Shown here: piece by piece, positions 1-64,000 of the stretch
How positions within the stretch are numbered: the stretch's first letter is position 1
Layout: each line of letters begins with the position of its first letter
Assembly: GCA_037349105.1 (NCBI GenBank)
Contig: JAYJMM010000102.1
Span: forward strand, 620,001 to 684,000
Direction: 5' to 3'
Length of the DNA stretch: 64,000 bases
Source of the DNA: Limnomonas spitsbergensis
Lineage: Eukaryota > Chlorophyta > Chlorophyceae > Chlamydomonadales
Position numbers and translations under genes: made by a program
Notes under the pieces: generated by a model
Database searches by the model: none
Told to the model about the DNA's origin: nothing
Seen by the model: only the letters and a program-made list of their open reading frames with translations

Positions 1-3000
1 TGTCCGTCTCCCGCCTCCGATACCGAATTCGCCCGACACTCCTCCCCCTCCCCCTCCCCCTCCCCCACCACTGCCAGGATACCCGCGATACCCGCCACCC
101 CCGCCGCCACCCCCGCCACCGCCCGCGGCCCCCCCTGATCCTCCCCCACCCTCCCACCCTCCAGGCTACAAAGCCCCGCCCTCTCCCCCCCCTCTGCTCC
201 CACCCAACCCATGGCCTAAATGGCCGAATCGTCCCCCTAGGGCTCCTCCCTTCCCGCCTCAAAGACCTCCCTGGCCACCGCGCCCCCCTCCCGTCCCCAC
301 ACCGCCACCCAATGCTCCCAGCCCCCGTCCACCACCCCGACCACCCCGGCCATCGCCCCCCTGGCCCCCTGGAGCCATCCCGGCCTCCCCCCCACGTCCT
401 CCCCCGCAGCCCCCGGCACCCCCAATGCCCCCGCCCGCCCCCCGGCCACCTCCGCCGCCCTATGCGGCCCTCAGCGTCCACTTCAAATGGAACAGCCCGT
501 TTTTCCAGCTGTCATGCAGCACGCTTGACATATACTACGGTGGCAAAGCTGTGGATCTGATGAACGGGATCCTCATATCGGCCAACCTGCACGTGAGACC
601 CAAACGTTACCTTAAACCCTAGATCTGATTGAAAAAACTTAAAACCATAACCTCTGAAACATGATCTCTCAACTCCTCTAATCCATGATCTCTTAATCAT
701 GACCTCCAAACCATCATTTTGGAAATGTTAGTTCTAAACCATCACCTTAAAATCATGACTTCCAAACCCTTAACCCTAAACATGACCCCTGAGCGCCTCT
801 CATGCTTGCTGCACCCATATGCGGCTATGCATACCCCCCTTGGGACCGTAGCTCCATGTGGCCCTCCTGCAGCTATGCATTTCACACCTTGCACACTTTC
901 CACACCTCCTACCCCAGGGACATGGCTCCATGTGGTCCTCCTGCAGCTATGCATTTCACACCTTGCACACTTTCCACACCTCCTACCCCAGGGACATGGC
1001 TCCATGTGGCCCAGGGGGATGTGGCCCTCCTGCAGCTATATATTTCACACCTTCCACACAGTTCAAACCTTTTAACCCAGAACCATGGCTCCATATGGCC
1101 CTACTGCAGCTATGCCTTCACATTTTTCACACCTTCCACACCTCCTACCGCCCAGGGACGTTGCACCACATGGCCCTACTGCACCGATGATGACTCGTCA
1201 CAGAAGGGCCTGTCGATCACAATGATGTTCGATGGCGTTTCTGTGGTAACGGCCATGCTGCGCTACATGGTCAAACAGCGGGGAGCGGAGACCCTGATCA
1301 GGGGCTTGCATGTGAGGCGGGTCAAGGGTAGACAAGGCCCCTGTCACCCAGGGGGTGGGACCCATCCCCCGGCTTATAATACAGGATATGTTTCCAAATG
1401 GTGTTATTAAGGGATTTCAGAAGCCTGTGTCGCTGGTTAGACCCTGCCTGAGGGTCTGTATCATGGTATGTGATAGAGAGGGAGCAAAGGAAGTCATCCA
1501 AGGCGTACATGAGAGAGGGAGAGGAAGGGAAGGGTAGACCATTATTCAAGTATTGCGTATGAGAGGTCCTATGTCTTTCATGAGGGCGTTGCTGGATGCA
1601 CGTTGCCTCACTTGAGTCTGCATGCAAATACCTGGGTAGGGGGGGGTAACACGCACCTAAGCCTAGTGTCCGCACTTTCAGGTATAGAGTTCAGCGTACC
1701 CCCGCACCTGAGAACGCTGGATTAATACGAAATGCTGTTGCTGTCACAGCACGGCTGTGAATCTAACCAATAGCCTCCGTTCTCCGAGAAAGGGCCAGGC
1801 AGTTGTAGCTGAACGTCCAGGTGCCTCCTGTGTCTGAATGCAGGTGTGCACACTTCACAGGCTGCAGACTACAAAATCCATCACCCTAATTGAGCTGTAC
1901 CCTTTTCGGATACCTGCAGATCCAGTGTGGCTCGTCCACCACATTATAAACCCTAACTTTACTGTGTCATTTTTGATGTATAAAGATCCCGTGTGGCACA
2001 TCCACTCCTCCACTACATCCTCAACCCTGATTATGCCGTGCCCTTTCTACAGATCCCGTGTGGCGCGTCCTCCATACAAATGTGGGACAGCCAGCAACAG
2101 CACATGACAGCATTCGTTTGCGACCCGGGGGACTTTTACCCATTGATGCAGGTAGGCACCTGTCAGAGGGGCAAGCTCACGATTTTAATTGGATAGGAGA
2201 TCAAACAGCTCTCGATCCGCCGGCTGATGGGGTGATTTTTTTTATTGTGAATTCCAAATTTAATTCCTGGGGCGGGTTTTGGTTGTGAGCTATATATATA
2301 TATATGTGCGTCATTCCACACCTACCATGCGCTGCTGTCACATTTACACAGGAAATTAGCGTGCTGTGGATTTGAAGGTTTAGGGTTAACTAAAACCCTG
2401 AAGCCTTAACCCTACACTACTCTACCCCATCCACTCAAAACCTGGGACCCTGCAATCCAGAACCTGAGGGTTATACTCTTGACACCCCGCAAAATACATA
2501 AAGCCATGGCAGCACAATCTGGCTGAAGATTTGGCGTACAGTATCATGCCGTATCATGCTGTATCATGCTAGCATGGTAGCACAATCTGGCTAATCATGT
2601 GGCGTATCATGCTGTATCGTGCTATCATGGTAGCACAATCCAGCTGGCTTAGCCTGTTCTGCATCAGGCCGCATCATGCAACCTTGGTAGAACAACCCGG
2701 TTAACCCTGTGCCGTGTCATGCCGTATAATGCTACATCGGGATTACAACCCAGCTTCACCTGTGCCGTAGGGTGCTGCCCTGCACTGAGCCACCAGTTGC
2801 AGATTGCATTTGGCAGCAGCTACAACCAGGCACCCCCCTCTTGCCCTCCACAATATTCCTGACCCCTCTCCTGCCCTGTGCCCCCACCTGCCTGGCCCAC
2901 ACAGCTGTACGGCGAGAACCTCACGTTCCAACCCATGCCCTTCTTGTGCTGCTCCTCGCCTCCTCCCGGCAACCCCCCGCGCACCCCCCCCAGCCCACCC

Positions 3001-6000
3001 CCACCCTTGCCGCAGCCCCCTCCCCCCTCCCCCAGGCCGCCCAGCTCCCCCCCGCCTCCCTCCCCACTACCGCCGTCTCCATTCCCGCTCTTCCCTCCAG
3101 GGACCATACTTCCGCCCTCACCACCCTCGCCACCCCCGCTGCCTCCTCCGCCTCCCTTCCCTCCCCCATCGCCTCTACCGCCCCCATCCCCCCCTCCTCC
3201 AGCTCCTCCCTCCCCGCCTCCCCCTCCGCTCCCTCCCCTCCTGCCTCTCCTACCCCCTTCTGAGCCTCCGGATATCCCAACCGAACCCAACTACCCCAAC
3301 TACCCTAACTACCCGGGAGTACGGATCAAGAGCCCCCCTGGCCCCCCTCATCCACCTATACGTAAGTTATGACTCACCGCTGAGGTAGGAACGGGAATCA
3401 GCTTGCAGTTACCTGACGAGATCTCTGCTCCAGGCGCTGTGGTTGCGGTTGAGAAATCCGAAATACTGCGGGGATCTTGATCCTGGAATTTTGTGCTTCA
3501 GGATAATAAAATGATGTGGTGGTTGTAGTTCTAGGGACTGCCCCGGAAAATGACCACCGTCTGCATGCCACACCCTCCGCCAGTACTATGGCATACATGG
3601 TACATCCCAATGCCTCAAACTCACTAATAGCCACACCACCTAGCGCTTTATCGTGACCATGAGTAGATATCTTCAATTGGATCCACAGCAAACATCCAAA
3701 ACCCTTATTCCTCTGCATCCCCGCAGCCGCCCCGAGCCCCAGCCTCCCACCAGGCGTCTCGTGGCCACCTCCCAGCCCTCCTCCCCCGCCCCCGTCGCCC
3801 GTCCCTCCACCCAAGCCTCCCCGAAGCCCAGCCTCGCCGCGCGCGCCCCGCAAGCCCGCCCCGCCCGCACCCCCTGATCCGCCGGCGCCCCCCCCGCGAC
3901 CACCGCCGCTGCCTCCGCCCTGGCCCGCGCCCCTGACCATCCAGCTACTGCTGCAGCTAGTGGGGTCCGACCTCACCAAGCTCATCCTCTACAACCAGGT
4001 AGTGGGCACAAATAGATACGTAAACGAGTGTGTGGATTAAGGAAGCCGCCCAAATTGGTTGAAGCTTGGGACATGGCTTCTGTGGGCATATGGAATTCAG
4101 AGTCAGTGGGACCAGACTCAGGAGCACTTTCACCAGCAGGGGGGTCACCAGGTCGGTCCAACTGACGTTCAAACAATGAATCTCAGAAGTGTCTATGCTC
4201 CGGACTCGTGCTCATGCTCAAACAGCTCCACCCATAACGCCGCCCTGGAACCCACAAGGCGGTGTCACAGCTGTCCTGCCCCCCACACTTTGATGCTATG
4301 CCCTGAACCTCTGGTGACCCACTATCCTAAGTGTGAACCCCTGCGTGACTTTCTTCTCTCTGTTTGTTGGCAGTTGGATGAGTTGCGAGTGGACACCTGC
4401 ACCGCGCTGAGGGTGGCGACACATGCCGCCTACTGCACGGTGGATGTGGGCTACTCCCCTGTTGGCTCAGTGGTGCTCTCAGTCTCTCTCATGGCCCGGC
4501 AGGTGACGCATCCATGGCTCGAATGATGTGCGAACTCGTTTATCATATAATGTGACAATGTGAAACATCTTCCAACTTATCATCAATCGGGCAGGCCAGC
4601 AGGTCGAGTGGGTTGATTACTGAGGGGTGGAGTGTCGTGATTACATGATCCACTTATTCAAGTCCATGTGTACGGCTCATACCCTAACAAACTAACAACC
4701 CACACACACCCCACCCGATGTTTGAGGACCACTCGCCAGCATCTTCCTCCACCCTCAGTCATCAATTCCTTTCACTGCTAATGAACCAAGCCGTTTTTCT
4801 GAGCGAGGCCCTGGGGCACCTTGCTGCAGGCCAGTGAGCTACTGGACTTGTACGTGGCTGCTGGATCTGCCCTCGTGGAGGTTTCCTCCACGTTCTCACC
4901 GGATTTCAAAGACCAATACCAGGTGTGTTTGTGAGTGGTCGCGAGGTGGGGTGCGTTCGAGTCATGTGCACGCTTCCCCAGCGGTGTTTGCTGTGATGCT
5001 TTGTAGGGGGGCACCATAGTTTCCATTGGTCCGATCATAATACCAATCCTTTTATTTTGGAAATCTGGATTTTGAATTGAAATCCTTCTTCCACGCACCA
5101 GTCATGCCCCAATTCACCTGTTGCGGTATGGCACGGTATGGCAGCTTGGATATTTGTTGCACAATATTTGACATGTCCTGCATAATTTGAGACTTTTGAC
5201 ATCCTTTTCGTGTTGCCCCTTTCACGCATGTACAAAAAAAATCAAAAATTATCTCACGTCTCCACACCTCACCTGTCCACACCTTCCATCTCATGTCTCC
5301 ACACCTCACCTGTCTACACCTCACATATCACCTTTCCACACCTCCCGTCTCACCTGTCCACATCTTCCACTTCGCGTCGCGATACCTCACCTGTCCACAC
5401 CTCACACCTCACCTCTCCACACCTTCCACCTCACAACAACTTCCGTTCAGGCAAACCTGATCTACGGCAACCTCGTCACATACATGGAGGTGCCCAAGCC
5501 ACCCGCCCCGCCCTACGCACCAGGTTACCAAGCGCCTCCCCAGCCTCCGCCACTGCCACCGCTGCAGCCGCAGCCGCTGCTGCCATCCTCCCCAGCGCGC
5601 CTCCCGCCGCCTACCCACAATGACACCGCTCTCTCCAGCCCGCCAACAACATCAACGTCACTACCCCCCAGCTTTGCACCGCCTCTGACTTCCGACATCA
5701 AGTCCATCATCCCTTCACCTCTCCCCGCGCCTCACTCGGCATCTCTCCACACCCCACCTGCGACTGCCCTGGCTGACACACTCTCTGAGGGGGAAGCCTC
5801 CCACGCTGACAACAAGCCCCTCGTCTACGCGCTGGTTGCGCTGTCAGCCGCCGCTGCGGTGGCGGCAGCCATCGCGGTGATTTTGTACTTCAGGTACTGC
5901 CGCACTGCACCTGGTTGGACATATTTCTGAAATTGCAGGTGTCCTATTTTCAGCTTTTTCAATCCAGCATTGAGGTTTGTATTTGAATTGCTGATGAGGA

Positions 6001-7256
6001 CATGAGGCTGATGAGAATGTAGGTATGTCTGCTGACAGGCAGGACCTATATTTATATTGAAAGCTGTTGTTTTCCTTGGCCTGAACAAAGTGTAAGGCTG
6101 GCCGCCCAACCCTTGTAAACATGCAGGCCTTTGAAAAGCTTCTATGCGGCCGGCTGTTATAGTACGGTACTGGCAGTTAGATATAAAAACCGTTGTATAC
6201 TTGTATCGGTATATAACCGCCAGTATCTCTTTCTTTCTTTTTAGTCTATCATGATTGGTACTGACTGTACTGCTGTTGTACTGATTGTACTGCTGCAGGT
6301 GTTGGCGTCGCACCCGGTGTGAGGCCAAGTATGAAGTCGGCAATCCGCTGTTCAGATCAAACATGGAACCCAAGGTGGGGGAGCTTTGAGCTCAAATGGG
6401 TGGGGTCTGTTGGGATCCATGATTTGCCCTAGAATCTTGAGTGTGGAGCTGAAAAACTCTGAGCACCGACTTCACTATTTTTAGTTACATTGCGGTATTA
6501 ATGTTTATTGTCGGACTCCTTTGCTTACAAGCGAAATATTGATGCTGCTTGCAGTGTCTCCAGGCCTCAGACCGCTGCAACTTGACACACGTGTGCCCGG
6601 ATCAGCAGGACCCAGTGCAGGGCTTCTCCGCCTCGTTCAAGCCGCGTGCGGGGATGGTCGGCCCACCCGCGCGGCAGCGGGGCGGTTCTGGTGACGGCAG
6701 CAAGAGAAGCAGCAGCGGGGGCGGCAGCAGCGGGCGGTCGGATGGGGGCTGTGCGCGATCCAGCGGTCCCCGCCGCTCACTGGCTGCAGGTTCGACAGCT
6801 GCAGGCAGCGGCATGCCATCAGGATCCGCCGCCTTTCCCAGCAGCCGCGCCTCGAGCTTGGGTCGCAGCGCTGCCGCAGGGGCTGCTGGCTCCGGAGCAT
6901 GGGCTGTTGGTTCTGGAGCATGGGCAGCAGGCGCCGGCGCCGGGTGCACCTTCCCGAGCAGCTTGGGCAGCTGGAGAGAGGCGGCGCCGGCGGGGATGGA
7001 GGACGACGGGGATGACGAGTGGTATCAGTCGGTATTACCGGGCGCCCCCGATGTCGTGTTGCCGAGGGTGTCCTCAGGGAGGCCATCTCCCTCACAGCGC
7101 CACTGGGCCGGGGCGCTGGACAGGCAGTCTCCCTTTGTGCAGCAACAGCAGCAGCCTGGGCTGGAGGACATGTTGTCTCCGCTGCCCACAGGCAGGCGGG
7201 GGGTACCCATGCTGGTCGCAAGCCAAAGCCTTGAGCGCAAAGCTCGGCCACAATGA
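1..7256 (+). CDS. Proline-rich type I membrane protein, 5' end outside window
   Basis: Ten exons chain in one frame: 2-592 (open to the window edge), 1204-1311, 2053-2151, 2905-3361, 3727-3998, 4374-4502, 4830-4922, 5451-5893, 6299-6374, 6555-7256. All junctions are GT-AG with matching phases (2970 nt, 989 aa plus TGA at 7254). Seen: a poly-Pro stretch (about 1-145), a non-repetitive block (about 146-285), a second Pro-rich stretch with PPSPPPP-type motifs, a second folded-looking block (about 430-610), a third Pro-rich stretch, and a membrane helix (about 707-730, LVYALVALSAAAAVAAAIAV) followed by a basic FRCWRRTRCEAKY stop-transfer segment. A 259-aa Gly/Ser/Ala/Gln-rich tail follows. Alternating hydroxyproline-type rods and globular blocks are typical of green-algal wall and matrix glycoproteins. 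A surface adhesin or receptor-like role is inference. No pherophorin domain was recognised. The start codon and any signal peptide lie upstream of the window. Confidence 0.8.
660..790. repeat. Degenerate AACC/CATGACC-rich intron repeat
   Basis: Intron 1 of the proline-rich gene contains short, imperfect copies of an 'atgacctccaaacc / taaaccctaa' motif. It is low complexity and no function is visible. Confidence 0.4.
850..1160 (+). repeat. ~74-bp tandem repeat in intron 1 of the proline-rich gene
   Basis: Units starting near 850, 925, 999 and 1088 share 'gctccatgtggccct..ctgcagctatgcatttcacacc'. The first two are nearly identical and the last two are diverged and length-variable. Each carries a CTGCAG that could act as a cryptic 3' splice site just before the real exon at 1204. 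Confidence 0.75.
1917..2060 (+). repeat. 67-bp tandem duplication of an exon 3 acceptor border
   Basis: The start of exon 3 of the proline-rich gene (AG|ATCCCGTGTGGCGCGTCC at 2051) is preceded by two diverged copies, at about 1918 (atccagtgtggctcgtcc) and 1985 (atcccgtgtggcacatcc). The spacing is a regular 67 bp, so the intron end plus exon start was duplicated at least twice. Confidence 0.7.
2285..2760. repeat. AT microsatellite and degenerate 'atcatgctgtatcatgc' repeat
   Basis: A (TA)n run lies at about 2290-2306. About four imperfect ~65-bp copies of a 'gtatcatgctgtatcatgct..catggtagcacaatc' motif follow at 2530-2750, all inside intron 3 of the proline-rich gene. Confidence 0.6.
5250..5440 (+). 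repeat. Pyrimidine-rich 'cacctcacctgtccacacct' repeat in an intron
   Basis: Short units of about 19-22 bp (ctccacacctcacctgtccacacc) repeat about eight times directly before the exon 8 acceptor at 5450. They create a very long C/T tract that would serve as an extended polypyrimidine tract. Confidence 0.75.
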
Positions 7257-9205
7257 AAAAACAAATGAGTGTGCGAGTGCACACCTACCGTCTCTCTCTC
7301 ATTTAGGGTTTTCATAGTCCATCAGTAAATGTGCGCGGGATTTCGTGGGGCTCATATTTTTGAGCCAGGCAGTCGGGATATCTGCAGCTGCCTGTATTCC
7401 TCACGGGCTTCGCCCCCGGCCGAAAGCTTGCATACTTAACTGCATTTGGACGGATTCGGCTGCGTTGATCCGATTGCCTTGGGATTTGTCCGTGCCCCTT
7501 GCATGCTGTACGGACCACCCTCAGTACCTGACCATTGGGTGACAAAGCGGTGTTGCACTGTTGGAGCACTGTTGCTCTTGCACTGTTGCGCATCAATGTG
7601 CACCGATGGCCAATCTGCGGGGCCACAATCATCTCGTCATCAGTGAGGATTCACTTGAGAGTGAAATGCGCCTTGAGGGTAGGGAGGAAGCTCCTCCACG
7701 GCAAACTATGCATGCTGCTGGCCTAGACAAGCCAGCGTTTGCTTCATCAGGCGAAAGTACACAAAGAGTGATGATGGCATGATGCCTACTATTTTTGTGG
7801 CCTACTGTGACCTACTATTTTTTGTTATGGTAGCTGTATGGATCCCCTGTTATCAGATCATTCACTAGGCCCAATACAGCCTTGGGTATGAGCTGAAAAT
7901 ATTTGTGTGTTGCACCATGCTTCCCCAATAACTTGTGATCATGTGCTACCTCATAGCTGTCTTGCCTTTGTATCTATCCTTTTAAGTGTCTTTTTTGCGG
8001 AACAGTATTTATGTCTCATTATGTCTGACTAAACTGACTATTTGTATTACTTTAGTGTAGCCAAGGTAGGTGTTCGATGAAAGAGAAATTAAACGGGGAA
8101 ATTATCGCATGAGCCCCTTCATGCTCAGCAGCGTGGGGGGCAGCAAAACATATTCGCCCCATCTCGAAATCTTTATGAGAGCTTTCCAACGCTGGGGTTA
8201 CACTCACTTGGGGCCAAAGGGAGGGGCTCAATATGGAGGTAGGCTGGTAAGTCTCCCCCCAAAGATATGATAGCAGAGTTCCCATCCAACATGCCAACGG
8301 CGATAAGCCTGAACTTGCCAGCAGCAGTGCTGCCACCCACCTGCAAAATCTCTAATAACAGCATGCTGACAGTTAAATCCTTCTGCCGTCTGCCTGTTGC
8401 CGAAATCGCTCGTGTCAACGATCCCTGCACCAATAGGCCAAGTGCTTACACAATTTGCAAGAGCGCTTTAAGGTAAGTCCCTTCCGTCCTCATGTCTGGA
8501 GCTACCACTTCACAGACCATATGGAGTCAGCCCACCCTGTTCAGCTCAGGTAAGGGCAATATATTATTGAAACAACGGCAGCACGCATATTCGGGTATTT
8601 CTTTTGGTTCCAGTTGAAATTACCTCTAGAACCTGATTTTGTCATTCTGCTCTTCTTATTGAGTGAGGCCCATTCGGGGTGCTTCTGCTATTTACTTCAG
8701 CTGGTGGGGCGGCGCCCAAATGGTGCATGGCCAGCCTGAGTCGTTCTGCTTCAGGCGCATATGTCATGCGAAACAAAGAACGGCCCCAGGGCCAGGCCCC
8801 CCTGTTGACCACCACCAATGAGTGCTTCACCTCTGCCCATGAGGGACAGACAGCTCAACATCTAGTTTAGGGTTAAGGAGTCAAGAGTTAGGTTTCTCAT
8901 GGGTTTTTTTTTTTTTGAAGTAGTATTTAAATCATTTTTAAATAAAAAATACAGATATGCTTTATTTGTTATTTTTTAGCGGGTAAAGCTTGCATTTACC
9001 TTCGGTAGGGACTTGCCCACGAACCCTGTCATGCGGCAGTTTCTCCCACAGCAGATGCTGCAGGCACCACATCCGCTCTCCTATTGCTATTGCCCCCATG
9101 GCCCTGAAGGAATTCCTGTTGGACTAATTTGGCTCATGGGGGTTGGGATGGATTAATTTGAACTGTAGCAGAACTACAACCGAGCCTAGAAAAAGAAATC
9201 GTGTA
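7257..9205. other. 3' flank and convergent intergenic region
   Basis: Between the stop codons of two convergent genes. I found no exon chain on either strand. It includes an AT-rich stretch with a T-run near 8905 and the presumed 3' UTRs of both neighbours. Short open frames here lack consistent splice phases. Confidence 0.5.
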
Positions 9206-12200
9206 TCAAGGTCTGTGGTTGTACTCCTGTGCCAGTGCGCTAGGGTTGAGACCTGCAGCTGAGGCTACTGCCATGGCCGCCTCTGGCTGGCCGCTTTGCA
9301 TGAGCCGCTGGACCAGCATGGCTGCATCGACTGCAGGCCCGTGAGCACTGAAGGCAGCGATGGGGACCTGTTGTCCCTACGGCAGAGGTATCATGCCACA
9401 GGGTGACAAGAAATGTTAGGGTTCAGTCGATTTACCATGATCATGGATTCATGGCCCATGGTTAGTTGGTTACTGTTGGGGTGAAACATTATCATGGAAA
9501 AGTGTAAAAGCCTCACAGGTAATGTTGGGGTTAACCAGGGAGGGGTTAACCATGGCCACGACACAGGCTCACATGGAGTGCAAGTTTTTACTGTCACCGT
9601 GGTTCACCCATTTATACTTATTTAGTGGGATCAGCTGGTGGGTTCTCAGGTGGTCAAAGTTCAGATTGATGCCAAGATGTTGAACAGCTGCATCAGGTTT
9701 TTAGGGGTTGTAGGCTTTGATTGAAGCTTTTATGGCATTTTTAGGCTTAAGGGATGTGGCTTCAAAGCCTTATTTCCTGATCTTCACAGACAGGACCATG
9801 GACAAACCCCATGGTCTAGCCCGAGTCACTGTATTGGAGCATTTGCTGGTTCAACGTATTCCCATGTAAAGGCCGGCTGCATGAGGGACAGACTAGGCCT
9901 ATCAAAACCCAATGCAATATCTCAAATTCAATATCTCCAACATAAGATCTCCGCATCACCATGACTTAACCACATGGTCTGACTAGAGGTGAGAGGCGCC
10001 GTACCTGAGCAGTCGCTGGCTCAGCAAATCGCCCATGCAAAGGCAGCATCCTCTGACCGGCTGCTTCCGACAATTGCTGCAGGGGCGAATTCTGATGATG
10101 TTCAGGAGCTGGGAGGACCAGCCTGTTCTGTGCTGCCATTTGTGCCGCCGCAGCAGCCGCCAACTGCAGGAGTGATGAAAACACCGAGCACTGTTCAGAG
10201 AATACACGGTGTTCAGCAGTCATGCCACAAACTCAATAGTTACTGTAGCATGATCGCCTTGTTGGCCATGTGCAAAAATGCCTGATTCTCGACTTGCATT
10301 GCAAGGATTGCCTGGGTGAATAGGTATTGGACGGATGGGAGTTGCGTTTACAGTGTCAGCCCTGACCTTGCCTTCCCCAGGTGCATCATCCCCAGCTTTG
10401 TACTGCGCCGGTGTACAGCAGAATGTAACGTGGCTGAATTGTAGCTGAAGCACCATGAAATAAAACATAATGCACTCAAGCACTGCAGGCCCTCTGCCAT
10501 GCAAGTGTCCCATATGATGCAAACCCCAAACCCTGAACCCTTCTAAGACAACCAGACCCCGAGGTGCCACTGAACTAACCCCTAACCCCTGAACCCTCCT
10601 AAGACAGCTAGATCCCGAGGTGCCACCGACCTGATTGGCAGCTTCTTGACGCCCATTGGGATCCGCACTGACAGAGGAACTGGAGCGCCTGGCAACACAA
10701 ACAAAACATCGTTCAATACATTTTTTGTGCAAAATAAAATGTGAAGCTCACACATTCAGGTATGGCAGGTTGATGAGCACTGGTATCCTCCAACTCGTTG
10801 AGGTGAGTTCTCTACTGGTGTGCCACATGCGGATTTCTCTGCGGTACAGATTCATCTGCGGTGCCTGGCAGCAGATGCTGGCCATCTGGTGGATGCATGG
10901 CAACCCTTCCTTCCTTTGCAATGACCTTAAGGGGCTTGAGGTAAGGTTAGGAGGCAGTGGGGCCAGTCTGAAAGGGAGAAGTAAGGGCCACGTGCAGGCC
11001 AATACAAAAGCGCCACACATACTTTGAGAAATTCTAAATGCTGACCAAGTTGCCGCGTGTTTCTGCAGGCTTCGAGAGGGGCTCTGAATTTGGTATAGGA
11101 TGGCTATCTGGAATAATGTGACGCTCGTGTGCATGGCGGCATAGCATGGGAGGCCCTTATCCACTCCCCATGCCCGCCCGTGAGGCCCGGGCTCCCCTGC
11201 AATGTCCACTCCTCATGAAGCCCTAGTACCAATACGATGCACCAATCGGAGACCGATGAATCAACCATAAGCCGCCATGCGGGGCATGAGTCTCTCGTTC
11301 CTCGTGGTAGCTGAAGCCTTTTTTCTAAGCCAGATGCAGGATGTATGCTGTGCACTGTCGAATGTTTACGCGATATAACTCCTTATGATTCCCTGTCCTC
11401 ATTTCCAGGCAGTGTGTTTGGCTCTCCTCCATGGTCTGCCCACTCATGATGTGGTCATGAGGAGGCTTGATTTCATTGGAAGTTTGGGACCAGAATCATG
11501 ATTGGACAGGCGCTCCATAAAGCGCTACTTTGCTAGATACTGGGCAATCAATCACTTTGAGACAAACACGGTCACAAGGATCAGAGTTGTGAGTAAAGAT
11601 AGGGCCCAGCTAGGGTTAAGGGTTCAGGAATAGGTTTTAGGTTTTAGGGTTGAGGACTCACTTGCAGACCAACACGATCATGAGGATCACCGCCACAAGG
11701 AGGAAAAGTCCGGTGGCAGAGGCAATGACCACCACGATGAATTGTGGCTGTGTCAGAGGGCCGAAATCCATCAGGAGGATGCGCGTCGGGGAGGTGTCCA
11801 TGCCGTTGGCTGCCCTGATGCCAGTCATGCCACCCTGCATGACACCTGCCCGCTTCTGGAGCGAGACCAGAGTCTGTCCTGAACCCGGATGCGCATTGTC
11901 TTCTGATACTCCGGATTCATGTGTTAGCCTGCAGTGTGCAGTCGAAAAGCAGGTAAACTCTCTGGTTATCAGCGGCCTGTTCAGGCAAATATGGTTTAAG
12001 CTACGAGCCGTATTTTTGACCGATATCAGGGAATTAAAGCTGTGGCATCCACTGACATTTGGCAGACAGCTACCGGTAGGAATCCGGTAAGTCAATTTCA
12101 GGTGGCCGTGTGGTTTTTGGGCTAGCTCGCAATTTGGCTCAGGAAGGCATGGCCCTGTTGTAGGTACTCTTCTGAATTATTAACCTGTTCTGATTATTGG

Positions 12201-12561
12201 TAGGCAAACTCACAAAGCTGTCAATGCGCATGTGTGTGTATGAAAACGGCCAGTAACAAATTTAATTCCCTCTTTACTGGACTTGGAAACATTTTACCGG
12301 CGACAGAGTCTTCACTTTATTTTTATTACCAGTAATGAATACTAGTATCGTATAGCACGAGCCATGAGAGATGGCAGTGAGGTGTTCAGTCAGGCATGCA
12401 TGCCAAGCATGCCCCGTTTAAGTGGCTTTGTTCAGAGGACTGCTGAAATAACCTTTCACTGTAATGCTGCCAAGCACCCACCTGCTGCCTATTGTCTTGG
12501 CGGCACAACCTTGACTCAGCCACACCAGGGAAGTGACAAGGGTCAATGCGATGCGGAACAT
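9206..12561 (-). CDS. Small type I membrane protein, unrecognised family
   Basis: Six minus-strand exons chain exactly: 12561-12482, 11928-11662, 10838-10752, 10688-10631, 10163-10005, 9367-9206 (813 nt, 270 aa, stop TGA at 9208-9206). Donors include GTGGGT, GTGAGT, GTGAGC, GTCGGT and GTACGG; acceptors are mostly TGCAG or CCAG. Seen: an N-terminal signal peptide (MFRIALTLVTSLVWLSQGCA), a ~65-aa ectodomain, one strong membrane helix at about 90-114, a basic segment, and a ~150-aa cytoplasmic tail rich in Ala, Gln and Ser ending in two probable helices. The start at 12561 was chosen because it places the signal peptide at the N-terminus; an in-frame ATG lies upstream at 12684. The phase closure across five introns is the main support. 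The family is not recognised and the function is unknown. It is convergent with the proline-rich gene and divergent from the large gene at 13593. Confidence 0.72.
10515..10630 (-). repeat. ~57-bp duplication abutting a donor site
   Basis: Two copies of a unit containing 'ctaagacarctagatcccgaggtgccac' lie end to end (near 10515-10572 and 10573-10628). They directly follow the exon 4 donor (GTCGGT) of the small membrane-protein gene, read on the minus strand. Confidence 0.6.
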
Positions 12562-13592
12562 GGGGGCATGTCTTGGAGCATGGGGAAGGTTAGGGCGTGG
12601 GCTCTCCCTCCGACCAAGTTGTTGATTGGTAGCGTTGTAAATGTTTTTGAGGACTTGGACCAAAGCTTGATGTCTTCTGGTCATCGCCTAGTCGCTGTTG
12701 CAAATCCCGCTGGATATCTTAGAAGTACATCTCGAGTGACGGGACGATATCGGCCGACGTCGACCGGAAGAAAAAGTCTGGTACTGTATGATAGTATAAT
12801 AATTAAGTGTGTTGTTTTAGGGCAGAACTCGGGGAGCAGTTTTTGTCAACCAGGAAATGGTGGGCGGGCGGAGCGCTGCTGCAGTGTGCAGGACCGTCGA
12901 CACGAGCCATATGAGATGAACGTCTATTTTAAGTGTTTAAATTGTGCTGTCAGCCTGTTCACACCCTAGGTGCATTGATTCTGCTAACACCTGACACCCC
13001 GCTGTTTGCTCCGAAACACGCATTTACCCACAGACATCAACAGCGGGTCATAGCGGTGGGCCTCTATCGGTTAATTGTCAATTCGAACAATAGAAGCTCG
13101 TGCCTCATTGACTGGAATCTGTTTTTTGATCCAGCCCGGCTTCGTTTTTTCTCTGACAGTCACAGTCGTAGTACCCCGGAATGTGGCTCAAGCATCATTT
13201 CTCGCTCAGACCTCATTCACTCTCAAGTCTAGTCCCCGATACTTTGTCGACGCCAGTTGACAGCGCCTAGGACATATTCTGCGTTTAGAAAAGGCTTCTC
13301 CGGACTTTTTCGTCTCTAATACTTCACCAAATGCTCCCTCTCAAAACGCCATCTCTCAAAGCGTCCCCGACGGATCACCTTGCATCATAACAGCTCTACG
13401 CCAGCGCTCCCTTTTCAAAATAATTTGTTCGGACTCCGTGGATTGCGTGATCCATCGATAAGGCGCACGCGCACGAGCAACGATCACATTCGACCGTATC
13501 AAACCTCTGCGCTTGCAAACACAACTTGGCAACTTCAGCATGGGCCTCTACATCACACCTTCATCTTGATCATCTTCGATCCTTGTCATAAA
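12562..13592. promoter_or_regulatory. Divergent intergenic region, presumed shared promoter
   Basis: A 1.03-kb gap separates the start codons of two divergently transcribed genes, so both 5' UTRs and promoters should lie here. I see no clear TATA box or recognisable element, and the assignment rests on geometry alone. Open frames crossing it (for example 13380-13592, joined to the next CDS) probably represent 5' leader sequence. Confidence 0.4.
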
Positions 13593-16500
13593 ATGAACCT
13601 TCTCTCCTGTTTCAAGCCCTCCTTACACAACCAGCCGCATGAGACAGGCGCCTTTGACGACCTGGCCACTGTTGCCGACCACCATCCCTCTGACTCCCCC
13701 ACACTCACCGCTGGCGCAGCGACAGCCCACACCTCCACTTACCACCCCAGCGATACAGCCCCTCCGAGTGTGCAGCCTGGGTTGAGAGCTCCTCCCCATG
13801 CGCCAGCAGGGGCGCAACAGTCATGGTGCCTTTCAGACTTGTACACCGACGACAGTGAGCCTCTGCAGCCTGGCTTCACCTCAGATGACTTGCAGGTGCC
13901 TGCGACTGAGGCAGACGGGAAATTACAGCACAGGCGAGTTAATGACTCACGAGAACAGTCTTCGGGGGTCAAGGCGGGTACTGGCATCCTTGAGCCTGAT
14001 GGGCAGAGGCCAGCAGCTGCCCAGAACAAGGACCTGCCGCATTCTGAACCTGTGAAGAGGCAGCAGCAGCACTCCAAGACTGAGGTGCAGCAGCAGCAGC
14101 AGCAGCTGACCCAATTCGACCGCAGGCAGCAGCATGCAGCTTCAGCATACGAGAGCGGAGATGTGGTCAGCATGCAGCGTCAGCAGCAGCTAGATGACGA
14201 TAATTACGAGTACAACACCAAGCAGCAGCAGCAGCAGCAGTCCTCTGAAGCCTTGAGCCAGAGAGCAGACATGATCCTCATAGACAGCTCGGCTTCTTCT
14301 TCCTTGTCAGCGCGCGCCGCCCCCCCGGCCAACGAGTTGGGTGTGGCCAGCCCTGAAAAGGTCTCTCGAGGCAGTCCCATGTCAAGCTTGGCACACTCAC
14401 AGTCCACCAGGTGGGGGGAACAAGTGTGAAACGCTATGCGCTATCTCGTGCACTTCTTTGTAGCCTTGAGGCCTGTCTGCTCAACTCAAAACTGTCATGT
14501 GAGGGGGGAAATGTAAACTGCCCTATCTCTTGCAGCCCTTGCAGCCTTGATTAAAAAAGAGTGTGAAATGCCCTATCTCTTGCAGCCCTTGCAGCATTGA
14601 TTCAAAAAGAGTGTGAAATGCCCTATCTCTTGCAGCTCTTGCAGCCTTTTTCCTTAGCTACTTAACTCATATTCCTCAGTCCTGTGATCAACCCGGTGAC
14701 CTGCCTTTCCCCAGCTACAACTGGCCCTGGCCTGTTTTGGCCCACCCTCTCCCACCCTGTCCCACTCCTTTTATTTCACATCATCCCAACCTCTCCCCCT
14801 TTTTTATTTCCCACCAACTTAACCTTTCCAGCTTCAATTTTGGCACCATCTCAGCGTTTGCCACCCTATTTCTTTCACACTCCCGTCTGCCCCCACCCCA
14901 TGTCTGCCACCCGTGCAGGCCAGCCTCACACGTCGAGCCCTGCAGTTCTGATGCAGTGCCCAAGGTGCTTCGATTCGAGTCCTCGAGGCAATCGCCTGCT
15001 GTCCTGGTGGGCGACTGGGCGGGCGGGTGCATGCAATGTTCACAAAGAGGGCTGGTAGGCAGGCGCAGGCATGAAAGGCTCGAAAGGAAATCGCGTGCTG
15101 GCCTAGTAGGCGGGCAAGTGCATGTATGCTGGTAGGCAGGCGCAGCCGCGCATGTACGCATTGCTCAAAAGGAAATCGTGTGCTGGCCTTGTAGGCGGGC
15201 AAGTGCATGGAAAGTTTGCATGCTGTAGGCCGTTAGGTAAGCGCATGTATGCATTGCTCTCAAGGAAATTGTCTGTTGTTCTTTAGGCGGGTTGGGGTGC
15301 AGGCGATGTTCCCAAAGAAGAGGGCTCACAATGTTGGGTGTGGAGTGGGGACATGTTTGGAAGTTTGTGGTCTCACGTTACGAGGCAGGCGGAATTGCCT
15401 CTTGAAATGGGCATGAGCTTGTGATTAGGATGTTGCGTACCCGCTGGGTCCTGCTTAACGCTTGGCCGCATGGGGCTGACAGGGGATGAGCAAGCTCAAT
15501 TCCAGCTACCATGCACAGCCAGGACCAAGATGCAGTCGTGACACCCTCCTGTGTGAGGGGGGCTGGAACATGGAACCCAGCAACACACTCTTGTAGCCAT
15601 GCCCACATGCTACGTGATGGGGCAGGAACTTGGAAACAGGGTTGCTAGACAGGGGGAGAGAGAGGATCGGTTGGTCGATTGGATGCTTCGACCATGAAAA
15701 GACAAATGCCTTTAATGAATGCTACTGAGATGTCACCATGAATGCTACCAGGTGTCTTAAACCATGCGTGGGGTCTTAACCCATGCGTGGGGTCTTAACC
15801 CATGCCTGGGGTCTAAACCCATGCGTGGGGTCTTAACCCATGCGTGGGGTCTTAACCCATGCATGGGGTCTTAACCCATGCGTGGGGTCTTAACCCATTC
15901 TTAGGTGCCATAAACTTGATGTACAATCAGGCTTTCAAAGGAATGAGGTCAATGGCGATGCCATCCCCAGGAAAAGAAGAAAGGATGAGCGTGATTGAAT
16001 GGGGAAATGCACCTTTGACTGCATCCCAGGGTATCTGTGAACCAAATGAACTTGATCATGAACTGAATCTCATCATTAACTGAATCTGATCATTTACTAA
16101 ATCTGATCCCTGAACCCATGGCCCTCAAAGGCACGTCATGGAAGCGAGTTGTCGGATCTCTCAGATCTGTCCGGACCTGATGATGGGTATCAGAAGTACG
16201 GTCATGGGGACTCAGAGTCTGAAGCTGTGGAGCCGGAGTATTGGCCAGAGGAGGTGGATCATACACAGGTGGGTGGGGCTATGACACAAGTGTGAGATGA
16301 TGACTATCAGAAGTACAGTCCCCTGGGATTGGGAGTTGGAGGCTGCAGAACCGGAGTATTGGCCCGGGGAGGCGGATCATACACAGGTGGGTGAGGCTAT
16401 GACACAAGTGTGACATGATGACTATCAGGAGTACAGTCCCCTGGGATTGGGAGTTGGAGGCTGCAGAGCCGGAGTATTGGCCCGAGGAGGTGGATCATAC

Positions 16501-19500
16501 ACAGGTGGGTGAGGCTATGACACAAGTGTGACATGATGACTATCAGAAGTACAGTCCCCTGGGATTGGGAGTTGGAGGCTGCAGAGCCGGAGTATTGGCC
16601 CGAGGAGGTGGATCATACACAGGTGGGTGAGGCTATGACACAAGTGTGAGATGATGACTATCAGAAGTACAGTCCCCTGGGATTGGGAGTTGGAGGCTGC
16701 AGAGCCGGAGTATTGGCCCGGGGAGGTGGATCATACACAGGTGGGTGGGGCTATGACACAAGTGTGACATGATGACTATCGTAAGTACAGTCCCCTGGGA
16801 TTGGGAGTTGGAGGCTGCAGAGCCGGAGTATTGGCCCGGGGAGGTGGATCATACACAGGTGGGTGGGGCTATGACACAAGTGTGACATGATGACTATCAT
16901 AAGTACAGTCCCCTGGGATTGGGAGTTGGAGGCTGCAGAGCCGGAGTATTGGCCCGAGGAGGTGGATCATACACAGGTGGGTGAGGCTATGACACAAGTG
17001 TGAGATGATGACTATCATAAGTACAGTCCCCTGGGATTGGGAGTTGGAGGCTGCAGAGCCGGAGTATTGGCCCGGGGAGGTGGATCATACACAGGTGGGT
17101 GGGGCTATGACACAAGTGTGACATGATGACTATCAGAAGTACAGTCCCCTGGGATTGGGAGTTGGAGGCTGCAGAGCCGGAGTATTGGCCCGAGGAGGTG
17201 GATCATACACAGGTGGGTGAGGCTATGACACAAGTGTGAGATGATGACTATCAGAAGTACAGTCCCCTGGGATTGGGAGTTGGAGGCTGCAGAGCCGGAG
17301 TATTGGCCCGAGGAGGTGGATCATACACAGGTGGGTGGGGCTATGACACAAGTGTGACATGATGACTATCAGAAGTACAGTCCCCTGGGATTGGGAGTTG
17401 GAGGCTGCAGAGCCGGAGTATTGGCCCGAGGAGGTGGATCATACACAGGTGGGTGAGGCTATGACACAAGTGTGACATGATGACTATCATAAGTACAGTC
17501 CCCTGGGATTGGGAGTTGGAGGCTGCAAAGCCGGAGTATTGGCCCGAGGAGGTGGATCATACACAGGTGGGTGAGGCTATGACACAAGTGTGACATGATG
17601 ACTATCATAAGTACAGTCCCCTGGGATTGGGAGTTGGAGGCTGCAGAGCCGGAGTATTGGCCCGAGGAGGTGGATCATACACAGGTCACGAGGTGTGTGG
17701 ACAATGTCCTAGAAATGAAGTCCAAAAATCTGAGGACAAAAATCTGAGGACAGAAATCTGAGGACAAAAATCTGAGGACAAAAATCTGAAGACCTAAAAT
17801 CTGAGGACAATCAGGACAGCAATGTGGGTGGATCTACGACGGCCGACGGTTGAATGAGATTAATAGGCTGGGGGCCTGGTTAGTGACAGGATGACAAATG
17901 TTTGGCCCGAGCAGGTTGATCACACAGGGTAAAAAAAAGTGTCCGAGCAGGTTGTTCGTTTGCACAGGGTGAAAAAGAGTGTTGGCCGGAGCAGGTTTGT
18001 CGCAAAGGGTGAAAAAGAGTGTTGGCCGGAGCAGGATTATTGCACAGGGTGAAAAAGAGTGTTGGCCGGAGCAGGTTAATTGCACAGGGTGAAAAAGAGT
18101 GATGGCCGGAGCAGGTTTATCGCACAGGGTGAAAAAGAGTGTTGGCCGTAGGAAGTTTATTGCACAGGGTGAAAAAGAGTGTTGGCCGGAGGAAGTTTAT
18201 TGCACAGGGTGAAAAAGAGTGCTGGCCCTTGCAGGTTTATTGCACAGGGTGAAAGAGAGTGTTGGCCCTAGCAGGTTATCGCACAGGGTGAGAAAGAGTG
18301 TTGGCCTGAGCAGGTTTATCGCACAGGGTGAAAAAGAGTGTTGGCCCTAGCAGGTTTATTGCACAGGATGTAAAAGAGTGTTGGCCCGAGCAGGTTTATT
18401 GCACAGGGAGAAAAAGAGTGTTGGCCTGAGCAGGTTTATCGCACAGGGTGAAAAAGAGTGTTGGCCGGAGCAGGTTTATCGCATAGGGTGAACAAGAGTG
18501 TTGGCCGGAGCAGGTCAATTGCTCGGGGTGAAAAAGAGTTTTGGCCGGGGCAGGTTTATCGCACAGGGGGTCGTGGTGGAATGAATGATGATGGGCAAGG
18601 GCTGGTACAACATGGAGGGAGGGAGGGTGGTGGTGAGGGATCCGGGTAGGTGGGGCAGGGCTGTTTCAGCTATATGTGTCACTGAGCAGGGCTTGTGAGT
18701 TACTGATGTACTTGAAATGGGTTTTTATTTTGTCGTAAGGATGGTGTTCCCATCTACCGGTAGTTCGCTTTCGCACATAATTAATGTTGTTTGGGTTTGA
18801 GGACTACGGTAATTATCAACAGTCAAAGCCAGTTTCAGTCAGAAATTGAGAGTTTTCGTCGGAATTTTGTTCTTCTCTGAGGGCAGCATTGAAAGAACAT
18901 TGACTCATACCTGAGGTAAGGCAAATTAAATCTACAGCAGTCGGAGATAAGAAAACCCAGGGCCTAGACTTTCTGCACCTGTCACCTGTGGCATCTCAAC
19001 GGTTGTGCTTCAGGATGCGGAGGACGAGGAGGAACGAAGGCACGCGGCCGCTCAAGCTGTCGCCTCGCATTACGGTGGAGCTGTGCCCAGCGGAGGCGTT
19101 GGCATGCCTTTGCACCTGGCCGCCGCAACTGCGATGGTTGCTCGCCAAAAGTACGCAACAGCCGGGCAGGACGGTTTCACCACGTACGCAACAAACGCTG
19201 CGTTTGTTGCATCCAAGGCGGACGCAAATGCCAGCACCGTCTCCGCCACGCCTTCCGTTGAAAAGGCGGCCGTGGGCGCCGTCTGCCTCCAGGACGATGA
19301 CAACTTCAGACAATCCGAGGAGAGCTACACCCTGCCGACAACCCGAGGCGGTAAGCGGCGGTCCGGCGCCGCCAGCCAGCCGGCCAATCAGAACCATGGC
19401 AGGGTGTCCGTTGATGCTGGCAGTAGTTACTCGTCGGATGAGGGTGGAGCGGAGCTGCCGCCGCGGTCTGGCCGGCCCCGGGAGTCGGCATCGCCTGCAT

Positions 19501-22500
19501 CAGATCTAGATATAGATCCGTCGTCGTCGTCAGATGCCGGGGATGCGGGCAGCGACTTAAGCAGCGATCTGGACGATATTGAGGTAAGGCTGTCTGAAAG
19601 GCTGTTGTGGGTGTTGTGGTGGGGGTGGGGGGCAAAAAGGCGTGGGTAGCAAGAGGCATGTGTGTGGTTTAAAGGAAGTGTGCAAGGCGTTAGAGTCGGA
19701 GCAGACAATGGGAGCTTCTAACATTCGAATATAGCTAAATGAAGGGGAGCGCCCAAGATTTTAATTTTGAGCTTCCAACATCTATTCCGAACGATGTCGG
19801 GGATCCCTTATTCAGCTCTCCTTGTATCGGGTTGCTAACAACCGGAAACTAAAAGTGCTGGACAACATCTGAATCCTTATTGTCTTTGTTTCAGCCCTGT
19901 TCGCCTCCCGTGGGAGGGCTTCCCTGGTGATAGAGGATTTTACCTGGTGGGGACAACTTTTAAAAAAATGGTGCGACATGCCTGACCGCTCGTCCGCTGG
20001 GATTTGTGACCCATGCTCAGGTGGCGATTCCAAGGGCAGGAAACGCGTCTGAGCAGGAGCAAGACGAGCTTGTGAGGGTAAGCGTCAAGTCTGCTGCTTA
20101 AAATGGCGGATTTGTTTCGTTCACGGGGCGGTCCTTTTCCAGCATCTCAGCATGTTTATGTTTTAGGATCGGCCAATCCGGTGGCTTGTGCCTGGCAGGT
20201 GGTACGAGGTTAACACCGTTTTTATGTCGGTGCGCATCAGGCCACCTTTGGCAGACAACTGTGGAGCCACCACTGGACAGAAGGGAACCAAGCCTGCGTC
20301 GGCCATCGGCCGGTGGCCCAAGATGTAGGGCCTGCTGCACCAGTCTGACCAGTTTGTAGGCCATGATGTAATCGAGGTGCACCTGAAGCACCCTGAAATA
20401 GGCACTGGTTTGAAAGTCACTCATCAAAGGCTACCTAGCCTTCACTGTAGGCAGCCTTGACCCTGGAGCAAATGGCTTCCCCGCGTGTAGGCCGTTTTGT
20501 TACCGAGGTGCAGCTGAAGCATCCTGAAATATACACATTTGTGTTACTAGGCACTGGTTATCAATTTTGCAGCCTTTACTGTAGGCAGCCTTGACCCTTC
20601 TGAAAATGCTTCACCTGCATTGTTTGCCGGGTAGTTGAATGCTTTGATTGCCTTGATTGACAATGCCTTGAATGCCTTGCCTTGATTGACAACGCCTTGA
20701 TTGACAATGCCTTGATTGACATTGCCTTGATTGACAATGCCTTGATTGACAATGCCTTGAAACCTTTGATGGACATTGGTCATCAAGGGGCACCGGTGCC
20801 GGTATTCCAATCTTTTGTATTAGCTGTGCTAAGAGGCATCAAATAGGGGCAGCGGATCCTCCATGCTGTGCCCCTACCTGCGCTAAGAAGAATGAAAGAG
20901 CCGCAGCGGAGCCTCTATGCTGTGCCCAGCGCTAAGAAAAATAAAACAGGGGCTAGCCGATCCTTCATAATGTACCCATCTGCAACTCTTCCAATTCGCC
21001 ACTCGCTTAAAGAACCTTGTCAGGTTTTGACACTGCTGCTGCCACTTCTACGTCTGCGTGCACGTGCTTGCTCCTGCTGCAATGCTGCATTAAGCGCACT
21101 CCTTCTCACTACCTTTCCCAGGTGGACAGCGGCGTGTCCTCGTGGGGCGCTCCAGGCCCGGGCTGCTATGACAGTAATGATGACGACGGCCCAAGCAGCC
21201 CAGCTGGGGGCAAAGTTCGACCTCTGAGGGAGGATGACTTGCACCCTGCCGCAGCTGATTCAAACGGCTACAACAGCGCTGGCAGCAGTAGTCCAAGCAG
21301 CCAAGCTGGGGGCAAAGCTCAACCTCTGAGGGAGCATGGCTTGCACCCTGCCGCAGCTGATTCAAACGGCTACAGCAGCACTGGCAGCAGCAGCTCAAGC
21401 AGCCCAGCTGGAGGTGCAGGTCAGTCAGGGGCTCAGCCGCAGCACTCTACTGGAGCTGAGCATGGAGGCGTCCGAGGCAGCGAGACAAGCCTTTGGAGCT
21501 CTGAGGAGGGTGAGGGAGGGAGCCCGGGTGCGCCTGGCCGGCAGCCTACCGAGGGGGGTGAGGAAGAGAGCCCCGGTGCGCCTGATCAGCAGCCTTCCGA
21601 GGAGGGTGAGGGAGGAAGCCCGGGTGCGCCTGATCGGCAGCCTGCCGAGGAGGGTGAGGGAGGAAGCCCGGGTGCGCCTGATCGGCAGCCTGCCACGCTA
21701 GGGCTGGATAGCTCCGGCAGCGATGCAGGCGAGGGAGGAAGGACGGGAGCGTCAGGTCAGCAGCAGGCTGTGCAAGATTCGGACAGCTGCAACAGTGATG
21801 TCCCCAGCCCCTGGAGTTCGACCGCTGGAGGGAATGTCCCGGGCCGGGGTGAAGTAATTGAGCTGGACGCTGCTGCAGCGCCAGTTGCTGATGCCGATGA
21901 CACTCATACCCTCATTCCGTCGAGCGCCTCCTCGGTGGGGGAAGGCGGCGCCCGCAAAAAGCCAGGCCTGGCACTGCTGCAGGTTCCGGAGCAGAGTGGC
22001 GGGCATGCCTCCGGCATGCCCCAGGCTTTCCCCAGTGCAGGGCCTGCCGCCGTGGGCCTGCCGTTGGAAGAGCAGGGTGATGGGCCTGCCAAAGGCATGC
22101 CCCAGGCGGTCCCGAGTGCAGGGCCAAGCCATCATCAAGAGTTGCCCAGCCCCAGGAGTTCCGCCTCGCGTTTAGGTGTCGATGAGCCGGAGGCAGGTGT
22201 GATCTCGCAGCAGAAACGGACAGACGAGCAGCGGGGCGAAGCTGCTGCTGGCTGCAGCCGTCCACTGCCTCAAGCCTCGGCGCCCCCTGCTGACACAGAC
22301 GCGCCGCCTGTCTCTCCCTCGCAGTCTCCCTTCCATGCTGATGCCTCTAGGCAAGATGCTGCAGTCTCAGCTGCTGGCGTGGCGCCAGGCACCGCATTGG
22401 CTGCCTCAGCTACTGCCGCACCAGCTGCTGGTATGACGCTAGGCCCCGCCTTGGCTGCCTCAGCTGTTGCTGCACCAGCTGCTGGTATGACGCCAAGCAC

Positions 22501-25500
22501 AGCCTTGGCTGCCTCAGCTGCTGCTGCACCAGCTGCTGGTATGACACCAAGCACAGCCTTCGCTGCCAATGAAGTTGTGACCTCAGCCGCCCAGGGTGTG
22601 ATGTCCGACGCCATCTGTTTCCAAGAAGCTGAAGCGACAGATCACATCACTGCCACATCAGGCACTGCGCCGGATCTAGCTGCAGCTGAGCATCAGGATG
22701 GAACTGCAGCTGCTGCTCCAGAAGTAACTGCAGCTAATAAGCTGCATGTAACTGCAACTGCTGCGCCAGATGTAATTGCAGCGAAGCAGTCACATGTAAC
22801 AGCATCATCCATATCCGATGTCCCTGCAGCTATACAGGCCACTGATCTGCTGGTAGCATCTGCTGCTGTCACAGCAGACAGAACGGTGGCTGTGACGGCT
22901 GCAGTGACGAGGGCACCCTCTGATGAAGACAAGTCAGCAACAGCGCCAACACCAGCACCTGCACCTGCACCTGCTGAAGGTGGACTCGTAGCCGAAAATC
23001 CAGCACCAGCGCCAACACCAGCACCTGCACCAGCACAGGTACCTTCACCTGCACCAGCACTAGCACCAGCACCAGCACCAGCACCAGCGTCAGCACCAGC
23101 ACCAGCTGCTGGTACGGCCGCTGCATCAAAGAGAGGTGCTGCGGGAGGGGATGGCCCAGCTCCTGACGGCATCGCCTCTGCCGAGTGCATTTTGTCTAGC
23201 ACCGAGGAGGCTGCAGTGACGGATGTGACAGCAGCTGCAGCAGCCTTGTCAGGCAGCGTTGGAGCAGCAGAAAAGGCTGGAGCTGCTGACGTCGCAGCTG
23301 CTGCTGAGGTTGCTGCATCTAGCGCAGCTGCTGCTGAGGAGGCTGCAGTGACAGACGTGACAGCAGATGCAACAGCCTTGCCAGGCAGCGGTGGAGCAGC
23401 AGAAGAGGCTGTGGCTGCTGATGCTTCAGCTGGCGGGGCCAAGGAAGCTGCAGTAACGGATGAGGAAGCAGCACTGGAGGCCGATGCTTCTGACATTGCA
23501 GTACCTTCCAAAGGTGCCGTGCCTGGTGTAACAGGCTCGGAGGGAGAGCGAGCGCCTGGTTTGAAATCTGTCTCCCCCGCAGCGTCAGCAGATGGAGATC
23601 CGGTAGCGGCCGGGCCAGCTGTCGGAGAGGGAACCACACCCTCAGCCTCTGCCGCAAGGCAGGCTACATCGACTGATCTCATGGCAGCCTTCAATGCTGC
23701 GGCAGGTGGAGGAGAGACCCCTGGGGGGGCCACAGCCACCAATGGGTGCGTGAGTTGGGGGGATGTTGCGTCAAACGTGGCGGTTGCCAAGGCGGTTGCG
23801 GCGGTTGATCAGAGCGAGGCAGTTGCCTGGGAGGTTGCGGCAGTAGGCGAGGTGTCTCCTGCCGCCACGATCGTGGATGCTGAAGAGGTGGTGAAAAGCA
23901 GCGCGACCGCCTCTGCGTCTGAAGCGGCATCTCCTGTTATTTTGGCTGCGGAGGACGCCGCGGCCCTTGACGTACCATCCGCCGTGGACGCTGCCGCAAC
24001 ACCTGCCGCACTATCCGCTGCAACATATGCCACACTACCCGCTACATTACCTGCTGCAAAACCTTCATTGACGGAGGCTCCCTCCAGAGTAACTGACGCC
24101 TTGGCATCGGCAGCGGCGACTGGAGCAATGGCATTGCAGGATGCGGCCCCAGGCTCTGAGGCGACAGCCGCTGGTGCCTCTAACGCCTTTCCTGAGGCTG
24201 ACAGATTGCAGCCGCCCCTTCTGGCAGGAGGAGCATCCATCATTGCTGATGTGGACATGGCCGCAGCTGGTGCCCAGGAGGGACCTGCCAGTGCGATTTC
24301 TGCAGCCGTCACGGCCTCAGCTGTCGCTGCCGCTGCCACTGCTCACGACGCTGATGGAGGGAAAGGGGTCGGCCAGGACGCTCTTGATGCCCCTGCTTTA
24401 GCAATGGCAGCAGGAAGTGCTGCGTCTGATGCAGTCTGTGCAGCACACGCTGGAGCAAGGGGAGGGGCTGCCCATGTTGAGACCAGTGCGCCGGAGCAGG
24501 AGGGAAGACCTGCCCCTCGTTCAGGTATGAACAAGCTGTGACGAAAATGTGTGTGGATGTGCTGTTGCAGGTGCTTCTTGATTTGACTTGAGAACAAGAA
24601 CAACCCTGCCGTATATCTGTGGTCCCACACCTGAGAAATCAAGTCAAACGACTACCGGTAGACGAGTTCAAGCTTGTGAGCAAGCACCCTAGCTACCCAC
24701 CCTGGATTTCTTGCCTTTATCACAGTGTAGAGGCTTATACTTCATTGGACAGTTCGTAAGAAAGTTCTTGCCCCGTTCATCCTTCAGGTTTGCCTCGGTA
24801 CCTACAAGCTACGGCCGCCTCTGTGAAGAAAACAGTCATCGCAGCGGCGGCCAACGGACCGGCCCCAAGGGCGCCTCGCCGCTCCCACGAAACCGGCACA
24901 GCCGCCGCTCCATCTGCTGCAGCGCCGATTGCCCTCGCCGCCGCCGCAGCAGCAGCAACTTCAACCCCAAAGAGCAAGATACCCCTCTCCTTTCCTCAAA
25001 AGGCAGCCCTCCCGCCTGCCGTCGCCAAGCCCCTTCGCCCTGTGCCTGCGCCCACTGCTTCCTCTAGGAAGCCTTCAACATGGGGTACGAGCGCCGCCTC
25101 CGGGGCTGCTTCAAGGCTGTCAGCAGGAAGGCCTGCTAGCAGAGCAGCAGCACTAGCAGCAGCAGCAAAGGCAACACAAGCAGGAGCAACGCAAGCAGGA
25201 GCAACACCAGCAGCAGCAGTGCGCACCTCTTCGCCTTCGCCCTCGGTCACTGATGGAGCAGTCAGGCCAGGTAAGGCTGCCACAAAGATGCTGGGGGCTG
25301 GGGCGGCCTCGGGCGCCACTGCATCAACATCTGCTGCTGCATCTGCAGAATCAGCACGAGTGGTTACATCAGCACCAGCAGCAGCGGAAGCAGCAACTCT
25401 GGCAGCAGTAACACCAGCGCCGCCGGCGGCAGCAGCGGCGAAAGCAGCAACACATGCAACAGAAGCAGGGGCAGCAGCACCACCAGCAGCGGCAGCACTG

Positions 25501-28500
25501 GCACCCGCACCAGGGTCGGCAGCAGCCCCAGAGGCGGTGAAGCCAACAGCTGGTGCCACCTCAGCCACCAAGGCTCCTTCTGTGCAGGGAGGCCCTGCTG
25601 GGCCAGCTAAGCATGCAGCAACCTCCGCGCCCAACCCTCCGCCCCCCAAGGCCCGCCCTACTCCTGCGCCTGCGGGGGGCGTTGCGGCCCGCCCTGCTCT
25701 CTCACCCGCAGGGGGCGTTGCAGGCCGCGCTGCTCCCGCGCCCGTAGGAGGCGTTAAGGGCCGCCCTGCTCCCTTGCCTTTTGCGGGTGCGTCGTCTCGC
25801 CCTGCTCCCTCGCCTTTTGCAGGTGTGGCGGCCCGCCCTGCTCCCTCACCTGCCGGGGGCGTTGCGGCCCGCCCTGCTGCCTCAACCGCGGGGAGCTTTG
25901 CGGCGCGTGCGGCTGCGAGCTCAAAGCGTCCAGACTCGGCAGCTGCTGAGATCACAGCGGCCTCAACTTCAGCGCCAGGTATGTACTCACAAGGCCTTAG
26001 AGCTGCCAAGTATGTACTCACAAGGCCTTCGAGCTGCCAAGACTGCTGTCTTTGGTTTAGGGTTTAGATTTGCCCGCCTTAATTGTTTCCCGTTACTGCC
26101 ACTTCAGCTGCCTGCCTTCATTTCATCCTGTTGACGTTACCTGAAAACCCTTTCTATCTGGGTGTTAGGGTGGATGCGTGGGTGTGGTGACGGAAGCCTG
26201 TGACCTTGATGTTGAGACTATATATCCATGAGGATGCATCACTCATGCAAACAAAACAAAACAACTATGTGTGGCACCACATTGCATCTTGCCATACTGT
26301 ATTCTTCAAACAGTGTAGGCGATTCATAGGGTTTAGGGTTTAGGGTTTAAAGCGTGGTCTAAATCTTAATCCCTGGGAGAGATTTGTGGAGGTTGTCGAT
26401 TGTGAACATTCCATTAGCTTCAATCGAATTTTGTCCTTTTATGGTGATTAACATAACCATATATGGACTCTTTATTTTATATCTGATATGTTTGTAACCA
26501 GCTGCATGCCTGCATGGTCGACGCTGACTTAATGACCTTGATCCCTTGAAATCATGAACACTGATCGGACAGGTCCCACTGGAGCCGCAGCAGCAAGATC
26601 GGCGGTGGTGCATGGAGGTGTCAAGGCCACGCCCCAAGCAGCCTCGTCAGCAGCCCGCAAGGGGCCGCCTGCCCTCCGTTCCGCTGCACCGGCAGCACCT
26701 GCCGCCGCGGCTGCTCTCATCCCAGCGAACCGCCCTACTGGCTCCACAGTGGAAGCTGCCTCAAAACCTGAAGCAACAGCCGCAAAAGCGACAGCAACAG
26801 GAACAACCACACCAAAACCAATGATGAAGGGAGCATCAGAACAAGCCGCGGAACAACCTATTCCTCCCCCCACACTTTCTGTCGTGACTCAGCCTCCCTC
26901 ATCCGCCCCCGATCCCTCTCTCTCCGTTGCCCCTGCTGTTGTTGTAACGGCTGCTGCCCCCCCTCCCACACAAGCCGCCATTCCTCTCATTCCTCCCGTT
27001 GTCCCCAAAGCCGCACCCGCTCCCACCCCCAGCCCCTCACCTGCTCCCCCTGCTCCCACCCCCAGCCCCTCACCTGCTCCCCCTGCTCCCACCCTCAGCC
27101 CCTCACCTGCTCCCCCTGCTCCCACCCTCAGCCCTTCACCTGCTCCCCCTGCTGCCGTCCCTGGCCCTGTTCTGGACCCAGCTCCCGATCCCAGCCCCGC
27201 CCCTGCCGATGCCTGGACGTCCCACGCCGTTGCCGCCCCCGTGCCTACTCCTCCCTCCCACGCCTCCACCTCCTCCTCATCGGCGGGGTCTTTGTTGGGC
27301 GCCTGGCGACTCGTGCGTCTGAAGAAGTCCACGGCCTGCGACGCGTGCCGGGGCACGGTTGGGCAGGAGACGCACGAAGGGGCCTTGGAGGTGTTTCAGT
27401 GCGACACGACGCTGCAAGCAGGTGGGTGTTCCTTCTTCCGGCCTCGAGTCCAGGTTTGGCAGGAGGCGGCCCACTTGGGGACAAACTTTTACCGGCCTAC
27501 CGACGCGGGCCCAAGCAGCATGGCTGTCAGTGCATGGGGCCGGCGGCCCGGAAGTAGCTGAAATGTAGCTGAAATGAAATACAGCTACCAAACAAATGAG
27601 CGCTGCAGCGTGGAGAAATTGAGATAAGACCTGGCAAACATCAGGTCCTTTGGCTTTGCCTCTTTTCTCAGGCAGGCTGGCTCTCAGCCTGTGATCCATG
27701 TGTCACGACAGCGGCCAAACTGCAGATCTGCCAACAGTGTCCTGTACTGCCCTGTCCTTAGCGCTCTGCGAACAGTGTCCTGTACTGCCCTGTCCTTAGC
27801 ACTCTGCCAACAGTGTCCTGTACTGCCCTGTCCTCAGCACTCTGCCAACAGTGTCCTGTACTGCCCTGTCCTTAGCGCTCTGCCAACAGTGTCCTGTACT
27901 GCCTTGTCCTCAGCACTCTGCCAACAGTGTCCTGTACTGCCCTGTCCTTAGCACTCTGCCAACAGTGTCCTGTACTGCCTTGTCCTTAGCACTCTGCCAA
28001 CAGTGTCCTGTACTGCCCTGTCCTCAGCACTCTGCCAACAGTGTCCTGTACTGCCCTGTCCTTAGCGCTCTGCCAACAGTGTCCTGTACTGCCCTGTCCT
28101 TAGCACTCTGCCAACAGTGTCCTGTACTGCCTTGTCCTTAGCACTCTGCCAACAGTGTCCTGTACTGCCCTGTCCTCAGCACTCTGCCAACAGTGTCCTG
28201 TACTGCCTTGTCCTTAGAACTCTGCCAACAGTGTCATGTACTGCCCTGTCTTCAGCACTCTGCCAACAGTGTCCTGTACTGCCCTGTCCTCAGCACTCTG
28301 CCAACAGTGTCCTGTACTGCCCTGTCCTTAGCGCTCTGCCAACAGTGTCCTGTACTGCCTTGTCCTTCGCACTCTGCCAACAGTGTCCTGTACTGCCCTG
28401 TCCTCAGCACTCTGCCAACAGTGTCCTGTACTGCCCTGTCCTCAGCACTCTGCCAACAGTGTCCAGTACTGCCCTGTCCTTAGCGCTCTGCCAACATTGT

Positions 28501-30888
28501 CCTGTACTGCCCTGTCCTTAGCGCTCTGCGAACAGTGTCCTGTACTGCCCTGTCCTTAGCGCTCTGCCAACAGTGTCCTGTACTGCCTTGTCCTTAGCGC
28601 TCTGCCAACAGTGTCCTGTACTGCCTTGTCCTCAGCACTCTGCCAACAGTGTCCTGTACTGCCCTGTCCTTAGCACTCTGCCAACAGTGTCCTGTACTGC
28701 CTTGTCCTTAGCACTCTGCCAACAGTGTCCTGTACTGCCCTGTCCTCAGCACTCTGCCAACAGTGTCCAGTACTGCCCTGTCCTTAGCGCTCTGCCAACA
28801 GAGTCCTGTATTGCCCTGTCCTTAGCGCTCTGCGAACAGTGTCCTGTACTGCCCTGTCCTCAGCACTCTGCCAACAGTGTCCTGTACTGCCCTGTCCTTA
28901 GCACTCTGCCAACAGTGTCCTGTACTGCCTTGTCCTCAGCACTCTGCCAACAGTGTCCTGTACTGCCCTGTCCTTAGCACTCTGCCAACAGTGTCCTGTA
29001 CTGCCTTGTCCTTAGCACTCTGCCAACAGTGTCCTGTACTGCCCTGTCCTTAGCGCTCTGCCAACAGTGTCCTGTACTGCCTTGTCCTTCGCACTCTGCC
29101 AACAGTGTCCTGTACTGCCCTGTCCTCAGCACTCTGCCAACAGTGTCCTGTACTGCCCTGTCCTTAGCGCTCTGCGAACAGTGTCCTGTACTGCCCTGTC
29201 CTTAGCGCTCTGCCAACAGTGTCCTGTACTGCCTTGTCCTTAGCGCTCTGCAAACAGTGTCCTGTACTGCCCTGTCCTTAGCGCTCTGCCAACAGTGTCC
29301 TGTACTGTCCTGTCCTTAGCACTCTGCGAACAGTGTCCTGTACTGCCTTGTCCTCAGCACTCTGCCAACAGTGTCCTGTACTGCCCTGTCCTTAGCGCTC
29401 TGCGAACAGTGTCCTGTACTGCCTTGTCCTCAGCACTCTGCCAACAGTGTCCTGTACTGCCCTGTCCTTAGCACTCTGCCAACAGTGTCCTGTACTGCCC
29501 TGTCCTTAGCGCTCTGCGAACAGTGTCCTGTACTGCCTTGTCCTCAGCACTCTGCCAACAGTGTCCTGTACTGCCCTGTCCTTAACACTCTGCCAACAGT
29601 GTCCTGTACTGCCCTGTCCTTAACACTCTGCCAACAGTGTCCTGTACTGCCCTGTCCTTAGCACTCTGCCAACAGTGTCCTGTACTGCCCTGTCCTTAGC
29701 ACTCTGCCAACAGTGTCCTGTACTGCCCTGTCCTCAGCACTCTGCCAACAGTGTCCTGTACTGCCCTGTCCTCAGCACTCTGCCAACAGTGTCCTGTGAT
29801 GCCCTGTCCTTAGCGCTCTGCGAACAGTGTCCTGTACTGCCCTGTCCTTAGCGCTCTGCGAACAGTGTCCTGTACTGCCCTGTCCTTAGCACTCTGCCAA
29901 CAGTGTCCTGTACTGCCCTGTCCTTAGCACTCTGCCAACAGTGTCCTGTACTGCCTTGTCCTTAGCACTCTGCCAACAGTGTCCTGTACTGCCCTGTCCT
30001 CAGCACTCTGCCAACAGTGTCCTGTACTGCCCTGTCCTCAGCACTCTGCCAACAGTGTCCTGTTCTGCCCTGTCCTTAGCGCTCTGCGAACAGTGTCCTG
30101 TACTGCCCTGTCCTCAGCACTCTGCCTGCAATGCAATGCCTTGGGCACTAGCCTGTGCTGCTTGCTCCGTAACCCGCATCATTGCATGACTTGTGATTGG
30201 CATTGGCAATGTGTCCGTTGTGCTCTACCCTTTTCCTAATGACAAGCTTACACGTCTTGGCTGTTACAAAGCCTTGGCTATACCCTGTCTCTCTCCTAAC
30301 GCGTGCTCTCTTCCCCACTGCATCTGATTTCTGCGCTCAACAGGCTCTCTTGCAGTCATCGTTGCGCATGATGTGTCGGGATCTGATGGCGCAGCAGCGG
30401 GTGCAGCCAATAAACCGAGGACCTGGGTGTTTTGCCCTGACGGTCTGTGCCTGGATAGCAAGCCGGAGGGCAGCGCCTTGCCACCATGGTGAGGCCTTCC
30501 TGATAGATTCAAGGAGCGGACATCCGACGCCAGTTCCCTTTTCTTTTCCTTGGGGTTTGAAAGTGTGAGGCTGGTCGCCCAACCCCTGAAACCATGAGGC
30601 GAAAACACGAAAACAAAGGCAGTCCCACACTAGTGTTGTTAGTTGTTGGCTATATCAAGGTCTGTTCCTGTTCACACTGCCCTGATTTGAGCTTCGTACC
30701 GTGTCCACACTAAAATGTTCACACTGTTTGCACCCATCAGGCCGAAGAAACTGCCGATGGAGGCCGGCTTGAAAATCGCCCGCAGCGAATACAACAGCTT
30801 GCTTGAGATGGGCCTGGATATCCAGCTGCCTCAGAAAGCAGCAGCTGCAGCAGCCGTGACGCAAAGGACGACAACAGTTGCATCGTAG
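13593..30888 (+). CDS. Giant Ala/Ser/Pro-rich low-complexity protein (2430 aa), nine exons
   Basis: Exons 13593-14410, 16145-16268, 19014-19583, 20021-20077, 21122-24524, 24788-25978, 26573-27421, 30356-30488 and 30741-30888 sum to 7293 nt with every phase matching; stop TAG is at 30886. Seen: a Gln-rich N-terminus with poly-Q runs (about 150-240); acidic segments (GPDDGYQKYGHGDSES; DAEDEEERRH); a 16-aa repeat with core EGGSPGAPDRQPA (x4, ~21.5-21.7 kb); an 18-aa repeat with core AAPAAGMTPSTALAAS (x4); long Ala and Ala/Pro tracts; and an 11-aa PSPAPPAPT repeat. The C-terminus is compact, with paired cysteines CDAC (2310, 2313), C2331 and CPDGLC (2364-2369), which might bind metal (inference). 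No signal peptide or membrane helix is evident. MNLLSCF at 13593 was taken as the start rather than the upstream in-frame ATG at 13380. The acceptor of exon 2 (AAG|C) is weak and least certain. Family and function are unknown; a disordered scaffold or regulator is possible. Confidence 0.72.
14510..14655 (+). repeat. ~58-bp tandem repeat x3 in intron 1 of the giant gene
   Basis: Three units of 'gtgaaatgccctatctcttgcagcccttgcagc..ttgattcaaaaaga' follow each other. Each contains two TTGCAG acceptor-like sites. Confidence 0.75.
14985..15275. repeat. Degenerate ~80-110-bp repeat, 'aggcgggcaagtgcatg' family
   Basis: Four imperfect units alternate 'ggtaggcaggcgcag..catg', 'ctcgaaaggaaatcgtgtgctggcc' and 'taggcgggcaagtgcatg'. 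They lie inside intron 1 of the giant gene. Confidence 0.6.
15420..15695. repeat. Dispersed repeat copy, SINE-like family A
   Basis: This stretch matches 31890-32080 in order and wording: 'gcgtacccgctggg', 'tgtgaggggg..ggaaca', then '..gctagacagggggagagagaggatcg' ending in a 'ggttggtcgattgg' segment. Its counterpart at 32052 reads 'gcgggttcgatcc', which resembles a Pol III B box. Similarity was judged by eye. Confidence 0.45.
15755..15903 (+). repeat. 19-bp tandem repeat 'ttaacccatgcgtggggtc'
   Basis: About eight nearly perfect copies, with single substitutions (cctgg, gcatgg) in a few units. It is intronic. Confidence 0.9.
16225..17695 (+). repeat. 118-bp repeat array carrying 13 copies of an exon end plus donor site
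   Basis: The end of exon 2 of the giant gene (..CCGGAGTATTGGCC..CATACACAG|GTGGGT, junction at 16268) is followed by twelve 118-bp units. Each contains the same exon tail and intron head. Copies of 'catacacag' fall near 16268, 16386, 16504 and so on to 17686, at exact 118-bp steps. Inside each unit GGCTGCAG|AGCC supplies an acceptor-like site 38 nt before the donor, so every unit is a potential mini-exon. The last unit has a changed intron start (gtcacgag). Confidence 0.9.
17705..17815 (+). repeat. ~15-bp 'aaaaatctgaggac' tandem repeat
   Basis: Seven slightly variable copies of aaaatctgaggaca follow directly on the 118-bp array. Confidence 0.85.
17885..18580 (+). repeat. 40-bp minisatellite, ~17 copies
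   Basis: The unit 'gcacagggtgaaaaagagtgttggccggagcaggtttatc' (shown in two parts: gcacagggtgaaaaagagtg and ttggccggagcaggtttatc) repeats with scattered substitutions. It lies in intron 2 of the giant gene, upstream of exon 3 at 19014. Confidence 0.9.
20385..20605 (+). repeat. ~116-bp duplication in intron 4 of the giant gene
   Basis: The block 'gaggtgcacctgaagcaccctgaaata..ggcactggtt..ttcactgtaggcagccttgacc' recurs once with substitutions. The 'tgaagcaycctgaaata' core also appears near 10445. Confidence 0.6.
20640..20768 (+). repeat. 15-bp 'gccttgattgacaat' tandem repeat
   Basis: About eight copies with minor variants (aacgcc, attgcc). Intronic. Confidence 0.9.
25978..26045 (+). repeat. 32-bp duplication starting at a 5' splice site
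   Basis: The donor of exon 6 of the giant gene (CCAG|GTATGTACTCACAAGG) is repeated 32 bp downstream (CCAAGTATGTACTCACAAGG). The duplicated unit begins at the exon/intron border. Confidence 0.8.
26325..26352 (+). repeat. Interstitial (TTTAGGG)3 telomere-like tract
   Basis: The run 'agggtttagggtttagggttt' is the Arabidopsis-type telomere repeat found in many green algae and plants. Here it sits inside an intron. Confidence 0.8.
27730..30126 (+). repeat. 38-bp minisatellite, ~63 copies, in intron 7 of the giant gene
   Basis: The unit reads 'cctgtactgccctgtcctta' + 'gcactctgccaacagtgt'. It is almost perfectly repeated, with a few recurrent variant positions (cttgtc, cctcagc, gcgctc, gcgaaca). 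Variants recur in blocks (for example ccctgtccttagcgctctgcgaac), which suggests amplification of multi-unit segments. Open frames in it are by-products of the 38-bp period. It fills most of the intron 27422-30355. Confidence 0.95.
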
Positions 30889-31889
30889 CTTCCATTTTGG
30901 GGTGGGGTGAAAGGCTGCGTCAATGCAGCAAGTTGGACGGGTAGGCGTCGCCGTCTGACGGCTTTTGCTCCCTGTTCTACTACATATGACCACCTTTTGC
31001 AAATAGTGCGGCCCAGCCGTTGGCTAGGAGGGTACACACAAAAATGGCTTGATGCCAACTGTGATCACCAACCCTCTATCGATTTTAACCCAGACGGTGG
31101 CTGCAAGCAGTTTGCCCTAACTGTTTGCCTGTCATTAGAGCTGTTGTGCCTATACCATTTTGGGGCCTTCAGCTGTCGTGACTGACTGACAAAAGCCGCC
31201 ATAAAACCCAGGTAGTAGTGTCAACGCCGTGGTCAAGGCTGACCTTCTCACAATTTGGGGCAATTGACCAATACGTTGTATTTTGTTTCCCGTGCATGCG
31301 GTATTAGGATGCTCGTTGCCCTGCGACGGTGGCTGCATGGATGTCATATGTGTATCATACCTCACGGCAAGCAAGAGCAGTTTTTGAAGCACTTTATGTT
31401 TGTAGCCTTGGCGTCCCTTGCGTGATTATCCTCTCATCTCGAGCTGCTGGCCTAGAGGTCTAGGAGCATGCGGCAATCTATCTGGAGCTTCTGTTAAATT
31501 ATCTTCCGACCTTGAGCTCTAGCATTGATGCGTTGCGATGCTCCGCACTGCCATAGATCGGTCATAAGTTGGAATGGTCTTGTGATTTCTGTTTTGCAGT
31601 CCACCGGCATGTCACTGTTCATGCGTGGGGCAGGAGCATACAGACTGGTTTGGGCACTACCATTCAATTAACTACCGGTAGGAGAGCATGCGAAAGTCTA
31701 CTGGGTTCCCTTGGACTGGCATAAAAAAACAGCACAAAACCACTGTCATCGGCCTGGTGGAAGGGAACCCGACAATATCCAGATGTAGACAGGAAAAGTT
31801 CCCACCATGGCTGCTCGCTCCGCTGTCAAAGTTTGTTAGGCTGTTACATACAACCGTCCCATTCTGTCTTCCATGGAAAAGGTGTAGAA

Positions 31890-32080
31890 CGGTGCATACC
31901 CGCTGGGGCCTCCTAAGTTGATGACATAACACCTCTGGGCCATGATGGAAACGAAGCTCTGCCACGTTGGCAAACAAAAAGACAGCCCTCCCATGTGAGG
32001 GGGCAGGAACATGAGACCTCGTGATCTAGGTGGGGGGAGAGAGAATATCGTTTAGCGGGTTCGATCCTTCATCCTCTGGG
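31890..32080. repeat. Dispersed repeat copy, SINE-like family A
   Basis: Shares 'gcatacccgctggg', 'tgtgagggggcaggaacatg' and 'ggggggagagagaatatcg..gcgggttcgatcc' with 15420-15695. GGTTCGATCC is a good match to a tRNA-type B box. A second 'ggtgcatacccgctggg' follows at about 32178. Confidence 0.5.
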
Positions 32081-32639
32081 AAAGGGTTCAGCAGTGGCTG
32101 CTGCTGGCCTTACCCAGCGTTCACGCTAGAGTCCGGGCAGTGGCATGCAGCCATGCACGGCAGCTGTGTTTATAACGGTGCATACCCGCTGGGCCCGGCA
32201 TTGACGCTGGAGTACGGGCAGTGGCATACACAGCAGCTGTGTCAGCTATGGAATAGAGGAGCTGCTTCCTCTGGTCACTGGCTGTTGGCAGCCAGCAGAG
32301 AGCAGGCAGGCTTGACCACAACCAAAATGTCATACCCGCCTTTTCCCGGTTGTGCCAGGACCGTTACTGCCTCCCTAGACGGCTAATGTTTGCACCTATT
32401 GTACCACCGGGAAGCAGGAGGGGGGAGGGTAAAAAGTCAGAACCCCCATCATGAACAAAACGAATCGACCCCTGGCTGACAACCAACCCACCCTCGCGCC
32501 TCCGGAACCAAGTCAAACCTCAATTTCTCAGTCAAACACAGAATTTCCAAGTACCTTAGGGTTCTAACCCCTCAGCTGAATAATGCGCGTCTTATATCAA
32601 CAGATTTTGCTGGTTCTCAAGCATGAAATGTCCAAACAA

Positions 32640-32790
32640 GAAAACAGACAGCAGACATGGGATCCAACCCGGGATACCAGTCGCTACCTACCTACCTACC
32701 TACCTACCTTCGTTCTGTCCTCCCAACCCTTAAGTTAGGCGCCCACGCGGCCGAGCCTTTTTTCAGCAGGGCCCAGAGGTGTAACGTCAT
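32640..32790 (-). mobile_element. tRNA-derived SINE-like element
   Basis: On the minus strand, GGCTCGGCCGCGTGGGCGCC (near 32757-32738) resembles a tRNA 5' half with an A box. GGGTTGGATCCC (near 32672-32661) resembles a B box. They are separated by an anticodon-arm-like segment and a GGTA microsatellite. The 'acgcggccgagcctttt..agcaggg.tcagaggtgt.aygtcatt' part recurs at 41028-41085, showing it is dispersed. It is not a functional tRNA: the spacing is too long and no cloverleaf closes. Confidence 0.5.
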
Positions 32791-32859
32791 TGACCTACCT
32801 ACCTACCCTGGCTAGAGATCAAATGCTCCAGAAACAGGAGACTTGAGGCAGCACACTAA

Positions 32860-33030
32860 GCTAGCGTCTGACTTCAGCTTGGATATGTGTCCCTTGAGCG
32901 CCTTGCCCTTGTGCTCCTTAGAGTCCTCCTTGCCCAGCCCCCCCTCCAATTCCTTGGCGCCGATGGCGCATCTTGCCACATCTGCCTCACACCATGCCCT
33001 GATGGCATGCCCAGGGGGTCTGATGTTAAC
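32860..33030 (-). pseudogene. Isolated coding-like fragment, lysine-rich
   Basis: The minus strand reads about 55 residues with strongly GC3-biased codons (AAG-only lysines: KEDSKEHKGKALKGH) between a plausible acceptor and donor. No partner exons with matching phase were found. It could be an orphan exon or a gene relic. Unrecognised. Confidence 0.25.
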
Positions 33031-34559
33031 GCATGCCATATTTTATGATGCAAGTAGACAGCACTTGACATGGGGAATGCGACGGCGTAGCTCTCTTCTC
33101 AATCTGATGTTAAAAATAAAGATATGATCCCCCCAATTCGTCTTTTTGGCGAGACCTCCCTACCTACCCCTTCCACTTTGCCTCCCCAAAATAAAGATAT
33201 GAATCCTCCCCCAATCTGGACAAAAATAATATAAATACCAGATTTGGAATTCTCTCCTCAAGCTCTACAACTTTGGATAATATGGTAAATTGTTTACCTT
33301 TTGCCCCCCCCCTCGCCGGGCAGTGCTTCAATTTTGGTCTTCTCTGCGAGACTTTCTTTCTTTAGCCTGTCCTCATTGATGTCAGAAGTTGCCCCCAGTT
33401 CGGCCCATCCATTCATGAGTGTCCAGGAAGCAGGAGAACACTGAGCAGGTAGCCTTGCGGATCACCTCGAGGGTCAACTTGCTAAGAACGATCTAACGGC
33501 CGGTAGTGACAGGTGAGGCCTGAGGTGAGACTGCCCTTGCATCGCTACAGTGGCGACGGTCATCCGGGTGGGCAAGGGTGACGCAGGGTCAAATATTGTA
33601 TATAGAGTGCGTGCAATCCTTTTTAGCCACCCTCATTTGCAATGAGATATGTAACGGTTACAGGCGTAACTGAACCGAGCCCCGACCTGGCGACGGTGAC
33701 GTGGCAGGGGCACGTCTCGATCTGGTCTCGAATTCTCGATGTACCCCTCATATCCTTTTCGTCACCTCTGTCGCTTCGCGTGCTCTAGAAATGCGGTGCT
33801 GAACTCAACAGCAGGTCACGTATGCTTTCTTTTTTGCTGAATCGTAATTGATCAAGATGTTGCTCGCAAATCGCGCTTCAGCTACTCGAGGCGCAGGGGC
33901 TGGAAGCGCTAGCTATTCACCAGCCTATCCTACGAGTTTGATTCGAGCGTCAGCCAGGTAGGGTGACGATGGTCGGGTGTGATGAGTTTGTCTGGGCATC
34001 GATTAGGTGCAGGAATCCGGGAGTGGCCGATCCAAGGTTCGATTATCTTGAGGACGCAAATGTAATCGCTACTCGCGATATGCAAACTTATGATTAAGGA
34101 GTTTTCCGTGGGGAGGACACTGATGACAGGGTTGGCGGACTCAGCGGGGTCTGGCGTGAGAGGCCAGTGGCCGAACCATGTCAAAGAGGATTCGACGGGC
34201 CAAGCCAGAGCTCCGTTAGTTGATCATAACTGCTGGATGGATGGGACGAAGGTTGATGGGATGATCACTCGTTTTGGCAGTTGTGGCCAGGACAACGAGC
34301 CATGGGCTCATGGCTGTGATGCCTGTACATGTGCAGAGTGTTCCGGTGACCCCAGCGGTATGGCCTGCTCTTCCAATTCAAATCCTACGTTGCCTGATCA
34401 GTGACTGACCAACCTATGACATGGCCACGGCTCCTACGTTGGTTGCCCAATCTGGCACAGCGATCCCAATTGCATGTACCTGCCAAACGCTGGCAATGCT
34501 GCCCTAGGCAACCGCATAGCGCTCCCTGCAACCTTAGATGAAGTGAAGCCGAACAGTGC

Positions 34560-34840
34560 ATCATAGGAGGCATGCTGCATTGAATTCTGAGTGGCATGCT
34601 GCATGCTGTAGCGACTGCATGCGACAGTGACTTCATGCTGCATGCTGCAGTGGCTTCAAAGTGGCATGCTGCATGCTGCATTGAATTCATACTGGCATGT
34701 TGTGTCCTCAATAGGCATGTTCTCCTCAGTCCCGGGGCTTTCAGGAACCCCACTGGGCAGGTCACTGCCTACAACTAAAGCATCTCTTCGCAGGATACAG
34801 GTATGATCTCTCGGAGGCATGCTGCACCGTATCTCTGCTG
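34560..34840. repeat. GCATGC/CATGCTGCATGCTGCA-rich tract
   Basis: Repeated 'ggcatgctgcatgctgca' and 'ttgaattc' words make an imperfect, partly self-complementary repeat just upstream of the FBPase start codon. It could fall in the promoter or 5' UTR. Confidence 0.6.
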
Positions 34841-34877
34841 AAAATCCACTAGCCTGCAGATCCACCCACAGTCAAAC

Positions 34878-37800
34878 ATGGCAGTTGTAAGGAGCCCGCC
34901 CCTGTCTACCATGCCTTGCAGGCCACGCAGTACTGACCGCAGCGTTGGCAACCGGGCCTCATGCACTGCAGATGGTCCATCGCGCTCAGTCAAGCTGCTG
35001 AGGAGGCCTAATCAGCTCCAGCAGATGGGCAAGCGCGGCGTTTCGGTACATGCCCAAAGCGCCGCATCAGCCCCCCGGCCTGAGGAGCTGGTCACCCTGA
35101 CGACCTGGCTGCTAAAGCAGGAGATTGCCGGCCACATGGACATTGACCTGTTTGCTGTGCTGACATCTATCGCGTCTGCTTGCAAGCAGATCAGTGCCTT
35201 GGTGAGAATGGGTGCAGCCGGGGCAGTCAGGCATTGTCTCTTTTTTCTTGACTCAGCTGAATGTCAGCTACACTCCGGTCGCTGGCCGGGGGCCCCATTT
35301 GTGGCCAGCCTTGCTGCTTTGGCCACCAGTCGTAGGCCGGTCCTGGTTTGGTCCTAATTGGGCCTTAAGCGGCCGCAGGGCGGCCTGCCGAAGTTGGACT
35401 CGTAGCCGAAAAAAGTATCGCTGGAATCAAGGGCAAAGAGGCACCCCCGAGATCTCCCCGAGCGACTGTATCCCCACTCGCAATGAAGTGGGGAGGGGCC
35501 AGGTCGCAAGGTTTTGTGGAGAGGTGCTGGCACGCTTTAACTTTGTGAGGTTGAATGAAACCATCATGCATTACACATCACCCGTCAACCACCAGTTTGG
35601 TAGGCGGTTCATAGCGCTCCTGAATATGGTTTGCACCCTCCAAGTTCCGTGTTGAGAATCTATCAACATAACCAGGGCATGAACAGAACATGAACATGAG
35701 CAAGATCTGAGACCTCTGTGACAGCTCGAAAAACCTAGAGGCTTCATGTTACCGGGAGATGTTACTGTGAGCCCTGTGGTGGCATAATCCTCCCTGTTTG
35801 GTAAGTTGGTCGAATCAACTCTGGAGGCTTATCACATTAGTTCCAAGAGCCACATGGCCTTTGAGCTTTTACCAGGCCCATTATTCATCAACTTATGACA
35901 GGTGCACACAGCTCTTACTTCTAATATTTATATAATATTTGAAGTGCTCTCATGAGATGTTAGTCAGTCTTGCAATAATTTGCACACACCCTTCCCACTG
36001 CTGGCCTCTTGCTGAGCGCCGATGACCAGAGTGCAAAGGGTGGGATCAAATCATTGGCTGACTAACATATCATGAGAGTACTTAACAATATTATAAGTTT
36101 GTGGTGCCCACATGCCCCAACCAGCCCCGCCCCCCTAACAGATGCTGATGGTATCACCTTTTGAAGGTTCGCACAGCTCCCACTGCTGGCCTGTTGGTTA
36201 ACGCCGGCGACCAGAATGCGAGCGGGGATGACCAAAAGAGGCTGGACATCATCGCCAATGACATATTTTGCGCTGCAGGTACGGTCAGCCATGTAAACCA
36301 ATGGCTGTTTTTATGCGGCGTGTATGTCGAGCTGTGTACATTAGCCGCTCGTTGGTCCCTTGCTTGCCAAGTTTGGATCCTTGACACGAATTCATGAAAC
36401 CTGCTTGTTAAGTTTGATGGGCAGAAGCCTGTATGTGCCCCAATAAAGTGTTTTTGTCGTAAGCTTGCCGGTATGCCCCCCCTTCAAAAATGCACTGACC
36501 TGTTGTCTCTCTGCCTTACTGCAGTTGCGAACTGTGGCCGGACAAGCATCACTGTCAGCGAAGAAGAGGAGAAGCCAGTCGCTGTCGAGTCGGTTGCGGG
36601 GGGCGCCTACATCTGTTGCTTTGATCCCATTGACGGGTGAGTTCACCCGCCACCGCTCTTCCTTAAGACGAGCAGCAACAGGTTTTATTTTCTTGGTGTT
36701 ATGGATGCATTGTTGGTCACCAGGAGTGGTCACTCTCTGATGAAGAGATTCACCGCAGGTGCTGAATTCATTGTTTGGTTACCACTTTGGTTACGACTCT
36801 AACCAATGACCCTTAAGGAAACACCGGCAGCAGCATGTACGAGGGACACTGACAGGCCTAGGTGTTCAGAAATAACTAGGATACTGACATCACTAGCTTT
36901 GGTTGCCTGCTGCTCAGCAGTCGTACACCTACTGTCACAGTCACAGACTTGCATGCCCACTTCATGCCTGGGGTACCTAGGGTCCCCTACCTTCCTTTAT
37001 TGCCCGGCATGCTTCCATGCCTCCCTGGCCTTTTCAACGCGTTGTGGTCTCAATCTGCCTGTTGTGGTCTCAATCTGCAAGACAGGCCAGACAGGCCATG
37101 TAGAGCTTGAAAAAGTCCAAACTTGCCGATTGCAACCGGAAGTGCCGTGCGGTTCTTTTCAGTGGCATCTGCCACCCGCCCACCACCCACACCCTTGTGG
37201 CGCACTCTCTAGGCCCCTGTTCAGCATGCTCTGACCGACCCTCAAGTCAAACGTGTCCTCCCTGTTGAATCCCCCCACCCTGTCTCCCCTCCTCCCGACT
37301 CTCTCTTGAGTTTCCTTCTGTCCCAAGTCCCATCCGGACAGTTGGGCGCCCATCGCGTCCAGGGTTTAGGTTTTAGGGTCCAGGTTGAAGGTTTAGGGTC
37401 CAGGGTTTAGGGTTTTTGAGGGTTTAAGGGTTTCGAGCAGGTCCCAGGGGTGTACCGATATTCACTTGTACTCCCCGTTACCTACTCAGGTCGTCCAATC
37501 TGGAGGCGTGTATTTCATCCGGGTCCATCTTTGGGATTTACAAACCTGGAGATTGTGTTGTCGAGGACTGGGATGACGCCGACACCATCTTGGACAAGTG
37601 CATCACCAATGTCCGAAGAGTGAGTGCTTGGAACTGCACATGCATCAAGTATCTATTATATATACAATTATATATATGTGTGATCACCTTCTCACTCTTG
37701 TTCACCCCAATGTACACATGCAGACTGGCACTCATCTGGTGGCCGCAGGATACTGCATGTACAGCAGCAGTACAGCCACCTTCTCACTCTTTATCACCCC

Positions 37801-40512
37801 ATCGCACATGCAGGCTGGCACTGATCTGGTGGCTGCAGGATACTGCATGTACAGCAGCAGTACAGCCACCTTCTCACTCTTTATCACCCCATTGCACATG
37901 CAGGCTGGCACTGATCTGGTGGCTGCAGGATACTGCATGTACAGCAGCAGTACAATCCTGGTCCTCAGCGTCGGGACTGGCGTGTACGGCTTCACAATGG
38001 ATACAATGGCGGGTAGGATCTGGAATGGTTGGATACTCGTACGCATGCTCCACCTTTTTATGTTAGGGTGCTTCAGCTACAATTTAGCTACATCTCGACC
38101 TACAGCTGGCGGGGGGGAGGGAGCCTGTTGCAGCTGGCCCTGCTGCTCAGGCGACTGTGGGTAGTCAGGTCAAGGTATGTTCCCCATTGGTCTAGACGAT
38201 AGGCAATGGTATGCTTGCACGCTCGGCTAGGTAATTTTCTATTTGTTCTGTTAGTTATGGTGTTTTTCTGCAACATCCGTGATTAAGCAATGCGGGTGAC
38301 CTAATACTTGTGTCCGAGGGCTTCCCCCCGATTCTCCTCCCTGCCGCAGGGGTGTTATACCTGACACTCCCCAGCATTATGATCCCGGACCTGACATTTG
38401 GTGTTGTCTGAGGCTTGCCCCCTCAATCCCCCCCTGATCCTCACCCCTGCCGCAGGGGTGTTATACCTGACACTCCCCAGCATTATGATCCCGGACCTAA
38501 CATCTGGTGTTGTCTGAGGCTTGCCCCCCTCAATCCCCCCCCTGATCCTCACCCCTGCCGCAGGGGTGTTATACCTGACACTCCCCAGCATTATGATCCC
38601 GGACCTAACATCTGGTGTTGTCTAAAGCTTACCCCCCTCAATCCCCCCCCTGATCCTCACCCCTGCCGCAGGGGTGTTATACCTGACACTCCCCAGCATT
38701 ATGATCCCGGACCTGACATCTGGTGTTGTCTAAAGCTTACCCCCCTCAATTCTCACCCCTGATCCTCACCCCTGCCGCAGGGGAGTTCTACCTGACGCAC
38801 CCCAACATAAAGATCCCAGATCCCGGCCAGCAGGTCTACAGTGGAAACGAGGGGAACACTGCGCTGTGGGCTCCGGAGCTGCGTGAATATCTACAGGTGA
38901 GGTGTGGCTCATGGATCCGAGGGCTGACATTTGTTTTCCTCTTTGAGATTATTGAACAAGGTGCACCGCCCCTTTCCTACATTGCAGAGTTGGGTAACTT
39001 TGCCTTAGGCTGACCATGGAACCTGCCAGTTTCTTTTAGGACTGGGTGCTGAGCATGTTGCTGTATCTTCTCGTTGCGAGAGATAGTGATACACAGTCGG
39101 GTGGACAACGTGATGGAATCAGCCTGGTGCTCGATGTGCTGCACTAAACATTTCAGCTTCAGCCTTCAAGGAGCTGTTTTCAATTTGTGGCAGCTGCTGC
39201 CTGGCTTCCGACTCAACCTTTGCTGTGAGCAGAGCCGGTTTGAATTCAAATGGAACCCAGCCCTGGAATCCTTGATGCACGCAGGATCTGAAGATGAGCC
39301 CAGCGACGGTTCAAAGCTTGAACTTTTTGGGCGAGGCCAGGCTGATTTCAAATTGTTTCGAATAAATAATATGTATCCTTAACGCCCGCAGGAGCTGAAG
39401 AAGCCCAGTGATGGCTCGAAGCCTTACTCGTACCGCTACATTGGTGCACTGTGCCCTGATTTCCATCGTATCCTGATGTACGGAGGCGTGTGGTGAGTGC
39501 GGCTAGCGACTGGCGTGCAATGGAATATTATATTCATGGGATAGAACACCTGTTTGATTTGTAATTTTGTGTTAGGGCTTGCCCTTTTTTTGCTGAGTGA
39601 TTTATATCCCCAGCTTTCTATCGTGCTATGTTGTTTGCTATTTTGAAACCCGAAGGGGCCACTGGCTGATCTTATTCTCCGAGCTAGTTTGTTTAGTGTT
39701 TGATCCAGTGTATGGGACTATGAGCACCTGTCCCGTGCATACAATCTGATGCTACGTTGGCCTCAATTCAAATTCAAAACTTATCTAACGAATCCCTGTA
39801 CACCATCCCTGAAGGTTGTATCCACCTGACATCAAAGCTCCCGATGGAAAGGCGAGGCTGCTGTATGAGGTAAGCACCTTGTGGCAGACCGCTGACATCC
39901 TGGCACAAAGTGCTTATTTTTTTGTGACTCGGCTACATGTCAGCTACACTCTGGCCTCTGGCCAAAGGCCCCAGCTGTGGCCCGCCAAACTGTTTTAGAC
40001 ACCAGTCGTAGGCCAGTCCAGGTTCGGTACTTTGGTCCCAATCGGGCCTTTGGCGGTCGCGGGGCGGCCTGCTGAAGGTGGACTCGTAGCCGGAAAGAGG
40101 AACACTGAAGTGCCTGTGGCACTGGTCTCTCAAAGCGGATCTGTGAAAATGTCAACAATATGTGGCATGAACGATTGTCCGCTGTTTTTGAACCTGTTGG
40201 CATGCTTGCTTATGAGAATGTGCGGGCCCTGTGACATCTCAACCACAGCCACGTGCTTCTCTCATTACGTTTTTTTAAGGGTTTGGATTTGCTAATGGAT
40301 CCTCACGATTTCCCGCGCAGGTTGCACCCATGTCTTATCTCGCCGAGCAAGCTGGGGGCGTGGCATGTGTGGGACCGTTGGCCGATCAGAGAGTGCTGGA
40401 GGTGGTCCCACAGACGGTGCACCAGAAGTCACCTCTGTTCGTCGGCAGCACTAGTGAGATGACCAAGCTGCAGACTTTCCTCAAGGTTAGGGCGGAAAAG
40501 GCTGCAGCGTGA
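34878..40512 (+). CDS. FBP: Chloroplast-type fructose-1,6-bisphosphatase
   Basis: Hydrolyses fructose-1,6-bisphosphate to fructose-6-phosphate, a Calvin-cycle and starch-synthesis step in the plastid stroma. Exons: 34878-35201, 36167-36278, 36525-36636, 37490-37619, 37904-38012, 38781-38896, 39392-39492, 39815-39869, 40321-40512; 1251 nt, 416 aa, all phases matching and close to the usual plastid length. Residues 1-70 are Arg/Ser-rich and look like a transit peptide. Family signatures: SEEEE (157-161) and DPIDGSSN (179-186) for metal binding, AGYCMYSSST (234-243), RYIG and MYGG substrate contacts, KARLLYE (347-353) with metal ligand E353, then the APMSYLAEQAGG signature. The 170s regulatory loop is short and keeps two cysteines (205, 220), which could form the thioredoxin-controlled disulfide. 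The third loop cysteine of land-plant enzymes is Arg225. Introns carry ghost copies of exons 2, 5 and 6. Confidence 0.95.
35225..35425 (+). repeat. Dispersed repeat family B, copy in FBPase intron 1
   Basis: Closely matches 39905-40115 in FBPase intron 8: 'gactc.gct..atgtcagctacactc', 'ccaccagtcgtaggccggtcc', 'cggcctgcygaagktggactcgtagcc'. Weaker relatives lie at 38060-38200, 50530-50640 and 51395-51560. Confidence 0.7.
35980..36060 (+). pseudogene. Ghost of FBPase exon 2
   Basis: The string '..cccactgctggcctcttgctgagcgccgatgaccagagtgc..ggg' mirrors the true exon 2 at 36167 (cccactgctggcctgttggttaacgccggcgaccagaatgcgagcgggg), displaced by about 180 bp. It is diverged and lacks a donor, so it is a decayed tandem duplicate in intron 1. 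Confidence 0.65.
37362..37435 (+). repeat. Degenerate telomere-like tract in FBPase intron 3
   Basis: Runs of 'gggtttaggttttagggtcc' and 'agggtttagggtttttgagg' are diverged TTTAGGG repeats ending about 55 bp before the exon 4 acceptor. Confidence 0.6.
37714..37903 (+). repeat. Two in-frame 90-bp duplicates of the FBPase exon 5 start
   Basis: ACATGCAG acceptors end at 37723, 37813 and 37903, exactly 90 bp apart. Each is followed by the same 51-nt exon start (ctggcactgatctggtggc..gcagcagtaca); the first copy has a few substitutions. The 39-nt linker is intron-like, yet the whole stretch is open in the FBPase frame. Use of an upstream acceptor would therefore insert 30 or 60 residues without a stop. 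Confidence 0.92.
38060..38200 (+). repeat. Dispersed repeat family B, diverged copy in FBPase intron 5
   Basis: Contains 'cttcagctacaatttagctacatc', '..cctgttgcagctggccctgctgct' and 'ggtcaaggtatgttccccattgg', similar in order to copies at 51395-51560 and 50530-50640. Confidence 0.45.
38340..38780 (+). repeat. Four ghost copies of the FBPase exon 6 acceptor border (~108 bp)
   Basis: CTGCCGCAG acceptors end at 38349, 38454, 38563, 38671 and 38780 (the real one). Ghosts read GGGTGTTATACCTGACACTC where exon 6 reads GGGAGTTCTACCTGACGCAC. The ghosts are more similar to each other than to the exon, meet an in-frame stop (gttgtctga or a frame change), and are separated by a C-rich polypyrimidine segment. 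Confidence 0.9.
39905..40115 (+). repeat. Dispersed repeat family B, copy in FBPase intron 8
   Basis: Second close copy of the 35225-35425 element, same orientation, ending 'gaaggtggactcgtagccgg'. Confidence 0.7.
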
Positions 40513-40690
40513 CGATGCTGGTGCCAAGCTGCCAACCAGGGGCTGCAGACCTTCCTCGAGGCCAGGGCGGAAAAGGCTGCAGTGTGATGAACTGATGATG
40601 CTGGTGCTGAACTGCAGACGTCGCTCGAGACCAGGGCGGATTGGGCGGGAGCATGATGATGCTGGTGCTCAGGGGCTGCTGGTGCTGGTG
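40513..40690 (+). repeat. Tandem copies of the FBPase C-terminus and stop codon
   Basis: The end of exon 9 (ctgcagactttcctcaagg..gcgtgacgatgctggtgc) is repeated near 40543 (ctgcagaccttcctcgaggc) and 40614 (ctgcagacgtcgctcgagac). Each copy carries its own tga. They lie in the 3' UTR and decay with distance. Confidence 0.75.
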
Positions 40691-42210
40691 AATTCGAGGG
40701 CATTGGCTTTGCCCCAGCTCTGCTTGACGTCTCGCAGTAGAGACATTGCGGGCAAATGAACGGAATGCAGATTATCTGCTGTGGTGAACACCAGAGGGAT
40801 CTTCGCAAAAGATGGATCTGAAGTGAGCACTGAGCACTGTTACCTGGAAGACCTTTGACGTGGATTATTCAGATTTCACGACAAGGGGCCGACTTGAGCA
40901 ATGACCAGCAGATGTCTTGGAAGCGGGGGCTTGCATGGTCGCTTTTATTTCCTTCCTTTGGCAGCGGAGCGAAGCCTATACAGGTCAGGGGTCTGAGGAC
41001 ACCTCGCTGTTTATATTCGGGTGGTGTACCCACGCGGCCGAGCCTTTTTGAGCAGGGCTCAGAGGTGTTATGTCATTGGCCTTTCATTCAGGTACATGAC
41101 GGCCTTCTGCCAAAGAGGCCTGGTGCAGCAATCCCTGCTGCTTGGTTACTGGCTGCCAGGGATAGTTAAGTGTTCATGGGCCCAGCACTGGCTGACCAAC
41201 GACCTGCCAATACCGAGCTACTCCTGTAGTCCTGTACCAAAGGTAGCTTGATACGTTTTGAACTAACACTGGCACATCTCTGTGTTGCGATGAATACCGG
41301 TAGGTGTACCTTAGCACCTTGGCCGTGCGGGCTGATGCAAGGCTATGAGAACAAAGGGACACACCCTGTCATCTAGAGCGTTAGCGACATACCATTAATT
41401 CACACATAGTTATCTACCGATACTGGTAATCACAACGTGTAATGGTGGTTATAGGCCCCGGTTTTATTCACGACTAGTGGTATAATGGGGGGTGATACTT
41501 CATATTGGTGCGTCTGACTAGGTATGAACTGGTATTTTCTTGCAATTCCAGCCTGGTATGAACTAACTATTTTTTGCGTTGCAGATTCATTGATACCTCC
41601 TTTCAAACAGTTTACAAAAGAAGACCCAACCATTATTGGATATTGAGGCCACAGTCAAAGTTCGTCGGATACCATGCAAAAGCAGCAGAATGAATGCAAC
41701 AGGAACTGCTATCCATCAGGGATTATGTTGGGGGTTGCGGGGACACCCAAGGGGGGACCAACAAACGCAATTCCTGTTCAGACATGATGCATGCATGCTT
41801 AACCCTTCAGTACCGACGACCAGAGTGACACTCGAACTAGGCACGGGTCCTAGCAGCCTTGTTTCTATCTGCCTTATGCTTGAGCTGTGTGATCAGCTGT
41901 TGAGCTTGGGCAGTGGACCCTGCTCCACAAGGTGGTCACCTATCAGCTCCTTGGCCTCTAAGACAGTTGTCCCTGTGATTTAGAAAAATAAGCAGCGGGA
42001 AAATGAGTAGGGAATCCGAATGGCAGGCAAATTTGAACAGGGAAATGGGCAAGCCACCAGGATAAAAATTCATCTAGCAGGCTACCTAAAAATTCAGCTA
42101 CCAGGCTACCAAAAAATTCAGCCACCAGGCCACCCGGTTCCAGGCTAAAACTTCAGCTACCTGGCTACCAGGTTCCAGGCTAAACTTCAGCTACCAGTCA
42201 GCAGTTATCA
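40691..42210. other. FBPase 3' flank with repeats, no gene seen
   Basis: Contains a partial tRNA-like SINE segment (41028-41085) and a 'caggctaccaggttccaggctaaaacttcagctac' repeat (about 42050-42200). Open frames here (for example 41636-41983) show no domain and no supported splicing. Confidence 0.45.
41020..41090 (-). mobile_element. Fragment of the tRNA-like SINE
   Basis: 'acccacgcggccgagccttt..gagcagggctcagaggtgttatgtcatt' matches 32740-32790, in the same orientation. Confidence 0.5.
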
Positions 42211-42211
42211 G

Positions 42212-42525
42212 CTAAATGTAGCAGTTTGATTTATATTCACCTTCTGGCAAGTGCAGCCCAATCTGTGTTGCCTTGCGGCGCTGTTTTCCAGAAGCTGGCC
42301 TGGCCTTGTCATGGGCCAATTTAAAGGCTTTAAAAGCGTCCTTGTTTTCGTCGATAAGGGCACTGGCCTCAGCGTATGTCAAGCCAGCCATGGCAGCGGG
42401 CAGTGTGCCCATGTCATTAAGCCACGTCGAATGCTTTTCTAACATAGGCTCGGTGCCGGGGTCGAATGCGCCTGCAGCCTGGACCGTGCCGAGGATGTCA
42501 TCAATGTCCTCGTAAACAAAAACTC
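42212..42525 (-). pseudogene. Coding-like fragment next to the helicase relic
   Basis: The minus strand is open for about 100 residues with an amphipathic, non-repetitive composition (YEDIDDILGTVQAAG; TYAEASALIDENKDAFKAFK). It lies just downstream of the SF1 helicase relic on the same strand and may belong to the same element. No family recognised. Confidence 0.35.
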
Positions 42526-42599
42526 CGCAAAAAAAGTTTGTGCTTCCACTGCCAAGTAGAGCAAAACTAAGTACTGCTAATAATAGTTATCCTTTAACC

Positions 42600-43075
42600 C
42601 TAGTAGCTACTGGTGCAAATCGTGGTCGGTTGGATATGGGTAAAAATATGGATAAACAGGGTGACACCTGCGGGGAGAATGGTCACATTTTCGAGGGAAG
42701 TGGGTCTAGAGAATGCAGCATAGGCTTCGCTAGACGTCTCAATACCTTCAACGTCATTATCAGACCCAGTAAACCCGAAAGCACTATGGCTTGTGGTTGT
42801 ATTGTTGCCTAACCCATTGGCAGCCTTGGCTACCTTGGCAGTGGAGGCACAAAGCATAACTTTTAGATTCGCTTCTGTCAGGGCACCGATGAAAGTTTTG
42901 ATGAAAAAGCATTTTCCAGTGCCACCAGGACCCTGAATTCAGTACAGCATCGGTAAAGCGGGGTTTCTCGAAGCGGCAGCAATCACCTTTAAAGCTGCAG
43001 CCTGGTCAGGGGACTGTAGATTTAAATTAATATCGAGAGCAACTGCCTCATCAAGATGTTTTGCAGGCGAGTACA
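42600..43075 (-). pseudogene. Decayed SF1 helicase fragment (Walker A)
   Basis: Minus strand, one frame: LNLQSPDQAAALKVIAAA, then a TGA stop, then IQGPGGTGKCFFIKTF (Walker A/motif I) and VMLCASTAKVAKAANGLGN (motif Ia-like), open to about 42600. The order Q-motif, GxxGTGK and ASTxK is that of UPF1/Pif1-type superfamily 1 helicases; here K precedes C where S or T is normal. Codons are AT-rich (att aat tta aat), unlike the GC-biased host genes nearby. This suggests a viral or transposon origin (inference). The later helicase motifs are absent. Confidence 0.6.
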
Positions 43076-43254
43076 TGCACTTCAGAACAGATTTAAAAAA
43101 CAATTCACTGCGTCAAGGGATTTAGTCACCTTTCTCACCTGACTGGAGGAAGTCTGAAAGGATCACGTGGGTGTCAGAACAGAAACTAATGTCATGCCAT
43201 TTTTATCCAAAGTTTTGCACACGTTCCTTACCCAGATGTTTGACTGATGCAGTA

Positions 43255-43740
43255 CGTCGGAAAAAGTGCACGTGGGGGACATTGGTGTGGCGCCGGCCAC
43301 CGTGGGCCGCCCCACTGGGAATTGGCCAAACCCAGTGGGTATCCCCACCGTGGGGATACATGTCGTAGGGCTCCGTCATGGGTTGGCATCAGTGGGGTAT
43401 GTCTGATGGGATACTCCCACGGTGGGTCCAAGTGAGAGGATTCCCCCACACTGGGCTTTCGCGATGGGCGGTACCACTCATGGTCCCATATCGTGGGGAT
43501 CCCCACATGGGGGGGACCCACAGTGGGGCATAAGCGATAGGCTGACCCACGGTCGTCTGACCATCACGGGGATCCCCACATGGGGGGACCCACAGTGGGA
43601 ACTCCGGGATGGTTACACCCACGCTATATGACCACACCATGGTAGACCCATCATTGCACAGCGTGCCTGACCCACCGTGGGCCAACCAAATCAGGTAAAC
43701 CCATGAATGTGCTCTGGGCATGGTAGTCCCACCGTCTTAG
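43255..43740. repeat. Array of imperfect GTGGG/CCCAC palindromes
   Basis: Words such as 'tatccccaccgtggggatac', 'gatccccacatggggggacc' and 'acccacagtggg' recur about every 30-35 bp. Each is close to its own reverse complement. Two ~65-bp units (near 43494 and 43571) are nearly identical. No coding potential. Confidence 0.8.
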
Positions 43741-43789
43741 GGTTGATAGGGTTTAGGGGCGGGTTCGGCGGTTATATGGTTCATGTGCT

Positions 43790-44390
43790 AGTTCAAGGTT
43801 AATAGGGTTTAGGGGCTGGACAGGGACAGCAAAAGCTACTGAAAACTCTTTTGATGCCGCTGCCAATAATCCATGGGGCCAGACAAGGACAGCAAAAGCT
43901 ACTGAAAGCTCTATTGATGCCGCTGCCAATAATCCGTGGGGCCAGACAGAGACAGCAAAAGAGGAGGAGGAGGAAGGGGGAGGAGGATGGGGAGAGGGAG
44001 GAGATGCGACAGTAGTACAGATGTGTAGGGGGAGAGGGAGGAAGGAGAGATGGAGGAGAGTAGGCGATAGTAACGAGATGATGGGACGTTTGTGACGGAC
44101 AGGATGCCTCCATGCTTCCGGTGGGAGGGTGAAGGATGAGGAGGAGGAGGAAGGGGGTGTGGAAGGGGAGAGGGAGGAGATGAGAAAGTAGGACAGATGT
44201 GTAGGGGGAGAGGGAGGAAGGACTGATGGAGGAGAGTAGGCGATAGGACCGAGATGATGGGACGTTTATGACGGACAGGATGCTTCCATGGGCGAGGGGT
44301 GGGTGGGAGGGTGAAGGATGAGAGGGGGAGGGGGGGTGGGGAGGGGGAGGAGGAGGAACGGAGAGGAGAGTGGCAGGTTCAGATCGGAAG
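43790..44390. repeat. Purine-rich tandem duplications
   Basis: A ~70-bp unit (gacagcaaaagctactgaaa..gccgctgccaataatcc) is present two to three times at 43820-43960. A ~150-bp G/A-rich unit (gatgtgtagggggagaggga..gacggacaggatgc) then occurs twice. A third copy lies at 45590-45790. Confidence 0.7.
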
Positions 44391-45230
44391 CCAGTAGGGG
44401 TGAGTGACCCTTCATGATTACATCCATTGGGGTGGTCAACAGTAATTAAGTTTAAAGATATGAAGGTCAAAAATTGAGCTTGTGGGCTGCATGAACCCTG
44501 CCTAACCGGTTTTGTATATTGGCGCGAAGGTTGCATGTATATATGTCAGCGAGCGTGTCGGTACTCATCATAACTTAAAGTCAATAATACTCTAGGAGAT
44601 GCCTAGGCCCTAAATATATCAGACACGGGAGCTGGTCTGTGGTACACTGCGTACCCATGGAAATGTCGACTCATGATGCCTTATCCTGGCCTGCCTGCTT
44701 GAGCATCTTCTTTTTTGCCTACAATAAATAAAGAGGTGATTAATATTTAGATATTTCTGACATGACATGGCCCGTAAGTAAGTAAAGCCTTTTCACCTGT
44801 TTTTTCCTCTGATGGTCATGGAACTTGGCAATAGAGGGTAGTTGATCTGGTGAAAGGAAAGAGAGGGGGGATGACATTCATGGGGGATCAAAATATATAA
44901 AAAATGCTTGATGCAAGTAAGGTTAGATCAAATACCTGTTGAACGATGATCAGACTTGAAAGCAGCTGTTATAGTGGCCCTCCATGCTTTCCGGCTTAAA
45001 GATCTTTTCGTTGGATTGCGAGCTGAAAGATGAGTTGAGTGTTATATTCAAAAAGCACGGGCCATCCTGAACTAAGCCTGCATCAATTGTAACCTACCGT
45101 GGTCATTCAGATATGTGACTGCGTATGACGGCATGGATGTGTCTGAGGGGCGATGATGAGACACAAATATTGTGGGGAAATAACAGGAATGACACACAGA
45201 GGAACCCACTAGCCTTGAATTGCTACTGAA
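44391..45230. other. No feature seen
   Basis: Unique, AT-leaning sequence without a supported exon, repeat or RNA gene. Confidence 0.4.
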
Positions 45231-45261
45231 AGCCTCAGATAACACGATGAAGCCGCACTGG

Positions 45262-45590
45262 ATAAAGGAACCTACCAGGCTCGATGTGGGATGAGGTCGC
45301 TGGTGACAGCCCTGGCCCTGAAGAAAATACGTTTAAAAACAGGGGGGCAATATCAAACATAATTTGTAAGGTTAGTGCCACTGGCAGCACCACAAAGGAC
45401 TGCGCTGAACTGTGGAGTAGTAGTAGTACTGCGTGACTGCGAATAGTACCAACCAAGCCGGTCATGCCAGTGAGTACATGGCAGGAACCTACCAGCCTCG
45501 ATGTGGGATGTGGTCGCTGGTGACAGCCCTGGCCCTGAAGAAAAGGCGGATAAAAACAGGGGGTCAGTATCAAACATAATTTGTAAGGCT
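45262..45590. repeat. ~107-bp direct repeat, copies 218 bp apart
   Basis: 'cctaccaggctcgatgtggg' through 'cagggggycartatcaaacataatttgtaag' occurs at about 45270-45370 and 45488-45588 with few differences. A copy of the 43.8-44.4 kb purine-rich unit follows. Confidence 0.8.
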
Positions 45591-45849
45591 AAGGGGTGGG
45601 AAGGAGGGTGAAGGATGAGAGGGGGACGGGGAGGGGGAGGAGGAGGAAGGGGAAGAGGGAGGAGGGGAGGGAGAAGAGGGGACAGTAGGACAGAGATGTG
45701 GGGAGGGTCGGGAGGAAGGAGGGACGGAGGAGAGGAGACGGTAGGACAGAGATGATGGGAAGTTTATGACGGACAGGATGCTTCCGTGGGCGTGATGTGG
45801 CTTCGTAGTTCAACAGCGTGTAGATAACTGCCTGGGATGAGGTCCATGG

Positions 45850-48520
45850 AGGCTTGAACCTGAATGCCGGCATTGGCGCCCATTAACCAAGAAGCACCAG
45901 CATGGGGCAGGCCACAACTGCACAAAACAGGAAAAGGTGGTCAGTCAACATGGCTTCGATTGAGCAGTATGGCCCGAGGTATGGCCCATCGTAGTCACGG
46001 TAACAAATGGAGGAAATGCGCAAAAATGTGTATCAGCTGTCTAGCCATGATGAACCTCTGCGCATGTTTAGCCTACAAGCTTGAGGCTTACCTGGCATGT
46101 GGACAGGCACATTGACTGGCGTTGCCCGCAGTGATGCCATCCTGTTCAGCACAGGAGCACGGCCCTCACTGGAACTGGAATGGCTTCAGTGGAGCAGTAT
46201 GGCCCATAACAAACACGGTAACAAATAAAATGCGCAATCAATCAAGCAACTGTCAAGCCAAGGTGAACCTGTGTGCATGTTCAGCCTACCCGCATCAAGC
46301 TCACCAGGTCATGGGTCCTGCGCAGCAACGCCGTTCTGTCCGGTGGCAGCACAGCCTGCTTCATACTACATGCCAATGGCACCAGCATGGTGAAGGCCAT
46401 GGTCCCTGCACAAAACAGATTAAGGTGGTCAGTAAGCACAACAGATGAGCAAGCAGTGGCCATGGCATGGCTGCAGTAGAGCATTATGGCCCATGGCAGT
46501 CACGGTAACGAATCACACTGAAAACACGCATTACAACAAAGCAGCTGTCCAGCCATAATGAACAGGTGCCTATGTCCAGCCTACCAGCATCGAGCATACC
46601 TGGCATGTACCCTGGCTTGTTGACTGGCCTTGCCCGCAGCAACACCATACCGTGCGGTGGCAGCACTGCCTGCTTCGTAGTTCAACAGCATGGCGGCACC
46701 CTTGAGGGGAGGCATGGCGGGTGCAGCTGCTGACCTGGCGTGTACATAACTGCCTGTGATGAGGTCCATGGAGGCTTGAACCTGAATGCTGGCATTGGCG
46801 CCCATTAACCAAGAAGCACCAGCATGGGGCAGGCCACCACTGCACAAAACAGGAAAGGGTGGTTTGTCAACACAGCCGATTGGCCTTCACTTGCCCTGAC
46901 ATGACTTCAATTGAACAGGATGGCCCATGGTAGTCACGGTAACAAATGGAGGATATGCGCAAAAATATCCTTCACCTGTCTAGCCACGATGAACCTGTGC
47001 GCATGTTCAGCCGACAAGCTTGAAGCTTACCTGGCATGTGACCTGGCAAGCTGACTGGAGCTTCCCGCAGTGATGCCATCATGTTCGGCCGCGGCACCGA
47101 CAGGTTGAGCATGGTGCATGCTATCCCTGCACACAGCAGAAAAGGGTGCTCTGTCAGCACAGGAGAATGGCCCTCACTGGAACTGGAATGGCTTCAGTGG
47201 AGCAGTATGGCCCATAACAAACACGGTAACAAATAAAATGCGCAATCAATCAAGCAACTATCAAGCCAAGGTGAACCTGTGTGCATGTTCAGCCTACCGC
47301 ATCAAGCTCACCAGGTCATGGGTCCTGCGCAGCAACGCCGTTCTGTCCGGTGGCAGCACAGCCTGCTTCATACTGCTTCATACATGCCAATGGCACCAGC
47401 ATGGTGCAGGCCACGATCCCTGTACAAAACAGATTAAGGTGGTCAGTAAGCACAACAGATGAGCAAGCAGTGGCCATGGCATGGCTGCAGTAGAGCATTA
47501 TGGCCCATGGCAGTCACGGTAACGAATCACACTGAAAACACGCATTACAACAAAGCCGCTGTCCAGCCATAATGAACAGGTGCCTATGTCCAGCCTACCA
47601 GCATCGAGCATACCTGGCATGTACCCTGGCTTGTTGACTGGCCTTGCCCGCAGCAACGCCATACTGTCCGGTGGCAGCACTGCCTGCTTCGTAGTTCAAC
47701 AGCATGGCGGCACCCTTGAAGGGAGGCATGGCGGGTGCAGCTGCTGACCTGGCGTGTAGGTAATTGCCTGGGATGAGGTCCATGGAGGCTTGAACCTGAA
47801 TGCCGGCATTGGCGCCCATTAACCAAGAAGCACCAGCATGGGGCAGGCCACCACTGCACAAAACATGAAAGGGTAGTCAGTCAACACAGCCAATTGGCCT
47901 TCACTTGCCCTGGCATGGCTTCAATTGAACAGGATGGCCCGAGGTATGGCCCATGGTAGTCACGGTAACAAATGGAGGAAATGCTTAAAAATGTCCATCA
48001 GCTGTCTAGCCACGATGAACCTGTGCGCATGTTTAGCCTACAAGCTTGAAGCCTGCCTGGCATGTGGACAGGCACGTTGACTGGCGTTGCCTGCAGTGAC
48101 GCCGTCATGTTCGGCCGCAGCACTGACAGGTTCAGCATGGTGCATGCCATCCCTGCACACAACAGAAATGGGTGCTCAGTCAGCACATTAAGATGGCATC
48201 ACTGGACCTGGCATGGTTGCAGTAGAGCAGTATGGCCTATAACAGACTCGATAACAAATGGGGGGGAAATGCGCAATCAATCAAGCAGCTGTCAAGCAAA
48301 GATGAACCTGTGCGCATGTTCAATCTGCCCGCATCAAGCTCACCAGGTCATGGGTCCCCCAGCAACACCGTTCTGTCCGGTGGCAGCACCGCCTGCTTCA
48401 TTCTACATGCCCATGGCACCAGCATGTTGCAGGCCACGGTCCCTGCACAAAACAGAGTAAGGTGGTCAGGAAGCACAACAGATTAGCAAGCACTGGTGAC
48501 TGGCCCTGGCATGGCTGCAG
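45850..48520 (-). CDS. Higher-order repeat carrying phase-matched exons (tandem exon array)
   Basis: A ~1.01-kb unit is present about 2.6 times. Each unit has three related monomers marked by 'tatggccca..cacggtaacaaat' (near 46196, 46480, 46918, 47206, 47493, 47930, 48228). On the minus strand two monomers hold clean exons. Type A is 96 nt (48152-48057, 47126-47031); type C is 240 nt (47853-47614, 46839-46600). Acceptors are GTGCAG or CTGCAG and donors GTAAGC or GTATGC; one is GCAGGC. All start with one nucleotide and end with AG, so any number can join in frame. They encode Ala/Gly/Ser/His-rich peptides (AAAEHDGITAGSSSQLARSH; AGSAATARYGVAAGKASQQA). The third monomer has the same exon form but an in-frame stop in every copy. 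No start or terminal exon was found. It could be a modular repeat-protein gene or its relic. Confidence 0.45.
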
Positions 48521-50819
48521 CAGAGTTTGTATCCATGAAATTCGGTAATGAATGGCTGTCAGAAGGAGTAGGCTGGGGAAAGGTGCACACTTGTAATTCC
48601 TCATTCGGGTGCATTACGGAATCTGACCGTGTCGTATCACGAGGCTTAGCGACTCAAGGGAGTACCGCTATGATAGCCAAAGTAGTGATATACAGTGTGA
48701 TACTCCTTGAAGGCTACCAATAAATATTCGCATCTTACAAGACGGCCCTTCAACACGAAAAGGCTTTGCTTGATCTACTGGTATCAAAACGGCATCGGCA
48801 CGGGCGCACGGCAGTCAGTGCGCCATTGAGGCATGTCCATTCATAAACCTATGAGTAGTGATTAAATCGAATCCATCCGATCGCAGAGCTTACCTGATTG
48901 GGAAGAAAGAAAGAAAGAAAACGCTTGAGCGTGGCTTGAGGAATACGGGATTTTAAATGCCGTACACCGGGAGACAAAAAAACTTTGTGGTTAAGGAGGG
49001 TCGTCAAGGGGTACCGGACAATAATGGGCAGGGGAGTTTTCCAGATGGCGACGCTGACGAAGGATGTTTATATGGCAGCGCATGGTATGCTTCGTGAGAC
49101 GGATGTCGTGTTTGGAGGTACCGAGCATGCTGAGGATTTTATCGGCAGGACGAAAGAGGAAGCCTGCGATTCCCAGAAGGATGATATGTGTATGAGAATA
49201 AGGCGGGGAAGGATGAGGGGGGGGGGATGGGCACGGTCGGCGAAGGATCAGGTGGAAGGGCAGGATGGAGAACGGGTGCCAAGGAAACTGTCCAACCATT
49301 ATGTTTGAGGAGAAGGATACGTTGTAAATGTTGTTCTGATTTACGGGCATGGCACTGTTCGAAAGAAAATTCGGAGGTGTAACCGACTTCAACAACGTGT
49401 ACAGTGCAAGTCCGAGACATAGTTTGTGAGCTAGAGAGTTGACCAGCGCGGGAAAGACGAAGGAATTCGGAATGTGGGAGACCTTGGACAATAAGCAAAT
49501 CCGGTCGCAGTTTGTCACAGTAATCAAAGGTGTCAGGGAAAGTGGGGGGGTCGTCGGGGTACTAGCCAGCGTGGAAGACGGGTGTCATAGACCCCGAAGG
49601 GGAGGTTAGCATGGGCAGTGGCACTTTGAAGCATGCGCGTGCGTATTTGGATGCTGAACGCTGCAAAACATCGGTAGACATGTTTGACATGTCAGGCGGT
49701 TCAGCATCCCCTTGCATGGCCAGATACGCATGGAGAGGCATAGCACGACAGGGTACCTGATATGCATGGAGTGGTAATAGAGCAGCAATTGGCAGGGTGT
49801 TCTGGCTCGTGTGCACCCTTTGCAGCAGTGCCTCTGTCAGTGCGCATCAAACAACCTTTGACAGGCCTCTGGTCAGCCATGATTTTGCCGCGGGGGACCA
49901 ACCCTTGACTGGCCTACACCTGGCGGCCCATGCAGCAGAGCTTGCAGCTCCAGCCAGGCACTGCTGCCATAAGCCATGATGTAGCTCAATTGTAGCTGAC
50001 ACACACCAAATAAACAGTGTCATGCAGCCAGACCTCTGGCACATTCCAGCCGTTCTCCAAGAGATTTATACTCTCGTCTGTTTGCTGCCCCAAGCATCTC
50101 AACCCTACGACCCTGCAGCCCCTCAGTCCAAAATTGGCGCTGCTTGCTCACCTGGCTTAGCATCGCGGAGTAGCCTTTACGGCTTCCACCCATTTCAACC
50201 CTACAACTCTGCTGCCCCTCAGCAGGGCGAAATCGGCGCTACTTCGAGACCTGGCTCAACATCATGGATTAGCTTTTTCGGCCTTTGATTACCAAGGCCA
50301 TGGGAAATCCTCAGGTGCAAATTAAAGAACGGCTTTCCCATGGCAGCACTCCACTTTCCCCTCGACGGAAACACCAAATCAGCGCCATACGCAGGAAGAG
50401 CGGCCTCCTCAGGTGCATGCAACGCCGTGCATCTTGCAAGCGTGTCCCACCCTATTTCGTTTGAGGGGGCTTCGGGAACAATTCAGCTGCATCAGGACCA
50501 GGGGGACCTGGTGCATGAAGCCTTACTGCGTGGGTCACCCGCGGCAGGCTGGTCAAGGTTTGGTCCCCATTGGCCCAGTGGTGGCCGCCCCGCTGCCAAA
50601 TGTGTTTTTGCCCGTACATCGGAATGAACAGTGTGGTTTACAGCTGGGTACAGATGTGGCCACACATCTCCTAGTCAGCACCCTGTGCGGCAGGATTTAC
50701 ACTTCAAAATTCCACACTGACCAAATACTTCATGCCCGCGTAGGTAAACAGCCCCTCCCTGCCTATTCCTCACAAATTCCGTACCTGTTCAACACCTGCT
50801 CCACACCTGCTGCTGCCAG
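48521..50819. other. Mostly unassigned sequence with a minus-strand open frame
   Basis: Minus-strand frames at 49527-48991 (about 178 codons, proline-rich middle) and 49816-49562 (84 codons, containing DAEPPDMSNMSTDVLQRSAS) look coding-like but have no recognised domain or supported introns. Part of 49.0-49.5 kb may be an old LINE 3' fragment (weak). Family-B-like repeat pieces occur at 49830-49990 and 50530-50640. Confidence 0.3.
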
Positions 50820-51847
50820 GCGAATTTTTGAAGCTTGGTGTTCGGGACTGGACTGAAGATGCGGCCGACGTGATACTGCATGTATGCCAACACACACGCA
50901 AGCTGGTGGTAGTTGGTGAGGGAGAGGCAGCCAATGCAACAGATCAATCATTTGAAATGAGTACATGTGTTTAGACGCAGTGGTGAGGCCATCATAGGTC
51001 GCAGGACAAATGATTAAATAAACAGAATGAGGTACACAAACGTTTAGATGCCGTAAACTGATACATCAAGTATGTTGACATGGTGGTGAGGGCGTCCGAG
51101 GTGCAATGAACTACACAAATGATTAATTGAACTTAACGTGTTTTTCTGACGGGGCCTTGAATGGAGCTGCCCAGTTTAGCAGATGGGGGGGGGTGTATCC
51201 TCCGAGTGCCTTTTGTCAGTGTCCATGTATTTCTGTGTCTTTCCCTGCTCTGGCTCGTGTGCACCATTTGCTGAAGTGTTTCGTTCAGTGGGCGTCAAAC
51301 AAACTTTGGCAGGCCTCTGAGTGCCTTGTGTCAGCGTCCATGCTTTTCTGTGTGCATCCCTGCGCAATGTCTGCCCTGTTTATTTATTTTAGTGTCAGCT
51401 GCGATTCAGCTACATACGTCACAACCTGGCGCGGTGGGGGCCTGTTCCTGCAAGGGCTTATATTGCTTGGGCCACGGGCAGTAGGTGGTCCAGGTTTGGT
51501 CCCTATCAGCCTAGTGGCGGCTGCCCCTCAGCCCAGTGGCGGCCGCCTAGCTGCCTGCCCAGGTGGTCTGGCGTGCACTCATGGAAGCCGTTATATTGTT
51601 TGCCGAGGCCCGGAGTCATTGTCATTGCTTTGTCCATGGGTGTTTGAATTTAATGGAGTTTTGTAACCGGTCCCTTGCTCAGGCAGACGAATTTGGTGTA
51701 TTAGTTTTCAACATGGGTGCGCGGACCCTATCCGGTTTATGGTGTAATGGGATTTTGCTACCGGTGCCTTGCGCATGCAGCTCCATAGGTGGCTGGGTGG
51801 CCCTGCTGCTGGCACTGCGGGAACGAGGCAACGGCCCCAAGCTCGAG
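50820..51847 (+). CDS. Alpha/beta-hydrolase fold protein, two exons of a larger or broken gene
   Basis: Exon 50820-50915 reads EFLKLGVRDWTEDAADVILH then a strand ending KLVVVG. A second exon ends at 51847 and holds CSSIGGWVALLLALRERG. Together these give the strand followed by the G-x-S-x-G-G-W nucleophile elbow of small alpha/beta-hydrolases (ABHD10-like or serine esterase). Ser would be the catalytic nucleophile; the acid and His are not in these exons. The direct join at TGCAG|CTCC is one base out of phase. An in-frame acceptor exists at TATTAG (ends about 51698) but would insert about 25 residues before the elbow. Upstream and downstream exons were not found, and a LINE lies right after. 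It could be an intact gene with a micro-exon, or a pseudogene. Confidence 0.5.
51395..51565 (+). repeat. Dispersed repeat family B, copy between hydrolase exons
   Basis: 'gtcagctgcgattcagctac', '..gtaggtggtccaggtttggtccc' and 'gtggcggccgcc' match the family seen in FBPase introns. Confidence 0.55.
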
Positions 51848-51959
51848 GTGCGTGTAAGCATTTATAAATAAATAAGTACAGCCTGGGGCATGTAAGCACA
51901 TTGAAAGTATGAATCTCGAGAAGCTAGAGGTGTGACCTCAATTTGAATTTGTTTGTCCT

Positions 51960-54900
51960 TATGGAAATAAAGAATCATCGAGGGTTGAAATGCCAAGGCT
52001 GCGGGACATAAAAGTGTGTAAGTGGGATTTGGCCTGCAAGACTCAGCCCTGAAGTGGCCAGGTGTGCTCTGCATCTGAGGGCTGTCCTGTGGAATGGTCA
52101 TGGTACCCAGTCTTGTCTAAAAGCTGAAGGGCTGAGCGTGCATGGGGCTGAGAACAGGACTGAGACTGAACCTTCAGGTTTCGTGAGGAGGATCCTGGGG
52201 TCTGGAGCTCTCATTGTCCTTGCATCTTGGAAGGCCGTGCCTGAATCCCGTGTGATAGTAAAAGAGGAGCCTAGGGAGCCATTAGCAATAGAAGTTTGGA
52301 TGATGCATACAGCTCGGTTGTGTCGAGCAATGTACGAGGCGGACATGGAGGAATGAGCACAACCGCCTAAAAGATGGCCAGGGGTATCATTGGGATGGGA
52401 GCATATGGGACAGTGGGGGGTGGTGCGAGTGCCTACAGCTTTTTGTATGGGCGGTTCATATGCATGGCTGTAGATGCAGTCCACAGGGTATTGGTGCGCG
52501 ATTTGAGGATGTTGCGAATACCACTAAAGGGCAGACCCATGTGCCATAAGACGGGAAGGTAGGAGGCGAGGGCAGAGGCAACGAGGACTTGCATGCGGAC
52601 GTAGCGCAAGGGCAGAGGGGGAGAAGTAGGACCATCTGTGAGAAGGGGGCAGGTGCGGGACATGTGTTCCTTCAAAGAATGGGTAAGGTCTGATGCAAAC
52701 CACGGTTCATCCGTGTCATGGGGGGGAGGGAGGCATGGCCATGCAGGTAGGTGTGCGAAGTGTTGGACATCTGAGGTGCATGTGTAGTCGCATTGGTCGG
52801 GGGATTGGAGGGCGAGTGCAGCACCCTTATCTGCGAGTTCATTGCCAATGATGCCGATGTGAGATTTGACCTTGTACAGGTGAAAATGGTGGCGGAGGCG
52901 TAGCCTGGTAAGGATGAGAGCACGAATGTCGAGGAGAAGGGGGGCGTGCTTACATTCAAGCAGAGCGTGCGGGTAGCGAAGGGCCTTCTGCGTATCATAG
53001 AGAGAAACCAAGGAGTCGGAGAAAATGGTAAGATCACCGGTGTGGTGTATGGCTGCATGAGTGAGGGCAGCATGGATGCCAGCAAGCTCAGCCCGTGTAA
53101 TAGTGTTGGTTTCAGCCCGGCCATCGGGGTGGACTGTGTAGGTAGTGGTGTCTTGAGTACAATAGAAGGCTGCACCCGTGGCTGTGCCTTTGCCATGTGT
53201 AGATAGGGCCGAGCCATCGGTGTAATATGCCGGTATATCGTGCCAACGGAGGGGGTAGGAGGGAGCGTGGGGAGGAGGGGTTGTCGGGCTTGGCTGGGCT
53301 GAGGGTGGAGGTGCAAGGAATGTGGTGGGCAGAGGAAGGAGATTTGCCTGGCCAAAACCGGGAGGGAGCAAGTAGCGAGAAGGGTGGGAGGAGCCCGGGG
53401 CCAAAGTGGGAGCAATATATGGGAAAGTACGGGTTGTGTCCCCAAGAGTGTTGGAGATGAGGAGGAGGAGAAGGTCAAATTTCGGCATGCCTGCGTTAGC
53501 AATATCGGCCGGAGTGAGATGGTCGAGGGGAAGAAAAGGTAAATGGGTGTGGTGGAGGTTGGTGTAAGAGATATGGCGATGGCCTGAGTTAAGGATGGTC
53601 ATGAATTTGGCTTGTTTCCAATTGGGAACAACGATGAAGGTCGATGTAGGTATGTGGGGTTGTTTTTGAAGTGATGCCAACGACCATCGGATAGCCTTGA
53701 GTAGTGCAGGACCAGAAAAAGGAGGCTCAACCAAGGAGGTGCCTGTCCAAGGGGTGGAATAAGGTTGATAGTGAGCCCCAAATAAGCAGTCTTTCTCACG
53801 AAGTGAGGAATATTGGAGGGCTGAAAACGGGACAGAAAGGGGTGAAGAGAAACGGTGGACCGTGAGAGGCATGATAGCAGAGATATCAGTGTGTAGGCTG
53901 GCAGGAGTGACCCAGTGGGCATTGATGGCAGGGGGGGGAGTAGTGGTGTATGTTTGCCGGTGCGTGAGGTAATGTTGGGGCGTTGGGGAGAGGTATTGGA
54001 GAGGCGGTAACGGAGGAGTAAGGAGGCAAGATCGTGTGCGAAGGACCCGTCAGTGAGGCGTGCGAAGTCAATTGGGTGTGTGGTACGGATGCGGTCATAG
54101 CACGCGCGTAGCCAGAGTAGGCAGCGGACAGGAATGTGACCAACGTAGGTGCCATTGGGTCGGTAGACAAATGCCCTATCGAGATGAGTCTGGGCCATAG
54201 AGGTGGTGAGGGTCGGCGTAGGGAAGGGTGTGTGTGTGGTAGGATAACGGAGTCCAATTTGGATAGTGAAGGAGAGGGGTGGGAGGATGTCGTAATCGGG
54301 GTGAACTGGTGAGGTATGGATGATGAGGTGGGAATCGATGAGTGATTGGTCAAGTAGATAATTGGGGTCTTCACCCGGAGGCGGGGGGAAAGGGGTGACC
54401 GAGGGAAAGGGATCCCTAGACCAAGTGCCTTGCTGTTGGAGATTGGTGAGATGTGTGTCGAGGGGATGAACCGGTTCAAGCGCAGTGTCAAGCATGTGGA
54501 GGACATTGAGCGTGGCTGGAGGATGCAGCGTGTTGATCTGGGAGGTTGGTGGAGGTGGAAGGGGAGGGAGAGTTGTGTTATGTCGTGGGAAAGGTGTTGG
54601 TATGGGTAAGGAGTGGGGGGGGGGAGGCAAGGATTGGAACGTGTGTGCCAGGAGTGAGCGTGTGAAAGCAGGCATAATAAGTGGCCGTAGGATGGGCGGG
54701 AGGGAGGTAGACATACGAGTCATAGTGCATGCTAGACCAAGCAGTGTTGGAAGTGGACGAGGAAGTGTGGCATGGGACGGACTGGGAGCGACTCGGGTAC
54801 GGCGGGAGGGGACAGTTGGTGGGACGGGGGGGGGGGGGATACGAGTAGGAGGTGATGCATGGGTGGGTGCGTTAGGGTCCGTGTAAAGTAAAGATGATGC

Positions 54901-56825
54901 AATTTGCTGAAGGGAATGATGTGTACCCTGCGGAATATGGGCGAAGTCATGAGCTACAGTAACCCGACGGGTATCTTCTGGGAGGGGCGAGGTGAGGGTG
55001 TGTTGTTTGGCAAGTGGCAGAGCAATGCCGTGGAGAAGGAGGGTCAGCTGATTGAGGGCCCGTTGTGCTTTGGCAAGATCCTCTGTCCGGGCTTTGTGTA
55101 AGAAAGCGTCACAAAGAGTGTTTGCCGGGATAAGGTAAGGGTGGCCACTTATGGTGGTGACAAGAGAGGCAAGGGAGACAATGCCGACATGCCAAAGGGG
55201 GGAAAGGAAAGTATAGTCACTGATAGAGACGGGCATGGTATCGCCGCCAGGATGTGTTGGATGTAGGGTGAGGATGAGTTGTTGAAGGAGATCGTTGCCG
55301 AGGAGGGGTATGATGCCGGAGGTGCTTTGATGAAGAGTGATGTCGGCTTTGTGTAAGAGGGAGAGTTGGCGCATGGGGAGGGGGTGAATATAGAAACTAC
55401 GAGGGGTGCGTTGCAAGGGGATGGGGAGTGAGCCATGGAAGTGAATTTGAGAGTGCAACACGCCTCGAGTTAAAGGTCCGAGGTCACCGCTGTCATTGAG
55501 AGCGCGGGTGAGGGAGAGGGCAGAGATCTGAATGTAATCGACAAGTAAGGAGGTGAGTCCAACCCCTCCACGATCGAGGGGTGTGTGGATGAGGGTTGTG
55601 GGGAAAGAGGGACCAAGGTTCATGCAGAGCCGAGCAATTTGGGCAAGTTGTTGATCAAGGGTAGCAATGTCGGCCAACGAGAAGGGGGCGATTGGGAAGC
55701 AATACGTGATCTTGGGTTTAAGGACATGTTCAAGAATGTTGAGAGCTTGTTGAGGTGGTAAATTGGCATTGATGAGTTGTCGGCCTTTAGTATAAATAGA
55801 GGAGCTGAGATGTTGGAGATGGTGGCGGAAATCGAGCGTCATGGTGATGTAGACACCAAGATATTTGTATGGTTTGTCAGGTGGATAGTATGGCACGGGC
55901 TGGCCATTGACATGAAACTGGTCTTTTAATTGTTGCCGCAGACGGGTGTTATGACGGTCAAATGTATCTACAAGGCGGGTGAAACGATCTTTATGTAGGG
56001 CACCAGTGACCGCGCATTTAGAGGGGTTCAGGATGAGGCCTGACCAGGAGCAGTAAGCGTCAACTTTACTGAGTTGTACCTGGAGGCGGTTGCGGCTGTG
56101 TGAGAGAAGGGCTATGCCGTCAGCAAATGCTGGGCAAGTGAGGGTAAATTTGCAGGGGTGAGATAAACCTTGACGTTGTGCACAAGAGGGTGTATAGCCG
56201 TGGCCTCCAACCTGTAGCCATCGAAGGAGGGGTTCGAGATAGATGAGAAAGATTAGGGGGGAAAGGGTATCGCCTTGGATGGTGCCCCTACCGACATGAA
56301 CATCACGGGTGGCAAGACAAGGGTGTTTTTGGAGAATGATGCGAGAGGTGGCATTGGTATAAATGTCTTGAATGACTGATATTGCGTCAGGTGGGAACCC
56401 GAGGTCGTCCATGATGCGTAGAAGTTGGGCATGGTGGATGGTGTTGAAGGCACTAGAGAAGTCAATGTACAAGGCATATATATTGTGGTTATGAGCACGA
56501 GCGTCTTCAAGGGCATGGACATAACGTTGGAGGTGCCGCATGGTGTGGTGCCCTGCACGAAAGCCCTCTTGAGATTGGCTAAGGATACCAAAATCTTCGG
56601 AGTAATCGGTAAGAACGGCAGTGACGAACCGTGTCCAAAGTTTGTAGATAGTGTTGTGCATGCCAATTGGACGTTTGTTTGTTAACCGACTGACATCCCC
56701 CCGTTTGTGGAGGAGGGTAGTAGTGGAAGACTTCCATGAGGTGGGAGTGGTGCCTAAGATCCACATGAGGATAAACAGATTGGGATGAGATTCAAATGTG
56801 TTTGATTTTGCATGGTTCCGAAGCC
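51960..56825 (-). mobile_element. 5'-truncated LINE (non-LTR retrotransposon) with RNase H
   Basis: A minus-strand element. Coding starts in mid-ORF2 (near 56820) without an endonuclease domain, which is the usual 5' truncation. It runs through RT, a proline-rich linker, RNase H and a CCHC knuckle, followed by a 3' region to about 51960. End points are approximate; I could not find a convincing target-site duplication. The RT plus RNase H combination fits RNase H-bearing LINE clades. Confidence 0.85.
52098..56811 (-). pseudogene. LINE ORF2: reverse transcriptase, RNase H, zinc knuckle (frameshifted)
   Basis: Frame 1 (56811 to about 53939) has RT motifs: LLHKRGDVSRLTNKRPIGMH, YIDFSSAFNTIHHAQLL (motif A), GTIQGDTLSPLIFLIYLEPL (motif B) and AFADGIALLSHS (motif C). 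The second motif C aspartate is Gly (GGC at 56118-56116), which should abolish catalysis. A slip at the G8 run 53931-53938 moves to frame 2 (to about 52445), with RNase H: YYTDGSALS, TRAELAGIHAAL, IFSDSLVSL and KSHIGIIGNELADKG. A second slip at the T5 run 52440-52444 leads to frame 3, with the knuckle CPICSHPNDTPGHLLGGC, ending at 52098. Both slips fall in homopolymers, so sequencing or assembly error is possible for them but not for the Gly. Confidence 0.85.
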
Positions 56826-56915
56826 TGCTGCCATGCTCATTTTGTGTATTGCATGCCTTCCCATGCGCATGGGTGTCTTCTTACCGGTTTCTGCCCACCT
56901 GCCCACCAGCTTCAG

Positions 56916-57001
56916 GGGCCTTTCACCTCTGGGTGTGGAGTTGCCAGGGTGAGGGCTCTGCGGAGTTGGTTGACGAGGCGTTCACTGGGTGGGATGTCTC
57001 G
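56916..57001 (+). CDS. Orphan exon, probably of the gene at 59-60 kb
   Basis: Between TTCAG and GTGAGC the frame reads GAFHLWVWSCQGEGSAELVD through TGWDVS. It ends in phase 0, matching the exon that starts at 59188. It sits just beyond the LINE 5' end. The upstream exon is not identified. Confidence 0.4.
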
Positions 57002-57404
57002 GTGAGCGAGGGGCGTGGGGGCATGCTCTGCGACGATGGGGGATGTTAGTCGTGCCTGCCGGGCGTCCGTCTTCATTTTGAATTACTACGATACCCGTGC
57101 GGCATTAAGGTAGTGACTATGGGTAAGCTCCCTGAGTCCACGTATCCTCTTTCCTGATTGAGAACGGGGAGCCTTGAGTGCTTCCGAGCCTAGTGCAGTC
57201 TTGTGGGTTTTTGTCCAACCATGCCTTGTAGGCAGGCCTGCCAGGCAATTTATCTTTCTGGGTGTGTAAAAGACTGTTGCTGTTGATACCCTGGTCATAT
57301 GCGCAGACCCTACGGCCCACCTGACTGCTTTGTCAAGGGAGGGGTCATCCCGATTAGAGTACGCATGTGAGGACCCTGTTCACTGTGTTTGCAGACTTCT
57401 GTGT

Positions 57405-58975
57405 GTGCCTCAGAGGCTTGATCCCGGGGGTGATTGCTCCAGTAGGTGACAGTGTGCCTCAGAGGCTTGATCCCGGGGGTGATTGCTCCAGTAGGTGACA
57501 GTGTGCCTCAGAGGCTTGATCCCGAGGGTGATTGCTCCAGTAGGTGACAGTGTGCCTCAGAGGCTTGATCCCGGGGGTGATTGCTCCAGTAGGTGACAGT
57601 GTGCCTTAGAGGCTAGATCCCGGGGGTGATTTCTCAAGTAGGTGACAGTGTGCCTCAGAGGCTTGATCCGGGTGGTGATTGCTCCAGTAGGTGACAGTGT
57701 GCCTCAGAGGCTAGATCCCGGGGGTGATTGCTCCAGTAGGTGACAGTGTGCCTCAGAGGCTTGATCCCGGGGGTGATTGCTCCAGTAGGTGACAGTGTGC
57801 CTCAGAGGCTTGATCCTGGGGGTGATTGCTCCAGTAGGTGACAGTGTGCCTCAGAGGCTTGATCCCGGGGGTGATTGCTCCAGTAGGTGACAGTGTGCCT
57901 TAGAGGCTAGATCCCGGGGGTGATTGCTCCAGTAGGTGACAGTGTGCCTCAGAGGCTAGATCCCGGGGGTGATTGCTCCAGTAGGTGACAGTGTGCCTCA
58001 GAGGCTTGATCCCGAGGGTGATTGCTACAGTAGGTGACAGTGTGCCTCAGAGGCTTGATCCCGGGGATGATTGCTCCAGTAGGTGACAATGTGCCTCAGA
58101 GGCTTGATCCCGGGGGTGATTGCTCCAGTAGGTGACAGTGTGCCTCAGAGGCTTGATCCCGGGGGTGATTGCTCCAGTAGGTGACAGTGTGCCTCAGAGG
58201 CTTGATCCCGGGGGTGATTGCTCCAGTAGGTGACAGTGTGCCTCAGAGGCTTGATCCCGGGGGTGATTGCTCCAGTAGGTGACAGTGTGCCTCAGAGGCT
58301 TGATCCCGAGGGTGATTGCTCCAGTAGGTGACAGTGTGCCTCAGAGGCTTGATCCCGGGGGTGATTGCTCCAGTAGGTGACATTGTGCCTCAGAGGCTTC
58401 ATCCCGGGGGTGATTGCTCAAGTAGGTGACAGTGTGCCTCAGAGGCTTGATCCCGGGGGTGATTGCTCCAGTAGGTGACAGTGTGCCTCAGAGGCTTGAT
58501 CCCGGGGGTGATTGCTCCAGTAGGTGACAGTGTGCCTCAGAGGCTTGATCCTGGGGGTGATTGCTCCAGTAGGTGACAGTGTGTTCCAAAGGCTTGATCC
58601 CGGGGGTGATTGCTCCAGTAGGTGACGGTGTGCCTCAGAGGCTTGATCCCGGGGGTGATTGCTCCATTAGGTGACAGTGTGCCTCAGAGGCTTGATCCGG
58701 GTGGTGATTGCTCCAGTAGGTGACAGTGTGCCTCAGAGGCTTGATCCCGGGGGTGATTGCTCCAGTAGGTGACAGTGTGCCCCAAAGGCTATCCCGGGGG
58801 TAATTGCTCCAGTAGGTGACAGTGTGCCTCAGAGGCTTGATCCCGGGGGTGATTGCTCCAGTAGGTGACAGTGTGCCCCAAAGGCTTGATCCCGGGGGTG
58901 ATTGCTCCAGTAGGTGACAGTGTGCCTCAAAGGCTTGATCCCGGGGGTGATTGCTCCAGTAGGTGACAGTGTGCC
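57405..58975 (+). repeat. 49-bp minisatellite, ~32 copies
   Basis: The unit is 'gtgcctcagaggcttgatcc' + 'cgggggtgattgctccag' + 'taggtgacagt'. Most copies are identical, with scattered single changes and one shortened unit near 58785. It lies in the presumed intron before the exon at 59188. Confidence 0.95.
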
Positions 58976-59187
58976 CATCTACATTAAACAGGCTGGAGAA
59001 TGGTTCTTTGTTGATGCCAATATCGTTTGAGGTTGAGGTAGGGAGACACACTGTACATGGAGGTTTAGGGTAAAGGGTTGGACGTCTTGGCTTCCAGATG
59101 GAGGTTCCTTCCATTGCCCTCTCCCCTCTGTCCTGACAGCATCGCTTCACTCTGACCCAAGGTGTTCCGTCGCCTCTCCCTTTGCAG

Positions 59188-60455
59188 GTTCGAATGTTCA
59201 ATGCCAGCCTGGTCCCCTTGAACATGGGGGTGGCCAACATCGCGATGCCTAGCGGGGCCAGTGACTTAGCCAACCGTGGGCAGCAGGCCACACAGATTGT
59301 TAAACCCATCAATGATTCCAAGTGAGTGGATCCCTCTCATCTGCCCGTAGACCAGTGTGCGTGCCTGGCTGTGCTAGGTTTCACTAGAGGAGGGGCAGGT
59401 AACTGGTTTGATGCCCTTGACAGAGAAGCCAAGATGTTGTGGAGCAAGCCAGCGTGTTGCCTGTCGTCTCGATCGACCGTATCGAAAGACTTGCACTAAA
59501 AGAGCTTTGACCTTAAGACCTTCACTACCTCGACCCTTGCCTGCACAGCTACGCGTCCCCGTACGTCCAGACGGATACAGCTACCAAAGTTGACTGGGTG
59601 AATAACCCCTCGGCAGTGTCCTCGAAGTTCTATTACCTGGGGGCAAGCATCAAGCAGCACGGTGCGGAGTGAAGGGTGGAGGGAGGGGAGGGTGGAGGGA
59701 GGGGAGGGAGCAGAGGGAGCAGAGGAAAGAAAGGATACAGAGGGAGGGGAGGAAAGAAAGAAAAGAAAGGGGGGGGGAGAGGGAGGGGCTGTATTAGCTT
59801 CCACGATTCTTCACATCCCCTTCCACCAGCTGCCCTTCCTCTTCCACCTTCCCCATTTACCTGGCTCTCCTCCCCCTCCCCCTCCACCCCTTTCTCTGTA
59901 GATGCTGGGATTGTCCAAGATAACACCGAGGGCCTAACGACAATTGGGTCTGTCCACTACATGGCCTGGTGAGGGTAGCTCAATTTAGTGTACATACAAA
60001 ATTTAAGGCTGGCCGCCCGACTAAATAAAAGCTGAGGCACAAAAACAACAAAAACAGCCAGGGTGCAGACACAACGAAATACAGCCTGACGCCTGCAGGC
60101 TGCTGGGCAGGGGCAGCACCTGGGGGACAGGTGTTGTTGCTGCATAGGCATCCCTGGTCAACACTGCGGATGAGTATTTAGCCGCACCATAAGCCATATA
60201 TAGATTGTGTTGACTGCGAGGGATGAAGCCCATGCTCCCCCAAATCTCCCTAACCCCAACTACCCCCTCCTGCACTGCTCATCCTCTAGGATGCGCCCTC
60301 AGGTTCACCAACGCCTTTGACACCGACCAAACGACACCTTGCTCACTCCCGATCTGCCCCCCCTGCCTCAATACGGCATCGTCGGACCCGTCCTTGCCGC
60401 ATATGCCAACCACAGCATTAATGTAAACCTGTGCAACATGGACGTGCCCTTCCTG
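59188..60455 (+). CDS. Unrecognised protein, internal exons, with a probable frameshift
   Basis: Exons 59188-59321, 59549-59661, 59902-59968 and 60303-60455 chain with GT-AG borders and matching phase for the first three joins. The protein is non-repetitive: VRMFNASLVPLNMGVANIAM, NNPSAVSSKFYYLGASIKQH, DNTEGLTTIGSVHYMAW. In the last exon FTNAFDTDQTTP is in frame, but LPQYGIVGPVLAAYANHSIN and NLCNMDVPFL, clearly coding-like, lie one frame over. The switch is at a C7 run near 60357-60363. The donor GTAAGA at 60456 leads into the 43-bp minisatellite and the gene continues beyond the window. The polar, Asn/Ser/Thr-rich composition suggests an extracellular or luminal protein (inference). No family recognised. 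Confidence 0.6.
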
Positions 60456-60502
60456 GTAAGAGGGGAGCAGGGCGCTGGGGAAGGATCTAAATCACTGGTG
60501 AG

Positions 60503-63500
60503 CCCTTCCCTGGAGCACGCAGTCCTTGAGCCCTCCCCTGGTGAGCCCTCCCTGGTGACCCCTCCCCTCGAGCACGCAGTCCTTGAGCCCTCCCCTGGTG
60601 ACCCCTCCCTGGAGCACGCAGTCCTTGAGCCCTCCCCTGGTGACCCCTCCCCTGGAGCACGCAGTCCTTGGGCCCTCCCCTGGTGACCCCTCCCTGGAGC
60701 ACGCAGTCCTTGAGCCCTCCCCTGGCGACCCCTCCCCTGGAGCACGCAGTCCTTGAGCCCTCCCCTGGTGACCCCTCCCCTGGAGCACGCAGTCCTTGAG
60801 CCCTCCCCTGGTGACCCCTCCTTTGGAGCACGCAGTCCTTGAGCCCTCCCCTGGTGACCCCTCCCCTGGAGCACGCAGTCCTTGAGCCCTCCCCTGGTGA
60901 CCCCTCCCCTGGAGCACGCAGTCCTTGAGCCCTCCCCTCGTGACCCCTCCCTTGGTGACCCCTCCCCTGGAGCACGCAGTCCTTGAGCCCTCCCCTGGTG
61001 ACCCCTCCCCTGGAGCACGCAGTCCTTGAGCCCTCCCCTGGTGACCCCTCCCCTGGAGCACGCAGTCCTTGAGCCCTCCCCTGGTGACCCCTCCCATGGA
61101 GCACGCAGTCCTTGAGCCCACCCCTGGCGACCCCTCCCCTGGGGCACGCAGTCCTTGAGCCCTCCCCTGGTGACCCCTCCCCTGGAGCACGCAGTCCTTG
61201 AGCCCTCCCCTGGTGACCCCTCCCCTGGAGCACGCAGTCCTTGAGCCCTCCCCTGGTGACCCCTCCCCTGGAGCACGCAGTCCTTGAGCCCTCCCCTGGT
61301 GACCCCTCCCCTGGAGCACGCAGTCCTTGAGCCCTCCCCTGGTGACCCCTCCCCTGGAGCACGCAGTCCTTGAGCCCTCCCCTGGTGACCCCTCCCCTGG
61401 AGCACGCAGTCCTTGAGCCCTCCCCTGGTGACCCCTCCCCTGGAGCACGCAGTCCTTGAGCCCTCCCCTGGTGACCCCTCCCCTGGAGCACGCAGTCCTT
61501 GAGCCCTCCCCTGGTGACCCCTCCCCTAGAGCACGCAGTCCTTGAGCCCTCCCCTGGTGACCCCTCCCCTGGAGCACGCAGTCCTTGAGCCCTCCCCTGG
61601 TGACCCCTCCCCTGGAGCACGCAGTCCTTGAGCCCTCCCCTGGTGACCCCTCCCCTGGAGCACGCAGTCCTTGAGCCCTCCCCTGGTCACCCCTCCCCTG
61701 GAGCACGCAGTCCTTGAGCCCTCCCCTGGTGACCCCTCCCCTGGAGCACGCAGTCCTTGAGCCCACCCCTGGTGACCCCTCCCCTGGAGCACGCAGTCCT
61801 TGAGCCCTCCCCTGGTGACCCCTCCCCTGGAGCACGCAGTCCTTGAGCCCTCCCCTGGTGACCCCTCCCCTGGAGCACGCAGTCCTTGAGCCCTCCCCTG
61901 GTGACCCCTCCCCTGGAGCACGCAGTCCTTGAGCCCTCCCCTGGTGACCCCTCCCCTGGAGCACGCAGTCCTTGAGCCCTCCCCTGGTGACCCCTCCCCT
62001 GGAGCACGCAGTCCTTGAGCCCTCCCCTGGTGACCCCTCCCCTGGAGCACGCAGTCCTTGAGCCCTCCCCTGGTGACCCCTCCCCTGGAGCACGCAGTCC
62101 TTGAGCCCTCCCCTGGTGACCCCTCCCCTGGAGCACGCAGTCCTTGAGCCCTCCCCTGGTGACCCCTCCCCTGGAGCACGCAGTCCTTGAGCCCTCCCCT
62201 GGTGACCCCTCCCCTGGAGCACGCAGTCCTTGAGCCCTCCCCTGGTGACCCCTCCCCTGGAGCACGCAGTCCTTGAGCCCTCCCCTGGTGACCCCTCCCC
62301 TGGAGCACGCAGTCCTTGAGCCCTCCCCTGGCGACCCCTCCCCTGGAGCACGCAGTCCTTGAGCCCTCCCCTGGCGACCCCTCCCATGAAGCACGCAGTC
62401 CTTGAGCCCTCCCCTGGTGACCCCTCCCCTGGAGCACGCAGTCCTTGAGCCCTCCCCTGGTGACCCCTCCCTTGGGGCACGCAGTCCTTGAGCCCTCCCC
62501 TGGCGACCCCTCCCCTGGGGCACGCAGTCCTTGAGCCCTCCCCTGGTGACCCCTCCCCTGGAGCACGCAGTCCTTGAGCCCACCCCTGGTGACCCCTCCC
62601 CTGGAGCACGCAGTCCTTGAGCCCTCCCCTGGTGACCCCTCCCCTGGAGCACGCAGTCCTTGAGCCCTCCCCTGGTGACCCCTCCCCTGGAGCACGCAGT
62701 CCTTGAGCCCTCCCCTGGTGACCCCTCCCCAGGAGCACGCAGTCCTTGAGCCCTCCCCTGGTGACCCCTCCCCTGGAGCACGCAGTCCTTGAGCCCTCCC
62801 CTGGTGACCCCTCCCCTGGAGCACGCAGTCCTTGAGCCCTCCCCTGGTGACCCCTCCCCTGGAGCACGCAGTCCTTGAGCCCTCCCCTGGTGACCCCTCC
62901 CCTGGAGCACGCAGTCCTTGAGCCCTCCCCTGGCGACCCCTCCCCTGGAGCACGCAGTCCTTGAGCCCTCCCCTGGTGACCCCTCCCCTGGAGCACGCAG
63001 TCCTTGAGCCCTCCCCTGGTGACCCCTCCCCTGGAGCACGCAGTCCTTGAGCCCTCCCCTGGCGACCCCTCCCCTGGAGCACGCAGTCCTTGAGCCCTCC
63101 CCTGGTGACCCCTCCCCTGGAGCACGCAGTCCTTGAGCCCTCCCCTGGTGACCCCTCCCCTGGAGCACGCAGTCCTTGAGCCCTCCCCTGGTGACCCCTC
63201 CCCTGGAGCACGCAGTCCTTGAGCCCTCCCCTGGTGACCCCTCCCCTGGGGCACGCAGTCCTTGAGCCCACCCCTGGTGACCCCTCCCCTGGAGCACGCA
63301 GTCCTTGAGCCCACCCCTGGTGACCCCTCCCCTGGAGCACGCAGTCCTTGAGCCCTCCCCTGGTGACCCCTCCCCTGGAGCACGCAGTCCTTGAGCCCTC
63401 CCCTGGTGACCCCTCCCCAGGAGCACGCAGTCCTTGAGCCCTCCCCTGGTGACCCCTCCCCTGGAGCACGCAGTCCTTGAGCCCTCCCCTGGTGACCCCT

Positions 63501-64000
63501 CCCCTGGAGCACGCAGTCCTTGAGCCCTCCCCTGGTGACCCCTCCCCTGGAGCACGCAGTCCTTGAGCCCTCCCCTGGTGACCCCTCCCCTGGAGCACGC
63601 AGTCCTTGAGCCCTCCCCTGGCGACCCCTCCCCTGGAGCACGCAGTCCTTGAGCCCTCCCCTGGTGACCCCTCCCCTGGAGCACGCAGTCCTTGAGCCCT
63701 CCCCTGGTGACCCCTCCCCTGGAGCACGCAGTCCTTGAGCCCTCCCCTGGCGACCCCTCCCCTGGAGCACGCAGTCCTTGAGCCCTCCCCTGGTGACCCC
63801 TCCCCTGGAGCACGCAGTCCTTGAGCCCTCCCCTGGTGACCCCTCCCCTGGAGCACGCAGTCCTTGAGCCCTCCCCTGGTGACCCCTCCCCTGGAGCACG
63901 CAGTCCTTGAGCCCTCCCCTGGTGACCCCTCCCCTGGAGCACGCAGTCCTTGAGCCCTCCCCTGGCGACCCCTCCCCTGGAGCACGCAGTCCTTGAGCCC
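60503..64000 (+). repeat. 43-bp minisatellite, ~81 copies, running off the window
   Basis: The unit is 'tggtgacccctcccctggag' + 'cacgcagtccttgagccctc' + 'ccc'. The first few units (60500-60700) and the one at about 60950 are length-variable; the rest are nearly perfect with recurrent substitutions (cgacccc, ccaccc, ggggcac). It is extremely C-rich on the plus strand. The long minus-strand open frames across it follow from stop-free 43-bp units, not from a gene. Confidence 0.95.

Follow-up and report, generated by a model that had tools for sequence, protein, structure and literature searches.

Tandem duplications across predicted splice junctions in three genes of the green alga Limnomonas spitsbergensis probably lengthen introns

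The window, a stretch of 64,000 nucleotides from contig JAYJMM010000102.1 of Limnomonas spitsbergensis, contained three gene models on the forward strand: a proline-rich gene (1..7255; 10 exons in one open frame, with the 5' end outside the window), a giant Ala/Pro-rich gene (13593..30888; 9 exons in one open frame) and an FBPase gene (34878..40512; 9 exons). The junctions of the proline-rich gene were placed solely from splice consensus and from a single frame that stays open, and a protein search for a homologue returned none at E <= 0.001. A tentative identity as pherophorin was dropped for this gene because Pfam did not find that family in the three pieces scanned and the protein search gave no match at that threshold. 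No Pfam family was found in the scanned parts of the giant gene product. The FBPase protein built from the original junctions only was colinear from end to end with relatives (83% identity to the best; five relatives aligned), a colinearity that reports the ancestral structure and not the acceptor chosen in this alga.

We applied a uniform scan for local tandem duplication to the 50 predicted junctions of these models (25 acceptors and 25 donors). Seven junctions, six acceptors and one donor, were located inside local tandem duplications, giving seven junction-crossing families. The copies themselves exceed chance, with scores of up to 60 against 18 at the 99.9% shuffle level of intron probes. 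All arrays described below lie on the forward strand unless stated otherwise, and "ghost" denotes an extra copy of an exon edge.

In the proline-rich gene, an array with units of 74, 89 and 164 bp (845..1176) ended in the exon 2 acceptor, with ghost acceptors at 918 and 992 and the real exon start at 1156; this array was detected by the uniform scan and was absent from an earlier sequence-only reading of the same DNA. The exon 3 acceptor was covered by a decayed duplication of about 67 bp in three copies (1871..2074), whose exon-like starts at 1920 and 1986 precede the real start at 2053.

Four of the eight FBPase acceptors were hit by duplication. Two decayed copies of the exon 2 acceptor region were located at 35887..36060, upstream of the real exon start at 36167; the copy at 35887-35922 crosses the junction, and that at 35985-36060 holds the exon part only. 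The exon 5 acceptor was included in an array of three 90-bp units (37685..37954; ghost acceptors 37724 and 37814, real exon start 37904), and the exon 6 acceptor in an array of 4.6 units of 108 bp (38324..38817; ghosts 38350, 38456, 38564 and 38672, real exon start 38781). A frameshifted ghost of the exon 7 acceptor (39268..39317; real exon start 39392), which the sequence-only reading did not contain, was also detected by the scan. Another feature absent from that reading was found at the end of the gene, where the FBPase coding end and stop codon were tandemly copied (40478..40668; copies at about 40542-40597 and 40612-40668), so that the duplicated border is one between coding and non-coding sequence and has no splice site.

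The single donor family was found in the giant gene, where TRF reported an array of 12.3 units of 118 bp (16230..17686). The exon 2 donor, with the exon end at 16268, lies in the first copy, and the remaining copies are intronic, with ghost donors following 16386, 16504 and so on. The same intron carries 16.7 copies of a 40-bp unit (17902..18568) that weakly resembles the final part of exon 2 (23 of 28 exon bases, under the scan threshold); its descent from the exon 2 donor junction is no more than conjecture. Further along this gene, at the exon 6 donor, 2.2 copies of a 31-bp repeat (25974..26041; exon end 25978) start at the junction and have about four of the last five exon bases in common by our own reading. 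This repeat was not flagged as junction-spanning by the uniform scan.

Most of the arrays named by the sequence-only reading were thus recovered: the threefold 67-bp copies at proline-rich exon 3, the 118-bp donor array (claimed as 13 copies), the FBPase exon 2 ghost, here as two decayed copies, the threefold 90-bp array at exon 5 and the array of about 108 bp at exon 6 (claimed as five copies). Its 32-bp twofold duplication at the giant gene exon 6 donor is a real repeat with the slightly different unit and copy number given above, and is marginal as a junction-spanning one. The array that it placed at 46-48 kb, located on the reverse strand (45816..48555), is also real and is of a different kind. 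It is a nested array of exon-plus-intron cassettes of a candidate gene, with eight acceptor motifs and, at the donors, six GT, one GC and one lost site; the units contain an entire candidate exon, with indels distinguishing some copies. A search for a gene in this array found the cassettes and no definite coding frame. Since the units are candidate-exon cassettes in an unconfirmed gene, the array was left out of the count.

Comparisons between copies demonstrate tandem duplication across splice junctions at every stage of decay, as the sequence-only reading had described, with identities from 50% to near 100% and private differences between copies. The copied AG or GT splice dinucleotides were kept in most ghosts. 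A ghost in any of the seven families reproduces a single border, unlike tandem exon duplication, in which the unit contains a whole exon with both splice sites. Use of the ghost sites would bring a stop for 9 of 11 acceptors and all 11 donors tested, a test that left out the FBPase exon 2 ghosts; the four ghosts of FBPase exon 6 are among those whose reading ends in a stop, and the exceptions are the two exon 5 ghosts, both open and in frame. Among 120 listed relatives, insertions of at least 3 amino acids at the four affected FBPase junctions were found in 0/117, 0/120, 0/120 and 2/120 sequences. From the sequence, the extra copies look non-coding. No new intron made by a duplicate was found in the three gene models; existing introns were lengthened instead.

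The ghosts lie upstream of acceptors and downstream of the donor, and this direction was dropped as evidence because tandem geometry dictates it. An abrupt identity drop where the junction lies, which would point to concerted evolution stopped by selection, was inconsistent between loci, and no support was drawn from it (all P values uncorrected). At FBPase exon 6 the nearest ghost matched at 57/61 positions on the intron side vs 33/44 on the exon side (P = 0.011), but two further ghosts compared there gave P = 0.11 and 0.32; in the giant gene, three ghosts compared over a longer stretch of exon gave P = 0.04-0.10, and eleven compared over a shorter one gave P = 0.058-0.67; at proline-rich exon 3 the drop was reversed (P = 0.016 and 0.040).

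We consider it likely that the extra copies at these 7 of 50 predicted junctions are spliced out, so that introns are lengthened and the protein is unchanged. Duplicated segments of about 65-180 bp cross six acceptors and one donor, and some were amplified on into arrays. By geometry, when a tandem copy crosses an acceptor, the added acceptor always lies upstream and it is the last copy that continues into the remainder of the exon; across a donor the arrangement is mirrored. The reading frames and the FBPase relatives suggest that splicing retains whichever junction is closest to the intact exon and that ghosts leave with the intron; released from coding constraint, they would then decay and could amplify. 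Border-crossing arrays likely survive because splicing retains the original site, and introns would grow as a result. The array periods are consistent with such a filter: the period was divisible by 3 in 12 of 12 exonic arrays vs 6 of 18 other arrays (Fisher P = 3e-4), which suggests that wholly exonic duplications persist only if they keep the frame, and that intronic, junction-crossing and post-stop ones may persist at any length. The FBPase stop-codon copies, which cross a border that has no splice site, count for this explanation. With a high tandem-duplication rate and a frame filter, junction-crossing arrays would be a by-product, and a special attraction to splice sites is unneeded. Ordinary tandem duplication filtered by selection is the best reading, and probably the right one.

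Duplications preferentially anchored on junctions, as claimed by the sequence-only reading, were not established. At the level of bases, 6/25 acceptors and 1/25 donors were duplicated vs 134/465 exon-interior probes and 348/821 intron-interior probes, the latter figure being inflated by three large arrays; junction bases are thus not duplicated more often than others. At the level of families, with a family list and unit lengths that are partly judgement calls, 7 of 19 families were on junctions vs 3.84 expected (P = 0.059; 0.005-0.20 over settings). The weak intron island at 1351-1361, the exonic islands and the stop-codon family were left out of these 19. Without FBPase the excess vanished (3/15 vs 2.42 expected, P = 0.45). 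In one setting, in which the count also took in four short arrays and the 31-bp repeat at the donor, the result was 8/24 vs 4.78 expected (P = 0.073). A null that allows wholly exonic placements gave an overall junction P of 0.006; this value and the acceptor excess given below make a real preference conceivable. The number of junctions inside duplications is not clearly above chance.

It is also conceivable, if rather unlikely, that acceptors are true hot spots of tandem duplication, for example by slippage or break repair at pyrimidine-rich tracts, and that introns grow mainly at their 3' ends by engulfing exon starts. Acceptors account for six of the seven junction families vs 1.99 expected (P = 0.008; 0.0007-0.035 over settings with all genes kept), and the non-coding families of FBPase, where half of the acceptors were hit, were all on acceptors (4/4, P = 0.014). 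For Chlamydomonas and Volvox, a higher density of short-unit tandem repeats near the ends of introns is also reported (PMC3887541). However, testing acceptors alone was a post hoc choice and its excess rests on FBPase (two families vs 1.22 expected without it, P = 0.35); the ratio of six acceptor families to one donor family reaches only about P = 0.06, one-sided, by our own coin-toss arithmetic; the families and unit lengths were partly judged; and the published excess covers both intron ends and units up to 50 bp. If acceptors were hot spots after all, which we doubt, they would leave datable ghost acceptors in introns, occasionally open as at FBPase exon 5, as raw material for isoforms.

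Improbable in our view is that the copies represent nascent exons or introns, with ghost sites used in some transcripts to give isoforms or new introns, as the sequence-only reading proposed. The retained splice dinucleotides would suit such use, and the FBPase exon 5 ghosts would extend the protein in frame by 30 or 60 residues, free of stops, which makes them the single in-frame candidate for an alternative isoform. A boundary-crossing duplication in potato became a new spliced intron, by the account in PMC4974935, and boundary repeats led to novel introns in human paralogues, by that in PMC2812944. Against this stand the stops at nearly all ghost sites, so that usable exons or isoforms as a general outcome were not supported. 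The exon 5 insert would also fall in a conserved stretch that is insertion-free in 120/120 listed relatives, and a stop-free unit of length 3n in one of seven families is unsurprising. Duplication as a route to intron gain is sound in principle, given the potato precedent of the same geometry, but it made no new intron in the three models. That misassembly collapsed or expanded the repeats is very improbable: such arrays are hard to assemble, and their copy number, which may be off in the near-perfect ones, is read from the assembly alone, but the private differences between copies and the position of the arrays within gene models that stay open argue against it.

Under ordinary duplication filtered by selection, the near-perfect, amplified and decayed exon-edge copies found side by side in introns are visible steps of intron lengthening, which has been less studied than intron gain. 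Should acceptor-crossing duplications exceed expectation across the whole genome, a mutation process that can be measured would link intron growth with the provision of spare acceptors. If there is no genome-wide excess, the arrays would give a clear picture of selection, in which the frame is kept in exonic repeats and is not required in border-crossing ones.

The exon-edge duplications have close published precedents. In potato, as described in PMC4974935, a boundary-crossing duplication is spliced as a new intron and an extra exon, proven by RNA reads and relatives. The segment duplicated there joins an intron's 3' end to the 5' part of the exon that follows, as in the six acceptor families, whereas the copies here most likely remain within the pre-existing intron, several reached a copy number of at least three, and they are known from sequence alone. 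Human internal tandem repeats at exon-intron boundaries, with 27 intron modifications counted in PMC2812944, likewise have minisatellite-like units that alter or lengthen introns, and such units overlap an exon-intron boundary in our TRF arrays at 16230-17686, 37685-37954 and 38324-38817. The human cases, as presented there, came from copy-number differences between paralogues with transcript support, whereas we have one copy per gene in the sequence of one haplotype. Plants and green algae were surveyed in PMC3887541, which gives a tandem-repeat excess toward intron ends, green-algal introns rich in tandem repeats and 3n units in coding sequence, as here; its passages on repeat units cover 1-50 bp only and do not mention junction-crossing units or ghost exon pieces. 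In Drosophila, according to the cases set out in PMC2891723, novel introns arose where coding sequence that contains a proto-splice site was tandemly duplicated. Tandem duplication changes gene structure in both systems, but exonic duplicates became introns in Drosophila, and the units here consist of intron plus exon.

Hand-built models, based on splice consensus, phase and open frame, were made for three genes on the plus strand: a proline-rich gene with 10 exons, the 5' end of which lies beyond the window (1..7255), a giant Ala/Pro-rich gene with 9 exons (13593..30888), and an FBPase gene with 9 exons (34878-40512), the one whose model was also checked by homology. Conceptual joining of the modelled exons gave no internal stop in any of the three readings. 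The joined FBPase protein matched plant FBPase structures over its full length, with 83% identity to the best relative and 70% to the best named one, Monoraphidium minutum, among the matches listed, and the alignment with five relatives ran through every affected junction with neither gaps nor insertions. By these matches the window, which is eukaryotic, probably comes from a chlorophyte green alga. In the scanned pieces of the proline-rich and giant genes Pfam gave nothing notable, and the proline-rich protein had zero matches at E <= 0.001 in a protein search; the junctions of these two genes are therefore predictions. The start of giant gene exon 2 is uncertain (16148 in the open-frame check, 16145 from the junction scan onward), and the site relevant to duplication is its donor at 16268, not its acceptor. 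The window gave 112 TRF rows, and no tRNA genes were found in it.

To avoid searching only where ghosts (extra tandem copies of an exon edge and its splice site, within the intron beside the real junction) were expected, we placed the same 60-base probe on 50 junctions and on control positions in introns (821) and exons (465) of the three models, and asked whether its centre lay within a local duplication, counting scores of at least 18, the 99.9% point of the scores from shuffled intron probes. At this level, duplications included 6/25 acceptors, namely those of proline-rich exons 2 and 3 and FBPase exons 2, 5, 6 and 7 (5/25 with a cut-off of 20), and 1/25 donors, that of giant gene exon 2. 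The controls were duplicated at 348/821 intron positions, a figure inflated by three big arrays, and at 134/465 exon positions, and junction bases were, if anything, duplicated less often than intron bases.

The sequence-only reading had listed seven loci with tandem units across splice junctions, and five of them indeed cross a junction. The repeat at the giant gene exon 6 donor is present, with 31 bp, but touches only about five exon bases. The array at 46-48 kb (45816..48555, minus strand) is also present, but its cassettes hold a whole candidate exon rather than a single border. It has two nested levels, with cassettes of about 290-490 bp within units of about 1 kb, and contains eight acceptor motifs and donors that are GT in six cases, GC in one and lost in one, an arrangement that reads as exon-plus-intron amplification in a putative gene. 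Absent from that list were the proline-rich exon 2 acceptor array, a ghost of FBPase exon 7, and tandem copies that span the stop codon of FBPase. In another putative minus-strand gene, at roughly 9.2-12 kb, a 56-bp x1.9 repeat (10522-10626) ends beside a possible donor (about 10631).

Coding repeats are well known to keep frame. Among non-overlapping TRF arrays in the three genes (score at least 60, unit at least 9 bp), the period was divisible by 3 in 12/12 wholly exonic arrays versus 6/18 others (Fisher P 3.3e-4), the latter made up of 4/13 intronic, 2/3 junction and 0/2 edge arrays. Junction-crossing duplications are probably visible at all because the exon sequence there escaped the frame rule. 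Most of giant gene intron 7 is a 38-bp x63 array (27727-30126), which reaches no splice junction.

To assess enrichment, non-coding and junction islands from the scan were grouped into 19 independent families and compared with same-length units placed randomly along the models after arrays had been collapsed, wholly exonic placements being left out because selection purges them. Seven of the 19 families crossed junctions versus 3.84 expected (P 0.059). P ranged from 0.005 to 0.20 when margin, unit lengths, collapsing or list was varied, and was 0.023, 0.078 and, without FBPase, 0.45 when one gene was dropped at a time. Admitting wholly exonic placements, in a null that disregards selection, lowered the expectation to 2.65 (P 0.006). 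Acceptors alone, a subset picked post hoc, had 6 families versus 1.99 expected (P 0.008; 0.35 with FBPase removed), and in FBPase alone 4/4 families were at acceptors (P 0.014). Preferential anchoring of duplications on exon borders is thus hinted at by these figures, but not established.

In the reading-frame check of ghost acceptors with a kept AG, covering five of the six acceptor families (proline-rich exons 2 and 3 and FBPase exons 5, 6 and 7), 9/11 would run into a stop, and the two open ones, both of FBPase exon 5, would insert 90 or 180 bp while keeping the frame. The giant gene ghost donors, located by exact motif, bring a stop in 11/11 cases. At FBPase exon 6 the ghosts read GVLYLTLPSIMIPD and the real exon GEFYLTHPNIKIPD; five aligned relatives agree on GEF at the exon start, which places the change in the ghosts and not in the coding copy. 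Among the 120 relatives listed (of 1871 hits), the four affected FBPase junctions held an insertion of 3 or more residues in 0/117, 0/120, 0/120 and 2/120 cases. Such colinearity reveals the ancestral FBPase structure and makes ghost use costly, and is no proof of the site chosen by this alga's spliceosome. The earlier proposal of new exons and isoforms is thus unsupported, as most of the ghosts checked would run into stops; only at FBPase exon 5 might it hold.

Several other repeats and elements were observed. An inverted repeat (35931-35982 and about 36046-36095, 44/53 aligned positions matching) flanks one decayed FBPase exon 2 ghost, which therefore sits in a hairpin resembling a small foldback element. 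FBPase introns 1 (35241-35423) and 8 (39917-40107) share a dispersed repeat, about 180 bp long and with 148/191 matching, which has a weaker copy at 51383-51521; 29 bp of giant gene coding exon 5 (22970-22998) resemble its end (27/29). Open frames of a non-LTR-type retroelement lie on the minus strand at 52433-56880 (reverse transcriptase PF00078, E 2.6e-27; RNase H PF00075, E 1.1e-11). An AAA/PIF1-like helicase frame fragment at 42603-42938, minus strand (E 3e-5 to 7e-4, under Pfam cut-offs), is perhaps a Helitron remnant. Outside the three genes, long minisatellites occupy 57403-58975 (49 bp x32) and 60542-64000 (43 bp, at least 71 copies, running past the window end).

Tandem duplication on a local scale is frequent, affecting introns and exons and crossing the FBPase stop codon. 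When a unit spans an acceptor, the intact exon would stay on the last copy, and when it spans a donor, on the first; splicing would keep the junction of the intact exon, and the ghost would turn into intron, decay and perhaps be amplified. By arithmetic from coordinates, junction-crossing copies account for about 2.6 kb of a total intron length of 18.6 kb in the three genes. The outcome is most likely intron lengthening, not intron gain, and the pattern is real and instructive, and ordinary in kind.

Our literature search met no earlier account of ghost exons biased toward acceptors in green algae among the papers listed, and one may exist. Related earlier work is reported to include a model (Rogers 1989) and an experiment (Hellsten 2011), both taken up in the potato RdRp paper. 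The nearest system-wide study concerns internal tandem repeats that lie at exon-intron boundaries in humans (PMC2812944). Another study, covering 31 genomes of plants and algae and repeat units up to 50 bp, reports tandem repeats to be more abundant toward intron ends, most so in Chlamydomonas and Volvox (PMC3887541), and in Drosophila tandemly duplicated coding sequence has been linked to some novel introns (PMC2891723). As presented in its report, potato RdRp has the same duplicated geometry as the genes studied here; there, however, the duplication produced a new spliced intron, proven by RNA and a sister species, whereas here it most likely lengthened existing introns (PMC4974935).
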